From Alkalibacillus aidingensis (GTDB taxonomy: Bacteria > Bacillota > Bacilli > Bacillales > Alkalibacillaceae), in NCBI RefSeq assembly GCF_014595945.1, contig NZ_JABXWU010000001.1, positions 310,001 through 374,000 of the forward strand: a DNA stretch of 64,000 bases, given 5' to 3'. Below, piece by piece: positions 1 through 64,000 of this stretch; position 1 is the first letter of the stretch, and each line of letters starts with the position of its first letter. Below the pieces are notes generated by a model. It did no database searches, was not told the origin of the DNA, and saw only the letters and a list, made by a program, of their open reading frames with translations. A program made the translations under genes and the position numbers.

Positions 1-1879
1 AGATTTTGCGATCTTTCCTTCATTACTACTACTATTAACGTTATTTCGTCTCGGCTTAAATGTATCGACAACTCGATCAATCCTTTCAGAAGCCGATGCT
101 GGAGTTGTCGTTGATACGTTTGGTAATTTTGTAACCGGTGGTAATCCTTTTGTAGGTTTCGTTATATTTTTGATTCTTGTCATTATTCAATTCATTGTTA
201 TTACTAAAGGTGCGGAACGTGTATCAGAGGTTGCCGCTAGGTTTACTTTAGATGCTATGCCGGGTAAGCAGATGAGTATTGATGCGGACTTAAACGCAGG
301 CATGATTACCGAACAACAAGCTAAAGAACGTCGCGAGAAAATCGAAAACGAAGCGGATTTTTATGGTGCCATGGATGGTGCTAGTAAGTTTGTTAAAGGT
401 GACGCGATTGCAGGGATTGTCATCGTATTAGTCAATATTATCTTTGGATTTATTATTGGGATGACTCAATGGGGCTTGTCTCCAGGTGAAACAGTTGACG
501 TATTCTTGCGCTTAACTGTCGGGGATGGTTTAGTTTCACAAATTCCAGCATTATTAATTGCAACAGCTACGGGGATTATCGTTACTCGAGTAGCTGCTGA
601 AGGTAATTTATCACACGATGTAACCGGTCAGTTATTCCGTTATCCACAACTATTATATGTTGCTGCTGGTACCATCTTCTTATTAGGATTTACACCAATC
701 AATTTCTTGCTAACGACTATCATTGCTGGTTTATTAACTTTTGGTGGATATTATTTATCTCGTTCTCAAAAAGAAGAAGAAGTTGCGCAACAAGAGATGA
801 CAGAAGAGAAAGAAGATGAGACTGAAATATCTTCACCGGATTCTGTTGTTCAACTTCTTAATATGGACCCGATAGAGTTTGAATTTGGTTATGCATTAAT
901 ACCAATTGCTGATACTAATCAAGGTGGAGATTTATTAGACCGGATTGTCATGATCCGAAGACAGTTGGCTTTAGAATTAGGAGTGGTAATTCCTGTTGTA
1001 AGGATTCGAGATAATATTCAATTAAATCCTAATGAATATCAATTGAAAATTAAAGGGAATGAAGTGGCGAAAGGTGAACTGTACATGAATCATTATTTAG
1101 CTATGAGTCCAGGTATGGAAGATGATTCAATAGATGGAATTGACACGGTTGAGCCGGCTTTTGGTTTACCTGCAAAATGGATTAATGAAGAAATGAAGGA
1201 TGAAGCTGAGTTATCAGGTTATACAGTAGTTGATCCGCCTTCAGTGGTATCAACGCATATTACCGAAGTTATTAAGAAACACGCTAGTAAGTTACTAGGG
1301 CGAGAGGAAACTCAGCAACTAATTGATCATCTTAAGGAAAGTTATCCAACTTTAGTTGGGGAAGTGACACCTGAGCCACTTTCAGTAGGTGAGATTCAGA
1401 AGGTGTTAGCTAAATTGCTTGAAGAGCAAATCTCGATTCGTAATCTACCAGTTATTTTTGAAACATTAGCTGACTACGGGAAAATGACGAATGATACAGA
1501 CTTATTAGCCGAATATTGTCGTCAGGCCTTATCGATTCAAATAACTAAACAATATGCTACTGAAGATTACAAAATGAAAGTTGTCACGTTATCACCTCAA
1601 GTCGAGAAAAAGGTAGCGGAAAATATTCAGCAAACAGAGCATGGTAATTTCTTATCAATGGATCCAGAAACACAACAAAAAATTATTGAATCGATTCATC
1701 AACAGGCTAGTCAGGCATTTTTACAAGATACAACACCTATTTTACTATGCTCGCCTGCTATTAGAATGTATGTAAAGCAAATGGTCGGTCGCTACCTACC
1801 CGACTTAGTCGTTCTTTCATATAACGAATTAGAACCAGATTTAGAAGTTGAAAGTGCTGGGGTGGTGAATATCGCATGA
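1..1879 (+). CDS. flhA: Flagellar export gate protein FlhA (5' end missing)
   Basis: Membrane subunit of the flagellar type III export gate. The frame is open from base 2, giving 625 residues without a start codon, so roughly the first 50 residues lie before the window. Visible in order are hydrophobic membrane segments, the conserved FHIPEP-family block (ERVSEVAARFTLDAMPGKQM, about residues 70-90 of the visible part), more membrane segments to about residue 250, an acidic linker, and the cytosolic domain that docks chaperone-substrate complexes. The stop overlaps the flhF start (ATGA), which implies translational coupling in the fla/che operon. The family assignment is certain. Confidence 0.97.
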   Translation, partial: DFAIFPSLLLLLTLFRLGLNVSTTRSILSEADAGVVVDTFGNFVTGGNPFVGFVIFLILVIIQFIVITKGAERVSEVAARFTLDAMPGKQMSIDADLNAGMITEQQAKERREKIENEADFYGAMDGASKFVKGDAIAGIVIVLVNIIFGFIIGMTQWGLSPGETVDVFLRLTVGDGLVSQIPALLIATATGIIVTRVAAEGNLSHDVTGQLFRYPQLLYVAAGTIFLLGFTPINFLLTTIIAGLLTFGGYYLSRSQKEEEVAQQEMTEEKEDETEISSPDSVVQLLNMDPIEFEFGYALIPIADTNQGGDLLDRIVMIRRQLALELGVVIPVVRIRDNIQLNPNEYQLKIKGNEVAKGELYMNHYLAMSPGMEDDSIDGIDTVEPAFGLPAKWINEEMKDEAELSGYTVVDPPSVVSTHITEVIKKHASKLLGREETQQLIDHLKESYPTLVGEVTPEPLSVGEIQKVLAKLLEEQISIRNLPVIFETLADYGKMTNDTDLLAEYCRQALSIQITKQYATEDYKMKVVTLSPQVEKKVAENIQQTEHGNFLSMDPETQQKIIESIHQQASQAFLQDTTPILLCSPAIRMYVKQMVGRYLPDLVVLSYNELEPDLEVESAGVVNIA

Positions 1880-3015
1880 GGGTAAAAAAATATAGCGCAG
1901 CTACTATGCCTGAAGTTATGAAACAAGTTCGTAAAGAGTTGGGTGATTCTGCAGTCATTCTTAATTCTAAGGAAAAGCGAACAAAGGGAATATTAGGCCT
2001 CTTTCGTAAGAAAAATATTGAGGTTTTAGCTGCCGTCGATCCTAATCCTGTCAATCTTAGACAAACCCAAAAAACTAATAATAATTTGACGAAAAATATG
2101 CTAATTCAAGAGCAAGATCAAACAGCTACAGGAACAAAACAAAACAATAATGTAAATGAAGAGCTCGTCAATGAGATAAAGCAATTAAAAGAGCAGCTTT
2201 CTAGTGACTCTCAACCTAACTACCCTACTGTGATCCAAGAGACAGTTAAAAAGCTTGAATCCCAAGGGGTCAACCGTTTATTGCGAGATCAGTTAGCAGA
2301 CTATTTACTAGAAGAGTATTATACCAATGATAAATCAAAAGATATTGAACACTTCAAAAAAGTAACTCAAGAATTCCTAAAGGGAAAATTAGAACAAGCT
2401 ACTAACTTTAAGCCTGACCTTCAAACAAAAAACATCTATTTATTTGGCCCTACTGGCGTTGGTAAAACGACAACGGTTGCCAAATTAGCTGCAGAGGCTG
2501 CGATTGTGCAACATAAAAATGTCGGATTGATTACGCTTGATACGTACCGGATTGCAGCAGTGGAACAGTTAAAAACATATGGAAAAATTCTAAATATCCC
2601 TGTAGAAGTCGCTTACAATCGTGAAGACTTTGAAGCTGCGAAACAGAAGTTCTCTGAGAAAGATATTATTTTTATTGATTCTGCTGGTCGGAACTTTAGG
2701 AAAACAGAGTACATTGACCAGGTAAAGGAATTAATACATTTTGAAGATCATGATGAGCTTTACGGGGTATTAGCGCTTACAGGTAAAGAGCAAGACCTTG
2801 ATGAGATCTACGGTCAATTTACTCAATTGCCGATTAATAAAGTTATTTTCACGAAAGCTGATGAAACTAGTCAGTACGGAATGATTTATAATTTGTGGAA
2901 CAAGTATCGGTTTTCTATTGCTTATATTACTTATGGACAAGATGTACCAGAAGATATTCAAAAAGCGTCCCCAGAAGTGTTATCTGAGATGATAGTTGGT
3001 GAAACCCAATGGTAA
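1876..3015 (+). CDS. flhF: Flagellar biosynthesis SRP-type GTPase FlhF
   Basis: GTPase of the signal recognition particle family that sets the position and number of flagella. The 379 residues show a short conserved N-terminal segment (MRVKKYSAATMPEVM), a variable Gln/Asn/Lys-rich B-like region to about residue 120, an N domain, and the G domain with P-loop GPTGVGKTTTVAKLA near residue 192, the DTYRIAAVEQL motif, and DSAGR near residue 263. In place of the usual TKxD, TKADE is seen near residue 327. It overlaps flhA by 4 bp and flhG by 7 bp. FlhG is its usual GTPase-activating partner, so the order fits. Confidence 0.96.
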   Translation: MRVKKYSAATMPEVMKQVRKELGDSAVILNSKEKRTKGILGLFRKKNIEVLAAVDPNPVNLRQTQKTNNNLTKNMLIQEQDQTATGTKQNNNVNEELVNEIKQLKEQLSSDSQPNYPTVIQETVKKLESQGVNRLLRDQLADYLLEEYYTNDKSKDIEHFKKVTQEFLKGKLEQATNFKPDLQTKNIYLFGPTGVGKTTTVAKLAAEAAIVQHKNVGLITLDTYRIAAVEQLKTYGKILNIPVEVAYNREDFEAAKQKFSEKDIIFIDSAGRNFRKTEYIDQVKELIHFEDHDELYGVLALTGKEQDLDEIYGQFTQLPINKVIFTKADETSQYGMIYNLWNKYRFSIAYITYGQDVPEDIQKASPEVLSEMIVGETQW

Positions 3016-3887
3016 GGGATCAGGCTTACGAATTAAGACAGAGAATGTTAAAGGCAACGGCTAAGACTAACAATCAACAGGCCTATACAATTGCCATTTT
3101 TAGTGGAAAAGGTGGCGTTGGGAAGTCGAATGTTGCTTTGAACTTTGGTCTTGGTCTATGCCGAGAAGGTAAAAAAGTTCTAATTCTTGACCTAGATATA
3201 GGGATGGGAAATATCGATATTTTATTAGGGTTACAACCTAAACAGAGTTTATCGACAATGTTAGAGAAAAAATTGCAAATATCTGATATTATAGAATTAG
3301 GTCCTAATAATCTATCTTATATTGCTGCAGGAACTGGTTTAACTGATTTCTTCCATATGGATCAACGTAGGTACGAATACTTTTTAGAACAATTTAATGC
3401 AATAAGTACTACCTTTGATTATATAATATTCGATTTGGGTGCGGGGATGAGTGAGGATCATTTAGCTTTTATTCAATCTGCGGACGAATGTTTTGTAGTT
3501 ACAACAGCGGAACCAACCTCTATAACAGACGCATATGCTGCAGTGAAACAAATGGTGGTTCATCGTCAGCAGGAAATCGACGTATCTTTGTTGATTAATA
3601 GAGTACAAAATGAAAGAGAAGCAAAGCTTGTCTACCATAAGCTTAACTCAGTTATCTCCAAGTTTTTAGACTATCGAATAAGTTTAATTGGGTATTTACC
3701 AGATGATCCAATTGTGATGCAAGCTGTTAAACAACAGACTCCATTCTTAACGTTAAATCCAAGGAGTAAAGTCAGCAAATCAATGAATCAAATTGTGACA
3801 TCGTTTCTAAAAGAAGAAGTTGCATCCACTCAAAACAAGCCATTTGTCACACGATTGAAGTCATTTTTTAATAGAAAGGTAGATTAA
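3009..3887 (+). CDS. flhG: MinD-like ATPase FlhG (YlxH)
   Basis: MinD/ParA-type ATPase that works with FlhF to control flagellar number and placement. The N terminus carries the DQAxxLR helix (VRDQAYELRQRM) known in this family to activate the FlhF GTPase. It is followed by the deviant Walker A motif FSGKGGVGKSNVALN near residues 31-45 and the LDLDIGMGNIDILLG switch region. The C terminus is basic and hydrophobic (FVTRLKSFFNRKV), consistent with a membrane-binding helix. The start lies inside the end of flhF, with only a weak upstream binding site, so translation is probably coupled. Length 292 residues is normal. Confidence 0.95.
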   Translation: MVRDQAYELRQRMLKATAKTNNQQAYTIAIFSGKGGVGKSNVALNFGLGLCREGKKVLILDLDIGMGNIDILLGLQPKQSLSTMLEKKLQISDIIELGPNNLSYIAAGTGLTDFFHMDQRRYEYFLEQFNAISTTFDYIIFDLGAGMSEDHLAFIQSADECFVVTTAEPTSITDAYAAVKQMVVHRQQEIDVSLLINRVQNEREAKLVYHKLNSVISKFLDYRISLIGYLPDDPIVMQAVKQQTPFLTLNPRSKVSKSMNQIVTSFLKEEVASTQNKPFVTRLKSFFNRKVD

Positions 3888-3888
3888 T

Positions 3889-4950
3889 GTGACCAAAAAA
3901 AGAGTTTTAATTATTGATGATTCTGCCTTTATGAGAAAAATGCTTACTGACTTAATCCAACAAGACCCTGAGCTTGATGTGATTGGAACGGCCAGGAATG
4001 GGGAAGAGGGTGTTAAAAAGACCCTAAACTTACAACCTGATGTGGTTACTCTAGATGTTGAAATGCCAGTCTTAGATGGTCTATCAGCACTTAGACAAAT
4101 AATGGAACAACGACCCACCCCTGTAGTTATGCTTTCAAGTCTGACTTCTGATGGAGCTGATAGCACCATAAAAGCATTACAATTAGGTGCTGTTGATTTT
4201 ATTAATAAGCCATCTGGTTCCATCTCATTAGATATTGATCAAATTGCCACAGATATTAGGAAAAAAGTTAAACAAGCGATAACTGCTAACTTTAACAGAT
4301 ACGACGTTCAAAAAGTTAATCCAATAGAAGTTGATGTTCGAGATGTACAGGGTAAACTTCCTAGTTTTAGTTATGACGAAACGATTGTGGCAATTGGCGT
4401 ATCAACTGGAGGACCTAAAGCACTAGAGCAGCTATTAACGGAAATCCCAAAAGATTTTAAAGCTTCCCTTCTTATTGTTCAGCATATGCCGGAGAAATTT
4501 ACCAAATCATTGGCTAACCGGCTTAATCGTTTATCACCGATCCATGTAAAAGAAGCGACAAATGGTGAAATTGTTAAGCCAGGCACCGCCTATATAGCAC
4601 CAGGTAATTACCATTTAACTATTAGGAAAATAGGGCGTTCATTAGCATTAAGTACGGAGCAAAATGAACCTGTACGTGGACATCGCCCTTCTGTGGATGT
4701 GTTGTTCGAATCACTCTCAACAGTTGATGCAATAAATAAAGTAGCTGTGGTCCTAACAGGAATGGGGAGTGACGGGACTGAGGGGGCAAAACGACTAAAA
4801 GCTCAAGGTCAAACATATTTAATAGCAGAATCACAACAAACGGCATTAATATACGGTATGCCTAAAGCAGTGATTGAAAAAGTAGGTGTTAATTTAATCG
4901 TTCCAATTGACCGGGTTGCTCAATCATTAGTTGATGTCGTTAATAATTAA
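3889..4950 (+). CDS. cheB: Chemotaxis response regulator / protein-glutamate methylesterase CheB
   Basis: Two-domain enzyme that removes methyl groups from (and deamidates) chemoreceptors when phosphorylated by CheA. The receiver domain has the acidic pair near residues 10-11 and the phosphorylated Asp56 in TLDVEMPV. After a linker, the esterase domain has Ser172 (GVSTGG), His199 (VQHMPEKF) and Asp295 (GMGSDGTEG), the expected catalytic triad. The start is GTG, one base after the flhG stop, preceded by GAAAGG. 353 residues is the family length. It sits in the operon directly before its kinase CheA. Confidence 0.97.
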   Translation: MTKKRVLIIDDSAFMRKMLTDLIQQDPELDVIGTARNGEEGVKKTLNLQPDVVTLDVEMPVLDGLSALRQIMEQRPTPVVMLSSLTSDGADSTIKALQLGAVDFINKPSGSISLDIDQIATDIRKKVKQAITANFNRYDVQKVNPIEVDVRDVQGKLPSFSYDETIVAIGVSTGGPKALEQLLTEIPKDFKASLLIVQHMPEKFTKSLANRLNRLSPIHVKEATNGEIVKPGTAYIAPGNYHLTIRKIGRSLALSTEQNEPVRGHRPSVDVLFESLSTVDAINKVAVVLTGMGSDGTEGAKRLKAQGQTYLIAESQQTALIYGMPKAVIEKVGVNLIVPIDRVAQSLVDVVNN

Positions 4951-4962
4951 GGGGGCACTATC

Positions 4963-6996
4963 ATGGAAACAAATCAATACATAGAGGTTTTTATTGATGA
5001 AAGTAAAGAAAATCTACAAGTGGTAAATGATCGATTACTAGATTTAGAAAAAGACCCTTCTGACCTGTCGATGGTTGATGAGATCTTCAGGGCAGCGCAT
5101 ACACTAAAAGGTATGTCCGCTACGATGGGTTATGAAGATTTAGCAGACTTAACACATAAACTTGAGAACGTCCTTGATGCTATTCGACAGGAGCGTCTAG
5201 TTGCTAATTCTGATGTTTTAGATATTTTATTAGAGTCCGTTGAATATCTCGAGGAGATGATTTTTAATATAGCAGAAGGTGGCGATGGCTCAAAAGACGT
5301 CAGTTCAATCGTTGATAAATTAAAAATCATTGAAAAAGGTGAGGTACCTGTTCAAACATCTGATACAACAACACATAAACAAAGCCCCCCTTCCTCAGAA
5401 TCATTATTAGATATTGATCAGTTTGAGAAAACAGTTATCCAACAAGCTAAAGCAGACGGACAGAAAGTTTTCCAAACCAAAGTTTCATTATCTGAGGACT
5501 GTTTACTAAAAGTGGCACGCGTTTTCATGGTTTTTGAAGTGTTAGAACAGTCTGGTGAGGTTATTAAATCTATTCCAACAGTTGAAGAGTTAGAAAATGA
5601 AGATTTTGAAGATTCCTTTAACGTCATCATAATCACAAATGATTCAGAAAAAGAGCTTGAAGCAAAAATCCTAAAAGTTTCTGAAGTTCAAACGGTTGAA
5701 GTTACTCCATTTGAAGTTGTTGAAGAAGATGAAAAAACTTCGGGTGCTACTCCTGATGAATTTAGCAATCAAGAAGCTTCAAACAACAAAGTCCAAAAAG
5801 AGGAAGCTGCACCAGCAAAAGCAAATAACAAAGGTGTGGCTAGTAAAACAATCCGGGTCAATATAGAACGCTTAGATGTACTCATGAACTTATTCGAAGA
5901 GCTCGTCATTGACCGTGGTCGTTTAGAACAAATTTCACATGAACTTAACCATAATGACCTAAAAGGTACCGTAGAGCGAATGTCACGAATCTCAGGTGAT
6001 TTACAAAATATTATTTTGAATATGCGTATGGTTCCAATTGATCAGGTCTTTAACCGTTTTCCCCGTATGGTACGCCAACTAACAAGAGATTTAGGGAAGG
6101 ATATCCATTTGCAAATTGAAGGGGCTGAAACAGAACTAGACCGAACCGTTATTGATGAAATTGGCGATCCTCTAGTACACCTAATTAGAAACGCGATTGA
6201 CCATGGTATTGAACAACCTGAAGTAAGGAAACAAGCAGCAAAGCCTAAACAAGGTCAATTACTTCTTAAGGCCTATCATAGTGGTAACCATGTTTTTGTT
6301 GAGATTAAAGATGATGGTCAAGGGATTAATCAAGAAAAGGTTCTTGCTAAAGCCATTGACAATGGTGTAATCAGTCAAGAGCAATCAACTAACTTAACTG
6401 ACCGTCAAATAAACGAACTCATTTTAGCAAGTGGCTTTTCGACGGCTGATAAAATTTCGGATATTTCTGGACGAGGTGTTGGTCTTGACGTAGTCAAAAG
6501 TACTATAGAGTCATTAGGTGGCTCAATAGAGATTGAATCCGAGTATGGTAAAGGAACAACTTTTTCAATCCAATTACCGTTAACCTTATCAATTATTTCA
6601 GTTATGTTAGTTGTTGTTCAGGAGGAAATTTACGCCGTTCCATTGTCATCTATAATTGAAACTGCTGTTATTAAGAAGGCAGACATCATGAAGGCGCATA
6701 ATAAAGAAGTGATCGATTTTAGAGGTAATATTGTGCCATTAGTTGATATAAAGAATGTATTTGATGTACCTAGAAAAGATGATCAGGAACAAGAAGCTGA
6801 GTATTACTCTATCGTGATTGTTCGCAAAGGTGAACAAATGGCTGGTTTAGTTGTTGATTCATTTATTGGACAACAAGAGATTGTCTTAAAAGGTTTAGGA
6901 AATTATTTAACAGATGTTTTTGCTATTTCTGGTGCTACGATCTTAGGTAACGGTGAGGTAGCTTTGGTGATCGATAGTAATTCTTTGATTAAATAA
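4963..6996 (+). CDS. cheA: Chemotaxis histidine kinase CheA
   Basis: Central kinase of chemotaxis, which phosphorylates CheY and CheB in response to receptor arrays. The 677 residues contain the P1 Hpt domain with His46 (AAHTLKG), a P2 regulator-binding domain at about residues 150-240, an acidic/Ala-rich linker, a dimerisation domain at about residues 290-350, the ATPase domain with the N box (HLIRNAIDHGIE), DDGQGI and SGRGVGLDVV, and the C-terminal CheW-like P5 domain. AGGGGG lies 8 bp before the ATG. All key residues are present, so it should be active. Confidence 0.98.
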   Translation: METNQYIEVFIDESKENLQVVNDRLLDLEKDPSDLSMVDEIFRAAHTLKGMSATMGYEDLADLTHKLENVLDAIRQERLVANSDVLDILLESVEYLEEMIFNIAEGGDGSKDVSSIVDKLKIIEKGEVPVQTSDTTTHKQSPPSSESLLDIDQFEKTVIQQAKADGQKVFQTKVSLSEDCLLKVARVFMVFEVLEQSGEVIKSIPTVEELENEDFEDSFNVIIITNDSEKELEAKILKVSEVQTVEVTPFEVVEEDEKTSGATPDEFSNQEASNNKVQKEEAAPAKANNKGVASKTIRVNIERLDVLMNLFEELVIDRGRLEQISHELNHNDLKGTVERMSRISGDLQNIILNMRMVPIDQVFNRFPRMVRQLTRDLGKDIHLQIEGAETELDRTVIDEIGDPLVHLIRNAIDHGIEQPEVRKQAAKPKQGQLLLKAYHSGNHVFVEIKDDGQGINQEKVLAKAIDNGVISQEQSTNLTDRQINELILASGFSTADKISDISGRGVGLDVVKSTIESLGGSIEIESEYGKGTTFSIQLPLTLSIISVMLVVVQEEIYAVPLSSIIETAVIKKADIMKAHNKEVIDFRGNIVPLVDIKNVFDVPRKDDQEQEAEYYSIVIVRKGEQMAGLVVDSFIGQQEIVLKGLGNYLTDVFAISGATILGNGEVALVIDSNSLIK

Positions 6997-7009
6997 GGGG
7001 GAAATGAAT

Positions 7010-7486
7010 ATGACTGAACAATCATTAAAAGATGAAAAAGTTATTGTATTCCAATTAAAAGACGAGGAATATGGGGTGCCAGTTGAAAACGTTGGTTCTA
7101 TTGAACGTATGCAGAAGATTACTAGAGTTCCTAACGCACCTAAGTTTGTTAAAGGTGTTATTAACTTACGAGGTGTTGTAACACCAGTAATCGATTTACG
7201 TGAACGTTTTGAGCTTGAGCAAACTGAGTACAACGAAAGTACTCGCATTATCATTGTAAACATAGAAGATAAAGATGTAGGAATGATTGTTGATGGTGCG
7301 AACGATGTGGTTGATATTCCAAGTGAAAAAGTTGACCCAGCTCCTAAAGTAGTGGGTTCTGTAGATGTTGATTATATTAGGGGAGTCGCTAAGTTAGAAC
7401 AGCGATTATTAATCCTACTAAATTTAGGAAAAGTCTTATCTGAAGATGAGGTCAAACACTTATCAACGGTTGAAAATAATCATTAA
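7010..7486 (+). CDS. cheW: Chemotaxis coupling protein CheW
   Basis: Adaptor that links receptors to CheA. Single CheW domain with the conserved blocks IVFQLKDEEYGVPV, VKGVINLRGVVTPVIDLR and an acidic end. An ATG at 7004 is also in frame, but AAGGGGG at 6995-7001 leaves only 2 bp before it and 8 bp before the ATG at 7010, so the second is chosen (158 residues, as in B. subtilis). It lies between cheA and cheC with gaps of only 13-14 bp, clearly one transcript. Confidence 0.96.
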   Translation: MTEQSLKDEKVIVFQLKDEEYGVPVENVGSIERMQKITRVPNAPKFVKGVINLRGVVTPVIDLRERFELEQTEYNESTRIIIVNIEDKDVGMIVDGANDVVDIPSEKVDPAPKVVGSVDVDYIRGVAKLEQRLLILLNLGKVLSEDEVKHLSTVENNH

Positions 7487-7500
7487 CGTGAGGTAACAGT

Positions 7501-8133
7501 ATGATTGATTACTTTGATTTTAAGCAAATTCACCTTGATGTTTTAAAGGAAGTTGGCAACATCGGGGCTGGAAATGCTACAACATCTTTATCGAGTATTT
7601 TAAATAGAACTGTCCAAATGGATGTTCCGATTGTTAACATTGTATCATTTACAGAAATGATGGAAGAAGTTGGGGGAGATGAGAACGTTCAAGCTGCTGT
7701 CTTCGTGCAATTCGAAGGAGATATAACGGGTAGTATGTTCTTTATTGCCCCCCCTGAGGAAGCCGATTTATTCGTTCAGTTAATGCTTAGTAGTGATGAT
7801 CAAGCAATTTCCACAGGCGACCCGATGGCAGAGTCTGCTTATATGGAGCTGGGAAATATCTTAACAGGCTCTTATTTGAGAGCATTATCTGATTTTACCA
7901 ATCTAGATATAAGTCAATCAGTTCCTAATTTAGCTATCGATATGGTAGGAGCGATGTTGACACAAGGATTAATTGAAATTTCAACTGCATCTGACCAGGC
8001 AATTATGATTGAAACCGTTTTACATGATATAGAAGGAATCAAAAAAGATATTAAAGGTCACTTTTTCTTATTACCGAACCCCGACGCTTACGCAAAAATT
8101 TTCACAGCACTTGGAGTACCTAGTCATGACTAA
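7501..8133 (+). CDS. cheC: CheY-P phosphatase / adaptation protein CheC
   Basis: Dephosphorylates CheY-P and binds CheD as part of the Gram-positive adaptation system. The 210 residues show the duplicated E-x2-N phosphatase motifs: Glu17/Asn20 in KEVGNIGAGN and Glu116/Asn119 in MELGNILTGS. Both are intact, so both active sites may work. The end of the gene overlaps the cheD start by 8 bp, matching the physical CheC-CheD partnership. GAGG lies upstream of the ATG at a normal distance. Confidence 0.96.
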   Translation: MIDYFDFKQIHLDVLKEVGNIGAGNATTSLSSILNRTVQMDVPIVNIVSFTEMMEEVGGDENVQAAVFVQFEGDITGSMFFIAPPEEADLFVQLMLSSDDQAISTGDPMAESAYMELGNILTGSYLRALSDFTNLDISQSVPNLAIDMVGAMLTQGLIEISTASDQAIMIETVLHDIEGIKKDIKGHFFLLPNPDAYAKIFTALGVPSHD

Positions 8134-8623
8134 AGTCGCTGAAGCTGTGAAAGTTGGTATTGCTGGTCTGGATATTGCTAAACACCCTCAAACAATTATG
8201 ACATCAGGGTTAGGTTCTTGCATCGGAGTTATTTTGTATGAGGAGCGCTTACAAATCGCAGGACTTGTACATGTGATGTTACCTGATTCATCTATGGCTA
8301 GGACCGAATCATATAAGCCAGGTAAATTTGCTGATACAGGAATTAGCCACTTAATTAAACAACTATCCAAGCACGGGGCAACCAAAAGCCATTTAAAGGC
8401 TAAAATGGCTGGCGGAGCGCAAATGTTTGATGTGAAAAATGGTAGTGAAATGATGAGGATTGGCTATCGGAATGCAGAAGCGGTGAAAAAGCAGTTAATA
8501 GAACATCAAATTCCATTAATAGCAGAGGATATTGGTGGAAGTCGTGGAAGAACGATTGAATTTTTAATTGATCAATCATGCTTGAAAATTAGAACGATAC
8601 ATGAAGGTACATCATACATTTAA
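8126..8623 (+). CDS. cheD: Chemoreceptor glutamine deamidase CheD
   Basis: Deamidates receptor glutamines and is held in check by CheC. With the start at ATG 8126 the protein has 165 residues and the catalytic residues are Cys32 (GLGSCIGV), His49 (GLVHVML) and Thr26, matching the family's Cys-His-Thr arrangement. A longer in-frame TTG at 8111 exists, but it sits on top of the GGAG binding site that serves the ATG. The gene overlaps the end of cheC, so the two are translationally coupled. Confidence 0.95.
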   Translation: MTKVAEAVKVGIAGLDIAKHPQTIMTSGLGSCIGVILYEERLQIAGLVHVMLPDSSMARTESYKPGKFADTGISHLIKQLSKHGATKSHLKAKMAGGAQMFDVKNGSEMMRIGYRNAEAVKKQLIEHQIPLIAEDIGGSRGRTIEFLIDQSCLKIRTIHEGTSYI

Positions 8624-8724
8624 AAAAGTTGCAAAACTAACTCAAAAACGCTAGAAAGCTAAATCTATAATTAATATATCATTCATGAAAAAGCAGCTAG
8701 AGATTAATAACATGGGGGTTAATC

Positions 8725-9489
8725 ATGATGAAAGTAGCGACAACGTCATTATCTACTTTATGGAATAAGTGGCAAAGTCAAAAGGATCAAGAAGCAGGTA
8801 ATTTACTGGTCGAACATTACATGCCACTTGTTGATTATCAAGTTAATAGAATACATACTCACCTACCCAGTAATGTAGATAAACAGGATGTTAGAAGTTT
8901 AGCTTTTATGGGTTTAGTTGATGCATTAGAAAAGTTTGATACGAAAAGAGATCTTAAATTTGATACTTATGCTTCCTTTCGGATTAAAGGGGCGATTATT
9001 GATGGTCTACGAAAAGAAGACTGGCTGCCTCGTTCTGTTCGCGATAAATCCAAAGAGATTGATAAAGCGTATGAGGCTTTAGAGCAGTCTCTTCAGCGGG
9101 AACCATCAATTCAAGAAATAGCTGAAAAAGTTGGTCTAGCACAAGATGAAGTCTCTGAAGTCATTAAGGATACATTATTTGCAAATGTGCTTTCCATTGA
9201 AGAGAAGACTAACGATCATCATGATGACCATCGTGAAAGCTTAAGCCATACGATTCCAGATCAAGATCAACTCCAACCAGATGAACAATTTGAATTGAAC
9301 GAAAATATTGACGAACTAGTTAATAAGATTAAAAATCTGAATGAAAATGAGCAATTGGTGATCAGTTTATTTTACAAAGAAGAACTAACCTTAACTGAAA
9401 TTGGAGAAGTACTAGGTCTTTCTACATCCAGAGTATCACAAATTCATAGCAAATCTATTGCTAAACTCCAAAAACTATTATCTATATGA
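8725..9489 (+). CDS. sigD: Flagellar/motility sigma factor SigD
   Basis: FliA/WhiG-type sigma factor that transcribes late flagellar, chemotaxis and autolysin genes. Region 2 includes DVRSLAFMGLVDALEKFD and the KFDTYASFRIKGAIIDGLR stretch. Region 3 follows, and region 4 ends with an HTH (TLTEIGEVLGLSTSRVSQIH) near residues 223-243. The ATG is preceded by GGGGG 6 bp away, and a second ATG one codon later is equally possible. It sits about 100 bp after cheD in a short AT-rich gap where I see no convincing SigD-type promoter. Placement near the operon end is as in B. subtilis. Confidence 0.96.
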   Translation: MMKVATTSLSTLWNKWQSQKDQEAGNLLVEHYMPLVDYQVNRIHTHLPSNVDKQDVRSLAFMGLVDALEKFDTKRDLKFDTYASFRIKGAIIDGLRKEDWLPRSVRDKSKEIDKAYEALEQSLQREPSIQEIAEKVGLAQDEVSEVIKDTLFANVLSIEEKTNDHHDDHRESLSHTIPDQDQLQPDEQFELNENIDELVNKIKNLNENEQLVISLFYKEELTLTEIGEVLGLSTSRVSQIHSKSIAKLQKLLSI

Positions 9490-9504
9490 TAAGGGGGGAT
9501 GAGG

Positions 9505-10917
9505 GTGGAGCTATCTCAATTTATAAATATGCAACTTAGTGAGGATAAAATGAAGGCGTATTTAGAGGTGGATCATGACTACATTTATGAACTTGATGTA
9601 GCAGATGATGAATTTGAGAATGAACTTTCCCCTTCGTCGATTGAACAGTTTTTAAAGGAACATGATGTGATATTTGGAATTGATGAAGAAGCAATAATTG
9701 GACTAGTGGAGAATTTTTGGTCGGTTAATGGGCCAGTTGAGGTAGCCAGTGGAAAAGAGCCAATTGATGGAAAAGATGGCTATATTGAGTACCACGTAAA
9801 CCTTACAACTAAATCCTCAGTTGACGAACATGATCAAAAAATAGATTTTAAAGAAATCATGAAAATCCCTCTTGTCGAAACAGGTGATCGACTCTTAACA
9901 ATTATTAAACCAACTAAGGGCGAGAAAGGCTTTAATGTTTTCCAAGAAGAGGTTAAGCAATCACCGGGCAAAGAAGCTAAAATTGTCTGTGGTGAGAATA
10001 CTAAGTACAACTTAGAAGACTCTACCATCTACGCAACAGAAAGTGGTCAAGTTTCCTTAACAGAGAAAGAAATTAGAGTTTTACCGGTCTATGAGGTAAA
10101 CGACCACTTAGATCTAAATATTGGTAATATTGATTTTAATGGCTCAATTATCATTAGAGGTGATGTTCCTGACGGCTTTTCAATTAAAGCAAGAGGAGAT
10201 GTTACGATAGAAGGAATAGTCGACGCGGCAAACATAGATGCCGGGGGCTCAATTTTTATTAAAGAAGGAGTCTCCTCCCAAGGAAAAGGTCAAATTCGTG
10301 CAACCCTTGATATACATGTGGGTAACATTAATCAAGGTTTGATTGAGGCTGGTAGAGATATCGTTGTTAATCAGTCTATTCTACATAGTCAAGTCATTGC
10401 TAGAGAAAAAGTCCTATGCCAAAGGGGGCACATTATTGGTGGTTCAGTTTCTGCTGGTAAAGTGATTGAGTCGAAGGATATTGGTAATAGACTAAGCACT
10501 AAAACCAGTCTATACCTTGGACCAAACAGAAAAGTTGTTGAGAAACGAACACAAATAGAATCGAGAATAAAGGAATTGACAGACCAAATCAAGAAGTTAA
10601 ATGCCATCGGACATAAATTTAAAGAGCTAAAGGAAACTAGGGAATTAACTACCAAAGAAAGAGTCACCTTGTTACGGCAGAAGCATTCGATAGAAAAGAC
10701 ACGTTTAGAACTTAGTGAGCTAGCTGAGGAATATGAGACTTACCGATATGACCATGAAGATGAAGTTAATCATGATTTCTCTAAAGTGATTGTAAATGGT
10801 ATACTATACCCGAACGTTGACATCATATATGGAAAGTATAAAAAAGCAATTAGTAAAGAAACAAAATTCGTCTCAATTGTGTATAAAGATCATGACTTTA
10901 CTTTGACACCAATTTAA
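9505..10917 (+). CDS. FapA/DUF342-family polymer-like protein
   Basis: Member of the DUF342 (FapA) family, whose centre is a right-handed beta-helix built from short glycine/valine repeats. That signal is clear at about residues 200-330 (repeats such as GDVTIEGIVDAANIDAGG). A predicted coiled coil rich in Lys/Glu/Leu follows at about residues 340-410, then a small beta domain. The function is unproven. Relatives have been linked to cell-surface or flagellar functions, but nothing here decides it. Two starts are possible, ATG 9499 and GTG 9505. AAGGGGGG ends 1-2 bp before the ATG and about 6-7 bp before the GTG, which favours the GTG. It is absent from the B. subtilis sigD-swrB interval. Confidence 0.85.
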   Translation: MELSQFINMQLSEDKMKAYLEVDHDYIYELDVADDEFENELSPSSIEQFLKEHDVIFGIDEEAIIGLVENFWSVNGPVEVASGKEPIDGKDGYIEYHVNLTTKSSVDEHDQKIDFKEIMKIPLVETGDRLLTIIKPTKGEKGFNVFQEEVKQSPGKEAKIVCGENTKYNLEDSTIYATESGQVSLTEKEIRVLPVYEVNDHLDLNIGNIDFNGSIIIRGDVPDGFSIKARGDVTIEGIVDAANIDAGGSIFIKEGVSSQGKGQIRATLDIHVGNINQGLIEAGRDIVVNQSILHSQVIAREKVLCQRGHIIGGSVSAGKVIESKDIGNRLSTKTSLYLGPNRKVVEKRTQIESRIKELTDQIKKLNAIGHKFKELKETRELTTKERVTLLRQKHSIEKTRLELSELAEEYETYRYDHEDEVNHDFSKVIVNGILYPNVDIIYGKYKKAISKETKFVSIVYKDHDFTLTPI

Positions 10918-10941
10918 AAAGAATAATTAGGGGTGACCAAA

Positions 10942-11253
10942 ATGAGTTGGAAAGCTGTTGAGATGCAAATAGCGTTACCAAGAACACAGGATGCTAGTCA
11001 GCTACAGGAGCAACTACAACAAAGAGGTCAAAACATGCAAAGTCAATTAACACAGGAGCAGTTAAGAGAGTTAGAGAGAAAGCGGAAAGCTGTGTTAGAA
11101 GCAAATCAACGAGACGATGTTCATGTTAAAGATCATGATGATGAGCGTGATCAGCTACCATTTCATAAACGGCGCAATAATCACAAGCAACACGAGGAGT
11201 CTTCCGAATGGAATCATCCTCATTTAGGAAATCGAGTCGACTTCTCTGGATGA
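10942..11253 (+). CDS. Small charged protein of unknown function
   Basis: I do not recognise a named family. The 103 residues begin with an ordered-looking segment (VEMQIALPRTQDASQLQEQL), then a Gln/Glu/Arg-rich helix likely to form a coiled coil (about residues 20-55). A very polar stretch full of Asp, His, Arg and Lys follows, and the end is HPHLGNRVDFSG. No membrane segment or signal peptide is seen. Start ATG 10942 is chosen because AGGGG lies 8 bp upstream; an in-frame GTG at 10933 overlaps that site. Position between the DUF342 gene and the SwrB-like gene suggests cotranscription with sigD. Confidence 0.8.
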   Translation: MSWKAVEMQIALPRTQDASQLQEQLQQRGQNMQSQLTQEQLRELERKRKAVLEANQRDDVHVKDHDDERDQLPFHKRRNNHKQHEESSEWNHPHLGNRVDFSG

Positions 11254-11280
11254 CTCAATGATGAATAGGTGGTATTGGAT

Positions 11281-11877
11281 TTGGAAATATTTAATTTAAT
11301 TATACATGGGATCACTTTTATCGTGATTTTTTGGTTATATCAAAAACTAAAGCAATCGACAGAGTCTGAGCGTGTTTTTGAGAAACGAGTGAATGAAATA
11401 GAGGATTTATTTAGCTCCTATCTATTAGAGATTAAGGATGAAAATAAAAAGCTGATTCAAGAACTAGCAAACTTCGAAACGAAAAATGAATCTTCTCCCA
11501 CTCCAAAGTCTAATTCGGAAGTCAACGAGAAAGTGGTTAGCGAAAATGTTTCTCCAAACAGCCAAACACCAACGGAGACGAACCGATTAAGTGAACACCC
11601 CAAGAAAGATAAAAGCGCTAATGAATATGATCCCGTGAGTCTTCTTAACCAGGAGAAAAAAAAGACTACTTCATACGCAGGTGTGGAAGATACTGAAGCT
11701 GATTATGACCCTTCAAAAATGCAAATAGAAGATCATGTTGACCATTTGACGCCTCAAAGTCATGTTTTACATTTATATAAGACGGGCCATACTATTGAGC
11801 AAATCGCTCAAACACTCGATATGGGTTATACAGAAGTTGAATTAATTGTTAAATTTAATCATAAATTGACTAATTAA
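11281..11877 (+). CDS. SwrB-like DUF6115 membrane-anchored protein
   Basis: Probable counterpart of B. subtilis SwrB (YlxL), which sits at the same place between sigD and rpsB and promotes flagellar assembly and SigD activity. The start is one N-terminal membrane helix (about residues 5-22, LIIHGITFIVIFWLYQ), then a coiled coil, a Ser/Thr/Pro/Glu-rich linker, and a C-terminal DNA-binding-like helical segment (LYKTGHTIEQIAQTLDMGY) typical of DUF6115. The start TTG 11281 is chosen because AGGTGG at 11267-11272 lies 8 bp upstream. GTG 11269 is in frame but overlaps that site. The SwrB link rests on position and topology. Confidence 0.8.
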   Translation: MEIFNLIIHGITFIVIFWLYQKLKQSTESERVFEKRVNEIEDLFSSYLLEIKDENKKLIQELANFETKNESSPTPKSNSEVNEKVVSENVSPNSQTPTETNRLSEHPKKDKSANEYDPVSLLNQEKKKTTSYAGVEDTEADYDPSKMQIEDHVDHLTPQSHVLHLYKTGHTIEQIAQTLDMGYTEVELIVKFNHKLTN

Positions 11878-11880
11878 CAC

Positions 11881-11909
11881 TTGCCTGTAATAAGGTCTTA
11901 TGATATATT
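11881..11909 (+). promoter_or_regulatory. SigA-type promoter of rpsB
   Basis: TTGCCT at 11881-11886 and TATATT at 11904-11909 are separated by 17 bp, with a TGA extension just before the -10. It lies right after the stop of the SwrB-like gene and about 115 bp before rpsB, so it separates ribosomal protein expression from the fla/che operon. Confidence 0.7.
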
Positions 11910-11916
11910 TACTTTT

Positions 11917-12012
11917 GGTGTTAATACACACGTTCGTGGAGATAAATGAGAGGTGCTCGACTTATCGAGTTCTTGTTTATTTATGAAACGATCGGAGGAA
12001 TAAAAACCATTT
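11917..12012 (+). promoter_or_regulatory. Structured 5' leader of rpsB
   Basis: About 100 nt of leader lies between the promoter and the ribosome binding site. It contains a hairpin with stem CTCGA/TCGAG and a 4-nt loop (about 11957-11970), whose arms extend imperfectly outward (ATAAAT with ATTTAT). Two AGGAGG-like sites follow (GGAGGAAT near 11995 and AGGAGGAAT near 12012). Autoregulation by S2 is known in some bacteria, but no specific binding site can be claimed here. Confidence 0.4.
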
Positions 12013-12026
12013 AGGAGGAATTATTT

Positions 12027-12773
12027 ATGGCAGCAATTTCAATGAAGCAATTATTGGAAGCAGGTGTTCATTTCGGACACCAAACACGCCGTTGGAACCC
12101 GAAAATGAAGAGATACATCTTCACAGAGCGTAACGGCATCTACATCATCGATCTACAAAAGACGGTGAAGAAAGTTGACGAAGCATTCAACTTTATTAAA
12201 GAGGTTGCACAAGACGGAGGTAAAATCCTTTTCGTTGGTACGAAAAAGCAAGCTCAAGATACAATTAAAGAAGAGGCAATCCGTTCTGGAATGTACTACA
12301 TCAACCAGCGTTGGTTAGGTGGAACATTAACAAACTTCCAAACAATTGAGAAGCGCGTTAATCGTCTAAAAGATATCGAAAGAATGGAAGAGGACGGTAC
12401 ATTTGATGTACTACCTAAAAAAGAAGTAGTTATGATCCTTAAAGAAAAAGAGCGCCTAGAGAAGTTCTTAGGTGGCGTTAAAGATATGGATGAGCTACCT
12501 GAAGCTCTATTTATCGTTGACCCTAGAAAAGAACGAATTGCGGTTAAGGAAGCTCAGAAATTAGATATTCCTATTGTTGCAATGGTAGATACTAATTGTG
12601 ACCCAGATGAAATCGATTATGTAATCCCTGCAAATGATGACGCAATTCGTGCTGTAAAATTAATTACATCAAGAATGGCAGATGCAATCCTTGAAGTAAA
12701 ACAAGGTGAAGCGACAGAAGACGCTGCTGAAGAGGCAACAGAACAAGAAGAACAAGAAGCAGTGCAAGAGTAA
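12027..12773 (+). CDS. rpsB: 30S ribosomal protein S2
   Basis: Ribosomal protein S2 of the small subunit, 248 residues. Diagnostic segments are the N-terminal [31 protein letters not shown] and [10 protein letters not shown]. The C terminus ends in a long Glu/Ala/Gln tail (about residues 225-248), more acidic than the B. subtilis protein, which could suit a salt-tolerant host. AGGAGG is well spaced before the ATG. An intrinsic terminator follows, so rpsB is largely its own transcript, with tsf downstream. Confidence 0.98.
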
Positions 12774-12781
12774 AAGGTTGT

Positions 12782-12818
12782 AGGTGATAAGAGGGAGGAA
12801 CCTTTTATCACCTTTTTT
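12782..12818 (+). terminator. Intrinsic terminator after rpsB
   Basis: Perfect 9-bp stem AGGTGATAA (12782-12790) and TTATCACCT (12805-12813) with a run of six T at 12813-12818. It lies 8 bp after the rpsB stop and should limit readthrough into tsf. Confidence 0.85.
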
Positions 12819-12842
12819 ACACTTAATGTTTTATAGCAAAGG

Positions 12843-12892
12843 TTTACATGGAAAGATAGAAATAATCGCTCTATGTAAATACTATGTATACT
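12843..12892 (+). promoter_or_regulatory. tsf upstream dyad and possible -10
   Basis: TTTACAT (12843-12849) and ATGTAAA (12873-12879) form a 7-bp inverted repeat with a 23-bp interval, followed by TATACT at 12887-12892 directly after TG. No good -35 is seen at 16-18 bp, so a promoter here would rely on the -10 region or on a bound factor. This is a weak call. Confidence 0.3.
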
Positions 12893-12931
12893 TATTTCAG
12901 TAACTATATTCAATTTCAAGGAGGAACTACA

Positions 12932-15176
<2,245 letters not shown>

Positions 15177-15207
15177 GTTCATTCTTCTAACTGATTTATT
15201 TTGACAC

Positions 15208-15244
15208 CAGCTTTCGCTCGTTCTAAGCGAAAGCTGAATTTTTC
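15208..15244 (+). terminator. Intrinsic terminator after frr
   Basis: Perfect 11-bp stem CAGCTTTCGCT (15208-15218) and AGCGAAAGCTG (15226-15236), 7-base loop, then a T-rich tail. It closes the tsf-pyrH-frr unit before uppS. Confidence 0.85.
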
Positions 15245-15269
15245 TTAGTTTACTTAGAGAGGGATTAAT

Positions 15270-16019
15270 ATGCTTTTTCGTTCGAACTCTAAAGCTCAGC
15301 AACGTACAGAAATCGATGCTGATAATATACCCCAACATATTGCCATTATTATGGATGGCAATGGTCGTTGGGCAAAGAAACGAGCCTTACCTAGGGTCGC
15401 CGGTCACCGTGAAGGTATGAAAGCGATTGAGAAAGTTGTTAGAAGAGCTTCTGATTTAGGGGTTAAAGCGCTGACGTTATACGCTTTTTCCACAGAGAAT
15501 TGGAAAAGACCTAAAACAGAGGTTGAGTTTATTATGAAACTTCCATCTCAATTTTTAGATACTTATTTACCAGGTTTAATAGAAAATAATGTTACAATTA
15601 CAACAATTGGTGATTTTGACTCATTACCTGAATTCACAAAAGAGGCAGTTATAAAGGCCATTGATCGAACAAAAGACAATGATGGTCTAGTTCTTAATCT
15701 CGCTCTAAATTATGGAAGTCGAAAAGAAATTATTGATGCAGTTAAATCAATAAGTGAACTAGTTAAAGATGAGAAATTAGATATTCATGATATCAATGAG
15801 GAGCTATTCGATCAGCACTTATATACTCATAACTTAGAAGATCCGGACCTTTTAATTAGAACTAGTGGCGAACAGAGATTAAGTAACTATTTGTTATGGC
15901 AATTAGCTTATGCAGAATTTTATTTTACGGATAAGTATTGGCCAGAGTTTGGTGAGGAAGCATTGGATGAGGCCATAATCGAATATCAACATCGAAAAAG
16001 GAGATTCGGTGGGTTATAG
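15270..16019 (+). CDS. uppS: Undecaprenyl diphosphate synthase
   Basis: cis-Prenyltransferase that builds the C55 lipid carrier for peptidoglycan and teichoic acids. HIAIIMDGNGRWAKKR (about residues 26-41) carries the catalytic Asp, and GHREG, YAFSTENWKRP, LNYGSRKEI and the DPDLLIRTSGEQRLSNYLLW substrate-binding segment follow in order. 249 residues is the family length. AGAGAGGG precedes the ATG. It opens the lipid group uppS-cdsA-dxr-rasP. Confidence 0.98.
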   Translation: MLFRSNSKAQQRTEIDADNIPQHIAIIMDGNGRWAKKRALPRVAGHREGMKAIEKVVRRASDLGVKALTLYAFSTENWKRPKTEVEFIMKLPSQFLDTYLPGLIENNVTITTIGDFDSLPEFTKEAVIKAIDRTKDNDGLVLNLALNYGSRKEIIDAVKSISELVKDEKLDIHDINEELFDQHLYTHNLEDPDLLIRTSGEQRLSNYLLWQLAYAEFYFTDKYWPEFGEEALDEAIIEYQHRKRRFGGL

Positions 16020-16030
16020 GATGTGATTAA

Positions 16031-16819
16031 GTGTTACAACGTGTTATAACAGCAATTGTTGGTCTATTAGTCTTCGTTCCTTTTGTTGTTTACGGGGACT
16101 GGCCATTTGTCCTTTTTGTTATGTTAATGGTATCTGTCGGACTATATGAAGTGTTGCGTATGAAAAGAGTTAGTCTTCTTTCTTTTCCTGGGATACTTAG
16201 TCTAACTCTACTATGGGTAATCTATATTGACCAATTTTTATATTCTATTTTATCTTACATACCCTTGACCTTTAGTGAGATGGTTTATGTCTTTATTTTT
16301 ATTTTATTAATTTATAGCGTTCTTGTTAAGAATGAATTTAATTTTGAAGATTGTGCCTTCACACTGCTTTCTGTTGCATATATTGGTATTGGTTTGGCCT
16401 ATTTTATTGAGACTAGGTTGGCGGGGTTAGAGTTTATTTTATTCGCTCTATTAATTATTTGGTTAACGGACTCAGGAGCGTATTTCTTTGGAAAATACCT
16501 CGGAAAGAGAAAGTTATGGCCTGAAATTAGTCCGAAGAAAACAGTTGCAGGGTTTGTCGGAGGGATTTTTAGCGCCTTAACCATTGCGGTTATCTTTCAG
16601 CTTATCTACCCGATTCATGACCAAATGTTTGTGATCATGCTAGTAGCTATTCTTGCTTCCATTCTTGCACAAATTGGAGACCTTGTAGAGTCAGCGTTAA
16701 AACGTACATTTAAAGTAAAAGATTCTGGCACCTTACTTCCTGGACACGGTGGTGTTTTAGATCGATTTGACAGCTTGATTTTTATGTTACCATTTTTACA
16801 CTTTATACAATTTATTTAA
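16031..16819 (+). CDS. cdsA: Phosphatidate cytidylyltransferase
   Basis: Integral membrane enzyme that makes CDP-diacylglycerol from phosphatidate and CTP, feeding PgsA later in this window. Eight or so hydrophobic segments fill the 262 residues. The C-terminal signature SPKKTVAGFVGGI...GDLVESALKR...KDSGTLLPGHGGVLDRFDS is intact. The start codon is GTG (16031), 11 bp after the uppS stop. Confidence 0.97.
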   Translation: MLQRVITAIVGLLVFVPFVVYGDWPFVLFVMLMVSVGLYEVLRMKRVSLLSFPGILSLTLLWVIYIDQFLYSILSYIPLTFSEMVYVFIFILLIYSVLVKNEFNFEDCAFTLLSVAYIGIGLAYFIETRLAGLEFILFALLIIWLTDSGAYFFGKYLGKRKLWPEISPKKTVAGFVGGIFSALTIAVIFQLIYPIHDQMFVIMLVAILASILAQIGDLVESALKRTFKVKDSGTLLPGHGGVLDRFDSLIFMLPFLHFIQFI

Positions 16820-16844
16820 TTTGGATAAAATGAGGGACTAACAT

Positions 16845-17993
16845 ATGAAAAATATCGTACTACTAGGTGGGACTGGTTCAATAGGGTTACAAACTATTGA
16901 TATCATCAAAGAACACCCTAATACATTTAACTTGCATGGATTTGTTTTTGGGGCGCAGGTTGAAGTAGCTACTCCAATTATCGAAGAGCTTAAGCCCAAA
17001 GTGGTTATTGTTAAAGATGATACGATTAAAAGTCATCTTTTAGACAAACTGACATATGATGTACAGGTATATAGTGGTTTAGAAGCTATTAACGATCTTG
17101 TTACTCATCATGAAGTAGATTTAGTAGTTAATGCCTTGTTAGGAAGTGTTGGCTTAGAACCCACCTTACAAGCAATACGATCAAAGAAGCAAATTGCTTT
17201 TGCGAATAAAGAAACATTAGTAACTGCTGGACATCTGGTCATGGATGAGGCTAAGAAACATGGTGTTGATCTCCTACCTGTAGATAGTGAACATGCGGCT
17301 ATTCATCAATGCCTACGTGGAGAAAACAGAAGTGAACTTAAGCGATTGATTATTACTGCATCAGGGGGAAGCTTTAGGGACCGTACACGAAATGAATTAG
17401 TTGGGGTTACTAAACAGGATGCGCTCAATCACCCAAACTGGAATATGGGTGCCAAAATCACCATAGATTCTGCTACAATGATGAATAAGGGACTAGAAGT
17501 GATTGAAGCGCATTGGTTATTTGATGTACCATATGATCAAATTGATGTCATCATGCATAAAGAAAGTGTGATACATAGCATGGTTGAATTCGTCGATCAA
17601 AGTGTTATGGCACAGTTGGGAACACCTGATATGCGAATCCCCATTCAATATGCACTCACATATCCGGAAAGATACCCATATAACATGTCTAATGGGTTAG
17701 ATCTATTATCATTTGGTACACTTCACTTTCAACGATTAAGTTTCGAACGTTTCCCATGTTTAAAAATGGCGTATGAAGCAGGACGTGCTGGGGGCTCATT
17801 ACCTACTGTATTAAATGCAGCAAACGAAGAAGCTGTTTCGCTGTTTTTACAAGATCGAATAGACTTTCTTGGTATTGAACATTTAATTAATAAACAACTG
17901 GAAAAACACAATCCAATCAACTCTCCTGATCTTGAAACAATTTTATCTATTGATCAAGAAGTGAGAAGTCGTGTTCGTAGTGAAGTGTCTTAA
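16845..17993 (+). CDS. dxr: 1-deoxy-D-xylulose 5-phosphate reductoisomerase
   Basis: Second enzyme of the MEP isoprenoid pathway, making MEP from DXP with NADPH. The N-terminal nucleotide-binding loop is [29 protein letters not shown] (metal-binding Asp/Glu) and TASGGSFRD follow, then [23 protein letters not shown]-type residues and the substrate loop. 382 residues is full length. Its product is used ultimately by UppS, encoded two genes upstream. Confidence 0.97.
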
Positions 17994-18008
17994 AGGAAGG
18001 TGCTAGTA

Positions 18009-19265
18009 TTGAATACCGTTATAGCCTTTATATTTATGTTTGGCCTATTAGTCTTCATTCATGAATTAGGCCATTTAATATTTGCCAAACGAGCAGGAAT
18101 GTTGGCTCGTGAATTTGCCATTGGGTTTGGACCGAAGATTTTCTCATATCGAAAGGATGAAACTTTATATACGGTACGGTTGCTGCCTATTGGTGGATAC
18201 GTCCGTGTTGCAGGTGAAGATCCCGAGATTATTGAATTAAAACCGGGTCATCATATTGGAATTGAATTAAATGAGTTTGGCGATGTCAATAAAATTATTG
18301 TTAACAACAAATCCAATTACCCCAATGCCAAAATTGTAGAAGTTGAGAAAATCGACTTAGATCATGAACTAACACTTGATTGTTATGATTTGGACTCCGA
18401 TGAGCACCATCGATATCAAGTAGACCGTAAAGCTCTCTTTGTAATGGATGATAAAGAGACGTTAATTGCCCCTTATGACCGTCAATTCGGTTCAAAGACG
18501 ACGAGTCAAAAAGGGATTCAAGTTTTTGCAGGACCGATGATGAACTTCTTATTAGCAATAGCTATTTTTATCGGACTTGGTTTTATTCAAGGTGTACCAG
18601 TCGATGAGGCAATCATTGGTGGGGTTGAAGAAGGTTCACCAGCTCATCAAGCTGAGCTCGTCGAAGGAGACGAAGTAGTTCAAATTGATGAGACTAATGT
18701 TGAAAGCTGGATGGATTTTGTTCTTTATGTACAAGAACGCCCCGATGAGCAACTTGAAATTACGGTCGATCGTCATGGTGAGTTAATAACAGAATCCATC
18801 ACACCGGAATCTGTGACAGAACAAGGACAAACAATTGGTCGAATTGGTGTGATGCGTGAGTTTGAGGATGCTGCAGGTCAAGTGATTTTACACGGCTTTA
18901 CTCAAACGTACGATATCACCATACTTATTATCGAGGCTGTGGGGCAATTGGTTACAGGGCAACTATCAATTGATGCATTAGCCGGACCTGTTGGCATTTA
19001 CTCAGCAACTGACGATGTTGTCCAGACAGGGCTTTTAAACTTCCTGACTTGGACAGCGATGTTAAGTATAAATTTAGGGATTATTAACTTATTGCCATTA
19101 CCTGCATTAGATGGTGGTCGATTAATGTTTATCGGTTTAGAGGCCATACGTGGAAAGCCAATTGACCCTCAAAAAGAAGGAGTCGTCCACTTTATTGGGT
19201 TTGCACTTCTAATGTTGCTAATGATTATTGTGACATGGAATGATATTGAACGATTGTTTATGTAA
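18009..19265 (+). CDS. rasP: Site-2 membrane metalloprotease RasP (RseP/YluC)
   Basis: Intramembrane zinc protease that cleaves anti-sigma factors and signal-peptide remnants. The first membrane helix carries the zinc motif HELGH (FIHELGHLIFAKRAG) near residue 20. A PDZ domain lies at about residues 195-270, and the second zinc ligand motif NLLPLPALDGGR is near residue 355. The start TTG 18009 is preferred over GTG 18000: AAGGAAGG ends at 18000, 8 bp before the TTG, and homologues begin near NTVIAFI. The result is 418 residues. An insertion of about 60 residues after GEDPE is typical for Firmicutes. Confidence 0.95.
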   Translation: MNTVIAFIFMFGLLVFIHELGHLIFAKRAGMLAREFAIGFGPKIFSYRKDETLYTVRLLPIGGYVRVAGEDPEIIELKPGHHIGIELNEFGDVNKIIVNNKSNYPNAKIVEVEKIDLDHELTLDCYDLDSDEHHRYQVDRKALFVMDDKETLIAPYDRQFGSKTTSQKGIQVFAGPMMNFLLAIAIFIGLGFIQGVPVDEAIIGGVEEGSPAHQAELVEGDEVVQIDETNVESWMDFVLYVQERPDEQLEITVDRHGELITESITPESVTEQGQTIGRIGVMREFEDAAGQVILHGFTQTYDITILIIEAVGQLVTGQLSIDALAGPVGIYSATDDVVQTGLLNFLTWTAMLSINLGIINLLPLPALDGGRLMFIGLEAIRGKPIDPQKEGVVHFIGFALLMLLMIIVTWNDIERLFM

Positions 19266-19292
19266 ATACGATGTATACGAGGTGATACGGTT

Positions 19293-20993
19293 ATGAGACA
19301 AAGTAATATGTTAATTCCGACATTAAGAGAACTACCTAAAGAAGCTGAATTACCAAGTCACCAATTGTTACTGAAAGCAGGATATATTCGTAAATTAGCT
19401 TCTGGAGTCTACAATTTTCTTCCTTTAGGAAAAAAAGTACTGCGAAAAGTAGAAAATATTGTCCGGGAAGAAATGGACCGTGCTGGAGCACAAGAAATTC
19501 AAATGCCTATCTTGCAACCTGCAGAATTATGGCAGACTTCCGGGCGTTGGAATACGATGGGAGACGAATTAATGCGACTCAAAGATCGTCATGAACGCCC
19601 TTTTGCTTTAGGAGCTACCCATGAAGAAGTCGTAACATCCCTTATACGCGATGAGGTCAATTCATATAAAAAGCTTCCGTTAACTGTTTATCAGATTCAA
19701 AATAAGTATCGTGATGAAAAACGACCTCGTTTTGGACTTTTACGAGGTAGAGAGTTTTTGATGAAGGATGCTTATTCCTTCCATGAAGATTTTGAGTCAT
19801 TGGACGAGACGTATAATCGGTTATTTGAAGCTTATAAAAGAATTTTCGAGCGCTGTGGCTTAAATTTTCGAGCTGTTATTGCGGACTCAGGAGCAATGGG
19901 TGGTAAAGACACTCATGAATTTATGGTACTCTCGGATGTAGGTGAGGATACGATTGCCTACTCCGATACTTCAGATTACGCTGCCAATGTCGAAATGGCA
20001 CCGGTAATGAGTGAATATGAAAAACCTAATGTTGAACCTAAAGAACTAAAGAAAATTGAAACACCAAATGCAAAGACGATGCAAGAGGTAGCCGATTATT
20101 TAGGTCATTCCTTAAAAGAAGGTATGAAAGCCATTATGTTTAAGGTGGATGATCGATTTGTCATGGTCGTGACAAGAGGTGACCACGAGGTTAATGATGT
20201 AAAAGTTAAAAACTTATGTGACGCTGAAATCGTTGAATTAGCAACAGAACATGAAACGAAATCAGTGATGGGAGCTGGATTTGGCTCATTAGGACCTATC
20301 AACTCACCAGAAGAAGTTGAAGTGGTTGCCGATCATGCAGTTAAATATCTTGTTAACGCATCTTGTGGCGCTAACGAAGATGGTTACCATTACACGAATG
20401 TAAATCCTGACCGCGATTTTAAGGTTAGTCAATATGCTGATCTTCGTTCAATCGAAGAAGGAGACCCTTCTCCGGATGGACAAGGCACCATTAAATTTGC
20501 CAAAGGAATTGAAGTTGGTCATGTATTTAAGCTAGGCACTTTATATGCGGATAAATTAGGTGGGTCCTTTTTAAACCAACAAGGTAAGGCTGAATCCTTC
20601 GTAATGGGATGCTATGGTATTGGTGTATCAAGAACACTATCGGCTGTAGTTGAACAATATCATGATGAAAATGGTCTACTTTGGCCAGATAGCCTAACAC
20701 CTTTTGACGTTCATGTTATTAACTTGAATGCTAAAAAGAGCGAGCAAATTGAGGTGGCTGATCAGGTTTATGAGTCATTGAAATCACAAAACTTTGATGT
20801 CTTATACGATGATCGTCAAGAACGTGCAGGTGTTAAATTCAATGATAGCGATCTAATTGGAATTCCTTATCGTGTGACGATTGGTAAGCGAGCAAATGAA
20901 GGTTATGTTGAGTTTAAACACCGTAAAACAGGCGACCAGCAAGATGTTCATATCGATGAATTAGTTCGTTTTTTAAATCAACTTACAAAATAA
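19293..20993 (+). CDS. proS: Prolyl-tRNA synthetase (bacterial type)
   Basis: Class II synthetase charging tRNA-Pro. Motif 2 is seen in [20 protein letters not shown], the editing (YbaK-like) insertion spans about residues 230-390, motif 3 is [11 protein letters not shown], and the anticodon-binding domain is at the C terminus. 566 residues is the standard bacterial size. AGGTG precedes the ATG, and only 27 bp separate it from rasP, leaving no room for a T-box leader. Confidence 0.98.
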
Positions 20994-21006
20994 ATAGGAA
21001 ACAATT

Positions 21007-21034
21007 AACCCTTGTCTCAAGAGGCAAGGGTTTT
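21007..21034 (+). terminator. Terminator after proS
   Basis: 12-bp stem AACCCTTGTCTC with GAGGCAAGGGTT (one G-T pair), closed tightly, followed by only four T. It lies 14 bp after the proS stop and overlaps the probable polC promoter. Confidence 0.7.
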
Positions 21035-21039
21035 ATAAT
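21012..21039 (+). promoter_or_regulatory. Probable polC promoter inside the proS terminator
   Basis: TTGTCT at 21012-21017 and TATAAT at 21034-21039 with 16-bp spacing. The -35 lies within the left arm of the terminator hairpin and the -10 directly after its T tract, so one 30-bp stretch would end one transcript and start the next. It leads to polC at 21076. Confidence 0.55.
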
Positions 21040-21075
21040 ATAATAGGAGAAGAAACCTTAAGTGGGGGAAATAAA

Positions 21076-24000
21076 ATGGATCTAAATACAAACGAGAAAA
21101 TGTCTTTATTATTAAAACAGATTGAGATGCCAAAAGATGTAATAGCCGAGCATTTTAATGAAACAAAACTAGCAAAATTAACGGTTATCAAAGAATCAAA
21201 AACCTGGCAGTTTCATTTACATAATCCAGTTCCTTTTGTTTATGATGCTTTATCACTATTTAAAGCTAATTTACAAACCGCTTTTCAGCATATTGCTCAA
21301 GTGGATGTTTTGATCACGACGGATCACTCCGACTTATCAGAGTCATCTTTTGCTGCTTATTGGCATGACTTTATTCACTCGATCCATGATCTTTTTCCCG
21401 CTTATAAAGATTTTGTCTGTTCACAGAAGCCTACCTTAGAAGGAAACGTGGTAACATTACAAGCTAGAAACGATACAGAGGCTAATATTATTAAAAAGAA
21501 ATTAGATCCTTTATTTAATCAATATTGTCAAAAACATGGTCTTAAAAACTATCAAATTCACCTTGAAATTACACAAGATGAAGAAGAAATTCAGCGTTTT
21601 CAGCAACAAAAACAAGAAGAAGAACGTCAACTTGTACAAAAAGCTATCCATGATCAGGCTGAAAAAGAGAAATCCAAAGGTGACTCTACCGAAGAAAGTA
21701 GTGGTCCACTGCAGATTGGATATCCCATTAAAGAAGATCCAATCGAAATGCACCATATATTAGAAGAGGAAAAGCGAGTTATAGTACAAGGGTATGTTTT
21801 TAATGTAGATATTAGGAATTTACGTTCTGGTAGGGACCTATTGATTGTCAGTGTCACTGATTATACAGACTCTATTCAAGTTAAAATGTTCTCGAAGGGT
21901 GATGAACAAAAAGAGCTATTTAAACGTGTGAAAGAAGGAATGTGGATTAAAGCACGTGGTAGTATTCAAACAGATACCTATTCCAATGAATTGATGATGA
22001 TGGGTAATGATTTGAATGAAGTGAAACCATCTAAACGAACTGATGAAGGTGTAGAGGGTGAAAAGCGTGTTGAATTACATGCTCACACAACTATGTCACA
22101 AATGGATGCAACGGTCTCAGCCGAACAACTAGTCGAGCGTGCAGCAAATTGGGGTCATCAAGCGGTGGCAATTACTGACCATGGTGTTGTACAGTCTTTT
22201 CCGGAGGCTTATAATGCAAGCCAAAAGCATAACATCAAGATTCTGTATGGTGTTGAAGCTAACTTAGTTGACGACGGAGTTCCTATTGCCTATAACGAAA
22301 CCGATCTTTCTTTGAATGATGCGACTTATATAGTTTTCGATGTTGAAACAACAGGGTTATCCGCTACTTATGATAAAATTATCGAATTAGCAGCGGTAAA
22401 GGTTTATCAGGGTGAAATTATTGATCGTTTTGAACGGTTTGCTAACCCACACCAAAAGCTGAGTCAAACGACGATCGATCTTACCGGAATTACAGATGAT
22501 ATGGTTAAGGACGCACCAGAAATAGAGGAAGTCATGGCCGATTTTCATGATTGGTGTCAAGATGATGTCTTAGTAGCACATAATGCAAGTTTTGACATTG
22601 GCTTTATTAATGCTGCATATCAGCGAATGGAAATTCCTAAAGTCACCAATCCTGTTATTGATACCCTTGAATTAGCAAGGTTTTTGTATCCAGAATTAAA
22701 AAACCACCGTTTAAATACATTGTGTAAACACCTAAATATTGAACTGACCCAACATCACCGTGCTATTTATGATGCTGAGGCTACTGGTTATTTATTGTGG
22801 AGTTTAGTCAAATCGGCAGCTGAAAAGGATATTAATAACCATCAGGAACTCAATCGTCATGTTGGTGAAGGTGATGCTTATAAACGGTCTCGTCCGTCAC
22901 ATGTCATTTTATTGGCGCAAACTGCAGAAGGGTTAAAGAATTTATTTAAATTAGTCTCATTATCGCATATTGACTATTTCTATCGAGTACCTAGAATACC
23001 AAGATCAAAGTTAGTAAAGCATCGAGAAGGTCTAATTATTGGTTCCGGTTGTGATCAGGGTGAATTATTCGATACGATTGCTCTAAAGTCAGAAGAAGAA
23101 GCTGAAAAAGTCGCCGAATTTTATGACTACATTGAAGTGCAGCCACCAATGAATTATTATCATTTGATTGAAAAAGAAAATGTTCAATCTATGGAACATA
23201 TTAAACACTTAATCAAAAAATTGGTCCAAATTGGAGAAAAGCTTGGTAAGCCAGTAGTGGCAACAGGTAATGTCCATTACTTGGATAAGCATGAAAAAAT
23301 ATATCGTCAAATTTTAATTGCCTCCCAAAGTGGAAACCCATTAAATCGACAAACTTTACCTGAAGTCCCGTTTAAAACCACTCGGGAAATGGTTGAAGAA
23401 TTTTCGTTTTTAGGGGAAGAAAAGGCGAAAGAAATTGTTATTGATAACACAAATTGGGTAGCTGATCAAATTAATGACTTAAAACCAATTAAAGATGACC
23501 TCTATACCCCTAATATCGAAGGTGCAGATCAAGAAATTCGCGATATGTGTTATAACAAAGCGAAGAGTATCTATGGTGAAGATTTGCCAGAAATTGTTTC
23601 AAAACGATTAGAACGTGAGCTAACTAGTATTATTGAAAATGGGTTCTCAGTCATTTATTTAATCTCACAAAAGATCGTTAAAAAATCATTAGATGATGGG
23701 TATCTAGTAGGTTCGCGTGGTTCAGTTGGGTCATCCTTTGTAGCAACGATGATGGATATTACTGAGGTTAATCCACTAGCTCCTCATTATGTTTGTCCGA
23801 GCTGTCAACACCATGAATTTTTCACCGATGGTAGTGTTGGCTCAGGATATGACCTTCCTGTAAAGACCTGTGAGCAATGTGGTGAAGAGTATATTCGGGA
23901 TGGTCAGGATATTCCATTTGAAACGTTCCTTGGCTTTAAGGGTGATAAAGTTCCTGATATTGACTTAAACTTCTCAGGTACCTATCAACCAGTTGCGCAC

Positions 24001-25374
24001 CATTATACAAAGGTTTTATTTGGTGAGGATAAAGTATATAGAGCAGGAACGATTGGCACCGTTGCTGAAAAAACAGCATTCGGTTATGTGAAAGGGTATG
24101 CTCAGGACCATCAACTAATGTATCGTCAAGCCGAGGTCGATCGACTAGTAAAAGGTTGCACAGGGGTTAAACGAACAACAGGTCAGCACCCTGGAGGGAT
24201 TATTGTCGTTCCTGATGAGTATGATATCTATGACTTCTCTCCAATCCAGTATCCGGCTGATGACAGAAATTCTGAGTGGTTAACGACACACTTTGATTTC
24301 CATTCGATTCATGACAACTTGTTAAAACTAGATATTCTAGGACACGATGATCCGACGGTTATTCGTATGCTTCAGGATTTAACAGGAATTGATCCACAAT
24401 CCGTTCCACTAAATGATGAAGAAGTGATGAAAATTTTTAGTGGGCCAGAACCACTTGGTGTTCAAGCAGATGATATCTTGTGTAAGACGGGAACGTTAGG
24501 GGTTCCTGAATTCGGCACTCGTTTTGTTAGACAAATGCTTGAAGATACAAAACCGTCATCTTTTGCAGAGCTAGTCATTATCTCAGGGTTATCACACGGA
24601 ACAGATGTCTGGTTAGGAAATGCACAAGAATTAATTAACGATGGCATTTGTGAAATTGGGGATGTGATCGGTTGTCGTGATGACATTATGGTTTATTTAA
24701 TGCACAAAGGTCTAGAAGCTTCTTTAGCATTCACTATTATGGAGTTTGTCCGTAAAGGTCGTGGCCTTAAAGATGAATGGATTGAAGAGATGAAAAAGCA
24801 CAATGTACCGGATTGGTATATCGAATCTTGTAAGAAGATTAAATATATGTTCCCTAAAGCACACGCAGCTGCATACGTATTAATGGCAGTAAGAATCGCT
24901 TACTTTAAAGTTCATTACCCAATTGAGTTTTATGCGGCTTATTTTACTGTGCGAGCCAGTGATTTTGAACTATCTACAATGATTAAGGGTCCTGATGCAT
25001 TACGTGCTAGAATAGAAGAAATTTTAGAAAAAGGTAATGATGCGTCTCCTAAAGAAAAAAGCTTACTTACTGTTTTAGAGTTAGCGTTGGAAATGACGAT
25101 GCGTGGGTTTTCTTTTCAATCTGTTGACTTGTATAAGTCTGATGCTCAAGAATTCATTGTTGATGGGGATACGTTAATTCCTCCGTTTAATGCAGTTGAT
25201 GGTCTAGGTACTAATGCGGCAATTAACATCGTCAAAGCCAGAGAACAAGGTGAGTTCTTATCCAAAGAAGATTTACGAGAGCGTAGTCGAATTTCTAAGA
25301 CAGTGCTTGAATACCTTGACCAACATGGTTGCTTAGAAGGCTTGCCAGATCAGAATCAATTATCTTTATTTTAA
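21076..25374 (+). CDS. polC: DNA polymerase III alpha subunit, PolC type
   Basis: Replicative polymerase of low-GC Gram-positives, 1432 residues. In order: N-terminal domains to about residue 230, an OB fold at about 235-325, a PHP domain ([14 protein letters not shown], near 335) split by the DnaQ-type 3'-5' exonuclease (FDVETTGL near 420), the rest of the PHP domain, and a zinc finger with two CxxC pairs near residues 915-940 (VCPSC, CEQC). The catalytic palm follows ([10 protein letters not shown] near 960), then further polymerase motifs (TGQHPGGII). AGTGGGGGA precedes the ATG. No terminator follows directly; a repeat array does. Confidence 0.99.
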
Positions 25375-25487
25375 TTGACTGATTAATAAAACTGTTGTTA
25401 CGTATAAGCGAGATGATGTTTATTAATACGCGTCTCATTGATGATTTGCGCTTCACGAGAAGGCCTATTGTCCATGAGATTGCTTCT
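25375..25487. other. Gene-free stretch between polC and the repeat array
   Basis: Start of a 713-bp gap between polC and rimP. It has no open frame with a ribosome binding site and no terminator. It contains the left half of a 10-bp inverted repeat (AGATGATGTT, 25411-25420) that pairs with a site beyond the array. Confidence 0.6.
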
Positions 25488-25826
25488 AATTGACGGAAAA
25501 TCCATCGAGGGTGGTGGAACGTTAATTAGACCACTCCTAATTGACGGAAAAGTCATCGTGAGTTGGTGAAACGTTAATTAGATCTATTCTAATTGACAGA
25601 AAAGCCATCGTGGGGTGGTGGAACGTTAATTAGACCATTCCTAATTGACGGAAAAGTCATCATGAGGTGGCACAACGTTAATTAGACCACTTCAAATTGA
25701 GGGAAAAGCCTTCGTGAGGTGCTACAATGTTAATTAGATCACGTCTCTCAGACAATTTTACATCCACCCGTTTGCTCATGATGTCAGTGCCGCCTGATTA
25801 TAAAGCTGAGTAAATGAACATCATCT
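25411..25826. repeat. Inverted repeat bracketing the polC-rimP array
   Basis: AGATGATGTT at 25411-25420 and its exact reverse complement AACATCATCT at 25817-25826 enclose the tandem array, 416 bp end to end. It could mark the ends of an inserted repeat element or simply a long-range stem. No transposase or clear target-site duplication is visible. Confidence 0.45.
25488..25746. repeat. Tandem array of five 52-bp palindromic units (array A)
   Basis: Units begin at 25488 (51 bp), 25539, 25591, 25643 and 25695 (52 bp each). They start with AATTGACGG and contain AACGTTAATTAGA near the end. Each unit can fold: CTAATTGACG (counting two bases of the preceding unit) pairs with CGTTAATTAG, 10 bp with one G-U, around a loop of about 25 nt. 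The last unit is the most diverged (ATGTTAATTAG). No open frame runs through the array. There are no unique spacers, so it is not CRISPR. Confidence 0.85.
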
Positions 25827-25867
25827 ATCATACTCATTTAATGAAATCACATATAAGACGTAAAGGG

Positions 25868-25896
25868 TTGCAATAATTGGTTTTGTATGGTATATT
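25868..25896 (+). promoter_or_regulatory. Promoter of the rimP-nusA-infB operon
   Basis: TTGCAA (25868-25873) and TATATT (25891-25896) with 17-bp spacing and a TGG extension before the -10. Transcription would start near 25903, ahead of a terminator-like hairpin at 25931, giving a long leader before rimP. Confidence 0.65.
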
Positions 25897-25930
25897 TCAT
25901 ATTGGATAAGCAAAAGATACGGTTACGTTT

Positions 25931-25960
25931 AAGAGTGGGTCGCACCCACTCTTTCGTTTT
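25931..25960 (+). terminator. Terminator/attenuator in the rimP-nusA leader
   Basis: Perfect 10-bp stem AAGAGTGGGT / ACCCACTCTT with a 3-base loop, followed by TTTCGTTTT, a T tract interrupted by CG. It lies about 30 bp after the predicted start of the operon's own transcript and 700 bp after no other terminator for polC. Interrupted T tracts are typical of NusA-dependent terminators, and B. subtilis nusA is known to be autoregulated by attenuation in this leader. Confidence 0.65.
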
Positions 25961-25966
25961 ATCTAA

Positions 25967-25996
25967 CCCTGCTGGTCATACTTGACAACAGCAGGG
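25967..25996 (+). promoter_or_regulatory. Second hairpin in the rimP leader
   Basis: CCCTGCTG (25967-25974) pairs exactly with CAGCAGGG (25989-25996), loop 14 nt, 7 bp after the attenuator. The tail CAATTTATTG is too poor in T for a strong terminator. TTGACA at 25982-25987 inside it could be a -35, but no good -10 follows. Confidence 0.4.
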
Positions 25997-26087
25997 CAAT
26001 TTATTGTTTAGAAATCTCTTCTAATGTGGACAATATGATAATACGACTGTTTTACATAATAAGTATGATTTAAGGAGGTATCTGATC

Positions 26088-26561
26088 ATGAGTAGGAAAA
26101 TAGTTGACTTAACAGAAGACTTAGCTCAGCCGATTGTTGAACAGATGAATCTAGAGTTAGTCGATGTGGAGTTCGTAAAGGAAGGAAAAAACCATTTTCT
26201 ACGTGTCTATGTTGATAAAGAAGGTGGCGTTGATATAGAAGATTGTGAGAAGGTAAGTGAACAATTAAGTGAAAAACTTGATGAAAAAGATCCTATTGAA
26301 AGTGCCTATTTTTTAGAAGTATCATCTCCAGGTGTTGAACGTAAGTTGAAAAAGAGAGCCGATTTTGAACGCTTTGTGGGGTCCCATGCTTATGTGAAAA
26401 CCTACGAACCAATTGACGGGGATAAGGAATTCTATGGAGATATTAAAAGCTTTGAGAATGATGAGCTCACATTAACCATTAAAATTAAGACTAGGGAAAA
26501 AGAAGTCGTTATTCCTTATTCAAAAATTGCCAAAGCTCATTTAGCTGTTACATTTAATTAA
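26088..26561 (+). CDS. rimP: Ribosome maturation factor RimP
   Basis: Needed for 30S subunit maturation (YlxS in B. subtilis). 157 residues: the N-terminal alpha/beta domain with LELVDVEFVKEGKNHFLRVY and GGVDIEDCEKVS, then YFLEVSSPGVER, and a C-terminal SH3-like domain (VVIPYSKIAKAHLAV). AAGGAGG precedes the ATG. It is the first gene of the rimP-nusA-infB operon, ending 14 bp before nusA. Confidence 0.97.
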   Translation: MSRKIVDLTEDLAQPIVEQMNLELVDVEFVKEGKNHFLRVYVDKEGGVDIEDCEKVSEQLSEKLDEKDPIESAYFLEVSSPGVERKLKKRADFERFVGSHAYVKTYEPIDGDKEFYGDIKSFENDELTLTIKIKTREKEVVIPYSKIAKAHLAVTFN

Positions 26562-26575
26562 GGGAGGTAAAACAG

Positions 26576-27694
26576 GTGAATTCAGATTTATTTGAAGCAA
26601 TGGAAGTACTGGCAGATGAAAAAGGTATTGATCGTGAGGTATTATATGAAGCTTTAGATGCTGCAATTGTATCTGCCTACAAGAAAAACTTTAATTCTAA
26701 AACGAATGTTCGTGTAGAATTGGATTCAGAAGATGGATTGATGAAAGTGTTTGCTAGATTACAGGTTGTTGAAGAGGTTGAAGATGAAGACCTGGAAATT
26801 TCATTGGAAGAAGCTAAAGAGATTGATCCGTCTTATGAACTAGGAGACATCGTTGAGCGTGAGGTTACTCCACGAAATTTTGGTCGTATTGCTGCACAAG
26901 CGGCTAAACAAGTCGTGACTCAACGTGTGCGTGAAGCGGAGAGAGGCGTCATTTATAATGACTTTGTTGACCGTTTAGATGATATCATGATTGGTACGGT
27001 CCAACGTAAAGACCAACGCTTTCTCTACATACATTTAGGGAAGGTTGAAGGGAAATTACCCTTTAATGAAGTAATGCCTGGTGAAGTTTATAATGTCCAT
27101 GATCGTATTAAAGTCTATGTAACTAAAGTGGAAAACACAAGTAAAGGTCCACAAGTCTTTGTGTCTCGTACACATCCTGGACTCCTTAAACGTTTATTTG
27201 AAATAGAAGTTCCAGAAATTTATGAAGGAATTGTTGAAATTAAATCAGTTGCTAGAGAAGCAGGGGATCGTTCGAAAATTAGTGTACACGCTGATGATCC
27301 TGAAATTGATCCAGTTGGTTCATGTGTAGGTCAACGAGGACAGAGGGTACAAACAGTTGTTGATGAACTCAATGGTGAAAAGATAGATATTGTCCACTAT
27401 TCAGAAGACCCAGTTGTTTATATTTCAAACGCTTTAAGCCCTTCAAAGGTAACAGAAGTACTTGTAGATGAGGAAGAACATGCTACAACTGTAATTGTTC
27501 CGGACAATCAATTATCGTTAGCTATTGGTAAAAAAGGACAAAACGCTCGCCTAGCTGCTAAATTAACTGGTTGGAAAATTGACATTAAAAGTGAATCAGA
27601 GGCTGAAGAATCAGGTGTTTACAACCAGACTGGTGAGCAAGATGAGTTTGAAGAAGTTTTAGAAGACTTTGATGGTGAAGTTGATAACGACTAG
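26576..27694 (+). CDS. nusA: Transcription termination/antitermination factor NusA
   Basis: RNA polymerase-binding factor controlling pausing and termination. 372 residues: N-terminal polymerase-binding domain (to about 125), S1 domain (about 135-200), then two KH domains. The first contains [26 protein letters not shown] and the second [21 protein letters not shown]. An acidic tail follows ([14 protein letters not shown]), without the C-terminal acidic repeats of E. coli. The start codon is GTG with AAGGGAGG upstream. The leader of this operon has a hairpin suitable for NusA autocontrol. Confidence 0.98.
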
Positions 27695-27711
27695 TAAAGG
27701 GGGCTGTTAAA

Positions 27712-27978
27712 ATGGCAAATAAGAAAAAAGAACCTTTACGTAAATGTGTTGTTACTCAAGAAATGTTTCCTAAAAAAGAATTAATTCGTGTTGTTCGTAA
27801 CAAAGAGGGTGAGGTCTTCATTGATGAGACCGGCAAGAAAAATGGACGTGGTGCCTATTTAAAAAAGGATCGCACAGTTATAGAACAAGCGAAGAAAAAG
27901 AATGTATTAAAAAGACAACTAAATGCAGCAATCACCGATGAGCTTTATGATGAATTATTAAGCAAAGTAGGCGAGTGA
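27712..27978 (+). CDS. rnpM: RNase P modulator RnpM (YlxR)
   Basis: Small YlxR-fold RNA-binding protein, reported in B. subtilis to bind the RNase P RNA. 88 residues with the family signature RKCVVTQEMFPKKELIRVV near the start and GRGAYLKKD near residue 43. The rest is very basic. AAGGGGG precedes the ATG. It lies between nusA and ylxQ as in nearly all Firmicutes. Confidence 0.93.
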   Translation: MANKKKEPLRKCVVTQEMFPKKELIRVVRNKEGEVFIDETGKKNGRGAYLKKDRTVIEQAKKKNVLKRQLNAAITDELYDELLSKVGE

Positions 27979-27981
27979 AAT

Positions 27982-28284
27982 ATGGATAATAAATATTTAA
28001 ACTTGTTAGGATTAGCATTTCGTGCGAGAAAGATAACTTTGGGAGAACCGGCGATCATTGAGGATATTCGCTCGAAGCAAGCTAAACTTATACTTATTGC
28101 TAATGATGCATCATCAAATACGAAAAAGAAACTAATTGATAAAAGTCGCAGTTATCATGTTCCATATTTTATAGTTGATGATCGTCAAACGATCTCACAA
28201 GCGATTGGGCAAGAAGGTCGAGTAGCAGTTGCAATTAAAGACGTAGGGTTTGCGGAGAAGCTAAAGCAATTGTTATCGGATTAA
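27982..28284 (+). CDS. ylxQ: L7Ae-family RNA-binding protein YlxQ
   Basis: Ribosomal protein L7Ae/L30e-like kink-turn binding fold, 100 residues. [38 protein letters not shown] and [18 protein letters not shown] are typical. The exact role in bacteria is not settled. It starts 3 bp after the rnpM stop, with GGCGAG upstream as a weak binding site, so it is probably coupled to rnpM. Confidence 0.93.
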
Positions 28285-28301
28285 TATTCGGGGGTGAATG
28301 T

Positions 28302-30488
28302 ATGAAAAAAATGCGCGTATACGAATATGCGAAACAAAACAATCTAAGTAGTAAGGAAGTCATTAATAAACTGCAACAATTAGATGTTGAAATAAGTAAT
28401 CATATGTCAACAATTAGTGAGAATACGATTAGACAATTGGATGAATCCTTTGGTTCAAAACAATCAGAACAACAAGCTAAACAGACAAATGAGAAATCTA
28501 ATCAGAAGCCAAATCAAAAACCAAAGGGTGGAAATAAGCAACAAGGTGGACATAAACCTAAAGATGATACATCTAAGAATTCAAAACAACGGGGTCATAA
28601 ACCAGTGAATAATAAGCAAAAGCAAAATAATAACCATAAGCAAAAGCAAAATAAACAAAATAATAACCATAAGCAAGGAAACAAAAATAGAAATCATAAA
28701 AATAATCAGCAGCAACAGCAAAAAGCAAAAAATCAAACACCTGAAAAGATCACTTACCAAGGTTCATTAACAGTAGGAGAATTAGCTGAAAAGCTAAATA
28801 AAGATTCCTCAGAAATTATTAAGAAGTTAATGATGCTTGGGGTGATGGCAACCATTAATCAGCAATTAGATTCTGAATCCATCGAGCTTATTTGTGATGA
28901 TTTTGGTGTCGAAGTAGAAGAAGAGGTAGTTCTTGATCAAACTGACCTTAATAATTACATTGAAGAAGATCAACCAGAAGACTTAGAAATTCGTCCAGCT
29001 GTTGTTACGATTATGGGGCACGTTGACCATGGTAAAACGACACTGTTAGATTCCATCCGTCAAACAAAAGTAACTGAAGGTGAAGCAGGTGGGATCACGC
29101 AACATATTGGTGCGTATCAGATAGAAGATGATGGAAAGAAGATCACTTTCCTAGATACACCAGGTCACGCAGCCTTCACAAGTATGCGCTCTCGTGGAGC
29201 TCAAGTAACCGATATTGCGATTTTAGTTGTTGCAGCAGATGACGGTGTTATGCCACAAAGCGTTGAAGCGATTAACCACGCTAAAGCTGCAGAAGTACCG
29301 ATTATTGTTGCGGTAAACAAAGTCGATAAAGAAGGTGCCGATCCAAATCGGGTTATGCAAGAGCTTACCGAATATGAACTAGTACCTGAGGACTGGGGTG
29401 GAAGCACGATCTTTGTACCTCTTTCCGCTTTAAAAGGTGAAGGAATCGATGATTTAGTCGAAATGATCAACTTAGTTGCTGAGGTTGAAGAGCTTAAAGC
29501 CAATCCTGACCGTGAGGCATTTGGTACAGTGATTGAAGCACAACTAGAAAAAGGACGTGGAAGTGTTGCTACCTTGCTCGTTCAAAACGGTACGCTTCAA
29601 GTTGGTGATTCGTTAGTCGTTGGTAATACGTATGGTAAAGTACGCGCTATGGCCGATGACTTAGGTAAACGAGTTGAGAAAGCTGGACCTTCTGCACCAG
29701 TAGAGGTTATTGGGTTTAATTCTGTTCCTCATGCAGGCGATCAATTCTTAGTTTTTGAAGATGAAAAGCAAGCTAAGCAAATTGCTGAGCTTCGTGAACA
29801 AAAAGAAATAGAAGAACAACGTGAGTCAACTGGTAAAGTTAATTTAGATGAATTGTTTGAGCAAATCAAACAAGGTGACATGAAAGAAATTAACGTTATT
29901 GTTAAGGCTGACGTACAAGGTTCTGTTGAGGCTGTAGCGTCTTCATTAAGAAAGATTGATGTTGAAGGTGTTAAAATTAACATCATTCACACTGGTGTAG
30001 GCGCAATTACTGAATCAGATATTATCTTGGCCTCTGCATCTAATGCTGTTGTTATTGGTTTTAATGTTAGACCAGATAATAATGCGAAAAGAGCAGCTGA
30101 AACAGAAGGTATTGATATTCGTCTACACCGTATTATTTATAAAGTAATTGAAGAAATTGAAGCAGCGATGAGAGGAATGCTTGACCCAGAATATGAAGAG
30201 AAAGTTATTGGTCAGGTTGAAGTCCGTGAAACGTTTAAAGTATCTAAGGTAGGTACGATCGCTGGTTCATACGTGACTGATGGAAAAATCACAAGAAATT
30301 CTGGTATTCGAGTAATCCGTGACGGTGTTGTACAATTTGAAGGCGAAATCGATTCACTAAAACGATTCAAAGATGATGTTAAAGAAGTACAACAAAATTA
30401 TGAGTGTGGTATTACGATTAAGAACTTTAATGATATTAAAGAAGGAGATATCATTGAGGCGTATATCATGGAGGAAGTTGAACGTTAA
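28302..30488 (+). CDS. infB: Translation initiation factor IF-2
   Basis: GTPase that brings initiator tRNA to the ribosome. 728 residues: IF2-N domain ([19 protein letters not shown]), then a disordered Lys/Asn/Gln linker (about 55-147) that is almost free of hydrophobic residues. A second IF2-N domain ([20 protein letters not shown]) follows, then the G domain with [14 protein letters not shown] near 240, DTPGHAAF near 286 and NKVDKEGA near 340, and beta barrels and IF2 C domains. The linker DNA contains short direct repeats (ATAATAACCATAAGCAA at two places). The stop overlaps ylxP by one base. Confidence 0.98.
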
Positions 30489-30766
30489 TGATTGGTTACG
30501 CGTATGTTGAGTGTTTGTTATATGATGTTCATTCACTTAAGGAAAAGCGTTCCATTATCAAGCAAACGATGCATCAGATTCGTCATAAATTCAATGCGAG
30601 TATTACAGAAATGAACTATCACGATGTATGGCAGAGGACGGCATTTGGTATTGCAATCGTTTCTCGTGAAAAAGTCTCTGCTGAACAACAATTACAGCAA
30701 GTGATCGACCTAATCGATCAGCGTACAGATTTGGATGTAACCATTATTGATTATGAATGGTTATAA
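30488..30766 (+). CDS. ylxP: DUF503 family protein YlxP
   Basis: Conserved small protein of unknown function, 92 residues, always between infB and rbfA in this group. Family features are [18 protein letters not shown] near the start, [21 protein letters not shown] in the middle, and a short C-terminal strand. The start overlaps the infB stop (TAATG), so translation is coupled. Its position suggests a link to ribosome assembly, but this is only context. Confidence 0.9.
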
Positions 30767-30792
30767 TCCTCATTAGTTCCGAGGTGATGAAG

Positions 30793-31137
30793 GTGAGTAA
30801 TCTTAGAGCAAATCGTATTGGAGAACAGATGAAAAAAGAGCTTGGAGATATATTATCTCGAAAAATCAAAGATCCTCGAGTAGGTTTTGTCACTGTAACT
30901 GACGTTCGAGTTAGTGGTGATTTACAGCAAGCTAAGGTTTTCATCTCTATTTTTGGTGATGATCAGCAGCAAGAGGATACACTCGTTGGTTTAGCGAAAT
31001 CAAAAGGTTTTATTCGTTCAGAAATTGGTAAACGAATCCGTTTACGTAAGACACCAGAAATATCATTTGAAATCGACGAATCGATTCAATATGGTAATAA
31101 AATTGAACGAATCCTTGGTGACTTAAATAAAGATTAA
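30793..31137 (+). CDS. rbfA: 30S ribosome-binding factor RbfA
   Basis: KH-fold factor for late 30S maturation. Start GTG 30793 gives [20 protein letters not shown], matching the B. subtilis N terminus; GAGGTG is 7-8 bp upstream. An ATG at 30787 is in frame but too close to that site. Later blocks are [40 protein letters not shown] and [11 protein letters not shown]. 114 residues. A long hairpin follows. Confidence 0.96.
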
Positions 31138-31142
31138 TTTAT

Positions 31143-31174
31143 ACTAAAGGATAGACAAATGTCTATCCTTTAGT
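31143..31174 (+). terminator. Hairpin after rbfA
   Basis: Perfect 14-bp stem ACTAAAGGATAGAC / GTCTATCCTTTAGT with a 4-base loop, starting 6 bp after the rbfA stop. T residues lie within and just after the right arm rather than as a clean tail, so termination may be partial before truB. Confidence 0.6.
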
Positions 31175-31202
31175 CTATGTTTATAAAGAGGTGGCAGCGA
31201 TC

Positions 31203-32117
31203 ATGAACGGCATTATCCCGCTATGGAAACCAAAAGGGTTAACATCACATGATTGTGTGGTGAAATTAAGAAAGCTTTTAAAAACTAAAAAAATCGGACA
31301 TACAGGAACTTTAGACCCTGAAGTTGAAGGGGTTTTGCCTATTACGATAGGCAAGTCTACTAAACTAACAACTTTAATAACCGACCGCCCTAAAACTTAT
31401 TTAGCAGAATTATCATTAGGGAAGCAAACCACAACCGAAGACCAGACAGGTGATGTCGTTGAGGTTGAAAATATCGATCAACAAATTACATTTAATGAGT
31501 GTAAGGCTGCGTGTCAGCAATTTGAAGGTCAAATTAAACAAATTCCACCTATGTATTCTGCTGTTAAAATAAACGGTAAGAAACTGTATGAGTATGCACG
31601 TGAAGGCATTGAAGTCGATAGGCCAGCACGAGAAGTGACCCTTGAATATATTGACGTTATAGAAGGTTCTTTAGTTCAACATGCCGAGAATGATTTTAGA
31701 TTCAAGTTTAGGGTTAGATGTTCAAGTGGTACTTATGTCCGGACTCTTTGTGTAGATATAGGAAAGAAACTTGGTTTCCCAGCGCATATGGCTAGCTTAG
31801 TTCGTGAGTATGCTGGATCATTTTCAAAAGATGATGCTGTTACATTTTCTGAACTAGAAAGAGCACAAGAGGAACACTCGGTCGCTGAATTTATCCAGTC
31901 ACCTTCTCGAGCCCTTAATTTCTTACCAGTCCACGTTGTTTCTTCTAAAGAAGAGGCTATCCGTTATCAACATGGACAAGTATTACCAAGGCCAGATACC
32001 CTTTTAGACGATGAATTATTCCGTGTGGAAGATCGAGATGGTCAATTAATCGCTGTGTATCAAAAGCACCCTTCTAAAGAAGGACTTATTAAACCTTTCA
32101 AAGTACTGTATTCGTAA
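31203..32117 (+). CDS. truB: tRNA pseudouridine(55) synthase TruB
   Basis: Makes pseudouridine at position 55 of tRNA. ATG 31203 is used because AGAGGTGG lies just upstream; GTG 31191 is too close to it. 304 residues: LWKPKGLTSHDCV, then the catalytic motif HTGTLDPEVEGVLPI with Asp38, PPMYSAVKINGKKLYEYAREG, and RCSSGTYVRTLC, followed by a C-terminal RNA-binding extension. It precedes ribF, the usual Firmicutes pairing. Confidence 0.97.
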   Translation: MNGIIPLWKPKGLTSHDCVVKLRKLLKTKKIGHTGTLDPEVEGVLPITIGKSTKLTTLITDRPKTYLAELSLGKQTTTEDQTGDVVEVENIDQQITFNECKAACQQFEGQIKQIPPMYSAVKINGKKLYEYAREGIEVDRPAREVTLEYIDVIEGSLVQHAENDFRFKFRVRCSSGTYVRTLCVDIGKKLGFPAHMASLVREYAGSFSKDDAVTFSELERAQEEHSVAEFIQSPSRALNFLPVHVVSSKEEAIRYQHGQVLPRPDTLLDDELFRVEDRDGQLIAVYQKHPSKEGLIKPFKVLYS

Positions 32118-32133
32118 AAGAAGGTGAAAAACG

Positions 32134-33078
32134 ATGGAACTGTTACAGTTAAGTTATTCTCAACTAGGCCGTTTTCCTCAATTAGATGAATTGAGTGTTG
32201 CAGTTGGATATTTTGATGGTGTACATAAGGGGCATCAAGAAGTTATTCAGACAGCTGTTGAAGAGGCAGAGAAACAAAACATAAAATCAGGTGTGATGAC
32301 GTTTGCACCTCATCCACTTTCTGTTATTAAACAACAAAAGTTATCTGATTATCTAATTACTAGTCTTGAAGAAAAACTTGAGATATTTGAAGAATTAGAC
32401 GTTGATTACGTGATTGTTGTAACTTTTGATCAAGACCTTGCTAAATTATCCCCACAAACTTTTGTCGATGAATTTTTTATAAATTTAAATGTTAAGCATG
32501 TTGTTGGTGGGTTTGATTTTTCATTTGGACATAAAGGTGCAGGGAAGATTCAGGATATGAGGCATTATTCTAAAGGTGCTTTTTCGTTTTCAGTTGTTGA
32601 TCAAGTGTCTATTGGTAATGAAAAGATCAGCTCCACATTGATTAGACAATCGTTATCAAAAGGTGAAGTATCTTATGTTGAGAATTTAATGGGTCGTCCA
32701 TTTAGTATAACAGCTAAAGTCAAAGAGGGCTTTAAACGAGGAAGAGAAATTGGATTTCCTACAGCTAACCTGAATGTTGATTCAGAGCACAAAATTCCTA
32801 AAGTTGGTATTTATGCTGTAACAGCTGAAATAAATGGTGAACATTTATATGGCATGGCAAGTGTTGGTTTCAATCCAACATTTGATGATTCACATCATGA
32901 ACCGGTAATTGAAGTGAACTTATTCGACTTTAATCAAGACATTTATGGTGAGGATATTAAGGTTAATTTTCACCAATACATTAGGGATGAAGTCAAGTTT
33001 GATAATGTTGATGAATTAGTTGAAAAAATTAAAGAAGATGAGAAAAAGGTTAAAAAGTTTTTTAATATAAGTAGATAA
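32134..33078 (+). CDS. ribF: Bifunctional riboflavin kinase / FAD synthetase RibF
   Basis: Makes FMN and FAD from riboflavin. The N-terminal nucleotidyltransferase domain has AVGYFDGVHKGHQEVI near residue 24 and GFDFSFGHKGAG near 128. The C-terminal kinase domain has GREIGFPTANL near 207 and NPTFDD near 248. 314 residues is normal. AAGAAGGTG precedes the ATG, 16 bp after truB. No FMN riboswitch is visible in the short gap. Confidence 0.97.
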   Translation: MELLQLSYSQLGRFPQLDELSVAVGYFDGVHKGHQEVIQTAVEEAEKQNIKSGVMTFAPHPLSVIKQQKLSDYLITSLEEKLEIFEELDVDYVIVVTFDQDLAKLSPQTFVDEFFINLNVKHVVGGFDFSFGHKGAGKIQDMRHYSKGAFSFSVVDQVSIGNEKISSTLIRQSLSKGEVSYVENLMGRPFSITAKVKEGFKRGREIGFPTANLNVDSEHKIPKVGIYAVTAEINGEHLYGMASVGFNPTFDDSHHEPVIEVNLFDFNQDIYGEDIKVNFHQYIRDEVKFDNVDELVEKIKEDEKKVKKFFNISR

Positions 33079-33081
33079 CAC

Positions 33082-33110
33082 TTGCATTTATAGTTTATAA
33101 CGTGTATCTT
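33082..33110 (+). promoter_or_regulatory. Promoter of rpsO
   Basis: TTGCAT (33082-33087) and TATCTT (33105-33110), spacing 17 bp, with TG just before the -10. It starts right after ribF and leads into a structured leader. Confidence 0.55.
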
Positions 33111-33116
33111 TAAGAA

Positions 33117-33200
33117 TGTATGTAACACTAACCTTTTGCTTGGCATAACGAGTCTCCGCCGAATGCTAGGGAAAAGGGGATTAATAACTAATAGGAGGTG
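33117..33200 (+). promoter_or_regulatory. Structured rpsO leader (probable S15 autoregulation)
   Basis: Between the promoter and the gene, CCTTTTGC and GCAT near 33132-33147 can pair with ATGC and AAAAGG near 33163-33178. They enclose a GC-richer loop (CGAGTCTCCGCCG), giving a multi-part fold ahead of AGGAGGTG. S15-binding leaders before rpsO are established in Bacillaceae. The fold was read by eye only. Confidence 0.5.
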
Positions 33201-33206
33201 AATAGG

Positions 33207-33476
33207 ATGGCAATTTCACAAGAACGTAAAAACGAATTAATCAGTGAGTTCAAAACTCATGACAACGACACAGGTTCACCAGAAGTTCAAGTAGCTATCC
33301 TAACTGAGCAGATTACTACTTTGAATGACCACTTACGTGAGCATAAGAATGATCACCACTCTCGTCGTGGTTTAATGAAAATGGTAGGTAAACGTCGTAA
33401 TTTACTAAATTACTTACGTAACAAAGACGTTCAACGTTACCGTGAATTGATCAACAAGCTTGGTCTACGTCGATAG
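33207..33476 (+). CDS. rpsO: 30S ribosomal protein S15
   Basis: 89-residue small-subunit protein binding the 16S rRNA central domain. [50 protein letters not shown] and [13 protein letters not shown] are all diagnostic. ATG 33207 is used; the longer frame's GTG at 33198 overlaps the AGGAGGTG site. It has its own promoter, leader and terminator. Confidence 0.98.
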
Positions 33477-33485
33477 GATTTATCA

Positions 33486-33517
33486 AAAAAGCGGGGGATA
33501 AAACTCCCGCTTTTTCT
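33486..33517 (+). terminator. Intrinsic terminator after rpsO
   Basis: AAAAAGCGGG pairs with CCCGCTTTTT around a short A-rich loop, followed by T residues at 33511-33517. It lies 9 bp after the rpsO stop and can work in both directions. Confidence 0.85.
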
Positions 33518-33584
33518 TTATACCTAAAGGTATTTAATAGTTAAGAATGATCATCTAATGATTTGATACCCTCACCGTTTAGTT

Positions 33585-33613
33585 TTGACAAATTTAAGTT
33601 TCATGCTTTTACA
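33585..33613 (+). promoter_or_regulatory. Possible pnp promoter
   Basis: A consensus TTGACA at 33585-33590 has a weak -10 (TTTACA, 33608-33613) 17 bp on, preceded by TGC. The 226-bp gap between rpsO and pnp holds nothing else recognisable beyond the rpsO terminator. Confidence 0.4.
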
Positions 33614-33702
33614 AGAATATATAGAAGTATTAAAATAAATAATAAAAGTGTTTCTTGTGAGTACACTACATAAGCAACAGTTTGAGAGGGGTAGTAATAA
33701 AT

Positions 33703-35817
33703 ATGACGAATGAAATGAAATCATTTTCAATCGATGTCGCTGGAAGACAGTTAACGTTTGAAGTTGGCGAGGTAGCTAAACAAGCTAATGGAGCTGCTAT
33801 GGTTAGATATGGTGACACATCTGTTTTAGTAGCAGCGACTGCATCAAAAGAACCTAAAGACTTACCATTTTTCCCATTAACCATTAATTATGAGGAAAAG
33901 TTGTATGCAGTAGGTAAAATTCCGGGTGGTTTTATTAAGCGTGAAGGAAAGCCGAGTGATAAAGCAGTACTAACCTCACGTCTAATCGACCGTCCTATAC
34001 GTCCGTTATTCGCGGATGGCTTTAGAAATGAAGTACAAGTCATGAGTACAGTTATGAGTGTTGATCAAGATTGTTCTTCTGAAATAGCTGCTATGATTGG
34101 TTCTTCGTTAGCACTTTCCATATCCGACATACCATTTGAAGGTCCAATTGCTGGAGTACATGTTGGTAGAATTAATGATGAATTTGTTATTAATCCAACC
34201 ATTGAACAAATGAAAGAAAGTGATATTGAGTTAACTGTTGCCGGTACTAAAGATGCGATTAATATGGTTGAAGCAGGTGCAAACGAAGTGCCTGAAGAGG
34301 TCATGTTAGAAGCAATCATGTTTGGTCACGAGGAAATTAAACGTTTAGTTGAATTCCAAGAAGAGATTGTAAAAGAAGTTGGTAAGGAGAAAATGGAGGT
34401 TACTCTGTTCACTCCTGAAGAATCAATTACAGAAGAAGTTGAAAAGCTAGCTAAAGAAAAGTTAGTAGAAGCGATTAAAACAGAAGAGAAACAGGCTCGT
34501 GAAGAGGCAATTGATACGGTTAAAAAGCAAATCGTCGAACAGTATGAACAAAATGAGGCAGACGAAGATACCATCAATCAAGTAAAGTCTGTTCTTGAAT
34601 CGATTGTTAAAGGTGAAGTGCGCCGTTTAATTACGGAAGAAAAGATTCGCCCAGATGGACGTGCTGTTGATGAAATAAGACCACTTTCCTCACGCACTTC
34701 AGTCCTCCCACGTACGCACGGTTCGGCGATGTTTACCCGTGGTCAAACCCAAGCGTTAAGCGTTTGTACATTAGGTGCTTTAGGAGACGTTCAGGTATTA
34801 GATGGATTAGATTTAGAAGAAGAGAAGCGTTTTATGCATCATTATAACTTCCCACAGTACAGTGTTGGTGAGACTGGACCGGTTAGAGGACCGGGACGAC
34901 GTGAAATTGGACATGGGGCATTAGGTGAGCGCGCATTAGAAAAAGTAGTACCATCAGAAGATGAATTTCCTTATACAATTAGAATTGTCTCAGAGATTTT
35001 AGAGTCCAATGGATCTACCTCACAAGCAAGTATTTGTGCAGGTACAATGGCTATGATGGATGCGGGTGTACCGATCAAGGCTCCAGTAGCTGGTATTGCT
35101 ATGGGCTTAGTTAAATCCGGTGAGAACTACACAGTGCTAACAGACATTCAAGGGATGGAAGATGCCTTAGGTGATATGGACTTTAAAGTTGCTGGTACAT
35201 CAGAGGGTGTTACCGCATTACAGATGGACATAAAAATTGAAGGCTTATCCCGTGAAATATTAGAAGAAGCTCTGTCACAAGCGAAAAAAGGACGCATGGA
35301 CATCTTAGATCATATGAATGATGTGATTTCACATCCACGTGAAGAACTATCAGATTATGCTCCAAAAATTGAATCCATGATGATCAATCCTGATAAGATT
35401 CGCGATGTAATTGGTCCAAGTGGTAAACAAATCAACAAGATTATCGAAGAAACAGACGTTAAAATTGATATTGAACAGGATGGAAAAATTTATATTTCAT
35501 CACCTGATCGCGCTAAAATTAACCAAGCGAAGTCAATTATCGAGGATTTAGTTAGAGAAGTAGAAGTCGGACAAATTTATTTGGGTAAAGTTAAACGCGT
35601 TGAAAAATTCGGTGCTTTCGTCGAACTCTTTAGTGGCAAAGATGGTTTAGTTCATATTAGTGAGTTGGATGAGAACCATGTTAAAAACGTAACAGATGTA
35701 GCCAATGTTGGTGATGAGATGCTTGTTAAAGTAAAAGGGATTGATCAGCAGGGTCGAGTTAATTTATCGAGAAAAGCAGCACTTAAAGAACAAGAATCAT
35801 CAGAATCATCATTGTAA
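33703..35817 (+). CDS. pnp: Polyribonucleotide nucleotidyltransferase
   Basis: 3'-5' phosphorolytic exoribonuclease. ATG 33703 is preferred; the longer frame uses TTG 33682 on the binding site GAGAGGGG. 704 residues: first RNase PH domain (about 10-145), helical linker, second RNase PH domain ([16 protein letters not shown], about 340-550), KH domain ([17 protein letters not shown]) and S1 domain ([20 protein letters not shown]), then a Ser/Glu tail. In B. subtilis ylxY follows; here mlpA follows directly. Confidence 0.98.
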
Positions 35818-35848
35818 ATTAATCATCAATTAACTTACTTAAAGAAAT

Positions 35849-35875
35849 AGAGCTGGTTTTTACCAGTTCTTTTTT
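35849..35875 (+). terminator. Intrinsic terminator after pnp
   Basis: AGAGCTGGT pairs with ACCAGTTCT (one G-U), followed by TTTTT at 35871-35875. It lies 31 bp after the pnp stop. Confidence 0.8.
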
Positions 35876-35910
35876 ATGGTTGAAATATTTGTTTGGGAGA
35901 GGGATAGAGA

Positions 35911-37131
35911 TTGATCAATAAATATACACTAAATAATGGTTTGAGGGTCGTAGAAGAGCAACTTTCAGCAGTAAGGTCGGTTTCAATTGGGATTTGGATC
36001 TTAACAGGCTCACGTAATGAACCAAAATCATTAAACGGGATTTCTCATTTAATCGAGCATATGTTATTCAAAGGAACAAAAAATCGATCCGCCAAAGAGA
36101 TTGCTGAAGCATTTGACTCCATAGGTGGTCATATAAACGCTTTTACTTCCAAGGAGTATACATGCCTATATGCAAAGGTAATTGATGAACATATTGAAAC
36201 GGCTGTGTCAATTCTGTCTGACATGATTAACCATTCTTTATTCGATGAAGAAGAGCTTGAACGCGAAAAGAAAGTGGTCTTAGAAGAAATTCTCATGACT
36301 GAAGACACGCCAGATGATATAATACATGATTATTTACACGAAGTGAGCTTTAAGGGACACCCACTGGCACAACCGATTCTTGGCAATAAAGAAACTCTAA
36401 ATAACTTCTCAAGAGCAGATTTGTTAGCTTATGTAGATCGTTACTATACATCTGATCGAATGGTGATTTCTGTTGCAGGAAATGTACCATCTAACTTTAA
36501 TGAGATTGTATCTGAACAGTTTGGCTCCATAAGACCAAGCCGAAACCAACAAGACTATTTCACCAAAACGTTTACGGTTGATTCACTTGTTAAACAAGAC
36601 GATATTAAACAAGCTCACCTCTGTCTAGGATATAATGGTGTACCTGTCGGTGATGAATCCGTTTATACGCTGTCTGTCTTGAATAATGTTCTTGGTGGAA
36701 GTATGAGTTCTAGGTTGTTTCAACAAATAAGAGAGGAAAAAGGGCTATCTTATGCGACATTTTCCTACCATAATACGTTTAGAGATAATGGGATTTTAAC
36801 TATCTATAGTGCAACAGCTCATGAACAACTTGATGAGATGGAAAGTATCATATATAACATTGTTAATGACATAAAAGCTAATGGTATTACCGATTCAGAG
36901 TTACAAAATACCATTCAACAACTTAAAGGCCAATTAGTTCTTGGCCTAGAGAATCCAAGTAGTCGAATGAGTCGTAATGGGAGAAATGAGTTATTAGATC
37001 AACCGCACCGTACGATAGATGAATTAATGCTTAAGCTTGAAGAAGTTGATCATGATGCTATTCATGATTTGACAAGTCAATTGTTTGATCATGACCCAGC
37101 TCGTGCATTGATTTTACCTGAAAGCATATAA
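35911..37131 (+). CDS. mlpA: M16 zinc peptidase MlpA (YmxG)
   Basis: Processing-peptidase-like zinc protease. The zinc motif HxxEH is seen in HLIEHMLFKGT near residue 47, and the third ligand Glu in the ELEREKKVVLEEI helix near residue 120. The second inactive half follows (LGGSMSSRLFQQIREEKGLSY). The start codon is TTG 35911 with GGGAGAGGG upstream, and homologues begin MI(N/K)KYTxxNG. 406 residues. In B. subtilis this gene lies just before the spoVF operon, as here. Confidence 0.94.
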   Translation: MINKYTLNNGLRVVEEQLSAVRSVSIGIWILTGSRNEPKSLNGISHLIEHMLFKGTKNRSAKEIAEAFDSIGGHINAFTSKEYTCLYAKVIDEHIETAVSILSDMINHSLFDEEELEREKKVVLEEILMTEDTPDDIIHDYLHEVSFKGHPLAQPILGNKETLNNFSRADLLAYVDRYYTSDRMVISVAGNVPSNFNEIVSEQFGSIRPSRNQQDYFTKTFTVDSLVKQDDIKQAHLCLGYNGVPVGDESVYTLSVLNNVLGGSMSSRLFQQIREEKGLSYATFSYHNTFRDNGILTIYSATAHEQLDEMESIIYNIVNDIKANGITDSELQNTIQQLKGQLVLGLENPSSRMSRNGRNELLDQPHRTIDELMLKLEEVDHDAIHDLTSQLFDHDPARALILPESI

Positions 37132-37163
37132 TGGTACAAATAATGTTGGAAAGGCAGATGTTT

Positions 37164-37406
37164 ATGCGTTATAAGGACTTATCAGGTAAAGAGTTGATTG
37201 ATGCTGACAGAGGTGAACGACTAGGTGTATTGGGTCATACGGATCTCCAAATTAACGAATCGACCGGACAAATTGAACAAATTGTTATACAGGATTACTC
37301 CATGTTAGGTTTTAAAAAAGGAGAGTCAACAGCAACGATAAGGTGGTCCGACATTGAAGTTATTGGAGAAGATATGATTGTCATCAAAAGAACAAAACAC
37401 GTGTAA
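37164..37406 (+). CDS. ymxH: PRC-barrel protein YmxH (YlmC-like)
   Basis: Small PRC-barrel domain protein of the YlmC/YmxH family, 80 residues (LSGKELIDADRGERLGVLG, then a beta-rich body and WSDIEVIGEDMIVIK). Relatives are common in spore formers; the function is not known. The frame extends back to 37131, overlapping mlpA, but GGAAAGG at 37148-37154 fits ATG 37164 at 9 bp, and this gives the family's normal N terminus. Confidence 0.9.
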   Translation: MRYKDLSGKELIDADRGERLGVLGHTDLQINESTGQIEQIVIQDYSMLGFKKGESTATIRWSDIEVIGEDMIVIKRTKHV

Positions 37407-37413
37407 ACATGTG

Positions 37414-37452
37414 ACTGACTCGAAATTTTTCGGGTCAGTTTTCACTTTTTCT
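37414..37452 (+). terminator. Terminator after ymxH
   Basis: ACTGACTCGAAA pairs with TTTCGGGTCAGT (one G-T), tail TTTTCACTTTTT. It ends just as the SigK-type promoter of dpaA begins. Confidence 0.75.
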
Positions 37453-37470
37453 AGACGTCTACATAATATA
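37444..37470 (+). promoter_or_regulatory. SigK-type promoter of dpaAB
   Basis: AC at 37444-37445, 16-bp spacer, then CATAATATA at 37462-37470, an exact match to the SigK -10 form CATANNNTA. B. subtilis spoVF (dpaAB) is transcribed by SigK in the mother cell, so both sequence and context agree. The dpaA ATG is at 37508. Confidence 0.75.
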
Positions 37471-37507
37471 TATTGGATTGAATGATAATGGGTAGGTAGG
37501 TGGTCGT

Positions 37508-38380
37508 ATGTTAACTGGGAAATCCATACTTATTATTGGTGGAGACGGAAGGTATATTGAGTTAATCAAACAGCTTACTTTTTTTGATGCAACTGTTTAC
37601 GCGATCGGTTTTGAAGAGGCTGAAGATGAATTAGACAATGTCTACTTAACCGACACTGATCATGTTGTTAAGGAACATATTGATGCAATTATTTTACCGA
37701 TTACAGGACTTGATCAAGAAGGCTTTGCTGAGGCACATTACTGTGAGTCATCACCTCAAATTAAAGAAGAGTGGCTAAATGAATTTTCAAAGGATTGTAT
37801 CATCTTTACGGGTATTAGAACACCGTTTTTAAATAACCATCAATTTGAAGAGCGGGTTATAGCGTTAATGGAACGAAACGATGTAGCTATCTATAACTCA
37901 ATTCCTACAGTTGAGGGTGCGATTATGCTTGCTATTCAGTATACCGACTTTACAATCCATAGCTCTAATGTCACTATTTTAGGGTTTGGTAGAGTAGGGA
38001 AAACGCTTGTTCATACCTTCAAAGGGTTAGGTGCCAATGTATCCGCTTATGCTAGACGAGAAGAAGAGTTAGCTCGTATTCATGAATACCATGCTAAACC
38101 CGTTGATGAATTTAATTTAGAGGAATCTGTGCGCGATTGTGATATTTTAATTAATACCGTACCGGATTTAATTGTGACACCAACAGTCATTCGTTCATTA
38201 CCTGCCGAAAGTTTGATTATTGATTTGGCTTCTAAGCCAGGTGGTGTTGATTTTCGCTATGCTAAAAAACGTGGTATAGAGGCAATCCTAGCACCTAGTT
38301 TGCCTGGAATGGTTGCTCCTAAGACGGCCGGTAAAATATTAGCCCATGTCATTCAAAACGTTATGCATCATCACGAATAA
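37508..38380 (+). CDS. dpaA: Dipicolinate synthase subunit A
   Basis: With DpaB makes dipicolinic acid, the spore-core chelator, from the dihydrodipicolinate pathway intermediate in the mother cell. 290 residues: N-terminal domain (LIIGGDGRYIEL), then a Rossmann NAD(P)-binding domain (ILGFGRVGKTLVHTFKGLGA, near residue 160) and a conserved end (SLPGMVAPKTAGKILAHV). TAGGTGG precedes the ATG. The gene is 18 bp before dpaB and under a SigK-type promoter. Confidence 0.97.
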   Translation: MLTGKSILIIGGDGRYIELIKQLTFFDATVYAIGFEEAEDELDNVYLTDTDHVVKEHIDAIILPITGLDQEGFAEAHYCESSPQIKEEWLNEFSKDCIIFTGIRTPFLNNHQFEERVIALMERNDVAIYNSIPTVEGAIMLAIQYTDFTIHSSNVTILGFGRVGKTLVHTFKGLGANVSAYARREEELARIHEYHAKPVDEFNLEESVRDCDILINTVPDLIVTPTVIRSLPAESLIIDLASKPGGVDFRYAKKRGIEAILAPSLPGMVAPKTAGKILAHVIQNVMHHHE

Positions 38381-38398
38381 CGGAAGGGGTTCGGTTTA

Positions 38399-38989
38399 AT
38401 GGATTTAAAAGGTAAGAGAATTGGTTTTGGTTTAACGGGGTCACATTGCACATATGATGAGACTTTTCCTGTTTTACAGGAGTTAGTTGATAGTGGAGCA
38501 GAGGTTGTACCCATTGTTTCGCATACGGTACAAACCACGAATACAAAGTTTGGAGATGCAGAGGATCATATTAATCGCATTAAAGAAATAACTAATCAAC
38601 CGTTAATCACATCGATTCCAGAGGCTGAACCATTAGGACCTAAAGAGCCTTTAGACTGTATGGTTATTGCACCAATGACAGGTGCTTCATTGAGCAAGTT
38701 TGCTAATGCATTGACAGACTCCCCAGTACTTATGGCAGCCAAAGCTACATTAAGAAACCGAAAACCAGTTGTATTAGCAATTTCCACAAACGATGCACTA
38801 GGATTAAATGCAGCTAATTTAGCAAAACTATTACCAGCTAAACATGTTTACTTTGTTCCTTATGGTCAAGATCACCCATATAAAAAACCAACATCTTTAG
38901 TTGCCCATATGTCGTTACTAAAAGATACCGTAGAGAAAGCCTTAGCAGGGGAACAACTTCAACCAATGCTGAAAGAATATGATCTGTAA
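38399..38989 (+). CDS. dpaB: Dipicolinate synthase subunit B (flavoprotein)
   Basis: Flavodoxin-like/Dfp-type subunit of dipicolinate synthase, 196 residues. N-terminal nucleotide-binding segment GFGLTGSHCTYDE, then VIAPMTGASLSKFANALTD and the end TSLVAHMSLLKDTVEKAL. The start is preceded by CGGAAGGGG. It is immediately followed by asd, dapG and dapA, which make its precursor, as in B. subtilis. Confidence 0.97.
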   Translation: MDLKGKRIGFGLTGSHCTYDETFPVLQELVDSGAEVVPIVSHTVQTTNTKFGDAEDHINRIKEITNQPLITSIPEAEPLGPKEPLDCMVIAPMTGASLSKFANALTDSPVLMAAKATLRNRKPVVLAISTNDALGLNAANLAKLLPAKHVYFVPYGQDHPYKKPTSLVAHMSLLKDTVEKALAGEQLQPMLKEYDL

Positions 38990-39008
38990 TGAGATTGTGT
39001 TTAAAATG

Positions 39009-39017
39009 TGATAAAAT
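39009..39017 (+). promoter_or_regulatory. Possible extended -10 upstream of asd
   Basis: TGATAAAAT (39009-39017) fits an extended -10, and a second TGATAAAAT lies at 39032-39040. Neither has a good -35. The 80-bp gap between dpaB and asd would let asd-dapG-dapA be transcribed in growing cells apart from the SigK signal. Confidence 0.3.
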
Positions 39018-39069
39018 GAAAAGACTTAAATTGATAAAATCGGAGTTTACTTAATGGAGGGTAACAAAA

Positions 39070-40119
39070 ATGGAAGTGAAAAGCAGATACAATGTAGCAA
39101 TCGTAGGAGTAACAGGAGCAGTCGGAGAACGAATGTTAGAAATGTTGGAAAAAGTAGATTTTCCGATTGATAATCTTGTTCCATTAGCCTCAAAGAGGTC
39201 AGCAGGAAAAACATTTAACTTTAATGGTGAGGAAGTGACAGTAAAAGAAGCTAAACCTGAGGCTTTTGAGGATATAGACATTGCCTTGTTCTCTGCTGGA
39301 GGTTCAGTATCACGTCAATTAGCTCCTGAAGCTGTCAAACGTGGTGCTGTAGTTATTGATAACACAAGTGCATTCCGTATGGATGAAGAAGTACCACTGG
39401 TCGTACCAGAGGTTAATAAAGAAGATATTAAAAACCATAAGGGGATTATTGCGAATCCAAACTGTTCAACTATTCAAATGGTTGCGGCTTTAGAACCCAT
39501 TCGAAAGGCATACGGGTTAGAGCGCGTGATTGTTTCAACTTATCAGTCTGTATCAGGTTCTGGCCATGATGCAGTTGAAGAATTGAAGGATCAAACAAGA
39601 GCTGTTTTAGAAGGAGATCCTGTCTATTCTGAGGTATTACCTGTTAAGTCAGAGAAGAGGCATTATCCAATTGCATTTAATGCCTTGCCACAAATAGATA
39701 CATTTGAAGATAATCATTATACATTTGAGGAAATGAAAATGATTAATGAGACCAAGAAGATTATGCACGAACCGGAATTAAAGGTTGCTGCAACTTGTGT
39801 TCGTCTCCCATTCTTTTATTCTCATGCAGAGAGTGTCTATATTGAAGTGGGCAACGAAGAAGTTACGGTACCACAGTTACAAGGACTTATTAAAGATGCA
39901 CCGGGTATTGTGTTAGAAGACGATATCCAAAATCAAGGTTATCCTACTCCACTTTCTGCAGAAGGTAAATTAGATATTTTCGTTGGTCGAATCCGAAAAG
40001 ATATTGATGTCCCTAATGGTTTTCATTTATGGGTAGTAGCTGATAACTTATTAAAAGGTGCAGCATGGAACTCTGTACAAATTGCTCAAGCCTTAATCGA
40101 GTATAATAGCGACAAGTAA
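39070..40119 (+). CDS. asd: Aspartate-semialdehyde dehydrogenase
   Basis: Reduces aspartyl phosphate to the semialdehyde for lysine, diaminopimelate, threonine and methionine. 349 residues: NADP-binding IVGVTGAVGERMLEML, FSAGGSVSRQLAPEA, catalytic Cys132 in ANPNCSTIQM, and the later HAESVYIE and GRIRKD segments. GGAGGGT precedes the ATG. It is in an operon-like group with dapG and dapA. Confidence 0.98.
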   Translation: MEVKSRYNVAIVGVTGAVGERMLEMLEKVDFPIDNLVPLASKRSAGKTFNFNGEEVTVKEAKPEAFEDIDIALFSAGGSVSRQLAPEAVKRGAVVIDNTSAFRMDEEVPLVVPEVNKEDIKNHKGIIANPNCSTIQMVAALEPIRKAYGLERVIVSTYQSVSGSGHDAVEELKDQTRAVLEGDPVYSEVLPVKSEKRHYPIAFNALPQIDTFEDNHYTFEEMKMINETKKIMHEPELKVAATCVRLPFFYSHAESVYIEVGNEEVTVPQLQGLIKDAPGIVLEDDIQNQGYPTPLSAEGKLDIFVGRIRKDIDVPNGFHLWVVADNLLKGAAWNSVQIAQALIEYNSDK

Positions 40120-40152
40120 ATCATCCAATTAACGTAGCCTTTATAGAAAAAC

Positions 40153-40185
40153 GACTTCATCTCTTGATATTTAAAAGATGGAGTC
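40153..40185 (+). promoter_or_regulatory. Hairpin between asd and dapG
   Basis: GACTTCATCT (40153-40162) pairs with AGATGGAGTC (40176-40185), one G-U, loop 13 nt, ending just before the dapG binding site AGAGGTGG. It lacks a T tail. It does not have the size or conserved core of a lysine riboswitch. Confidence 0.4.
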
Positions 40186-40203
40186 TGAACATAGAGGTGG
40201 AAA

Positions 40204-41424
40204 ATGGGATTAATCATCCAGAAATTTGGCGGAACATCTGTTAGAAATCCTATGTCGCGTGAGCATGCGATTAACCAAGTAGAGCATGCTTTAAGAGATG
40301 GAGATCAAGTGGTTGTTGTCGTTTCTGCAATGGGGCGTAAGGGAGAACCTTATGCTACTGATTCGTTACTTGAGTTAATTCAGTATCCACAAACAGCTGT
40401 TTCTAATCGAGAAGTTGATTTACTAGCCTCATGTGGTGAAATCATTTCAACTGTTGTGTTTACTCATGAACTAAGGAAGCTTGGGATCACAGCTGCAGCT
40501 ATGACAGGTCCGGATGCTGGTTTCTTAACAACAAGTGAATATACAAATGCTAAAATTAGTAAGGTAAATACATCTAAATTGAAAGAATACATGAAAGTCA
40601 ATGAGGTCGTGGTCGTAGCAGGCTTTCAAGGTAAGAATGAGGAAGGGAACATCACCACATTAGGTCGTGGTGGATCTGATACCTCAGCTGTTGCACTAGG
40701 TGCTGCACTAGGTGCTGATTATGTCGATATTTTTACCGATGTTGATGGTATTAAAACTGCTGATCCTCTTTTAGTAAAAGAGGCAAAAACGATTAAGGCA
40801 GTAACCTATCATGAAATCGTACATCTAGCTTATCAAGGTACCAAAGTTATTCACCCACGGGCTGTAGAAATAGCCATGCAGGAAAAGATTCCTTTACGAG
40901 TTAGATCAACTTACTCTGAAGAGGAAGGAACCTTAGTAGCTTCTAAGGTTGATTCGAGCATGGATGCTCACCTTAAAGAAAGATTAGTTACGGGTATTGC
41001 ATATGTAGCTAACATCACTCAAATTAAGGTTTTAGCCAATAAAGAACCTATTCAACTACATCAAGAGGTTTTGCAACAACTTGCTAAAGCAGGTATTTCG
41101 GTTGATTTCTTTAATATTGCTACAGAAGGTCTTACCTTTACAGTACCTAATGCCCGGCTTAGTGAGGCAGTTCAGATAATTGAGGTTCTTGGTTATGACG
41201 TACAATTAGAAGAAGATTGTGCAAAAGTTTCAACAGTTGGTGCAGCCATCCAAGGTGTACCTGGAGTGGCTTCAAAAGTCGTCAACGCGTTGGCTAAACA
41301 TGGTATTCAGATTTTACAATCAGCCGATAGTCACACGACCATTTGGGTGTTAGTTAAGGAATCTGAATTAGAAACAGCGGTCAATGCATTACATGACGAA
41401 TTTTTATCCTTTAACAATGATTAA
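40204..41424 (+). CDS. dapG: Aspartokinase I (DapG type)
   Basis: First enzyme of the aspartate family pathway. 406 residues: N-terminal IIQKFGGTSVRNP, kinase core with TTLGRGGSDTSAVALG and FTDVDGIKTADPL, and two C-terminal ACT domains that bind the effector. In B. subtilis DapG responds to diaminopimelate, but this cannot be read from sequence alone. AGAGGTGG precedes the ATG. The stop codon lies in the loop of a 13-bp hairpin. Confidence 0.96.
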   Translation: MGLIIQKFGGTSVRNPMSREHAINQVEHALRDGDQVVVVVSAMGRKGEPYATDSLLELIQYPQTAVSNREVDLLASCGEIISTVVFTHELRKLGITAAAMTGPDAGFLTTSEYTNAKISKVNTSKLKEYMKVNEVVVVAGFQGKNEEGNITTLGRGGSDTSAVALGAALGADYVDIFTDVDGIKTADPLLVKEAKTIKAVTYHEIVHLAYQGTKVIHPRAVEIAMQEKIPLRVRSTYSEEEGTLVASKVDSSMDAHLKERLVTGIAYVANITQIKVLANKEPIQLHQEVLQQLAKAGISVDFFNIATEGLTFTVPNARLSEAVQIIEVLGYDVQLEEDCAKVSTVGAAIQGVPGVASKVVNALAKHGIQILQSADSHTTIWVLVKESELETAVNALHDEFLSFNND

Positions 41425-41440
41425 TGTATTGTTAAAGGAT
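41406..41440 (+). promoter_or_regulatory. Hairpin around the dapG stop codon
   Basis: ATCCTTTAACAAT (41406-41418) and ATTGTTAAAGGAT (41428-41440) are perfect reverse complements, 13 bp, with the TAA stop (41422-41424) in the 9-base loop. Neither strand has a T tail, so it is not a typical terminator. Confidence 0.6.
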
Positions 41441-41504
41441 AAAATTATACTTAGGAATGGGCGTTCGTCACGCTGTTAAAGGAATAAAGTAGAAATCATT
41501 TAAA

Positions 41505-41538
41505 GGCTCTAAACTATTATTTTATAATAAGTAGAGCC
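41505..41538 (+). promoter_or_regulatory. Hairpin in the dapA leader
   Basis: GGCTCTA (41505-41511) pairs with TAGAGCC (41532-41538), and the AT-rich interior (TATTAT/ATAATA) can extend the stem. It lies 19 bp before the dapA ribosome binding site, in a 148-bp gap with no clear promoter. A role in mRNA stability or attenuation is possible. Confidence 0.4.
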
Positions 41539-41572
41539 GTTAAGAATTTATGATTGGAAGGGGTTTATAAAA

Positions 41573-42439
41573 TTGGATTTTGGAAAAGTATTAACAGCAA
41601 TGGTCACACCATTTGATTCAGAAGGTCAACTTGATTTGGATAAAACAGAAAAGCTTGTGGAGTATCTATTAGATCATGGTTCAGATGGTTTAGTCATCGG
41701 TGGTACAACAGGTGAATCACCGACACTAACTAAAGAGGAGAAACTGTCCTTATTTAACCATGTCGTCCAATTAGTTGATGGAAGAGCATCCGTCATTGCG
41801 GGTACTGGTAGTAATAATACTCATGCAACAATTGAGCTAACCAAAGCAGCTGAAGATACAGGTGTTGATGGTGTCATGTTAGTGACTCCTTTTTATAATA
41901 AACCTAATGAGGAAGGTTTGTATCAACACTTTAAAACAGTATCAGAAAACACGAACTTACCGATCATGCTATATAATGTCCCTGGTCGTTCTGTTGTTAA
42001 TATGTCAGTGGATACGACAGTTGCGCTATCTAATTTATCGAATATTGTTTCAATCAAGGATGCAAGTGGGGATTTGGACATGATGAGTGAAATCATCGAA
42101 CGAACAGCTGATTCATTTAGTTTGTATGTAGGTGATGACAGTTTAACATTGCCTGCTTTGTCAGTTGGTGCAAATGGTGTTGTATCTGTTGCAGCACATG
42201 TACTAGGAGATGATATGCAAACGATGACAGAAGCGTTCCATCAGGGTGAAGTTAAAAAAGCAGCAGAAATTCACCGACAGTTAGTACCAAAGATGAACGC
42301 TTGCTTTATGGCACCTTCACCATCACCTGTTAAAGCAGCCTTAAACCACATCGGTGTCGATGTTGGTCCTGTGAGGTTACCATTGGTGCCTATTACAAAC
42401 GATGAGTATAAGGAATTAACCACAACATTAAATATTTAA
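41573..42439 (+). CDS. dapA: 4-hydroxy-tetrahydrodipicolinate synthase
   Basis: Condenses aspartate semialdehyde with pyruvate, the branch point to lysine, cell wall diaminopimelate and dipicolinate. 288 residues, TIM barrel: GGTTGESPTLTKEE, catalytic Tyr134 (MLYNVPGRS) and Schiff-base Lys162 (SIKDASGDL). The start is TTG 41573 with GGAAGGGG 8 bp upstream. It is the last gene before a 448-bp gap that holds the second repeat array. Confidence 0.97.
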   Translation: MDFGKVLTAMVTPFDSEGQLDLDKTEKLVEYLLDHGSDGLVIGGTTGESPTLTKEEKLSLFNHVVQLVDGRASVIAGTGSNNTHATIELTKAAEDTGVDGVMLVTPFYNKPNEEGLYQHFKTVSENTNLPIMLYNVPGRSVVNMSVDTTVALSNLSNIVSIKDASGDLDMMSEIIERTADSFSLYVGDDSLTLPALSVGANGVVSVAAHVLGDDMQTMTEAFHQGEVKKAAEIHRQLVPKMNACFMAPSPSPVKAALNHIGVDVGPVRLPLVPITNDEYKELTTTLNI

Positions 42440-42517
42440 GCCTGATTTTGTAAGTTTATTGAAATTATGCAGATAAGATGGATGATGTGCATCATCACTC
42501 AGACTTTCTTGGGCTTT

Positions 42518-42725
42518 CGATGACGTTTGGACCTCGTTTGAAGCGCAAAACGTAACCGAGGCGCTCTTTCGATGACGTTTCACCGCCGTTTGAAGCGCAA
42601 AACGTAACCGAGACGCTCTTTCAATGACGTTTCACCGCCGTTTGACGTGCAAAACGTAACCGAGACGCTCTATCGATGACGTTTCACCATTGTGTGAAGC
42701 GCAAAACGTCATTGAGAAACACTGA
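42518..42725. repeat. Tandem array of four 52-bp palindromic units (array B)
   Basis: Units begin at 42518, 42570, 42622 and 42674, each 52 bp. The first three end in GAGACGCTCTTT or close variants; the last is diverged at its end. Each unit has GATGACGTTT near the start and AAAACGT about 22 bp on. In the fourth unit ATGACGTTT pairs exactly with AAACGTCAT. The first three keep the inner 6 bp plus C-G pairs further out. There are no unique spacers and no open frame through the array. Confidence 0.85.
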
Positions 42726-42789
42726 CCAACAACAAAAAGTTTAAACATCATATTCACTCTATACTAATAACCTCAATCATTTATAAACT

Positions 42790-42821
42790 CCCTATATGGT
42801 TTAAGCCATATAGGGGTTTTT
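42790..42821 (+). terminator. Intrinsic terminator between array B and tepA
   Basis: Perfect 10-bp stem CCCTATATGG / CCATATAGGG with a 6-base loop, then G and five T. It is the first real terminator after dapA, so the array is probably transcribed as the 3' end of the asd-dapG-dapA message. Confidence 0.85.
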
Positions 42822-42846
42822 CATGTATTAAGAAGTATGAAGTGGC

Positions 42847-42873
42847 TTTATTCGTAAACAATATACGAATAAA
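42847..42873 (+). promoter_or_regulatory. Hairpin at the tepA ribosome binding site
   Basis: TTTATTCGTA (42847-42856) and TACGAATAAA (42864-42873) are exact reverse complements with a 7-base interval, directly before GGAAGG of tepA. It may be an operator dyad or an RNA hairpin limiting access to the binding site. Confidence 0.5.
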
Positions 42874-42887
42874 GGAAGGTGTTATAA

Positions 42888-43631
42888 ATGGATGAATTTA
42901 TGCAAAATCAAGGTCAACAAGATGATAGTTCAAAACAAGACCAAGAAAATCAAAATAATTCTTCTGAATTAATGGACAAGATTAAACAATTAGGACAGAC
43001 CAATGTTCCTCAAGCACCAGAATCCAATATTCACGTGTTGCCAATTATTGGCCAAGTTGAGGGGCATTTGCAGCTTCCTGCTAAAAACAAAACAACCAAG
43101 TATGAACATTTAATTCCTCAAATAATTGCCATCGAACAAAACCCAAAAATCGAAGGTGTGATCTTATTATTAAATACAGTTGGGGGAGATGTTGAAGCAG
43201 GATTAGCGATTTCTGAAATGATTTCTTCATTATCTAAGCCTACTGTATCAATTGTTCTTGGAGGTGGTCACTCAATTGGCGTGCCAATAGCTGTCTCTGC
43301 TGATCACTCTTTTATCACAGAAACAGCAACTATGACCATCCACCCTATCCGTTTAACTGGTTTGGTTATTGGAGTTCCACAAACCTTTGAATATCTAGAC
43401 AAAATGCAGGAACGTGTCATAAATTTTGTGACGCATCATTCGAATATTGAAGAAGAGAAATTTAAGGACTTAATGTTTGCTAAAGGCAACTTAACGAGAG
43501 ATATCGGTACGAACGTTGTGGGACAAGATGCAGTTGATCATGGTTTAATTGATTCTATTGGTGGGGTGAAAGAGGCAATGGTTAAATTAAATGAGATGAT
43601 CAATAAAGATGATGATCAGGTGGTACAATGA
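42888..43631 (+). CDS. tepA: ClpP-family serine protease TepA (YmfB)
   Basis: ClpP-fold protease of spore formers, in B. subtilis linked to degradation of small acid-soluble spore proteins during germination and to protein translocation. 247 residues: polar Gln/Asn-rich N-terminal 40 residues, then [17 protein letters not shown], Ser129 in [10 protein letters not shown] and His152 in [10 protein letters not shown] as likely catalytic residues. A weaker ClpP relative rather than ClpP itself. AAGGAAGG precedes the ATG. The end overlaps ylzJ by 4 bp. Confidence 0.92.
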
Positions 43632-43837
43632 TTATCTACACACCTTTACATGAAGAGGAGATTTTCGAAGAGGAAGAAAATCATGAAGATTTCCGTTGGG
43701 TATCTGTCGACCATGCGACCGTTAAACTTAAGAAAACCGATGAAATCAATGGTTACGAAATTGTCCAGATGACCTCTACCAACCCTGCCGATTATTTAAA
43801 GAAGCATTTAGAACCCGGTTCAATTTATTACTTATAA
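43628..43837 (+). CDS. ylzJ: YlzJ-like small protein
   Basis: 69-residue acidic protein of unknown function, conserved between tepA and spoIIIE in Bacillaceae. It begins [15 protein letters not shown] and ends [15 protein letters not shown], resembling YlzJ. No membrane segment or motif of known function. The start overlaps the tepA stop, with CAGGTGG upstream inside tepA. Confidence 0.85.
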
Positions 43838-43859
43838 TTACCAAAAAGCATGATGTCTG

Positions 43860-43868
43860 TGATATAAT
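43860..43868 (+). promoter_or_regulatory. Extended -10 promoter of spoIIIE
   Basis: TGATATAAT at 43860-43868 is a full extended -10; no good -35 is seen 17 bp upstream. A hairpin (AAGCAGCC 43879-43886 with GGCTGCTT 43900-43907) follows in the leader, then GAGGTG before the ATG. Confidence 0.55.
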
Positions 43869-43928
43869 AACGGTGTAAAAGCAGCCTGTCTGACTAGAGG
43901 GCTGCTTCACTCATTTTGAGGTGATTAA

Positions 43929-46202
43929 ATGGCAAAAAAGAAGCGAAAATCAAAAAAGAGAAAACCGTTATTAAAATTTGAATTGATAGGATTAGTATTA
44001 ATTTTGTTAGCTGTATTTTCAAGTGGGATTCAACCTATTAGTGAAGGTTATATACCAAATCTATTAACCAATCTATTACAATGGCTTTTTGGTTTTTGGT
44101 ATGCTTTTGCTAGTGTATTTATGTTTGGATTGGGTACCTATTTGCTTTTCAAACGAGAAAAGCCGACCTTCACATCAACTCGCTGGATAGGTTTTTATTT
44201 ATTTGTGGCATCTATTCTGTTATATACACACGTCCAAGCGTTTGAGTCACTTGTACAAGGCAATAGTCAATCGATCTTTGGCTTAACCTGGGATTATTTT
44301 GATGCTTATCAAGTAGATGAAGTACCATATTCATACATAGGGTCAGGCATGATGGGAGCGACACTGTTTTTCTTAAGTTTTTATCTACTTTCAGCTGCAG
44401 GTGCTAAAGTATTAGCTTTTTTCGGATTTTTAGTTAGTTTGATGATGTTATCAGAGCGTTCTTTATCAGAGATTCTTAAAAAGGTATATGAAAAAATTAG
44501 TTCCTACTATGAAAAGTGGAGAAAACATCGTGAAAAGGTAAAGGCTAATAAACCTGAACCGGAAACACCTGAAGGTATTTCTGACCCTGATTACGATACT
44601 GTTACGGTCGAAATGCCAGATCTTGAACAGGATGTAGAGCCAGTTATTGAAGATTTCCAAGAAAATGGTTATCAACAAACAACTAATGAGGTTGAAACGA
44701 GTGAATGGACTGAAAATGTAGAAGATGAAACAGATTTGAATGATGAAGTGGATCCTCTTCCTTTAACTGAAGTTGAAAATGAGGATTATCGTCTTCCATC
44801 TTTACAATTACTTGAAAACCCTATAACTCATTCACAACAACAAGAAAAATCACAGATTCAATCAACCGTGAAAAAGTTAGAACAAACTTTTCATAGCTTT
44901 GGTGTTAAGGCCAAAGTGACGAAGGTGCATGTAGGGCCAGCAGTGACTAAATATGAAGTTTATCCAGACGTTGGAGTTAAAGTCAGTAAAATCGTCAATT
45001 TACATGATGACTTAGCACTTGCATTAGCAGCAAGAGATATTAGAATCGAAGCGCCAATCCCTGGTAAATCAGCCATAGGGATTGAAGTACCTAATACGGA
45101 AGTCGCTCAAGTTTCATTGCGTGAAGTGATGCAACATTCACAGCAAAACCCGTCTAAATTATTATTTGGACTTGGACGAGATATTGCTGGTGATGCAATT
45201 ACAGCGGAGTTAAATAAAATGCCACACATGTTAATAGCTGGTGCAACCGGTAGTGGTAAGAGTGTTTGTGTTAATGGCATCATTACCAGTATTTTATTAA
45301 GAGCAAAGCCACATGAAGTGAAAATGATGATGATCGATCCGAAAAAGGTCGAATTGAATGTTTATAACGGTATTCCTCATTTACTTGCGCCAGTAGTAAC
45401 TGACCCGAAAAAGGCTGCTCAAGCGTTAAAGAAAATTGTATCTGAAATGGAACGACGCTATGAATTATTTTCTGATACAGGAACGAGAAATATCGAGGGT
45501 TATAACGAATACATTAGCAAGGTGAATGAACAAGAAGGTGAAAACCAGCCACACCTACCATATGTTGTTGTTTTAATAGATGAGTTAGCTGATTTAATGA
45601 TGGTTGCCTCTAACGAAGTTGAAGATGCCATTACTCGTCTTGCACAAATGGCGCGTGCAGCTGGTATTCATTTGATCATTGCAACACAAAGACCTTCTGT
45701 TGATGTCATAACAGGAGTGATCAAAGCTAATATTCCTTCTAGGATCGCGTTTAGTGTATCCTCCCAAACCGATTCACGGACCATTTTAGATAGTGGTGGA
45801 GCCGAAAAATTGTTAGGTAAGGGAGATATGTTATTTCTACCAGTTGGAGCATCTAAGCCTACACGAATTCAAGGCGCCTTTCTATCTGATGATGAGGTGG
45901 AGAGTGTTGTTAACTTTTGTGTAGAACAGCAGAAAGCTCAATATCAAGAGGAAATGATTCCAAGTGAGTCTAATGAACAAGTAGATGAGGTGGATGATGA
46001 ATTGTATGATGATGCTGTTCAATTAATTGTAGAAATGCAAAGTGCAAGTGTATCTATGCTACAACGGAAGTTTAGAATCGGGTATACACGTGCAGCCAGA
46101 TTAATTGACGCAATGGAGGAAAGAGGTATTGTGGGTCCTTACGAAGGGAGTAAACCACGCAAAGTTTTAGTGACTAACCACCAGGAAGAACAATCATCAT
46201 AA
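43929..46202 (+). CDS. spoIIIE: DNA translocase SpoIIIE/FtsK
   Basis: Septal DNA pump that moves the chromosome into the forespore. 757 residues: basic N terminus, four hydrophobic membrane segments to about residue 180, a long acidic linker (about 205-295), then the motor with alpha domain, Walker [14 protein letters not shown] near residue 438 and Walker [14 protein letters not shown] near 545. The C-terminal gamma winged-helix ([20 protein letters not shown]) reads polarity sequences. The gene position next to ylzJ and the spore context favour SpoIIIE over SftA. In B. subtilis ymfC-ymfE follow; they are absent here. Confidence 0.96.
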
Positions 46203-46220
46203 TCATCGTTTTATATTATT

Positions 46221-46256
46221 AACTCAGGTTACGTTGAATTTTCAACAACCTGAGTT
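46221..46256 (+). terminator. Hairpin after spoIIIE
   Basis: AACTCAGGTT pairs exactly with AACCTGAGTT, and inner GTTGAA with TTCAAC gives an almost continuous stem. No T tail on the + strand, so termination is uncertain. Confidence 0.5.
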
Positions 46257-46319
46257 AAATAGTATGATTTAGTTCATAAAGGCAAAATATATAGTAAGAA
46301 ACGGCTAAGGAGGACTTTT

Positions 46320-47609
46320 ATGCAAACATTAATTGATCATCAAGTTGAATATCATGACTATCTATTACATTTAATTCCAACCAAAAAATTCAAAACGAAT
46401 ACGATATCACTGAAATTCTCGAGTCCTATTGAACGGGAATCTGTAACTGAACGCGCTCTAATCCCTTTTGTCTTACAGAAAGGGTCGACAAAATATCCAT
46501 CTGAACGAGAATTAAGACTAAAGTTGGATGATTTATATGGAGCTAAATTTTCAATTAATAGTAGTAAAAAAGGTGAGAATCATGTCATTACTTTTACATT
46601 AGACATACCAAATGAAAAGTTCATTCAAGGTGAAGATGAACTTTTTCAAAAAGGTATTGAATTTCTGCATGAAGTCGCTACGAATCCAAAACATGATGGC
46701 GAATCCTTTGATCCAGAAATTGTGAATAAAGAAAAAGAGACTCTGGAGAATAAAATAAAATCCATTATTGATGAAAAGATGCAGTATGCTAACATGCGAT
46801 TAATTGATGAGATGTGTAAGGATGAAAAGTTTGGTATTCGTTCACATGGTTACTTAGAAGACCTTGATTCAATAGATCCCAAAGCTTTATACCGTCGTTA
46901 TCAACAAATGGTAAAACAGGATCGGTTGGATATTTACATTGTTGGGGATATTGATGATGAAAAAACGAAATCCATTGTTGAATCCATTTTCCATATGGAT
47001 CGTCAACCTTTTGTCGAGTTAAATGGCCCTAATGTAAAGGAAGCTCCAGAAGTCAAAGATTTAACTGAAAAGCAGAAAATTCAGCAAGCGAAATTGCACC
47101 TTGGATACCGAACAGGAATTGCCTATAGTGATGAAAGATATCCGGCATTACAAGTGTTTAACGGCATTTTTGGTGGTTTCCCTCACTCTAAGCTGTTTAT
47201 TAATGTACGTGAAAAACACTCACTAGCTTATTATGCAGCCTCCAGGTTTGAAAGCCATAAAGGATTATTATTTGTCTTTAGTGGTATTGCTCCTGAAAAA
47301 TACGATCAAGCGAAAAAGATAATCATGCAACAGCATGAACACATCAAAAATGGAGAAATCACAGAGCAAGAATTAGAGCAAACAAAAAAAGCTGTGATTC
47401 ATCAACTGAAAGAAACGATCGATCGTTCACGAGGGATCATTGAATGGTACTACCAACAAGTGATTGGTGGTAAAGAATATACTAACCAAGAAATGGTTGA
47501 GCAAATTGAGGCTGTCACTAAAGATGATGTCATTGCTGTAGCTAATCAAGTTCATTTAGATACTGTATACTTCTTAACAGCTGAAGATGGAGGTGTAGCT
47601 AATGAATAA
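46320..47609 (+). CDS. ymfF: M16-family peptidase-like protein YmfF
   Basis: First half of the YmfF/YmfH pair of insulinase-like proteins. 429 residues with the M16 fold (IFGGFPHSKLFINVREKHSLAY in the second half), but no HxxEH zinc motif in the N-terminal half, where ELRLKLDDLYGAKF stands instead. It is therefore likely the non-catalytic partner. AAGGAGG precedes the ATG. The end overlaps ymfH by 8 bp. Confidence 0.92.
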   Translation: MQTLIDHQVEYHDYLLHLIPTKKFKTNTISLKFSSPIERESVTERALIPFVLQKGSTKYPSERELRLKLDDLYGAKFSINSSKKGENHVITFTLDIPNEKFIQGEDELFQKGIEFLHEVATNPKHDGESFDPEIVNKEKETLENKIKSIIDEKMQYANMRLIDEMCKDEKFGIRSHGYLEDLDSIDPKALYRRYQQMVKQDRLDIYIVGDIDDEKTKSIVESIFHMDRQPFVELNGPNVKEAPEVKDLTEKQKIQQAKLHLGYRTGIAYSDERYPALQVFNGIFGGFPHSKLFINVREKHSLAYYAASRFESHKGLLFVFSGIAPEKYDQAKKIIMQQHEHIKNGEITEQELEQTKKAVIHQLKETIDRSRGIIEWYYQQVIGGKEYTNQEMVEQIEAVTKDDVIAVANQVHLDTVYFLTAEDGGVANE

Positions 47610-48891
47610 ATTAACAATACCCCGTGTGAATGAACATATGTATCACGAACAACTAGACAATGGTTTAGATGTGTTTTTATATCCAAAAGAAGAAGTCGAA
47701 AAGACGTTCGCTATCTTTTCAACAAAATATGGTTCTATAGATCAAACTTTTACACCACTAAACAGTTCAGAAATGACGACAGTACCAGATGGAATTGCGC
47801 ATTTTTTAGAACATAAAATGTTTGAAAAAGAGGATGGTGATGTGTTTCAACATTTCTCAGAACGTGGGGCTTCGGCGAATGCATTTACCTCGTTTACTCA
47901 AACGGCCTATTTATTTTCAAGCACAAGTGAAGTGAAAGAAAACGTTGAGACGCTACTTGATTTCGTTCAAGACCCATATTTTACAGAAGAAACGGTTGAA
48001 AAAGAAAAAGGAATAATTGAGCAAGAAATCAAAATGTATGATGACCAAGCGGACTGGCGTTTATTTTTTGGTACGATTGGCTCCATGTTTGAAAATCATC
48101 CCGTGAGAGTAGATATTGCTGGAACTGTTGATTCGATCTATTCGATTACTCACGAGGACTTATACACTTGTTACGAAACGTTTTATCATCCTTCAAATAT
48201 GCAACTATTCGTCATTGGAAATTTTGACTTAGAAGAAATGCGCAAGCTTATTCATGACAATCAGGACAAAAAATCTTTTAAAGCTCAAAGTGAGATTAAA
48301 CGTGAATTTGGTTCAGAGAAAGAGCAAGTTTATCAAAAAGAAGAGATCATTCATATGCCGGTGAATACACCCAAATGTATGGTTGGCATAAAGGAGAAAC
48401 CTGATCACCTTCAACGTGATGTCCTTCTTAAAAATGATTTAGTTAGAGATATGCTATTGGACTTGTATTTCTCTAAAAGTGGTTATTATTATGAAGAGCT
48501 TTACCAAGAAGGGTTAGTGATTGAGTCGCTTAGACTAGAGTTAGTGTTAGAAGATTCTTTCGGGTTTTCAGCTATTGGCGCTAGCACGATGAAACCTAAA
48601 GGATTTGGACAAAAAGTTAAAGAAATGTTACTTAACATGAAGGAAAGTCCTATTGAACAAACAGATTTTGATCGTGCAAAAAAGAAGAAGTATGGAGAGC
48701 TGTTAAGAGAATTTAACAATTTGGAAGGAACAGCTAATAACTTTATACAATATCATCAACAAGGAATTGACTATCGGGACATATTTGAAGTATTAGAAAA
48801 CCTTACACTAGATGATGTTAATCAAATTGTATCCGAATGGATTGATGAAGACCGTATTTCAGTTTGTATGATCGTACCAGAAGGAGAGTAA
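47602..48891 (+). CDS. ymfH: M16-family zinc peptidase YmfH
   Basis: Catalytic member of the pair: zinc motif HxxEH in IAHFLEHKMFEKEDGD near residue 72 and a Glu-rich ligand helix (VEKEKGIIEQEIKMY) near 135. 429 residues, same length as YmfF, with which it should form a heterodimer as other M16 pairs do. The substrate is unknown. It overlaps the end of ymfF, with GGAGGTG upstream. Confidence 0.92.
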   Translation: MNKLTIPRVNEHMYHEQLDNGLDVFLYPKEEVEKTFAIFSTKYGSIDQTFTPLNSSEMTTVPDGIAHFLEHKMFEKEDGDVFQHFSERGASANAFTSFTQTAYLFSSTSEVKENVETLLDFVQDPYFTEETVEKEKGIIEQEIKMYDDQADWRLFFGTIGSMFENHPVRVDIAGTVDSIYSITHEDLYTCYETFYHPSNMQLFVIGNFDLEEMRKLIHDNQDKKSFKAQSEIKREFGSEKEQVYQKEEIIHMPVNTPKCMVGIKEKPDHLQRDVLLKNDLVRDMLLDLYFSKSGYYYEELYQEGLVIESLRLELVLEDSFGFSAIGASTMKPKGFGQKVKEMLLNMKESPIEQTDFDRAKKKKYGELLREFNNLEGTANNFIQYHQQGIDYRDIFEVLENLTLDDVNQIVSEWIDEDRISVCMIVPEGE

Positions 48892-48893
48892 TT

Positions 48894-49616
48894 GTGAAAG
48901 AGGAAACCGTATTAATCATAGGTGCGAGTGGGGAAATCGGTGAAGCGGTTATTCACCAATTAAATGCACCTAACAAACGATTTATCCTCCACTATAGTCA
49001 AAATAAAAGGCGTATTGAACAGCTGGTTAATCAATTAAATCAAGACCAAGTATTAATGACAGTCCAAGCAAATTTATCTAAAAATGAGGAAATCCATCAG
49101 TTAATCGATTCAATTCCTTTTCACATTGATGCGATCGTTTTTGCTCAAGGGCAAGCATCGCATCAAATGCTTACAGACTTATCTGATTCACTTATGGATG
49201 AGCTCTATCATGTTCATGTCAAAGCAACAGCATTGATCACTAAAGCGTTCCTACCCGATTTAATTAAACAAAGGAAAGGGAACATCATTGTGATTAGCTC
49301 GATTTGGGGTGAGCTAGGATCCAGTAATGAAGTATGGTATTCTACTATGAAAGGAGCTCAGATAGCTTTTGTTCGCTCTTTAGCCAAAGAAGTCGGTCGC
49401 TCAGGTGTTCGTGTAAATGCGGTTACACCAGGCCTGATTAATACTAAAATGAATAGTGGTTTATCAGAGGTTGATGTTGAGGAATGGATTGATGAGGTTC
49501 CACTTAATCGCTGTGGGACCGTAGAGGAAGTAGCTAAATGTGTAGCCTTTTTATGTTCAGATGAATCAAGCTATGTCAATGGTCATACTTTAAGAGTTAA
49601 TGGTGGGATTTATTGA
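48894..49616 (+). CDS. ymfI: Short-chain dehydrogenase YmfI
   Basis: SDR/FabG-like oxidoreductase of unknown substrate. 240 residues: LIIGASGEIGEAVI nucleotide-binding loop, FAQGQA in place of the usual NNAG, catalytic Ser in VISSIWGELG, and YSTMKG (YxxxK). The ending CSDESSYVNGHTLRVNGG is typical. The start is GTG 48894, two bases after the ymfH stop, with AAGGAGAG upstream. The longer frame into ymfH is not used. Confidence 0.92.
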   Translation: MKEETVLIIGASGEIGEAVIHQLNAPNKRFILHYSQNKRRIEQLVNQLNQDQVLMTVQANLSKNEEIHQLIDSIPFHIDAIVFAQGQASHQMLTDLSDSLMDELYHVHVKATALITKAFLPDLIKQRKGNIIVISSIWGELGSSNEVWYSTMKGAQIAFVRSLAKEVGRSGVRVNAVTPGLINTKMNSGLSEVDVEEWIDEVPLNRCGTVEEVAKCVAFLCSDESSYVNGHTLRVNGGIY

Positions 49617-49681
49617 CTAGATGCATAAAATTCGTTTATCCGCTCAAAATAAAACTGAATATGGAAAAAGGAGGATGAACG

Positions 49682-49942
49682 ATGTCCGTATTAGATAATT
49701 TTGAACAATGGAAGGACTTTCTCGGTGATCGCTTACATCAAGCCCAAAACCAAGGCGTTGATCAAGACACCATTAACAATTTAGCCTACCAAGTTGGTGA
49801 GCATCTAGCAAATAAAGTTGATGCTCACAATGATGAAGAAGCTATTCTACGTGATTTGTGGAATGTTGCTTCTGAAGAAGAGCGTCACACTATTGCTAAC
49901 ATGATGGTTAAACTGGTACAAAACGAAGGTTCGGATAGGTAG
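49682..49942 (+). CDS. ymfJ: DUF3243 protein YmfJ
   Basis: Conserved 86-residue helical protein of the DUF3243 family, function unknown. Features: SVLDNFEQWKDFLGDRL near the start, LAYQVGEHLANKVDAHN, and ERHTIANMMVKLV near the end. AAAGGAGG precedes the ATG. It is followed by a clear terminator, so it closes the ymfF-ymfJ group. Confidence 0.9.
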   Translation: MSVLDNFEQWKDFLGDRLHQAQNQGVDQDTINNLAYQVGEHLANKVDAHNDEEAILRDLWNVASEEERHTIANMMVKLVQNEGSDR

Positions 49943-49952
49943 TAAACCAAAG

Positions 49953-49989
49953 CCCGTAAAGTGAGCAACTTACTCATTTTACGGGTTTT
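49953..49989 (+). terminator. Intrinsic terminator after ymfJ
   Basis: CCCGTAAAGTGAG pairs with CTCATTTTACGGG (one G-U), 7-base loop, then TTTT. It lies 10 bp after the ymfJ stop. The remaining 180 bp before ymfK are AT-rich, with a small hairpin GTTATTTC/GAAATAAC at 50013-50036 and no clear promoter. Confidence 0.85.
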
Positions 49990-50171
49990 GCCTTCCTAGA
50001 GATTTAAAACAGGTTATTTCACAAATAGGAAATAACGATTATCTATGAGAAATTTGTGCATTTTCGTCTTTATATCCTTTTCTTTACCTAAAAAATCCAT
50101 TATTATAGAAATAGTATGTGAAATATTTTGAAAGTACATATTATTATTAATATGAAAGGCTGATTAAATAT

Positions 50172-50966
50172 ATGGATGATCGTAAGGATTGGTATTTAGA
50201 ATATGAGATAAAATATAATCGGCCTGGTTTATTAGGGGACATTTCCTCTCTTTTAGGTATGCTATCGATAAATATTGTCATGATAAATGGTGTCGAAGAT
50301 CATAGACGAGGTATGTTATTATTAAGTAAAGAAGACCGACAAATCGATCGTTTAATAAGCATCCTTAATACGATGGATACAATCAGAGTCACTAAAATCC
50401 GTCGACCAAAATTAAGAGACCGTTTAGCGGTTATGCATGGAAGGTATATAAAAAGTGATTCAGATGACAAAAAGACGTTTCGTTTTGTGCGTGATGAATT
50501 AGGTTTACTAGTCGATTTTATGGCAGAGCTATTCAAAAAGGAAGGGCACGTCTTAATTGGGATTCGTGGTATGCCTAGAGTTGGTAAGACTGAATCTATT
50601 GTTGCAGCAAGTGTATGTGCTAATAAACGGTGGCTGTTTTTATCAAGTACTTTATTAAAACAAACTATTAGAAGTCAGCTTATTAAAGATGAATATAGTG
50701 ATGATAATTTATTTATTATTGACGGAGTTGTATCGATCAAACGGTCCACAGAGAAACATTGGCAATTAATTCGCGAGGTTATGAATATTCCCGCGGTAAA
50801 AGTTATTGAGCATCCTGATGTTTTTGTACAGAACTCTGAATATTCTCTAGATGATTTTGATTATTTTATTGAACTCAGAAATAATGCAGAAGAAGAAATC
50901 AAGTTTGAAAAAATACAAAAACCACAATTTGATGAGCAAAATGGCTTTTCAATGTTTGATTTTTAA
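50172..50966 (+). CDS. ymfK: DUF3388 protein YmfK with ACT-like and P-loop segments
   Basis: 264 residues, DUF3388 family, function unknown. The N terminus resembles an ACT domain (YEIKYNRPGLLGDISSLLGM). The middle has GIRGMPRVGKTES near residues 132-144, which fits a Walker A loop (GxxxxGKT), and LFIIDG near 180 could be a Walker B strand. The C-terminal part is acidic. It lies just before rodZ in Bacillaceae. Nucleotide binding is inferred from the motif only. Confidence 0.88.
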   Translation: MDDRKDWYLEYEIKYNRPGLLGDISSLLGMLSINIVMINGVEDHRRGMLLLSKEDRQIDRLISILNTMDTIRVTKIRRPKLRDRLAVMHGRYIKSDSDDKKTFRFVRDELGLLVDFMAELFKKEGHVLIGIRGMPRVGKTESIVAASVCANKRWLFLSSTLLKQTIRSQLIKDEYSDDNLFIIDGVVSIKRSTEKHWQLIREVMNIPAVKVIEHPDVFVQNSEYSLDDFDYFIELRNNAEEEIKFEKIQKPQFDEQNGFSMFDF

Positions 50967-50981
50967 TGGATGGTGTTATGA

Positions 50982-51911
50982 ATGGAACTGGGTAAAAGGC
51001 TACAAGAACTGAGAAAAGAAAAAGGAATAAGTTTAGATGACCTAGCGGAACAAACTAGAATTCAAAAACGTTACTTAATGGCTATTGAAGAGCATGATTT
51101 TTCAGCTATGCCCGGGAATTTTTACGTTCGTGCATTTGTCCGCGAATATGCTGAAGCTCTTGATTTAAATGGTGATGAGTTATTAGATGAGCATGCAGAT
51201 GAGCTGCCATCTGTTGATGAACGCACGTATGATTACGTAACACCTTCAAGAAAAAGTAAAAAGGGCACCAAGGCTGGACAGCAAATGTTATCCTTTTTAC
51301 CCAAAATATTTGTCTTAATATTAATTATCGGAATTGGTTTTGCTATTTGGTATTCATATGTTAATTTGATTCACCCATCTTTAATCGAGGAAAATATGGA
51401 AGATATTGACCAAGAAATAATTGGAGCTCCTGAAGATTCGGATGATGAAGAAGAAAATGAAGAACAAAATTCTGAACCTGAACAAGATCAAGACGAAGAG
51501 GAAGAACAAAACGAAAACGAAGAAGAGACAGAGGAAGAAATAGAAGAGTCCCCATCATTGTCAGTGACGGATGTTGAAGAAGGGAATATTCCTAGAACGA
51601 CTTATACTTTGCAAAATGCTGACTCATTCACATTAAATTTATCAACTGATGATCAGACTTACTTAGGTCTTACGGTCACAGAAGATGGACAAGCGAACAA
51701 TCTTTATGAAAGTATGTTTTCTACAGATGATTCACCATTGGAATTTGAGTCTGAGGGCGATCAAGTGACTGCTGAGTTAAATGTTGGACTAGCGAGTAGT
51801 TTAGACATCCAAGTAAATGGCATTGATTTAGAGTATGAAATTGAACCTAACACGCCTGATTCTGGTGAAAATGTTCACCAACACATTGTTATCGAATGGA
51901 ATAACGATTAA
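50982..51911 (+). CDS. rodZ: Cell-shape protein RodZ (YmfM)
   Basis: Membrane protein linking MreB to the envelope. 309 residues: N-terminal HTH (LGKRLQELRKEKGISLDDLA, about 3-70), one membrane helix (FLPKIFVLILIIGIGFAIWY, about 103-122), an extracytoplasmic linker at about 145-190 made almost wholly of Glu, Asp, Gln and Asn, and a C-terminal beta domain (DUF4115-like). The acidic linker is longer than I would expect from B. subtilis YmfM. 15 bp separate it from ymfK. Confidence 0.94.
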   Translation: MELGKRLQELRKEKGISLDDLAEQTRIQKRYLMAIEEHDFSAMPGNFYVRAFVREYAEALDLNGDELLDEHADELPSVDERTYDYVTPSRKSKKGTKAGQQMLSFLPKIFVLILIIGIGFAIWYSYVNLIHPSLIEENMEDIDQEIIGAPEDSDDEEENEEQNSEPEQDQDEEEEQNENEEETEEEIEESPSLSVTDVEEGNIPRTTYTLQNADSFTLNLSTDDQTYLGLTVTEDGQANNLYESMFSTDDSPLEFESEGDQVTAELNVGLASSLDIQVNGIDLEYEIEPNTPDSGENVHQHIVIEWNND

Positions 51912-51917
51912 AACAAG

Positions 51918-51950
51918 AATCCTTTGCTTCGTTTTGCAAAGGATTTCTTT
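51918..51950 (+). terminator. Intrinsic terminator after rodZ
   Basis: AATCCTTTGC pairs with GCAAAGGATT, 8-base loop, tail TTTCTTTT. It begins 6 bp after the rodZ stop. Confidence 0.85.
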
Positions 51951-52068
51951 TAGGTTATATTAATAACAAGATAGGTCTAAGTTTAGTTGGGACCGTGTTA
52001 CAAATTAGAATTCTGTCTTCTTATTCATAATTTTATAACCAAAAGAAGAAACATTGGAGGAATAGACG

Positions 52069-52647
52069 ATGAATATACCAAATAAAATTACCATTTCTAG
52101 AATTTTCTTAATTCCAATCTTTATCTTATTATTGGTGGTTCCTTTTGAATGGGGCATTCTAAACATTGGGGAGTATGATCTTCCTTTTGCACATTTACTT
52201 GCAGGTATACTGTTTATTGTAGCCTCATTAACTGATTGGGTTGATGGTTACTATGCTCGTAAATATAACCTTGTTACCAACATAGGGAAGTTCTTAGATC
52301 CGTTAGCTGATAAATTACTTGTTTCAGCTGCTCTAATTTGTTTAGTTGAGTTAGGTTTAGCACCTGCATGGGTTGTTATTATTATTATTAGTCGAGAATT
52401 TGCAGTGACTGGTTTAAGGCTGGTAGCAGCTGGTGAGGGAATTGTTCTTGCAGCAAGTCAAATGGGAAAACTAAAAACCATGCTTCAAATAAGTTCCGCA
52501 GCATTTTTATTACTACACCATTTTCCATTCTCATACATAGGGTTTCCAATCGGAACAATCCTCTTATATTTAGCGGTCGTTGTCACTGTTATATCTGGTA
52601 TCGATTACTTTAAGAAAAATTGGCATGTCATGAGGGATTCGAAATAA
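52069..52647 (+). CDS. pgsA: CDP-diacylglycerol-glycerol-3-phosphate 3-phosphatidyltransferase
   Basis: Makes phosphatidylglycerophosphate from the CdsA product. 192 residues with several membrane helices and the CDP-alcohol phosphotransferase signature DWVDGYYARKYNLVTNIGKF followed by LDPLADK, all catalytic Asp residues present. GGAGG precedes the ATG. The stop shares a base with the cinA start (TAATG). Confidence 0.97.
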   Translation: MNIPNKITISRIFLIPIFILLLVVPFEWGILNIGEYDLPFAHLLAGILFIVASLTDWVDGYYARKYNLVTNIGKFLDPLADKLLVSAALICLVELGLAPAWVVIIIISREFAVTGLRLVAAGEGIVLAASQMGKLKTMLQISSAAFLLLHHFPFSYIGFPIGTILLYLAVVVTVISGIDYFKKNWHVMRDSK

Positions 52648-53894
52648 TGGATAGTAAATGTGAAATCATATCAGTCGGTACTGAACTATTGCTAGGTCAG
52701 ATCATAGATACTAATGCAGCATGGTTATCTGAAAAACTAAACGAGCTTGGACTAAATGTTTATTATCAACAGACAGTTGGTGATAATAAGCACCGTTTAT
52801 ATAAGGTGTTTAAACAAGCACAAGAACGATCTAATATCGTTTTTGTTACGGGGGGACTTGGACCAACTGAAGACGATTTAACAAGAGAGGTAGCAGCCGA
52901 ATTATTTGATACGACTTTGACTACCGATGATGATACGATGGACAAAATTGAAAGTTTCTTTCAAAAGAGACAGTTATCAATGACAAGCAACAATCGAAAA
53001 CAGGCACTTTCATTTAAAGGAGGGACTGTTTTTGAAAATAAGGTGGGCATGGCTCCTGGTTTGAAGTACGAATATGAAGGGGTTATCTGGTTTTTCCTAC
53101 CTGGTGTTCCTAAGGAAATGAAGTGGATTATAAATGAGCAAATCATTCCTTATTTATATCAAATTGATTTCGTTGAAGGTAAGCTTTATCATCGAACATT
53201 AACTTTCCAAGGTATTGGTGAATCTACATTAGAAACAAAACTGATTGATTTAATTCAAACGCAGTCAAACCCTACTATTGCTCCTTTAGCCGGAAACGGT
53301 TATGTTACCATACGCCTCACCGCTAAATCGAAATCTGAACAAGAGGCTTCAAAGTTGCTAGATCAATCGGAACATCAAATATTAAGTAGAGTTCACTCAT
53401 ATTTTGTTGGATACGGAAATCTATCAATAGAAAAACAGTTAATCAACTTATTAAAAGAGCATGGGTTAACCTGTTCGTCGTGCGAGAGTTTAACAGGTGG
53501 TTTATTCGCTGCAAAGCTGGTTGAACATAGAGGGGTTTCACAGTTATTTAAAGGTTCAATCATTTCCTATCAAAATGAAATTAAAGAAAAGGTAGTTGGT
53601 ATTCCACGAGAGGTTCTAGATCAGGACGGTGCAGTAAGTGAACGGTGTGCCCGCCTAATGGCTGAAAATACATTAAATAAGTTATCATCTGATATAGCCA
53701 TTAGCTTTACGGGTGTTGCAGGGCCAGATCCATTGGAAGGCCATCAACCTGGTACTGTATACATAGCTATTAGTCAGAAAGGTAAAGACACTATTTGTCA
53801 GCCAATACAGTTAGTCGGGGAACGAAGTCAAATCCGAGAAGAAGCTGTTCAGTCAGGTTTGAAATTACTTTTATCCGAGTTAAACAAACGATAA
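52647..53894 (+). CDS. cinA: Competence/damage-inducible protein CinA
   Basis: Two-domain protein: N-terminal molybdopterin-binding-like (COG1058) domain with ISVGTELLLGQIIDTNAAWL and TGGLGPTEDDLTREV, and C-terminal CinA domain (SCESLTGGLFAAKLV, FTGVAGPDPLEGHQPGTVY), linked in other bacteria to nicotinamide mononucleotide deamidation. ATG 52647 overlaps the pgsA stop and gives 415 residues; the frame back to 52620 lies in pgsA. The cinA-recA order is that of B. subtilis, where both respond to competence. Confidence 0.95.
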   Translation: MDSKCEIISVGTELLLGQIIDTNAAWLSEKLNELGLNVYYQQTVGDNKHRLYKVFKQAQERSNIVFVTGGLGPTEDDLTREVAAELFDTTLTTDDDTMDKIESFFQKRQLSMTSNNRKQALSFKGGTVFENKVGMAPGLKYEYEGVIWFFLPGVPKEMKWIINEQIIPYLYQIDFVEGKLYHRTLTFQGIGESTLETKLIDLIQTQSNPTIAPLAGNGYVTIRLTAKSKSEQEASKLLDQSEHQILSRVHSYFVGYGNLSIEKQLINLLKEHGLTCSSCESLTGGLFAAKLVEHRGVSQLFKGSIISYQNEIKEKVVGIPREVLDQDGAVSERCARLMAENTLNKLSSDIAISFTGVAGPDPLEGHQPGTVYIAISQKGKDTICQPIQLVGERSQIREEAVQSGLKLLLSELNKR

Positions 53895-53899
53895 AAAAC

Positions 53900-53913
53900 A
53901 GAACAAATATTCG
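53900..53913 (+). promoter_or_regulatory. LexA-type box upstream of recA
   Basis: AGAACAAATATTCG matches the Bacillus SOS box CGAACNNNNGTTCG at 8 of 10 fixed bases. It lies 9 bp before the recA -35. The mismatches are one at each half-site, so it is a candidate only. Confidence 0.5.
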
Positions 53914-53922
53914 CTTTTTTTG

Positions 53923-53951
53923 TTGGCAAAAGAATCATTTCATAGTATGAT
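53923..53951 (+). promoter_or_regulatory. SigA-type promoter of recA
   Basis: TTGGCA (53923-53928) and TATGAT (53946-53951), 17-bp spacing, 30 bp before the recA ATG, with AAAGGGG between. Confidence 0.75.
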
Positions 53952-53980
53952 AGTATTAGATGATAGAAAGGGGAATGTAA

Positions 53981-55021
53981 ATGAGTGAACGCAAACAAGC
54001 ATTAGATATGGCATTAAAACAAATAGAGAAACAATTTGGTAAAGGGTCTATTATGAAACTAGGAGAACAAGAGGGACAGGAAATTTCTACAGTGTCAAGT
54101 GGATCACTTGGCTTAGATGTAGCTTTAGGAGTCGGAGGTTATCCAAGAGGGAGAATTGTAGAAATATATGGACCCGAATCATCTGGTAAAACCACTGTGG
54201 CATTACATGCGATAGCTGAAGCGCAACGTCAAGGTGGACAAGCTGCTTTCATTGATGCAGAGCATGCCTTGGATCCTGTATACGCTAGGAATCTAGGAGT
54301 CAACATAGACGAACTATTGTTGTCACAACCTGATACAGGTGAACAAGCTTTAGAGATTGCTGAAGCATTAGTGCGTAGTGGCGCTGTCGATATTATTGTA
54401 GTTGACTCTGTTGCAGCACTAGTACCAAAAGCTGAGATTGAGGGTGAAATGGGTGACTCTCACGTCGGTTTACAGGCCCGATTAATGTCTCAAGCATTGC
54501 GTAAACTCTCAGGTGCTATTAACAAGTCTAAAACAACAGCTATTTTTATCAACCAAATCCGTGAAAAAGTTGGAGTTATGTTTGGTAACCCTGAAACTAC
54601 ACCGGGTGGTCGTGCGTTGAAATTCTATTCTTCTGTACGTTTGGAAGTTCGTCGTGCCGAAACGTTAAAACAGGGTAATGAAATGGTAGGTAATAAAACA
54701 CGTGTTAAGGTCGTGAAAAATAAGGTTGCCCCACCATTCAAACAAGCCGAAGTAGATATCATGTATGGTGAGGGAATTTCTAAAGAAGGGGAAATCCTAG
54801 ATATAGGTTCGGATTTAGATGTTGTCCAAAAGAGCGGGGCATGGTTCTCATACAATGGCGAAAAACTTGGCCAAGGACGAGAGAATGCTAAACAATTCCT
54901 AAAAGATAATCGTGACGTCTATGAAGAGGTATATAGCTCGATCAGGTCTCATTATAATTTCGATAATGAGCCATCTGAGGCTGAAGAAATGGAAGATCAA
55001 GAAAAACTCGAATTAGAATAA
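53981..55021 (+). CDS. recA: Recombinase RecA
   Basis: Strand-exchange ATPase and SOS co-protease. 346 residues: [20 protein letters not shown], Walker [10 protein letters not shown] near residues 64-72, [16 protein letters not shown]-type Walker B with loop L1, then [20 protein letters not shown] with loop L2. An acidic C-terminal tail ([14 protein letters not shown]). All catalytic features are intact. In B. subtilis pbpX follows recA; here rny follows. Confidence 0.99.
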
Positions 55022-55028
55022 TATCCAT

Positions 55029-55074
55029 AACACCTTTTCTCTGCTATGATAGTAGAGGAAAGGTGTTATTATTC
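55029..55074 (+). terminator. Terminator after recA
   Basis: 17-bp stem, left arm 55029-55045 beginning AACACCTTT and right arm 55051-55067 ending AAAGGTGTT, with two G-U pairs. The tail ATTATTCT is only moderately T-rich. Confidence 0.7.
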
Positions 55075-55107
55075 TATGAACAAAAACGTAAATAGTTTGA
55101 CAATTCC

Positions 55108-55149
55108 TTGACATGTTTGTTCGACAAGATTAAAATTAAACTGTATAAT
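55108..55149 (+). promoter_or_regulatory. Tandem promoters of rny
   Basis: First: TTGACA (55108-55113), 17 bp, TAAAAT (55131-55136). Second: TCGACA (55121-55126), 17 bp, TATAAT (55144-55149). A third TTGACA lies at 55097-55102. GTTTGACAA at 55095-55103 has an exact inverted copy TTGTCAAAC at 55221-55229. Confidence 0.65.
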
Positions 55150-55257
55150 TTTCATTTTTTAACCTATAAACATATTAGAATGAATGATTGTACATTACCG
55201 ACTGAAATGAAAATGAAATGTTGTCAAACAAATGAATAGCAAAGAGGAGGTGAAAGT

Positions 55258-56823
55258 ATGGATAGTATAGCGATCTTAATCATCTCCATTTTGCTTGCTT
55301 TAGTTGTCGGTACTGTTGTTGGTTATCTGATTCGTAAATCGATTGCAGAGGCTAAAATTTCTAGTGCTGAAGAATTTGCTCGAAAGATAGAGGAAGAAGG
55401 CAGAAGAAATGCCGAGGCTGCTAAAAAGGAAGCCCTTTTAGAAGCTCAAGACGAAAGCCATCGTTTGCGTCAAGAACAAGAAAAGGAATTGCGTGAACGA
55501 CGCAGTGAGGTACAAAAGCAAGAAAACCGTCTCATGCAAAAAGAGGAAACGCTTGACCGTAAAAGTGAAACGTTGGACAAACGTGAGCTAACTTTAGAGA
55601 ACAAAGAGGAGTCTTTAAACGAAAAACAACAACAACTTAATAAAGCTGAAAGCAAAGTGGAAGAGTTATTGGCGACGCAGCAGACTGAACTTGAGCGAAT
55701 TTCTGGTTATACTGAAGAAGAAGCTCGTCAAGTTATCTTAGATCGTGTCGAAAGAGAAATGACTCATGAAACAGCCATGATCATTAAACGTGAAGAAACA
55801 CGAGCCAAAGAAGAAGCTGATAAGAAAGCTAAAGATATCTTATCACTTGCTATACAACGTTGTGCTGCAGAACATGTATCTGAGACGACAGTGTCTGTTG
55901 TTAACTTACCGAACGATGAGATGAAAGGTCGAATTATCGGTCGTGAAGGTCGTAATATCCGTACGTTAGAAACACTAACTGGAATTGATCTCATTATCGA
56001 CGATACGCCAGAAGCGGTTATTTTATCTGGTTTTGACCCTATTCGTCGAGAGATTGCTCGTATAGCTTTAGAGAATCTTGTTCAAGATGGACGAATCCAC
56101 CCAGCAAGAATTGAGGAAATGGTCGAAAAATCACGAAGAGAAGTAGATGAGTACATTCGTGAGGTTGGTGAAGAGGCTACCTTTGAGGTGGGAGCACATG
56201 GTGTCCATCCAGATCTCGTTAAAATTATTGGGCGATTAAAGTATCGTACAAGCTACGGTCAAAATGTCTTAAAACACTCACTAGAGGTAGCTTACTTATC
56301 TGGATTACTAGCAGCTGAGCTTGGTGAAGATGAACAACTGGCTAGAAGAGCAGGTCTTTTACACGATATTGGTAAAGCCGTTGACCATGAGGTTGAAGGC
56401 AGTCACGTGGAAATTGGTAAGGAACTAGCTCAAAAGTATAAAGAAAATCCAGTTGTTATTAATGCAATTGCGTCTCACCATGGAGATGAGGAAGCTACTA
56501 GCATTATTTCAGTAGTTGTTGCCGCTGCTGATGCCTTATCGGCAGCACGTCCAGGAGCTCGTAGTGAATCTCTTGAAAATTATATTAAGCGTCTTGAAAA
56601 GCTTGAAGAAATAGCTGATGCTTATGAAGGTGTCGAGAAGTCATTTGCGATTCAAGCAGGACGTGAGGTGCGAATTATGGTTCGTCCGGATGATATTGAC
56701 GACTCTACGGCTATACAACTTGCCCGAGATATTCGCAACAAAATTGAAGAAGGTTTAGAATATCCAGGACATATTAAAGTCACAGTCATTCGTGAAACAC
56801 GAGCAGTTGAATATGCTAAATAA
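55258..56823 (+). CDS. rny: Ribonuclease Y
   Basis: Membrane-anchored endoribonuclease that starts mRNA decay in Firmicutes. 521 residues: N-terminal membrane helix (about 4-24, [20 protein letters not shown]), long coiled coil (about 30-190), KH domain ([19 protein letters not shown], about 215-235), and HD domain with [12 protein letters not shown] near residue 367. GAGGAGGTG precedes the ATG. Interest is added by rnjB missing elsewhere in the window. Confidence 0.98.
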
Positions 56824-56854
56824 TAAAAGACGGCTATAGCCGTCTTTTATTTTT
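56823..56854 (+). terminator. Intrinsic terminator after rny
   Basis: A perfect palindrome (ATAAAAGACGGCTATAGCC and its continuation to 56850) followed by TTTT. It overlaps the last base of the rny stop codon. Confidence 0.85.
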
Positions 56855-56912
56855 GACTATCTATATAATTTATGTAACGATAAAACTTAGAAAAAGTTGA
56901 AAGGAAATAGTT

Positions 56913-57710
56913 ATGAATATACTGTTTATTGGAGATATTGTAGGTAAGCCAGGCAGAAAAGCATTAGAACAACATCTTTCTGTTCTTAAAAAGAAACATC
57001 AAGCAGATTTAACGATCGTTAATGGTGAAAACGCTGCTCATGGCAAAGGTATTACGAAGAAAATCTATCAGCAAATACTTGATTGGGGTGCAGATGTCGT
57101 TACACTTGGTAACCATGCTTGGGATAAAAAAGAAATCTTTGATTTTATCGATGATACCGATCGACTAGTTAGGCCAGCTAATTTTCCTGAAGGTACACCA
57201 GGAAGTGGTATACAATATGCTAAAGTTGCTGGAAAATTAGTAGCTGTTATCAACTTACAAGGACGAACGTTTATGAATCCAATTGATGACCCCTTTACCG
57301 TTGCAGATTCGTTAATTGAAAGAGCTAAAAAGAAAACGAATCATATTTTTGTTGACTTTCATGCAGAGGCAACGAGTGAAAAGCAGGCAATGGGTTGGTA
57401 TTTAGATGGTCAAGCATCTGCAGTGGTTGGAACTCACACGCATATACAAACATCTGATGAACGAATTTTACCTAATCGAACAGCCTATATTACGGATGTT
57501 GGTATGACTGGACCTTATGATAGTATACTTGGAGTTGAAAAAGAGGCAGTTATTCGTAAATTCAAAACGGGGCTTCCTGTACGTTTTGACATTCCTGAAA
57601 CTGACAAAACCGTTTTAAGTGGTGTTATTATTTCTTTAGACAAAGATAAGGGAACTGCTAAAAAAATTAAACGAATTTTAATAAATGATGACCATCTCAA
57701 CTTCGAATAG
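56913..57710 (+). CDS. ymdB: Metallophosphodiesterase YmdB
   Basis: Calcineurin-like phosphodiesterase that in B. subtilis hydrolyses cyclic nucleotides and steers biofilm versus motility choices. 265 residues: metal ligands in FIGDIVGKPGRKAL, VNGENAAHGKGI, TLGNHAWDKKE, DFHAEATSEKQAMGWYLDG and GTHTHIQT. AAAGGAAA precedes the ATG as a weak site. It follows rny, the same order as B. subtilis. Confidence 0.96.
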   Translation: MNILFIGDIVGKPGRKALEQHLSVLKKKHQADLTIVNGENAAHGKGITKKIYQQILDWGADVVTLGNHAWDKKEIFDFIDDTDRLVRPANFPEGTPGSGIQYAKVAGKLVAVINLQGRTFMNPIDDPFTVADSLIERAKKKTNHIFVDFHAEATSEKQAMGWYLDGQASAVVGTHTHIQTSDERILPNRTAYITDVGMTGPYDSILGVEKEAVIRKFKTGLPVRFDIPETDKTVLSGVIISLDKDKGTAKKIKRILINDDHLNFE

Positions 57711-57749
57711 ACAAATTATTTGAATTTTTCCGATAATTAGTTCATAATA

Positions 57750-57777
57750 AAAGGAATAGGTCGTAAAAATGCTGAAT
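57750..57777 (+). promoter_or_regulatory. SigH-type promoter of spoVS
   Basis: AAAGGAATA (57750-57758), 12-bp spacer, GCTGAAT (57771-57777) fit the SigH consensus RnAGGAwWW-N11/12-RnnGAAT at every fixed base. B. subtilis spoVS is SigH-dependent, so the context agrees. Confidence 0.75.
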
Positions 57778-57822
57778 AGATTAATTATGAAATCACTATA
57801 GTAATTGAAGGAGGAACTAGGG

Positions 57823-58083
57823 ATGGAAATATTGAAAGTATCATCAAAATCAAATCCAAACTCAGTGGCGGGTGCGTTAGCGAATGTTTTACGTGAACGT
57901 GGCTCAGCAGAAATTCAAGCAATTGGTGCAGGTGCGCTCAACCAGGCGGTTAAAGCAGTGGCGATTGCACGTGGTTTTGTTGCTCCTAGTGGTGTTGACT
58001 TGATATGTATTCCAGCATTTACAGATATTACGATCGACCAAGAAGAACGTACGGCTATTAAGTTAATCGTGGAGCCTAGATAA
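57823..58083 (+). CDS. spoVS: Stage V sporulation protein S
   Basis: 86-residue Alba-like protein, nearly invariant in spore formers. ILKVSSKSNPNSVAGALANV, GAGALNQAVKAVAIARGFVA and FTDITIDQEERTAIKLIVEPR are all present. ATG 57823 is chosen with GAAGGAGG upstream; the frame back to TTG 57805 only takes in that site. It acts early in sporulation and is under a SigH-type promoter here. Confidence 0.98.
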   Translation: MEILKVSSKSNPNSVAGALANVLRERGSAEIQAIGAGALNQAVKAVAIARGFVAPSGVDLICIPAFTDITIDQEERTAIKLIVEPR

Positions 58084-58103
58084 TATAAGTCCACATTTCT
58101 AAA

Positions 58104-58146
58104 AGATTCAAAGCTAGCTATTTAGTGATGCTTTGAATCTTTTTTT
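58104..58146 (+). terminator. Intrinsic terminator after spoVS
   Basis: AGATTCAAAGC (58104-58114) pairs exactly with GCTTTGAATCT (58130-58140), then six more T. The stretch from here to the next gene (about 130 bp) is AT-rich without a clear promoter. Confidence 0.88.
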
Positions 58147-58277
58147 GCTTTTATATCCACTAACGCCGTGAAATTGGTAAAAACTACACGCTAGAAAAGC
58201 TATTATCTCTAAATAAAAAATGATACGATAAATGTAATCATATTTTAATATTTTATCATGATAGGGGAGTGGGGAAT

Positions 58278-59186
58278 GTGGTAGTTGATATGCATTGTGA
58301 TGCCCTGTTAAAACTCTGGCAGGATCCATCTAAATCATTTGATGATTCAGACTTACATATCTCGTATTCAAAGTGGAAGGAAAGCCCAGTAAAGGTTCAA
58401 TGTTTTGCAATTTATGTACCACCGGAAATCGAAACTAATTATTTTCAGGCTGCTTTAGAAATGATTGATTTGTTTCATGAGAAGGTTATTAACGCTTATG
58501 ATGATATAAAGTGGGTACAAACGAAAGAGGATATCGAAGAATTAAGGCCTCATGAAAAAGGAGCTATGCTTACTTTAGAAGGATGTCATGTTATCGAAGA
58601 CCTCACACAATTAAGAACCCTATTAAGGTTAGGTGTTAAAGCAGTTGGTCTTACTTGGAATAATGTGAATGCTGTATCCGGCACTTGCGTTGAACAACCA
58701 GAACAGGGGCTTACCGACTTTGGTCAAGCTGTGGTTAAGGTGTTAAATGAGTTTGGTGTTTATACAGATTGCTCCCATTTATCACCTGCAGGGATCGATG
58801 ATGTCTTAGAATTAGCAGATTACCCTATGCTTTCACATTCGAATGCAAAAGTGGTTCATGATCATCCTCGTAACATTTCTGATGAGCAACTGATTCGTTT
58901 CTTTGAGCAAAAGGCACCAGTAGGGTTAACATTTGTACCTTATTTCTTATCAGATAAGGAATCTGCAACCATCGATGATTTAATGAACCATCTTGATTAT
59001 ATGTATGAATTAGGTGGTCAAGATTCAATTGCTTTTGGTTCAGATTTCGATGGGATTACCAAGACAGTTGAAAACCTAGAGCATATAGCTGATTATCAAA
59101 ACTTATTAAATAAATTGAATGAGAAGTACTCAAAAGAAGAGATCATGAAGTTTAGTTATGATAACTTTGTAAGAAAATTAAATTAA
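58278..59186 (+). CDS. M19-family (renal dipeptidase-like) metallodipeptidase
   Basis: Membrane dipeptidase family zinc enzyme, cytosolic here because no signal peptide is seen. 302 residues: DMHCDALLKLWQD carries the His-x-Asp zinc ligands, LTLEGCHVIED the bridging Glu, TDCSHLS and LSHSNAKVVHDHPRN the two His, and FGSDFDG the active-site Asp. GTG 58278 is chosen with AGGGGAG about 8 bp upstream; GTG 58269 is in frame but inside that site. B. subtilis has tdh-kbl at this place instead. The substrate is not known. Confidence 0.9.
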   Translation: MVVDMHCDALLKLWQDPSKSFDDSDLHISYSKWKESPVKVQCFAIYVPPEIETNYFQAALEMIDLFHEKVINAYDDIKWVQTKEDIEELRPHEKGAMLTLEGCHVIEDLTQLRTLLRLGVKAVGLTWNNVNAVSGTCVEQPEQGLTDFGQAVVKVLNEFGVYTDCSHLSPAGIDDVLELADYPMLSHSNAKVVHDHPRNISDEQLIRFFEQKAPVGLTFVPYFLSDKESATIDDLMNHLDYMYELGGQDSIAFGSDFDGITKTVENLEHIADYQNLLNKLNEKYSKEEIMKFSYDNFVRKLN

Positions 59187-59204
59187 ATATTAAAATAATA
59201 GTCT

Positions 59205-59244
59205 ACCCAAAAGTGTGTCTTAAATATGACAACTTTTGGGTTTT
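59205..59244 (+). terminator. Intrinsic terminator after the dipeptidase gene
   Basis: ACCCAAAAGT (59205-59214) pairs exactly with ACTTTTGGGT (59232-59241), extended inside by TGTC/GACA, with TTTTAATTT tail. Confidence 0.8.
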
Positions 59245-59267
59245 AATTTGTATTTCAAGGACGATTG

Positions 59268-59296
59268 TTGTTAAAATCACACTGAGCAATTATACT
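59268..59296 (+). promoter_or_regulatory. SigA-type promoter of miaB-ricA
   Basis: TTGTTA (59268-59273) and TATACT (59291-59296) with 17-bp spacing, about 54 bp before the miaB ATG. Confidence 0.65.
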
Positions 59297-59349
59297 GTTA
59301 ATAGGTGTTTTTGTGCCGTATGTTGAACTAAATTGAAAGGAGTCTTGTT

Positions 59350-60918
59350 ATGAACGAGAAGCAACGTCATGAACAGAATCAAATAAAACAAACTAATCCA
59401 TCGGACATAAAATCCGACCAGGATAACTTGAATCGCCTAAAAGAAAAAACATCAGACGATTTTATTAAATATTTCGAAGCGACCTACGAACCACCTAACT
59501 TAAGAAAAGCACAAAAACGTGGAAAACAAGACGTCAAATATGATGAATTTCAAATTGACGAGCAATTCCAGGGGTTAGGTAAAGGTAAAAAGTATTTAAT
59601 TCGGACATATGGATGTCAAATGAACGAACATGATACAGAAGTCATGTCTGGTCTATTAGAAGAGATGGGATATGAATCTACTACTGATACTAAAGAAGCA
59701 GACATTATTTTATTAAACACTTGCGCCATTCGTGAAAATGCTGAAAATAAAGTGTTCGGTGAAATCGGTCATTTAAAGCCTCTTAAAGTTGAAAATCCTG
59801 ATTTAATCATAGGGGTATGTGGGTGCATGTCTCAAGAGGAAGCAGTCGTTAATCGAATTTTAGAGAAACACCATCAAGTTGATTTAATCTTCGGTACCCA
59901 CAACATTCACCGTTTGCCACAACTTGTTCAAAACGCTTACTTAAGTAAAGAGCGTGTCGTTGAAGTGTGGTCAAAAGAAGGTGATGTCATTGAAAACCTT
60001 CCTAAACGACGTCAAGGGAAAATTAAAGCTTGGGTTAATATTATGTACGGTTGTGATAAGTTCTGTACTTACTGTATTGTTCCGTATACACGAGGTAAGG
60101 AGCGTAGTCGCCTACCAGAAGATATTATTCAAGAAGTACGTCATTTAGCTGCACAAGGATATAAAGAAGTAACGTTGCTTGGTCAAAACGTAAATGCTTA
60201 TGGAAAAGACTTGGAAATGGAGTACGGATTAGGTGATTTGATGGATGAAATCCGTAAAATTGATATTCCACGTGTTCGGTTTACCACTTCACACCCTAGA
60301 GACTTCGATGATCGTTTAATTGAGGTGCTAGCTAAGGGTGGTAACTTAATGCCATACATTCATTTACCAGTACAATCAGGTAATTCAGATGTATTAAAAC
60401 TAATGGGACGTAAATATACACGTGAGCGTTATTTAGATTTAGTGAGAAAAATTAAGGAAGCCATCCCACACGCATCATTTTCAACAGATATTATCGTTGG
60501 TTTCCCAAATGAAACAGAAGAACAGTTCCAAGATACCTTGTCCTTATATGACGAGGTTGGTTTTGAGAGTGCTTATACGTTTATCTTCTCACCTAGGGAA
60601 GGTACTCCGGCAGCTAAATTTAACGATAAAATTTCAATGGAAGAGAAAAAGGATCGCTTGCAACGCTTAAATGCTAAAGTGAATGCCTACTCTGCAGAAG
60701 CAATGAAGAAATATGAAGGTCAAACAGTAAAAGTTTTAGTTGAAGGCGAAAGTAAAAATAACCCAGATGTATTAGCTGGTTATACAGAGCATAGTAAGTT
60801 GGTTAATTTCATCGGGCCGAAATCAGCAATTGGTCAAATTGTCGAAGTTAAAATCACAGAAGCAAAAACATGGACCTTAGATGGAGTCATGGTCGAAGAA
60901 TCTATAGAGGTGAGTTAA
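59350..60918 (+). CDS. miaB: tRNA-2-methylthio-N6-dimethylallyladenosine synthase MiaB
   Basis: Radical-SAM methylthiotransferase acting on tRNA A37. 522 residues: a charged N-terminal extension of about 75 residues typical of Bacillus, the N-terminal cluster-binding domain with Cys in [19 protein letters not shown] and GVCGCMSQ, the radical SAM motif CxxxCxxC in [17 protein letters not shown] near residue 235, and a C-terminal TRAM domain ([14 protein letters not shown]). AAAGGAG precedes the ATG. One base separates it from ricA, so they are cotranscribed. Confidence 0.97.
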
Positions 60919-60919
60919 T

Positions 60920-61330
60920 ATGGCAAAGTACACACGTCAAGAAGTTATTCAAGAAGCAAATGAGTTAGCAGAAAAGCTAGCGAATATCGATGAAATTGAA
61001 CGTTTTAAACAGCTAGAAGTTAAGATTAACCAGAATACCAAAGTTCAAGGCCACATTAAAAAGATTAAAGCTCTGCAAAAGCAAGCGGTTAATTTACAGC
61101 ATTATGGTAAGGGTGAAGCTTTACAACGTGTTGAAGAACAGATTGACCGTTTACAGGCGGAATTAGATGAGATTCCAATTGTGCAGGAATTTAAAGAATC
61201 TCAGGTCGTTGTTAATGATATTTTACAACGTGTTACCCAGACGATTGCCAATGAGGTAACGAATGAAATTATTCGTTCTACAGGTGGTAATGTTCTTAGA
61301 GGTGAAACAGGAACGGAAATAAAACATTAA
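60920..61330 (+). CDS. ricA: RicA (YmcA), RNase Y/sporulation regulator
   Basis: Member of the YlbF/YmcA helical family. In B. subtilis RicA with RicF and RicT binds iron-sulfur clusters and directs RNase Y maturation of mRNAs, affecting sporulation, competence and biofilms. 136 residues, all helical, with LQKQAVNLQHYGK near residue 50 and EIIRSTGGNVLRGETGTEIKH at the end. It contains no cysteine at all, unlike my recollection of the B. subtilis protein, whose C terminus has one. GAGGTGAG precedes the ATG. Confidence 0.93.
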   Translation: MAKYTRQEVIQEANELAEKLANIDEIERFKQLEVKINQNTKVQGHIKKIKALQKQAVNLQHYGKGEALQRVEEQIDRLQAELDEIPIVQEFKESQVVVNDILQRVTQTIANEVTNEIIRSTGGNVLRGETGTEIKH

Positions 61331-61363
61331 ACCTAATTATTAAGTGGTATAGGATAATATGTT

Positions 61364-61408
61364 AAAGCTGTCTTAAAGTCATAACTTTTGACTTTAAGAC
61401 AGCTTTTT
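61364..61408 (+). terminator. Intrinsic terminator after ricA
   Basis: Perfect 18-bp stem AAAGCTGTCTTAAAGTCA (61364-61381) / TGACTTTAAGACAGCTTT (61389-61406), 7-base loop, then TT. Confidence 0.9.
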
Positions 61409-61511
61409 AATTTCGAAAAAAATATTTTCTACTCCTTCTCAAAGATATTAACGTTTCAATAGGCGTAAGCATATGAATGAATATACATCTCTTAAGTGAT
61501 ACAACTGAATC

Positions 61512-61539
61512 ACAATAAATGCCTAACCCCCATATAATA
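61512..61539 (+). promoter_or_regulatory. SigK-type promoter of cotE
   Basis: AC at 61512-61513, 17-bp spacer, CATATAATA at 61531-61539, matching CATANNNTA exactly. B. subtilis cotE has a SigE and a later SigK promoter. A weaker SigE-like pair may lie upstream (GAATATA near 61475 and GATACAAC near 61499), with two -10 mismatches. Confidence 0.6.
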
Positions 61540-61569
61540 AAATGGCTAACCAAAGAGGAGGAGAAGAAT

Positions 61570-62100
61570 ATGTCTGATCGTGATTACCGCGAGATTATTA
61601 CCAAGGCAGTATGTGGTAAAGGTAAGAAGTTTACCGAGACTTCCCATACCGTTTCACCTAATCACAAGCCTACGAGTATTTTAGGCTGCTGGATTATTAA
61701 CCACCAATATCAAGCGAGAAAGAAAGGGCATGTTGTTGAAGTTGCAGGAGCTTACGACATTAATGTTTGGTATTCTTATAATGATAATACAAAAACAGAA
61801 GTCATTACGGAAAGAAAGCAATACGTTGATAAAGTACCAATTGCAATGAAAGATAATAAATGCCTTACTAATGAATTTGAAGTTGTAGCAAGAGCTACCC
61901 AGCAACCAAACACATTAGAGTGTCAGATTGATGAAGCTGCACAAAACATCAAAGTCGAATTAGAACGAGAATTTGTTGTTGATTTAATTGGTGAAACAAA
62001 AGTATGGGCCAAAGTGGAACCAAATGGGTTTGATGAGGATGAAGTTGACTTAGATGAATTAGAATCAGAGTTAGCCGAAATTGAAGTCGATAAAGAGTAA
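61570..62100 (+). CDS. cotE: Outer spore coat morphogenetic protein CotE
   Basis: Organises the outer coat of the spore in the mother cell. 176 residues: DRDYREIITKAVCGKGKKF near the start, SILGCWIINHQYQA, VAGAYDINVWYSYN, and an acidic C-terminal tail (FDEDEVDLDELESELAEIEV) typical of CotE. ATG 61570 has GAGGAGGAG upstream; the longer frame from 61519 would run through the -10 of its own promoter. It lies between ricA and mutS, as in B. subtilis. Confidence 0.97.
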   Translation: MSDRDYREIITKAVCGKGKKFTETSHTVSPNHKPTSILGCWIINHQYQARKKGHVVEVAGAYDINVWYSYNDNTKTEVITERKQYVDKVPIAMKDNKCLTNEFEVVARATQQPNTLECQIDEAAQNIKVELEREFVVDLIGETKVWAKVEPNGFDEDEVDLDELESELAEIEVDKE

Positions 62101-62129
62101 CCCATACCCATAATCTAATTAACTCTCAA

Positions 62130-62168
62130 CCATACAGTCGATTTGACAAAAATCGGCTGTATGGTTTT
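62130..62168 (+). terminator. Intrinsic terminator after cotE
   Basis: CCATACAGTCGATTT pairs with AAATCGGCTGTATGG (one G-U), 5-base loop, then TTTT. Confidence 0.85.
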
Positions 62169-62169
62169 A

Positions 62170-62198
62170 TTAATCGACATAAAAATCTATGCTATAAT
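62170..62198 (+). promoter_or_regulatory. Promoter of mutS
   Basis: TATAAT at 62193-62198 preceded by TGC gives an extended -10; the -35 at 17 bp (TTAATC) is poor. It is 36 bp before the mutS ATG. Confidence 0.55.
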
Positions 62199-62233
62199 GC
62201 CAATAGAGATCAACAATTGGGGGATACATAGAA

Positions 62234-64000
62234 ATGGCCAAATATACGCCAATGATTGAACAATACTTACAAGTCAAATCCGAATATAAAGATGAGTTTT
62301 TATTTTTTCGTTTAGGGGACTTCTATGAATTATTCTTTGATGATGCGTTAAAGGCTGCCAAAGAATTAGAAATCACGTTAACTAAACGCGATGCAGGTAA
62401 TGAGAAGATTCCAATGTGTGGTGTTCCTTTTCATTCGGCAGAAAGCTATATAAAAACGTTAATAGACAAAGGTTACAAAGTAGCGATTTGTGAACAAGTT
62501 GAAGACCCACAAACCGCCAAAGGAGTCGTCAAGCGCGAAGTCGTACAAGTCATTACTCCCGGTACTATTATGGAAGGCAAAATGTTAGATGAAACAGAGA
62601 ACAATTTTATTGCCTCTATTACACATTCGGCGACATCTTTTGTCATTGCTTATACCGATTTATCAACAGGCGAATGCTCTGTTAGTCAAATGGCTGGTCG
62701 TTTTAAAGATGTATTAAGTGAGTTATATAATCGACCAGTCAAGGAAATCGTTGTTTCAGAAAATTTTAATGAAGATTATAAACATTCACTTATTCATTAT
62801 TTAAATGTGACTTTATCGTTCCAAGATAAAAGTGAGATACCTGAAGATTATCTCTATTTAGTAGAAAATTTAGAAGATGTTCATTTGGTTGAAGGTTTTG
62901 GTCGACTATTCCAGTATATCTATCATTCTCAGAAACGGTATTTAACACACTTACAACGTGTTGAGTATATTCCAATAGAACAGTTTATGAAATTAGACTT
63001 GTATTCCAAACGCAACTTGGAGCTAATGGAATCAATTCGAGATCATAGTCAAAAGGGGACCTTATTATCGGTCTTGGACCAAACATCAACAGCGATGGGA
63101 GCTAGACGATTGAAGAAGTGGCTTGATCGTCCTTTGTTGTCAAAGGACGCTATTGAAAGACGTCACGAACAAGTTGAGTCGTTTATGGTTCACTTTTTTG
63201 AACGTGAGGAGATCCGGGAGCGTTTAAAACAAGTTTATGATCTTGAACGTTTATCAGGGCGAGTATCCTATGGTAATGTCAATGCGCGTGATTTAATTCA
63301 ATTGAAGAAATCTCTATCCGTCTTGCCATCCTTAAAGCAGGTGCTTGATCAAATTGAATCTCATTCTGTCACATCCCTATTAGGTGATATTTCCGTTTTT
63401 CAGGAAATCTATGATCTACTTAACCGTAGTATTCATGACGAACCACCGATCTCAATTACCGAAGGAGATATTATTAAAGATGGTTTTAATGCACAGCTTG
63501 ATGAGTATCGTGAAGCATCAAGAAACGGAAAAGCTTGGGTAGCTCAGTTAGAAGCAAGCGAAAGAGAAAGGTTAGGTGTCAAATCACTTAAAGTTGGCTA
63601 TAACAAAGTCTTTGGTTACTATATTGAAGTGACAAAAGCCAATTTAAATCAAATTGATCTATCAAGATACGAACGTAAACAAACATTAGCCAATGCTGAG
63701 AGATTTATTACACCAGAATTAAAAGAAAAAGAACGATTAATCCTCGAAGCTAAAGAAAAGAGTACGTCTTTAGAGTACGAGCTATTTATTAAGATTCGAG
63801 AACAAATAAAAGAATATATTCCTGTTATTCAAAAGTTAGCTGAACAGATCAGTAAGATTGATGTCCTTATAAGTTTAGCAGTTGTCAGTGAACAGAACAA
63901 TTACATTAAACCTATATTAAATGAAGAGCAGAATCTCCATATTGAAGACGGAAGACACCCTGTTGTTGAACAGGTCATGCAAGATCAATTTGTACCGAAT
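62234..64000 (+). CDS. mutS: DNA mismatch repair protein MutS (3' end missing)
   Basis: Mismatch-recognition ATPase. 589 codons are open to the window edge, out of roughly 860 usual. The N-terminal mismatch-binding motif is in RLGDFYELFFDDA (Phe and Glu of FYE), followed by the connector domain, lever (SQKGTLLSVLDQTSTAMGARRLKKW) and clamp. VGYNKVFGYYIEVTKAN and NAERFITPELKEKE are recognisable. The ATPase domain lies beyond the end. GGGGGA precedes the ATG. It has no terminator inside the window; mutL would be expected next. Confidence 0.97.
   Translation, partial: MAKYTPMIEQYLQVKSEYKDEFLFFRLGDFYELFFDDALKAAKELEITLTKRDAGNEKIPMCGVPFHSAESYIKTLIDKGYKVAICEQVEDPQTAKGVVKREVVQVITPGTIMEGKMLDETENNFIASITHSATSFVIAYTDLSTGECSVSQMAGRFKDVLSELYNRPVKEIVVSENFNEDYKHSLIHYLNVTLSFQDKSEIPEDYLYLVENLEDVHLVEGFGRLFQYIYHSQKRYLTHLQRVEYIPIEQFMKLDLYSKRNLELMESIRDHSQKGTLLSVLDQTSTAMGARRLKKWLDRPLLSKDAIERRHEQVESFMVHFFEREEIRERLKQVYDLERLSGRVSYGNVNARDLIQLKKSLSVLPSLKQVLDQIESHSVTSLLGDISVFQEIYDLLNRSIHDEPPISITEGDIIKDGFNAQLDEYREASRNGKAWVAQLEASERERLGVKSLKVGYNKVFGYYIEVTKANLNQIDLSRYERKQTLANAERFITPELKEKERLILEAKEKSTSLEYELFIKIREQIKEYIPVIQKLAEQISKIDVLISLAVVSEQNNYIKPILNEEQNLHIEDGRHPVVEQVMQDQFVPN

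Follow-up and report, generated by a model that had tools for sequence, protein, structure and literature searches.

The window, i.e. the complete stretch of 64,000 nucleotides from Alkalibacillus aidingensis that was analyzed, contains two tandem arrays (A and B) of 52-bp units, and the two array sites are the gap between polC and rimP and the stretch upstream of tepA. Both arrays had been recognized in a preliminary description made from the letters, and the TRF scores confirm that they are genuine repeats of period 52. The features are given below, with a unit register that opens at TCT.

25484-25738, array A as delimited by TRF: period 52, 4.9 copies, score 321
25433..25484, plus strand, B-like unit heading array A (model match of 53.4 bits, C1:335433-335484)
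25485..25743, plus strand, five A-type units of array A, the first of 51 bp and the other four of 52 bp (TRF and unit letters)
25744..25795, plus strand, diverged last unit of array A, beginning with TCTCTCAGAC (letters; without a separate model match)
25411..25826, no strand assigned, element A, within its inverted ends (inverted repeat and end motif across loci)
42514-42709, array B as delimited by TRF: period 52, 3.8 copies, score 299
42510..42717, minus strand (homologous orientation), four B-type units of 52 bp (TRF, model matches and letters)
42468..42754, no strand assigned, element B (bounds from a genomic copy near C1:530,700, by pairwise alignment and BLAST)

Element A measures around 410 bp and has end arms of 14 nt that are 93% complementary; element B is 86.9% identical to a second copy at another site in the same genome. 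The preliminary description had the five-unit core of array A right but missed the B-like head unit and the diverged tail unit, so that the array is longer than was claimed. In the register used there, GACG at positions 5-8 and AACGT at 32-36 indeed recur in the units, except in the 51-bp first unit of A.

A single family dispersed between genes

That A and B belong to one family in the same 52-bp register, as had been proposed, was borne out by a family model and by BLAST searches over the whole genome, as well as by the B-like unit with which array A opens. At least 148 units in genome-wide tandem arrays matched the model (150 candidates were scored, and the number is a floor), which also supplies the further same-register copies that the preliminary description had named as a check. 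Together with the 63 (A) and 47 (B) BLAST rows recovered within the genome, rows that overlap and count arrays repeatedly, this implies that the occurrence of A and B is not due to chance. Moreover, 464 kb of the same genome, sampled regardless of arrays, contained 13 arrays with a period of 51-54. Within one array the 27-bp middles of the units are near-identical. The idea of exchanged arms was likewise supported, as units that combine an A-type with a B-type arm do exist (L002:1764, L033:1453). The alignment of both arrays in plus orientation had to be abandoned, since it yielded arrays of mixed strand; B aligns with A after reverse-complementing, and with B reversed 29 of the 31 array loci become strand-uniform and mixed A/B arrays share one register. 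The error went unseen because the dyad within the unit masks its strand.

The arrays are mostly intergenic (in this genome, all 31 of the array loci that were scored), and their strand relative to co-directional genes was the same in 11 and opposite in 11 of 22 cases. At 19 of the 31 loci the array lies within an element of 209-628 bp with common inverted ends (four of these were located by hand). Matches to the inverted ends in this genome numbered 82+82, versus 26+29 for the control, and 28 versus 2 when at most two mismatches were allowed. Such ends are absent at several arrays (L015, L017 and L018), and no end pairs flanking a gene were noticed among the matches listed for this genome; neither an autonomous copy nor a transposase came to light. 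A target-site duplication could not be established at significance (best adjusted p 0.10 for 16 pairs and 0.27 for 21 pairs). Both array sites of the window are empty in five congeners: judged by eye, the polC-rimP gap is array-free in 5/5, as is the stretch upstream of tepA, which carries a different repeat in 2/5.

At the level of sequence the family seems confined to this genome. The preliminary description had proposed a search in relatives, but none of 21 further Alkalibacillaceae genomes matched the model, and neither did, under stricter filters, any of 298 further genomes of the order. When 60 genomes were searched at the DNA level for element B, matches were confined to its own genome, and the exact patterns of the family did not occur in collections of genome contigs and viral contigs, which may omit this genome or very near ones.

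A layout that is kept while the sequence changes

Between genomes it is the layout that is common, and not the sequence. Across the order the unit reads TCT-N4-GAC, 27 bp, GTC-N4-AGA and a 5-bp spacer, 52 bp in total; in other words, it is an imperfect palindrome of 47 bp (10-bp arms around a 27-bp middle) followed by the spacer. Three half-sites at exact 52-bp spacing were found in 54 of the 397 genomes of the order, representing 25 of 136 genera, with 1804 matches, versus 291 matches in 30 of the 397 genomes for a reversed control pattern. In one genus of the order (g21), numerous species carry the pattern and others lack it. Among 391 genomes sampled from the phylum outside the order, none contained the three-half-site pattern. 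When the right arm was sought at offsets of 20-59, exact units numbered 100 at the offset of 37 (with both strands included, and spread over 13 of the 21 genomes examined), 4 at the offset of 38 and fewer than 3 at every other offset; the exact two-arm unit was lacking in the remaining 8 genomes. Same-strand distances between TCTN4GAC sites in 400 kb of ten array-bearing genomes showed the same preference: 52 (9 occurrences), 104 (7), 102 (5) and 51 (4), with all other distances occurring at most once, while 698 kb of congeners contained two such distances altogether. The arrays in ten genomes that were not flagged as coding had periods of exclusively 20, 41, 52 and 104, and the dominant periods in the Alkalibacillus genome are 20-21, 40-42 and 52-53. 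The triplets and the 37-bp offset are constant, whereas the N4 and the middle differ completely among genera. The shared blueprint of A and B that was proposed is thus supported.

Two other ideas were rejected. TCTN4GAC does not stand out as a restriction site, since its 145 occurrences outside arrays in around 454 kb fall inside the range of 115-167 found for other gap lengths. Carriage by phages was likewise discarded: the layout pattern turned up in two stretches of viral contigs, which we take to be chance by our own estimate for 18 fixed bases, the two-unit pattern was absent from the viral contigs, and an array of another genome (L332) had no match among plasmids and phages.

Complementarity of the arms

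The pairing rule of the preliminary description, in which paired positions add up to 42 (48 in the TCT register), was corroborated: 64% of the cells were paired at this sum, versus 34-45% at the other sums between 40 and 56 (54 units). The compensating changes quoted between A and B (A-T to C-G and A-T to G-C) are present in the letters, but three of the four units of array B also contain mismatches (A.C, G.A) at two or more further arm pairs, which had gone unmentioned. The covariation, from which selection on structure had been read, is weak inside this genome, where 71.0% of the cells pair versus 68.1% after shuffling and the covariation score is 0.219 versus 0.191 (a level reached by 19 of 500 shuffles), and strong when other genomes are included. 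The N4 varies by genome while the arms stay complementary, with 2.83 of the 4 positions pairing versus 1.91 after permutation (0 of 5000 permutations as high); mispairing arms between genomes gave 0 of 3000 as high. Counted by array consensus, N4 pairing amounts to 72.9% versus 40.3%. The inner columns 11-20 show hardly any covariation, with 101 of 2000 permutations reaching the observed value, and RNAalifold predicted no consensus structure for 32 units.

A putative reader of the layout

The arrays represent a large class of repeats between genes, with one 52-letter layout across many Bacillus-like bacteria and a shifting sequence, and this combination suggests a factor that reads the layout. 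The explanation that we tentatively prefer, and consider quite possible though somewhat short of probable, is that A and B each represent one copy of a tandem-hairpin element, non-coding and dispersed, and that a trans-acting protein recognizes its arms in the form of a paired stem. This protein would most likely contact the fixed TCT/AGA and GAC/GTC triplets, and for the N4 letters pairing would be the sole requirement, which may be what keeps them complementary. As non-autonomous elements, with common inverted ends in this genome, the arrays would have moved from one intergenic gap to another, and their copy number may shift through slippage or recombination within the array. A counterpoint to the paired stem is that the N4 pairing is partial and could have originated in conversion between inverted arms.

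That last notion is central to the view that the arrays are neutral minisatellites, i.e. an ancestral palindromic repeat that spread by chance and was homogenized by slippage, with conversion between inverted arms maintaining the N4 complementarity and the layout being inherited without function. The patchy, lineage-specific occurrence, the near-identical units within arrays and the lack of any sign of function agree with it, yet retention of the triplets and the 37-bp offset, when the N4 and the middle differ completely among genera, makes us regard it as rather unlikely. The same constancy of triplets and offset would suit a dimeric architectural or regulatory protein that binds inverted TCT-N4-GAC half-sites in double-stranded DNA, with arrays that organize or insulate the chromosome and a 52-bp pitch that places the copies around five helical turns apart on the same face. 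The restricted periods and the lack of strand preference relative to genes also fit, but a duplex reader of the triplets alone has no need of complementary N4 arms, and absence from congeners and patchiness in the order would be unusual for a chromosome-organizing system; we therefore judge it improbable to a similar degree. More doubtful still is an element that acts in the transcript, in which tandem hairpins serve in protection, processing, termination or protein binding. Folding is stronger in the homologous orientation (mean z of -2.95 versus -1.84 for the complement, 71 units; better in 25 of 31 arrays), and whole-array z values on the plus strand are -5.4 for A and -2.5 for B. Against this, array strand agrees with that of co-directional genes in just half of the cases, no Rfam family was recovered at gathering score, and the fold asymmetry depends on a few columns that are common by descent.

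The paired-stem explanation could be extended to a single order-wide system, an unlikely but not far-fetched proposition, hitherto undescribed, in which a factor present in many Bacillus-like genera reads a paired stem with fixed end triplets and four free inner pairs, in tandem arrays with a pitch of around five helical turns, and in which each lineage rewrites the array sequence yet keeps the layout. A comparison of sister genomes with and without arrays should therefore be able to reveal such a factor. Intergenic repeats are normally catalogued species by species on basis of sequence, and the sequence model indeed drew a blank in the 21 other genomes of the Alkalibacillaceae, whereas the layout pattern recovered arrays across the order. 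If a common factor reads the layout, a hidden class of repeats becomes visible together with a direct test for that factor; if there is no common reader, the arrays are a clear example of repeat geometry outlasting its sequence.

Comparison with known systems

We found no description of a 52-bp hairpin-array element among the papers listed by searches of open-access literature, and no Rfam match at gathering score in the window, in seven further loci that carry arrays or elements related to them, or for other repeats in same-ended elements (L075, L083, L037). A CRISPR array was rejected, as the middles are near-identical inside an array instead of being unique spacers. Of the traits of a MITE, inverted ends (19 of the 31 loci) and an empty site in relatives were found, and a target-site duplication was not. 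The mycobacterial interspersed repetitive units (MIRU) are minisatellites at many intergenic loci of one genome and, compared by description, resemble the 52-bp arrays as dispersed intergenic minisatellites; we know of no common palindromic layout for them across an order.

REP and the CGTC- and GTAG-tagged palindromes are, like our units, small palindromes scattered through intergenic DNA, but the CGTC elements, by a table in the paper, have stems of 8-9 bp and loops of 4-5 bases and rarely cluster, whereas the 52-bp arrays consist of a 47-bp dyad repeated head-to-tail at fixed pitch (PMC3733652). The nearest known kinds are BrickBuilt and the STAR elements. BrickBuilt, a MITE with a 23-nt minisatellite and around 19 copies in Porphyromonas gingivalis, shares an intergenic tandem array between leader and tail, small inverted ends and a narrow host range; its 23-nt units are spacer-free and unrelated to the 52-bp units, and target-site duplications are reported for some copies, whereas none could be established for the Alkalibacillus elements (PMC4596501). 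The STAR elements of Staphylococcus likewise consist of short direct repeats, separated by spacers that recur and measure 40 bp or more, which makes for a period of at least 54 (PMC3532100, in part). They are defined by a GC-rich 14-bp motif, TNTGTTGNGGCCC, which had 0 matches over 95 loci of the Alkalibacillus genome that overlap in part and total 984,375 bp, and the portion of PMC3532100 consulted describes no palindromic arms with a free complementary N4 as found here. As far as that source goes, STAR elements and 52-bp arrays are alike in being intergenic, in occupying species-specific places, in their patchy presence among relatives, and in having a variable copy number and an unknown function.

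Arrays A and B belong to one repeat family

Tandem Repeats Finder recovered two arrays in the window, the first of which is headed by an additional unit:

25433-25484, B-like unit heading array A (TCT-start register)
25484-25738, array A, period 52
42514-42709, array B, period 52

Array A was confirmed with its period of 52 bp and starts one unit earlier (25433) than in the preliminary description. Because the heading unit is B-like, A-type and B-type sequence adjoin within array A. Both arrays are flanked by co-directional genes, which we take from the ORF translations to be polC (end 25374) and rimP (start 26088) for A, and dapA (end 42439) and the ClpP-like tepA (start 42888) for B. Just past element B (the array with its flanks), at 42785-42820, there is a hairpin with a stretch of T behind it, so that the element lies between dapA and a possible terminator of that gene.

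BLAST searches of the own genome yielded 63 rows for array A and 47 for array B, and an iterated position matrix located 175 units in 31 array loci. Consecutive units were spaced by 52 bp in 130 of 143 cases and by 51 bp in 5; the remaining 8 spacings were 45, 47, 57 or 103 bp. The orientation given to B in the earlier alignment had to be reversed, upon which the strand was uniform in 29 of the 31 loci (locus L017 deviates, as does the final unit of L037). With B unreversed, loci such as L002, L003, L009 and L013 came out as mixed-strand; reversal puts their A- and B-type units in one register. Two units, L002:1764 and L033:1453, are hybrids, A-type in the left arm and B-type in the right.

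A covariance model built from 32 units gave at least 148 own-genome matches at E<=0.01 (150 candidates scored), so that the expected further units in the 52-bp register do exist. The proposed search of relatives did not recover the sequence family: there were no matches in 21 other genomes of the same taxonomic family, five congeners among them, and none at E<=1e-5 in 298 other genomes of the order (stricter filters, 19 candidates scored per genome).

The layout recurs in other genera of the order

Comparison of the subfamilies pointed to a fixed part, with TCT-N4-GAC in one arm and the reverse of it in the other. Of 46 array consensus rows from the own genome, 29 carried TCT-N4-GAC in a single orientation and no row had it in both, where shuffles predict 1.2; as two arrays were entered twice, this corresponds to 27 of 44 distinct arrays. 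Outside the own arrays the motif is at background level.

Of 397 genomes from the order, 54, in 25 of 136 genera (own genome counted), hold three TCTN4GAC spaced exactly 52 bp apart, with up to 368 places in a single genome and none in the four congeners sampled. The pattern read backwards, used as control, gave 291 matches in 30 genomes versus 1804 in 54. The pattern occurred without the control in 34 genomes and the control alone in 10, and the control equalled or exceeded the pattern in 8; G104, G133, G234 and G349 are among the genomes where it did so at the 52-bp pitch. By chance alone well under one match should be expected, and we think that the control matches are caused by 52-bp arrays of other sequence; the control-rich genomes suggest additional 52-bp families with other triplets. 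Within a phylum sample of 398 genomes there were 2 matches, both among 7 genomes of the same order, and none in the 391 others.

The arrays fetched from other genomes, picked by the left-arm pattern such that the right arm and N4 played no part in the choice, have 52-bp periods and unrelated middles. Exact two-arm units with the right arm at offset 37 numbered 100 (both strands counted) in 13 of the 21 genomes examined, the other 8 having no exact two-arm unit; offset 38 was found in 4 units, and no other offset between 20 and 59 reached 3 units. At L327:8213-8270 (genome G112) the final array unit runs straight into a T run, and would read as an intrinsic terminator.

Pairing of the arms

Covariation between the arms, for which the preliminary description cited compensating changes, is weak within the own genome and strong across genomes at the four free positions. 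Within the own genome, 71.0% of the cells were paired versus 68.1% after shuffling (2/500 as high), well above slid registers (34-46%), and the covariation score was 0.219 versus 0.191 (19/500). Pairs changed on both sides numbered 10 versus 12.1 in shuffles, and RNAalifold predicted no consensus structure. In a test on array consensuses, N4 paired Watson-Crick in 72.9% versus 40.3% when permuted (0/2000 as high); 24 of 31 arrays were kept and 7 left out because less than 8 of the 12 fixed letters were present, a filter also passed by 37 of 300 shuffled units. For exact units with the two strands counted once (35 different arm pairs, 13 of 23 genomes), N4 complementarity was 2.83 of 4 versus 1.91 after permutation (0/5000), and mispairing arms between genomes never gave as high a value (0/3000). 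Pairing of N4 was perfect in 9 of 57 arm pairs (both strands counted), and the inner columns 11-20 showed little covariation (101/2000 permutations as high). The arms thus behave either like a stem that pairs and whose end triplets are fixed, or like inverted copies that convert each other; the data do not separate the two.

Element ends and genomic position

Two inverted ends around GATGATGTTCATTAAC were placed in 19 of the 31 array loci, as well as in L075 and L083, which have no 52-bp array (up to 3-4 mismatches allowed, four loci by hand); they delimit elements of 209-628 bp. With <=3 mismatches, the end motif had 82+82 own-genome matches versus 26+29 for the reversed control, and with <=2 mismatches 28 versus 2; in the congeners it had 2 to 11 versus 2 to 4, Alkalibacillus filiformis being highest. 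No such ends were seen at L015, L017 and L018, and they are therefore not part of the array definition. A second copy of the whole element B, 86.9% identical, lies elsewhere in the own genome. By eye, the array is absent from the polC-rimP gap and from the stretch before tepA in all five congeners; two of them (L065, L066) carry another repeat before tepA, similar to the CTCCAGCAGAATACTCCGCTTTCC type. In the own genome a CTCCAGCAGAATACTCCGCTTTCC-type intergenic repeat occurs within the same inverted ends, alone or next to a 52-bp array (L083:1503-1960, L075:1503-1796, L092/L037). Rfam gave no match for L083, L075 or L037.

ORF calls placed each of the 31 own loci between genes; in L025, L028 and L087 short ORFs overlie the array. 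Arrays in other genomes were intergenic in 21 of 25 cases, mostly covered by an ORF in 3 and within a longer ORF in 1.

Abundance and other repeats

In 400 kb of own DNA picked regardless of arrays (C12:1-200000 and C19:1-200000), 22 merged TRF arrays scored >=120, some with coding-like periods. The 51-54 period class accounted for 11, or 13 per 464 kb with the two of the window, which by proportion amounts to about 80 arrays per genome. Further own subfamilies include a TCTATCGGACATT..GGCCTTGAGA type and a 53-bp type with CTCTTTGACCGG..CCGGGAAGAGAG. Long 53-bp arrays of 12 to 15 copies (L166:4083-4772, L165:11823-12466, L175:11089-11884) are just remotely similar to A and B. Shorter arrays of ~20-21 and 40-42 bp are likewise frequent; those of ~21 bp (L173:11422-11782, L174:11182-11578, L175:5641-6236, L186:18032-18227) keep a core TCCGACTGT / ACAGTCGGA, the remainder being more variable.

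Among the congeners, no arrays were found in 200 kb of A. haloalkaliphilus NBRC 103110, 200 kb of A. almallahensis and 100 kb of A. salilacus, and one (48 bp) in 98 kb of A. haloalkaliphilus C5. A. filiformis had 8 in 100 kb (periods 40, 41, 61, 62 and 126; no 52), and its arrays of 20-21-bp pitch have different cores, TATTCGGTAATAA and TTTATCGGCGC. A genome of another genus (G007) had none in 60 kb.

Interpretation and comparison with known systems

Our tentative reading, to which we give slightly less than even weight, is that of a tandem-hairpin element that would be recognised through its arms by a trans-acting factor and would spread as non-autonomous intergenic DNA. Three rival explanations stand beside it: a platform of duplex DNA, an element that acts as RNA, and neutral minisatellites whose layout is inherited. 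With respect to the first, it is a lead rather than a result that array periods are multiples of the helical turn. Ten array-bearing genomes, sampled at arbitrary places for 400 kb in all, yielded 14 arrays that passed the filter. The 11 not flagged coding had periods of 20 (3), 41 (2), 52 (5) and 104 (1, within a longer ORF); 3 flagged coding had periods of 21, 33 and 51, the last of which looks like one of the 52-bp class that is open by chance. Same-strand TCTN4GAC distances were 52 (9), 104 (7), 102 (5) and 51 (4) in these genomes, others occurring at most once; as the genomes were preselected by the 52-bp pattern, only the absence of other lengths is informative. The own genome had 52 (19), 104 (14), 106 (7), 84 (6), 42 (5) and 53 (4).

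A strand asymmetry bears on the second and points, again as a lead, to a single-stranded form, either RNA or DNA. Units in the homologous orientation (that in which reversed B aligns with A) folded with a mean z of -2.95 versus -1.84 for the complement (71 units), better in 25 of 31 arrays, and had 176 G.T versus 112 A.C cells over 65 units. The asymmetry comes mostly from a few columns, the arrays are related by descent, and the orientation of L012, L016 and L020 is doubtful. The 31 own loci lie between co-directional (22), convergent (7) or divergent (2) genes, and of the co-directional ones 11 have the array on the strand of the genes and 11 on the opposite strand.

An open-access library, in which most subscription papers are missing, yielded no description of the 52-bp element, which does not establish its absence from print. 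Since the own DNA examined lacks the motif that defines STAR elements, and target-site duplications, a MITE feature, were looked for at the own-genome element ends and not found, we assign the element to neither STAR elements nor BrickBuilt, which are its nearest kinds.
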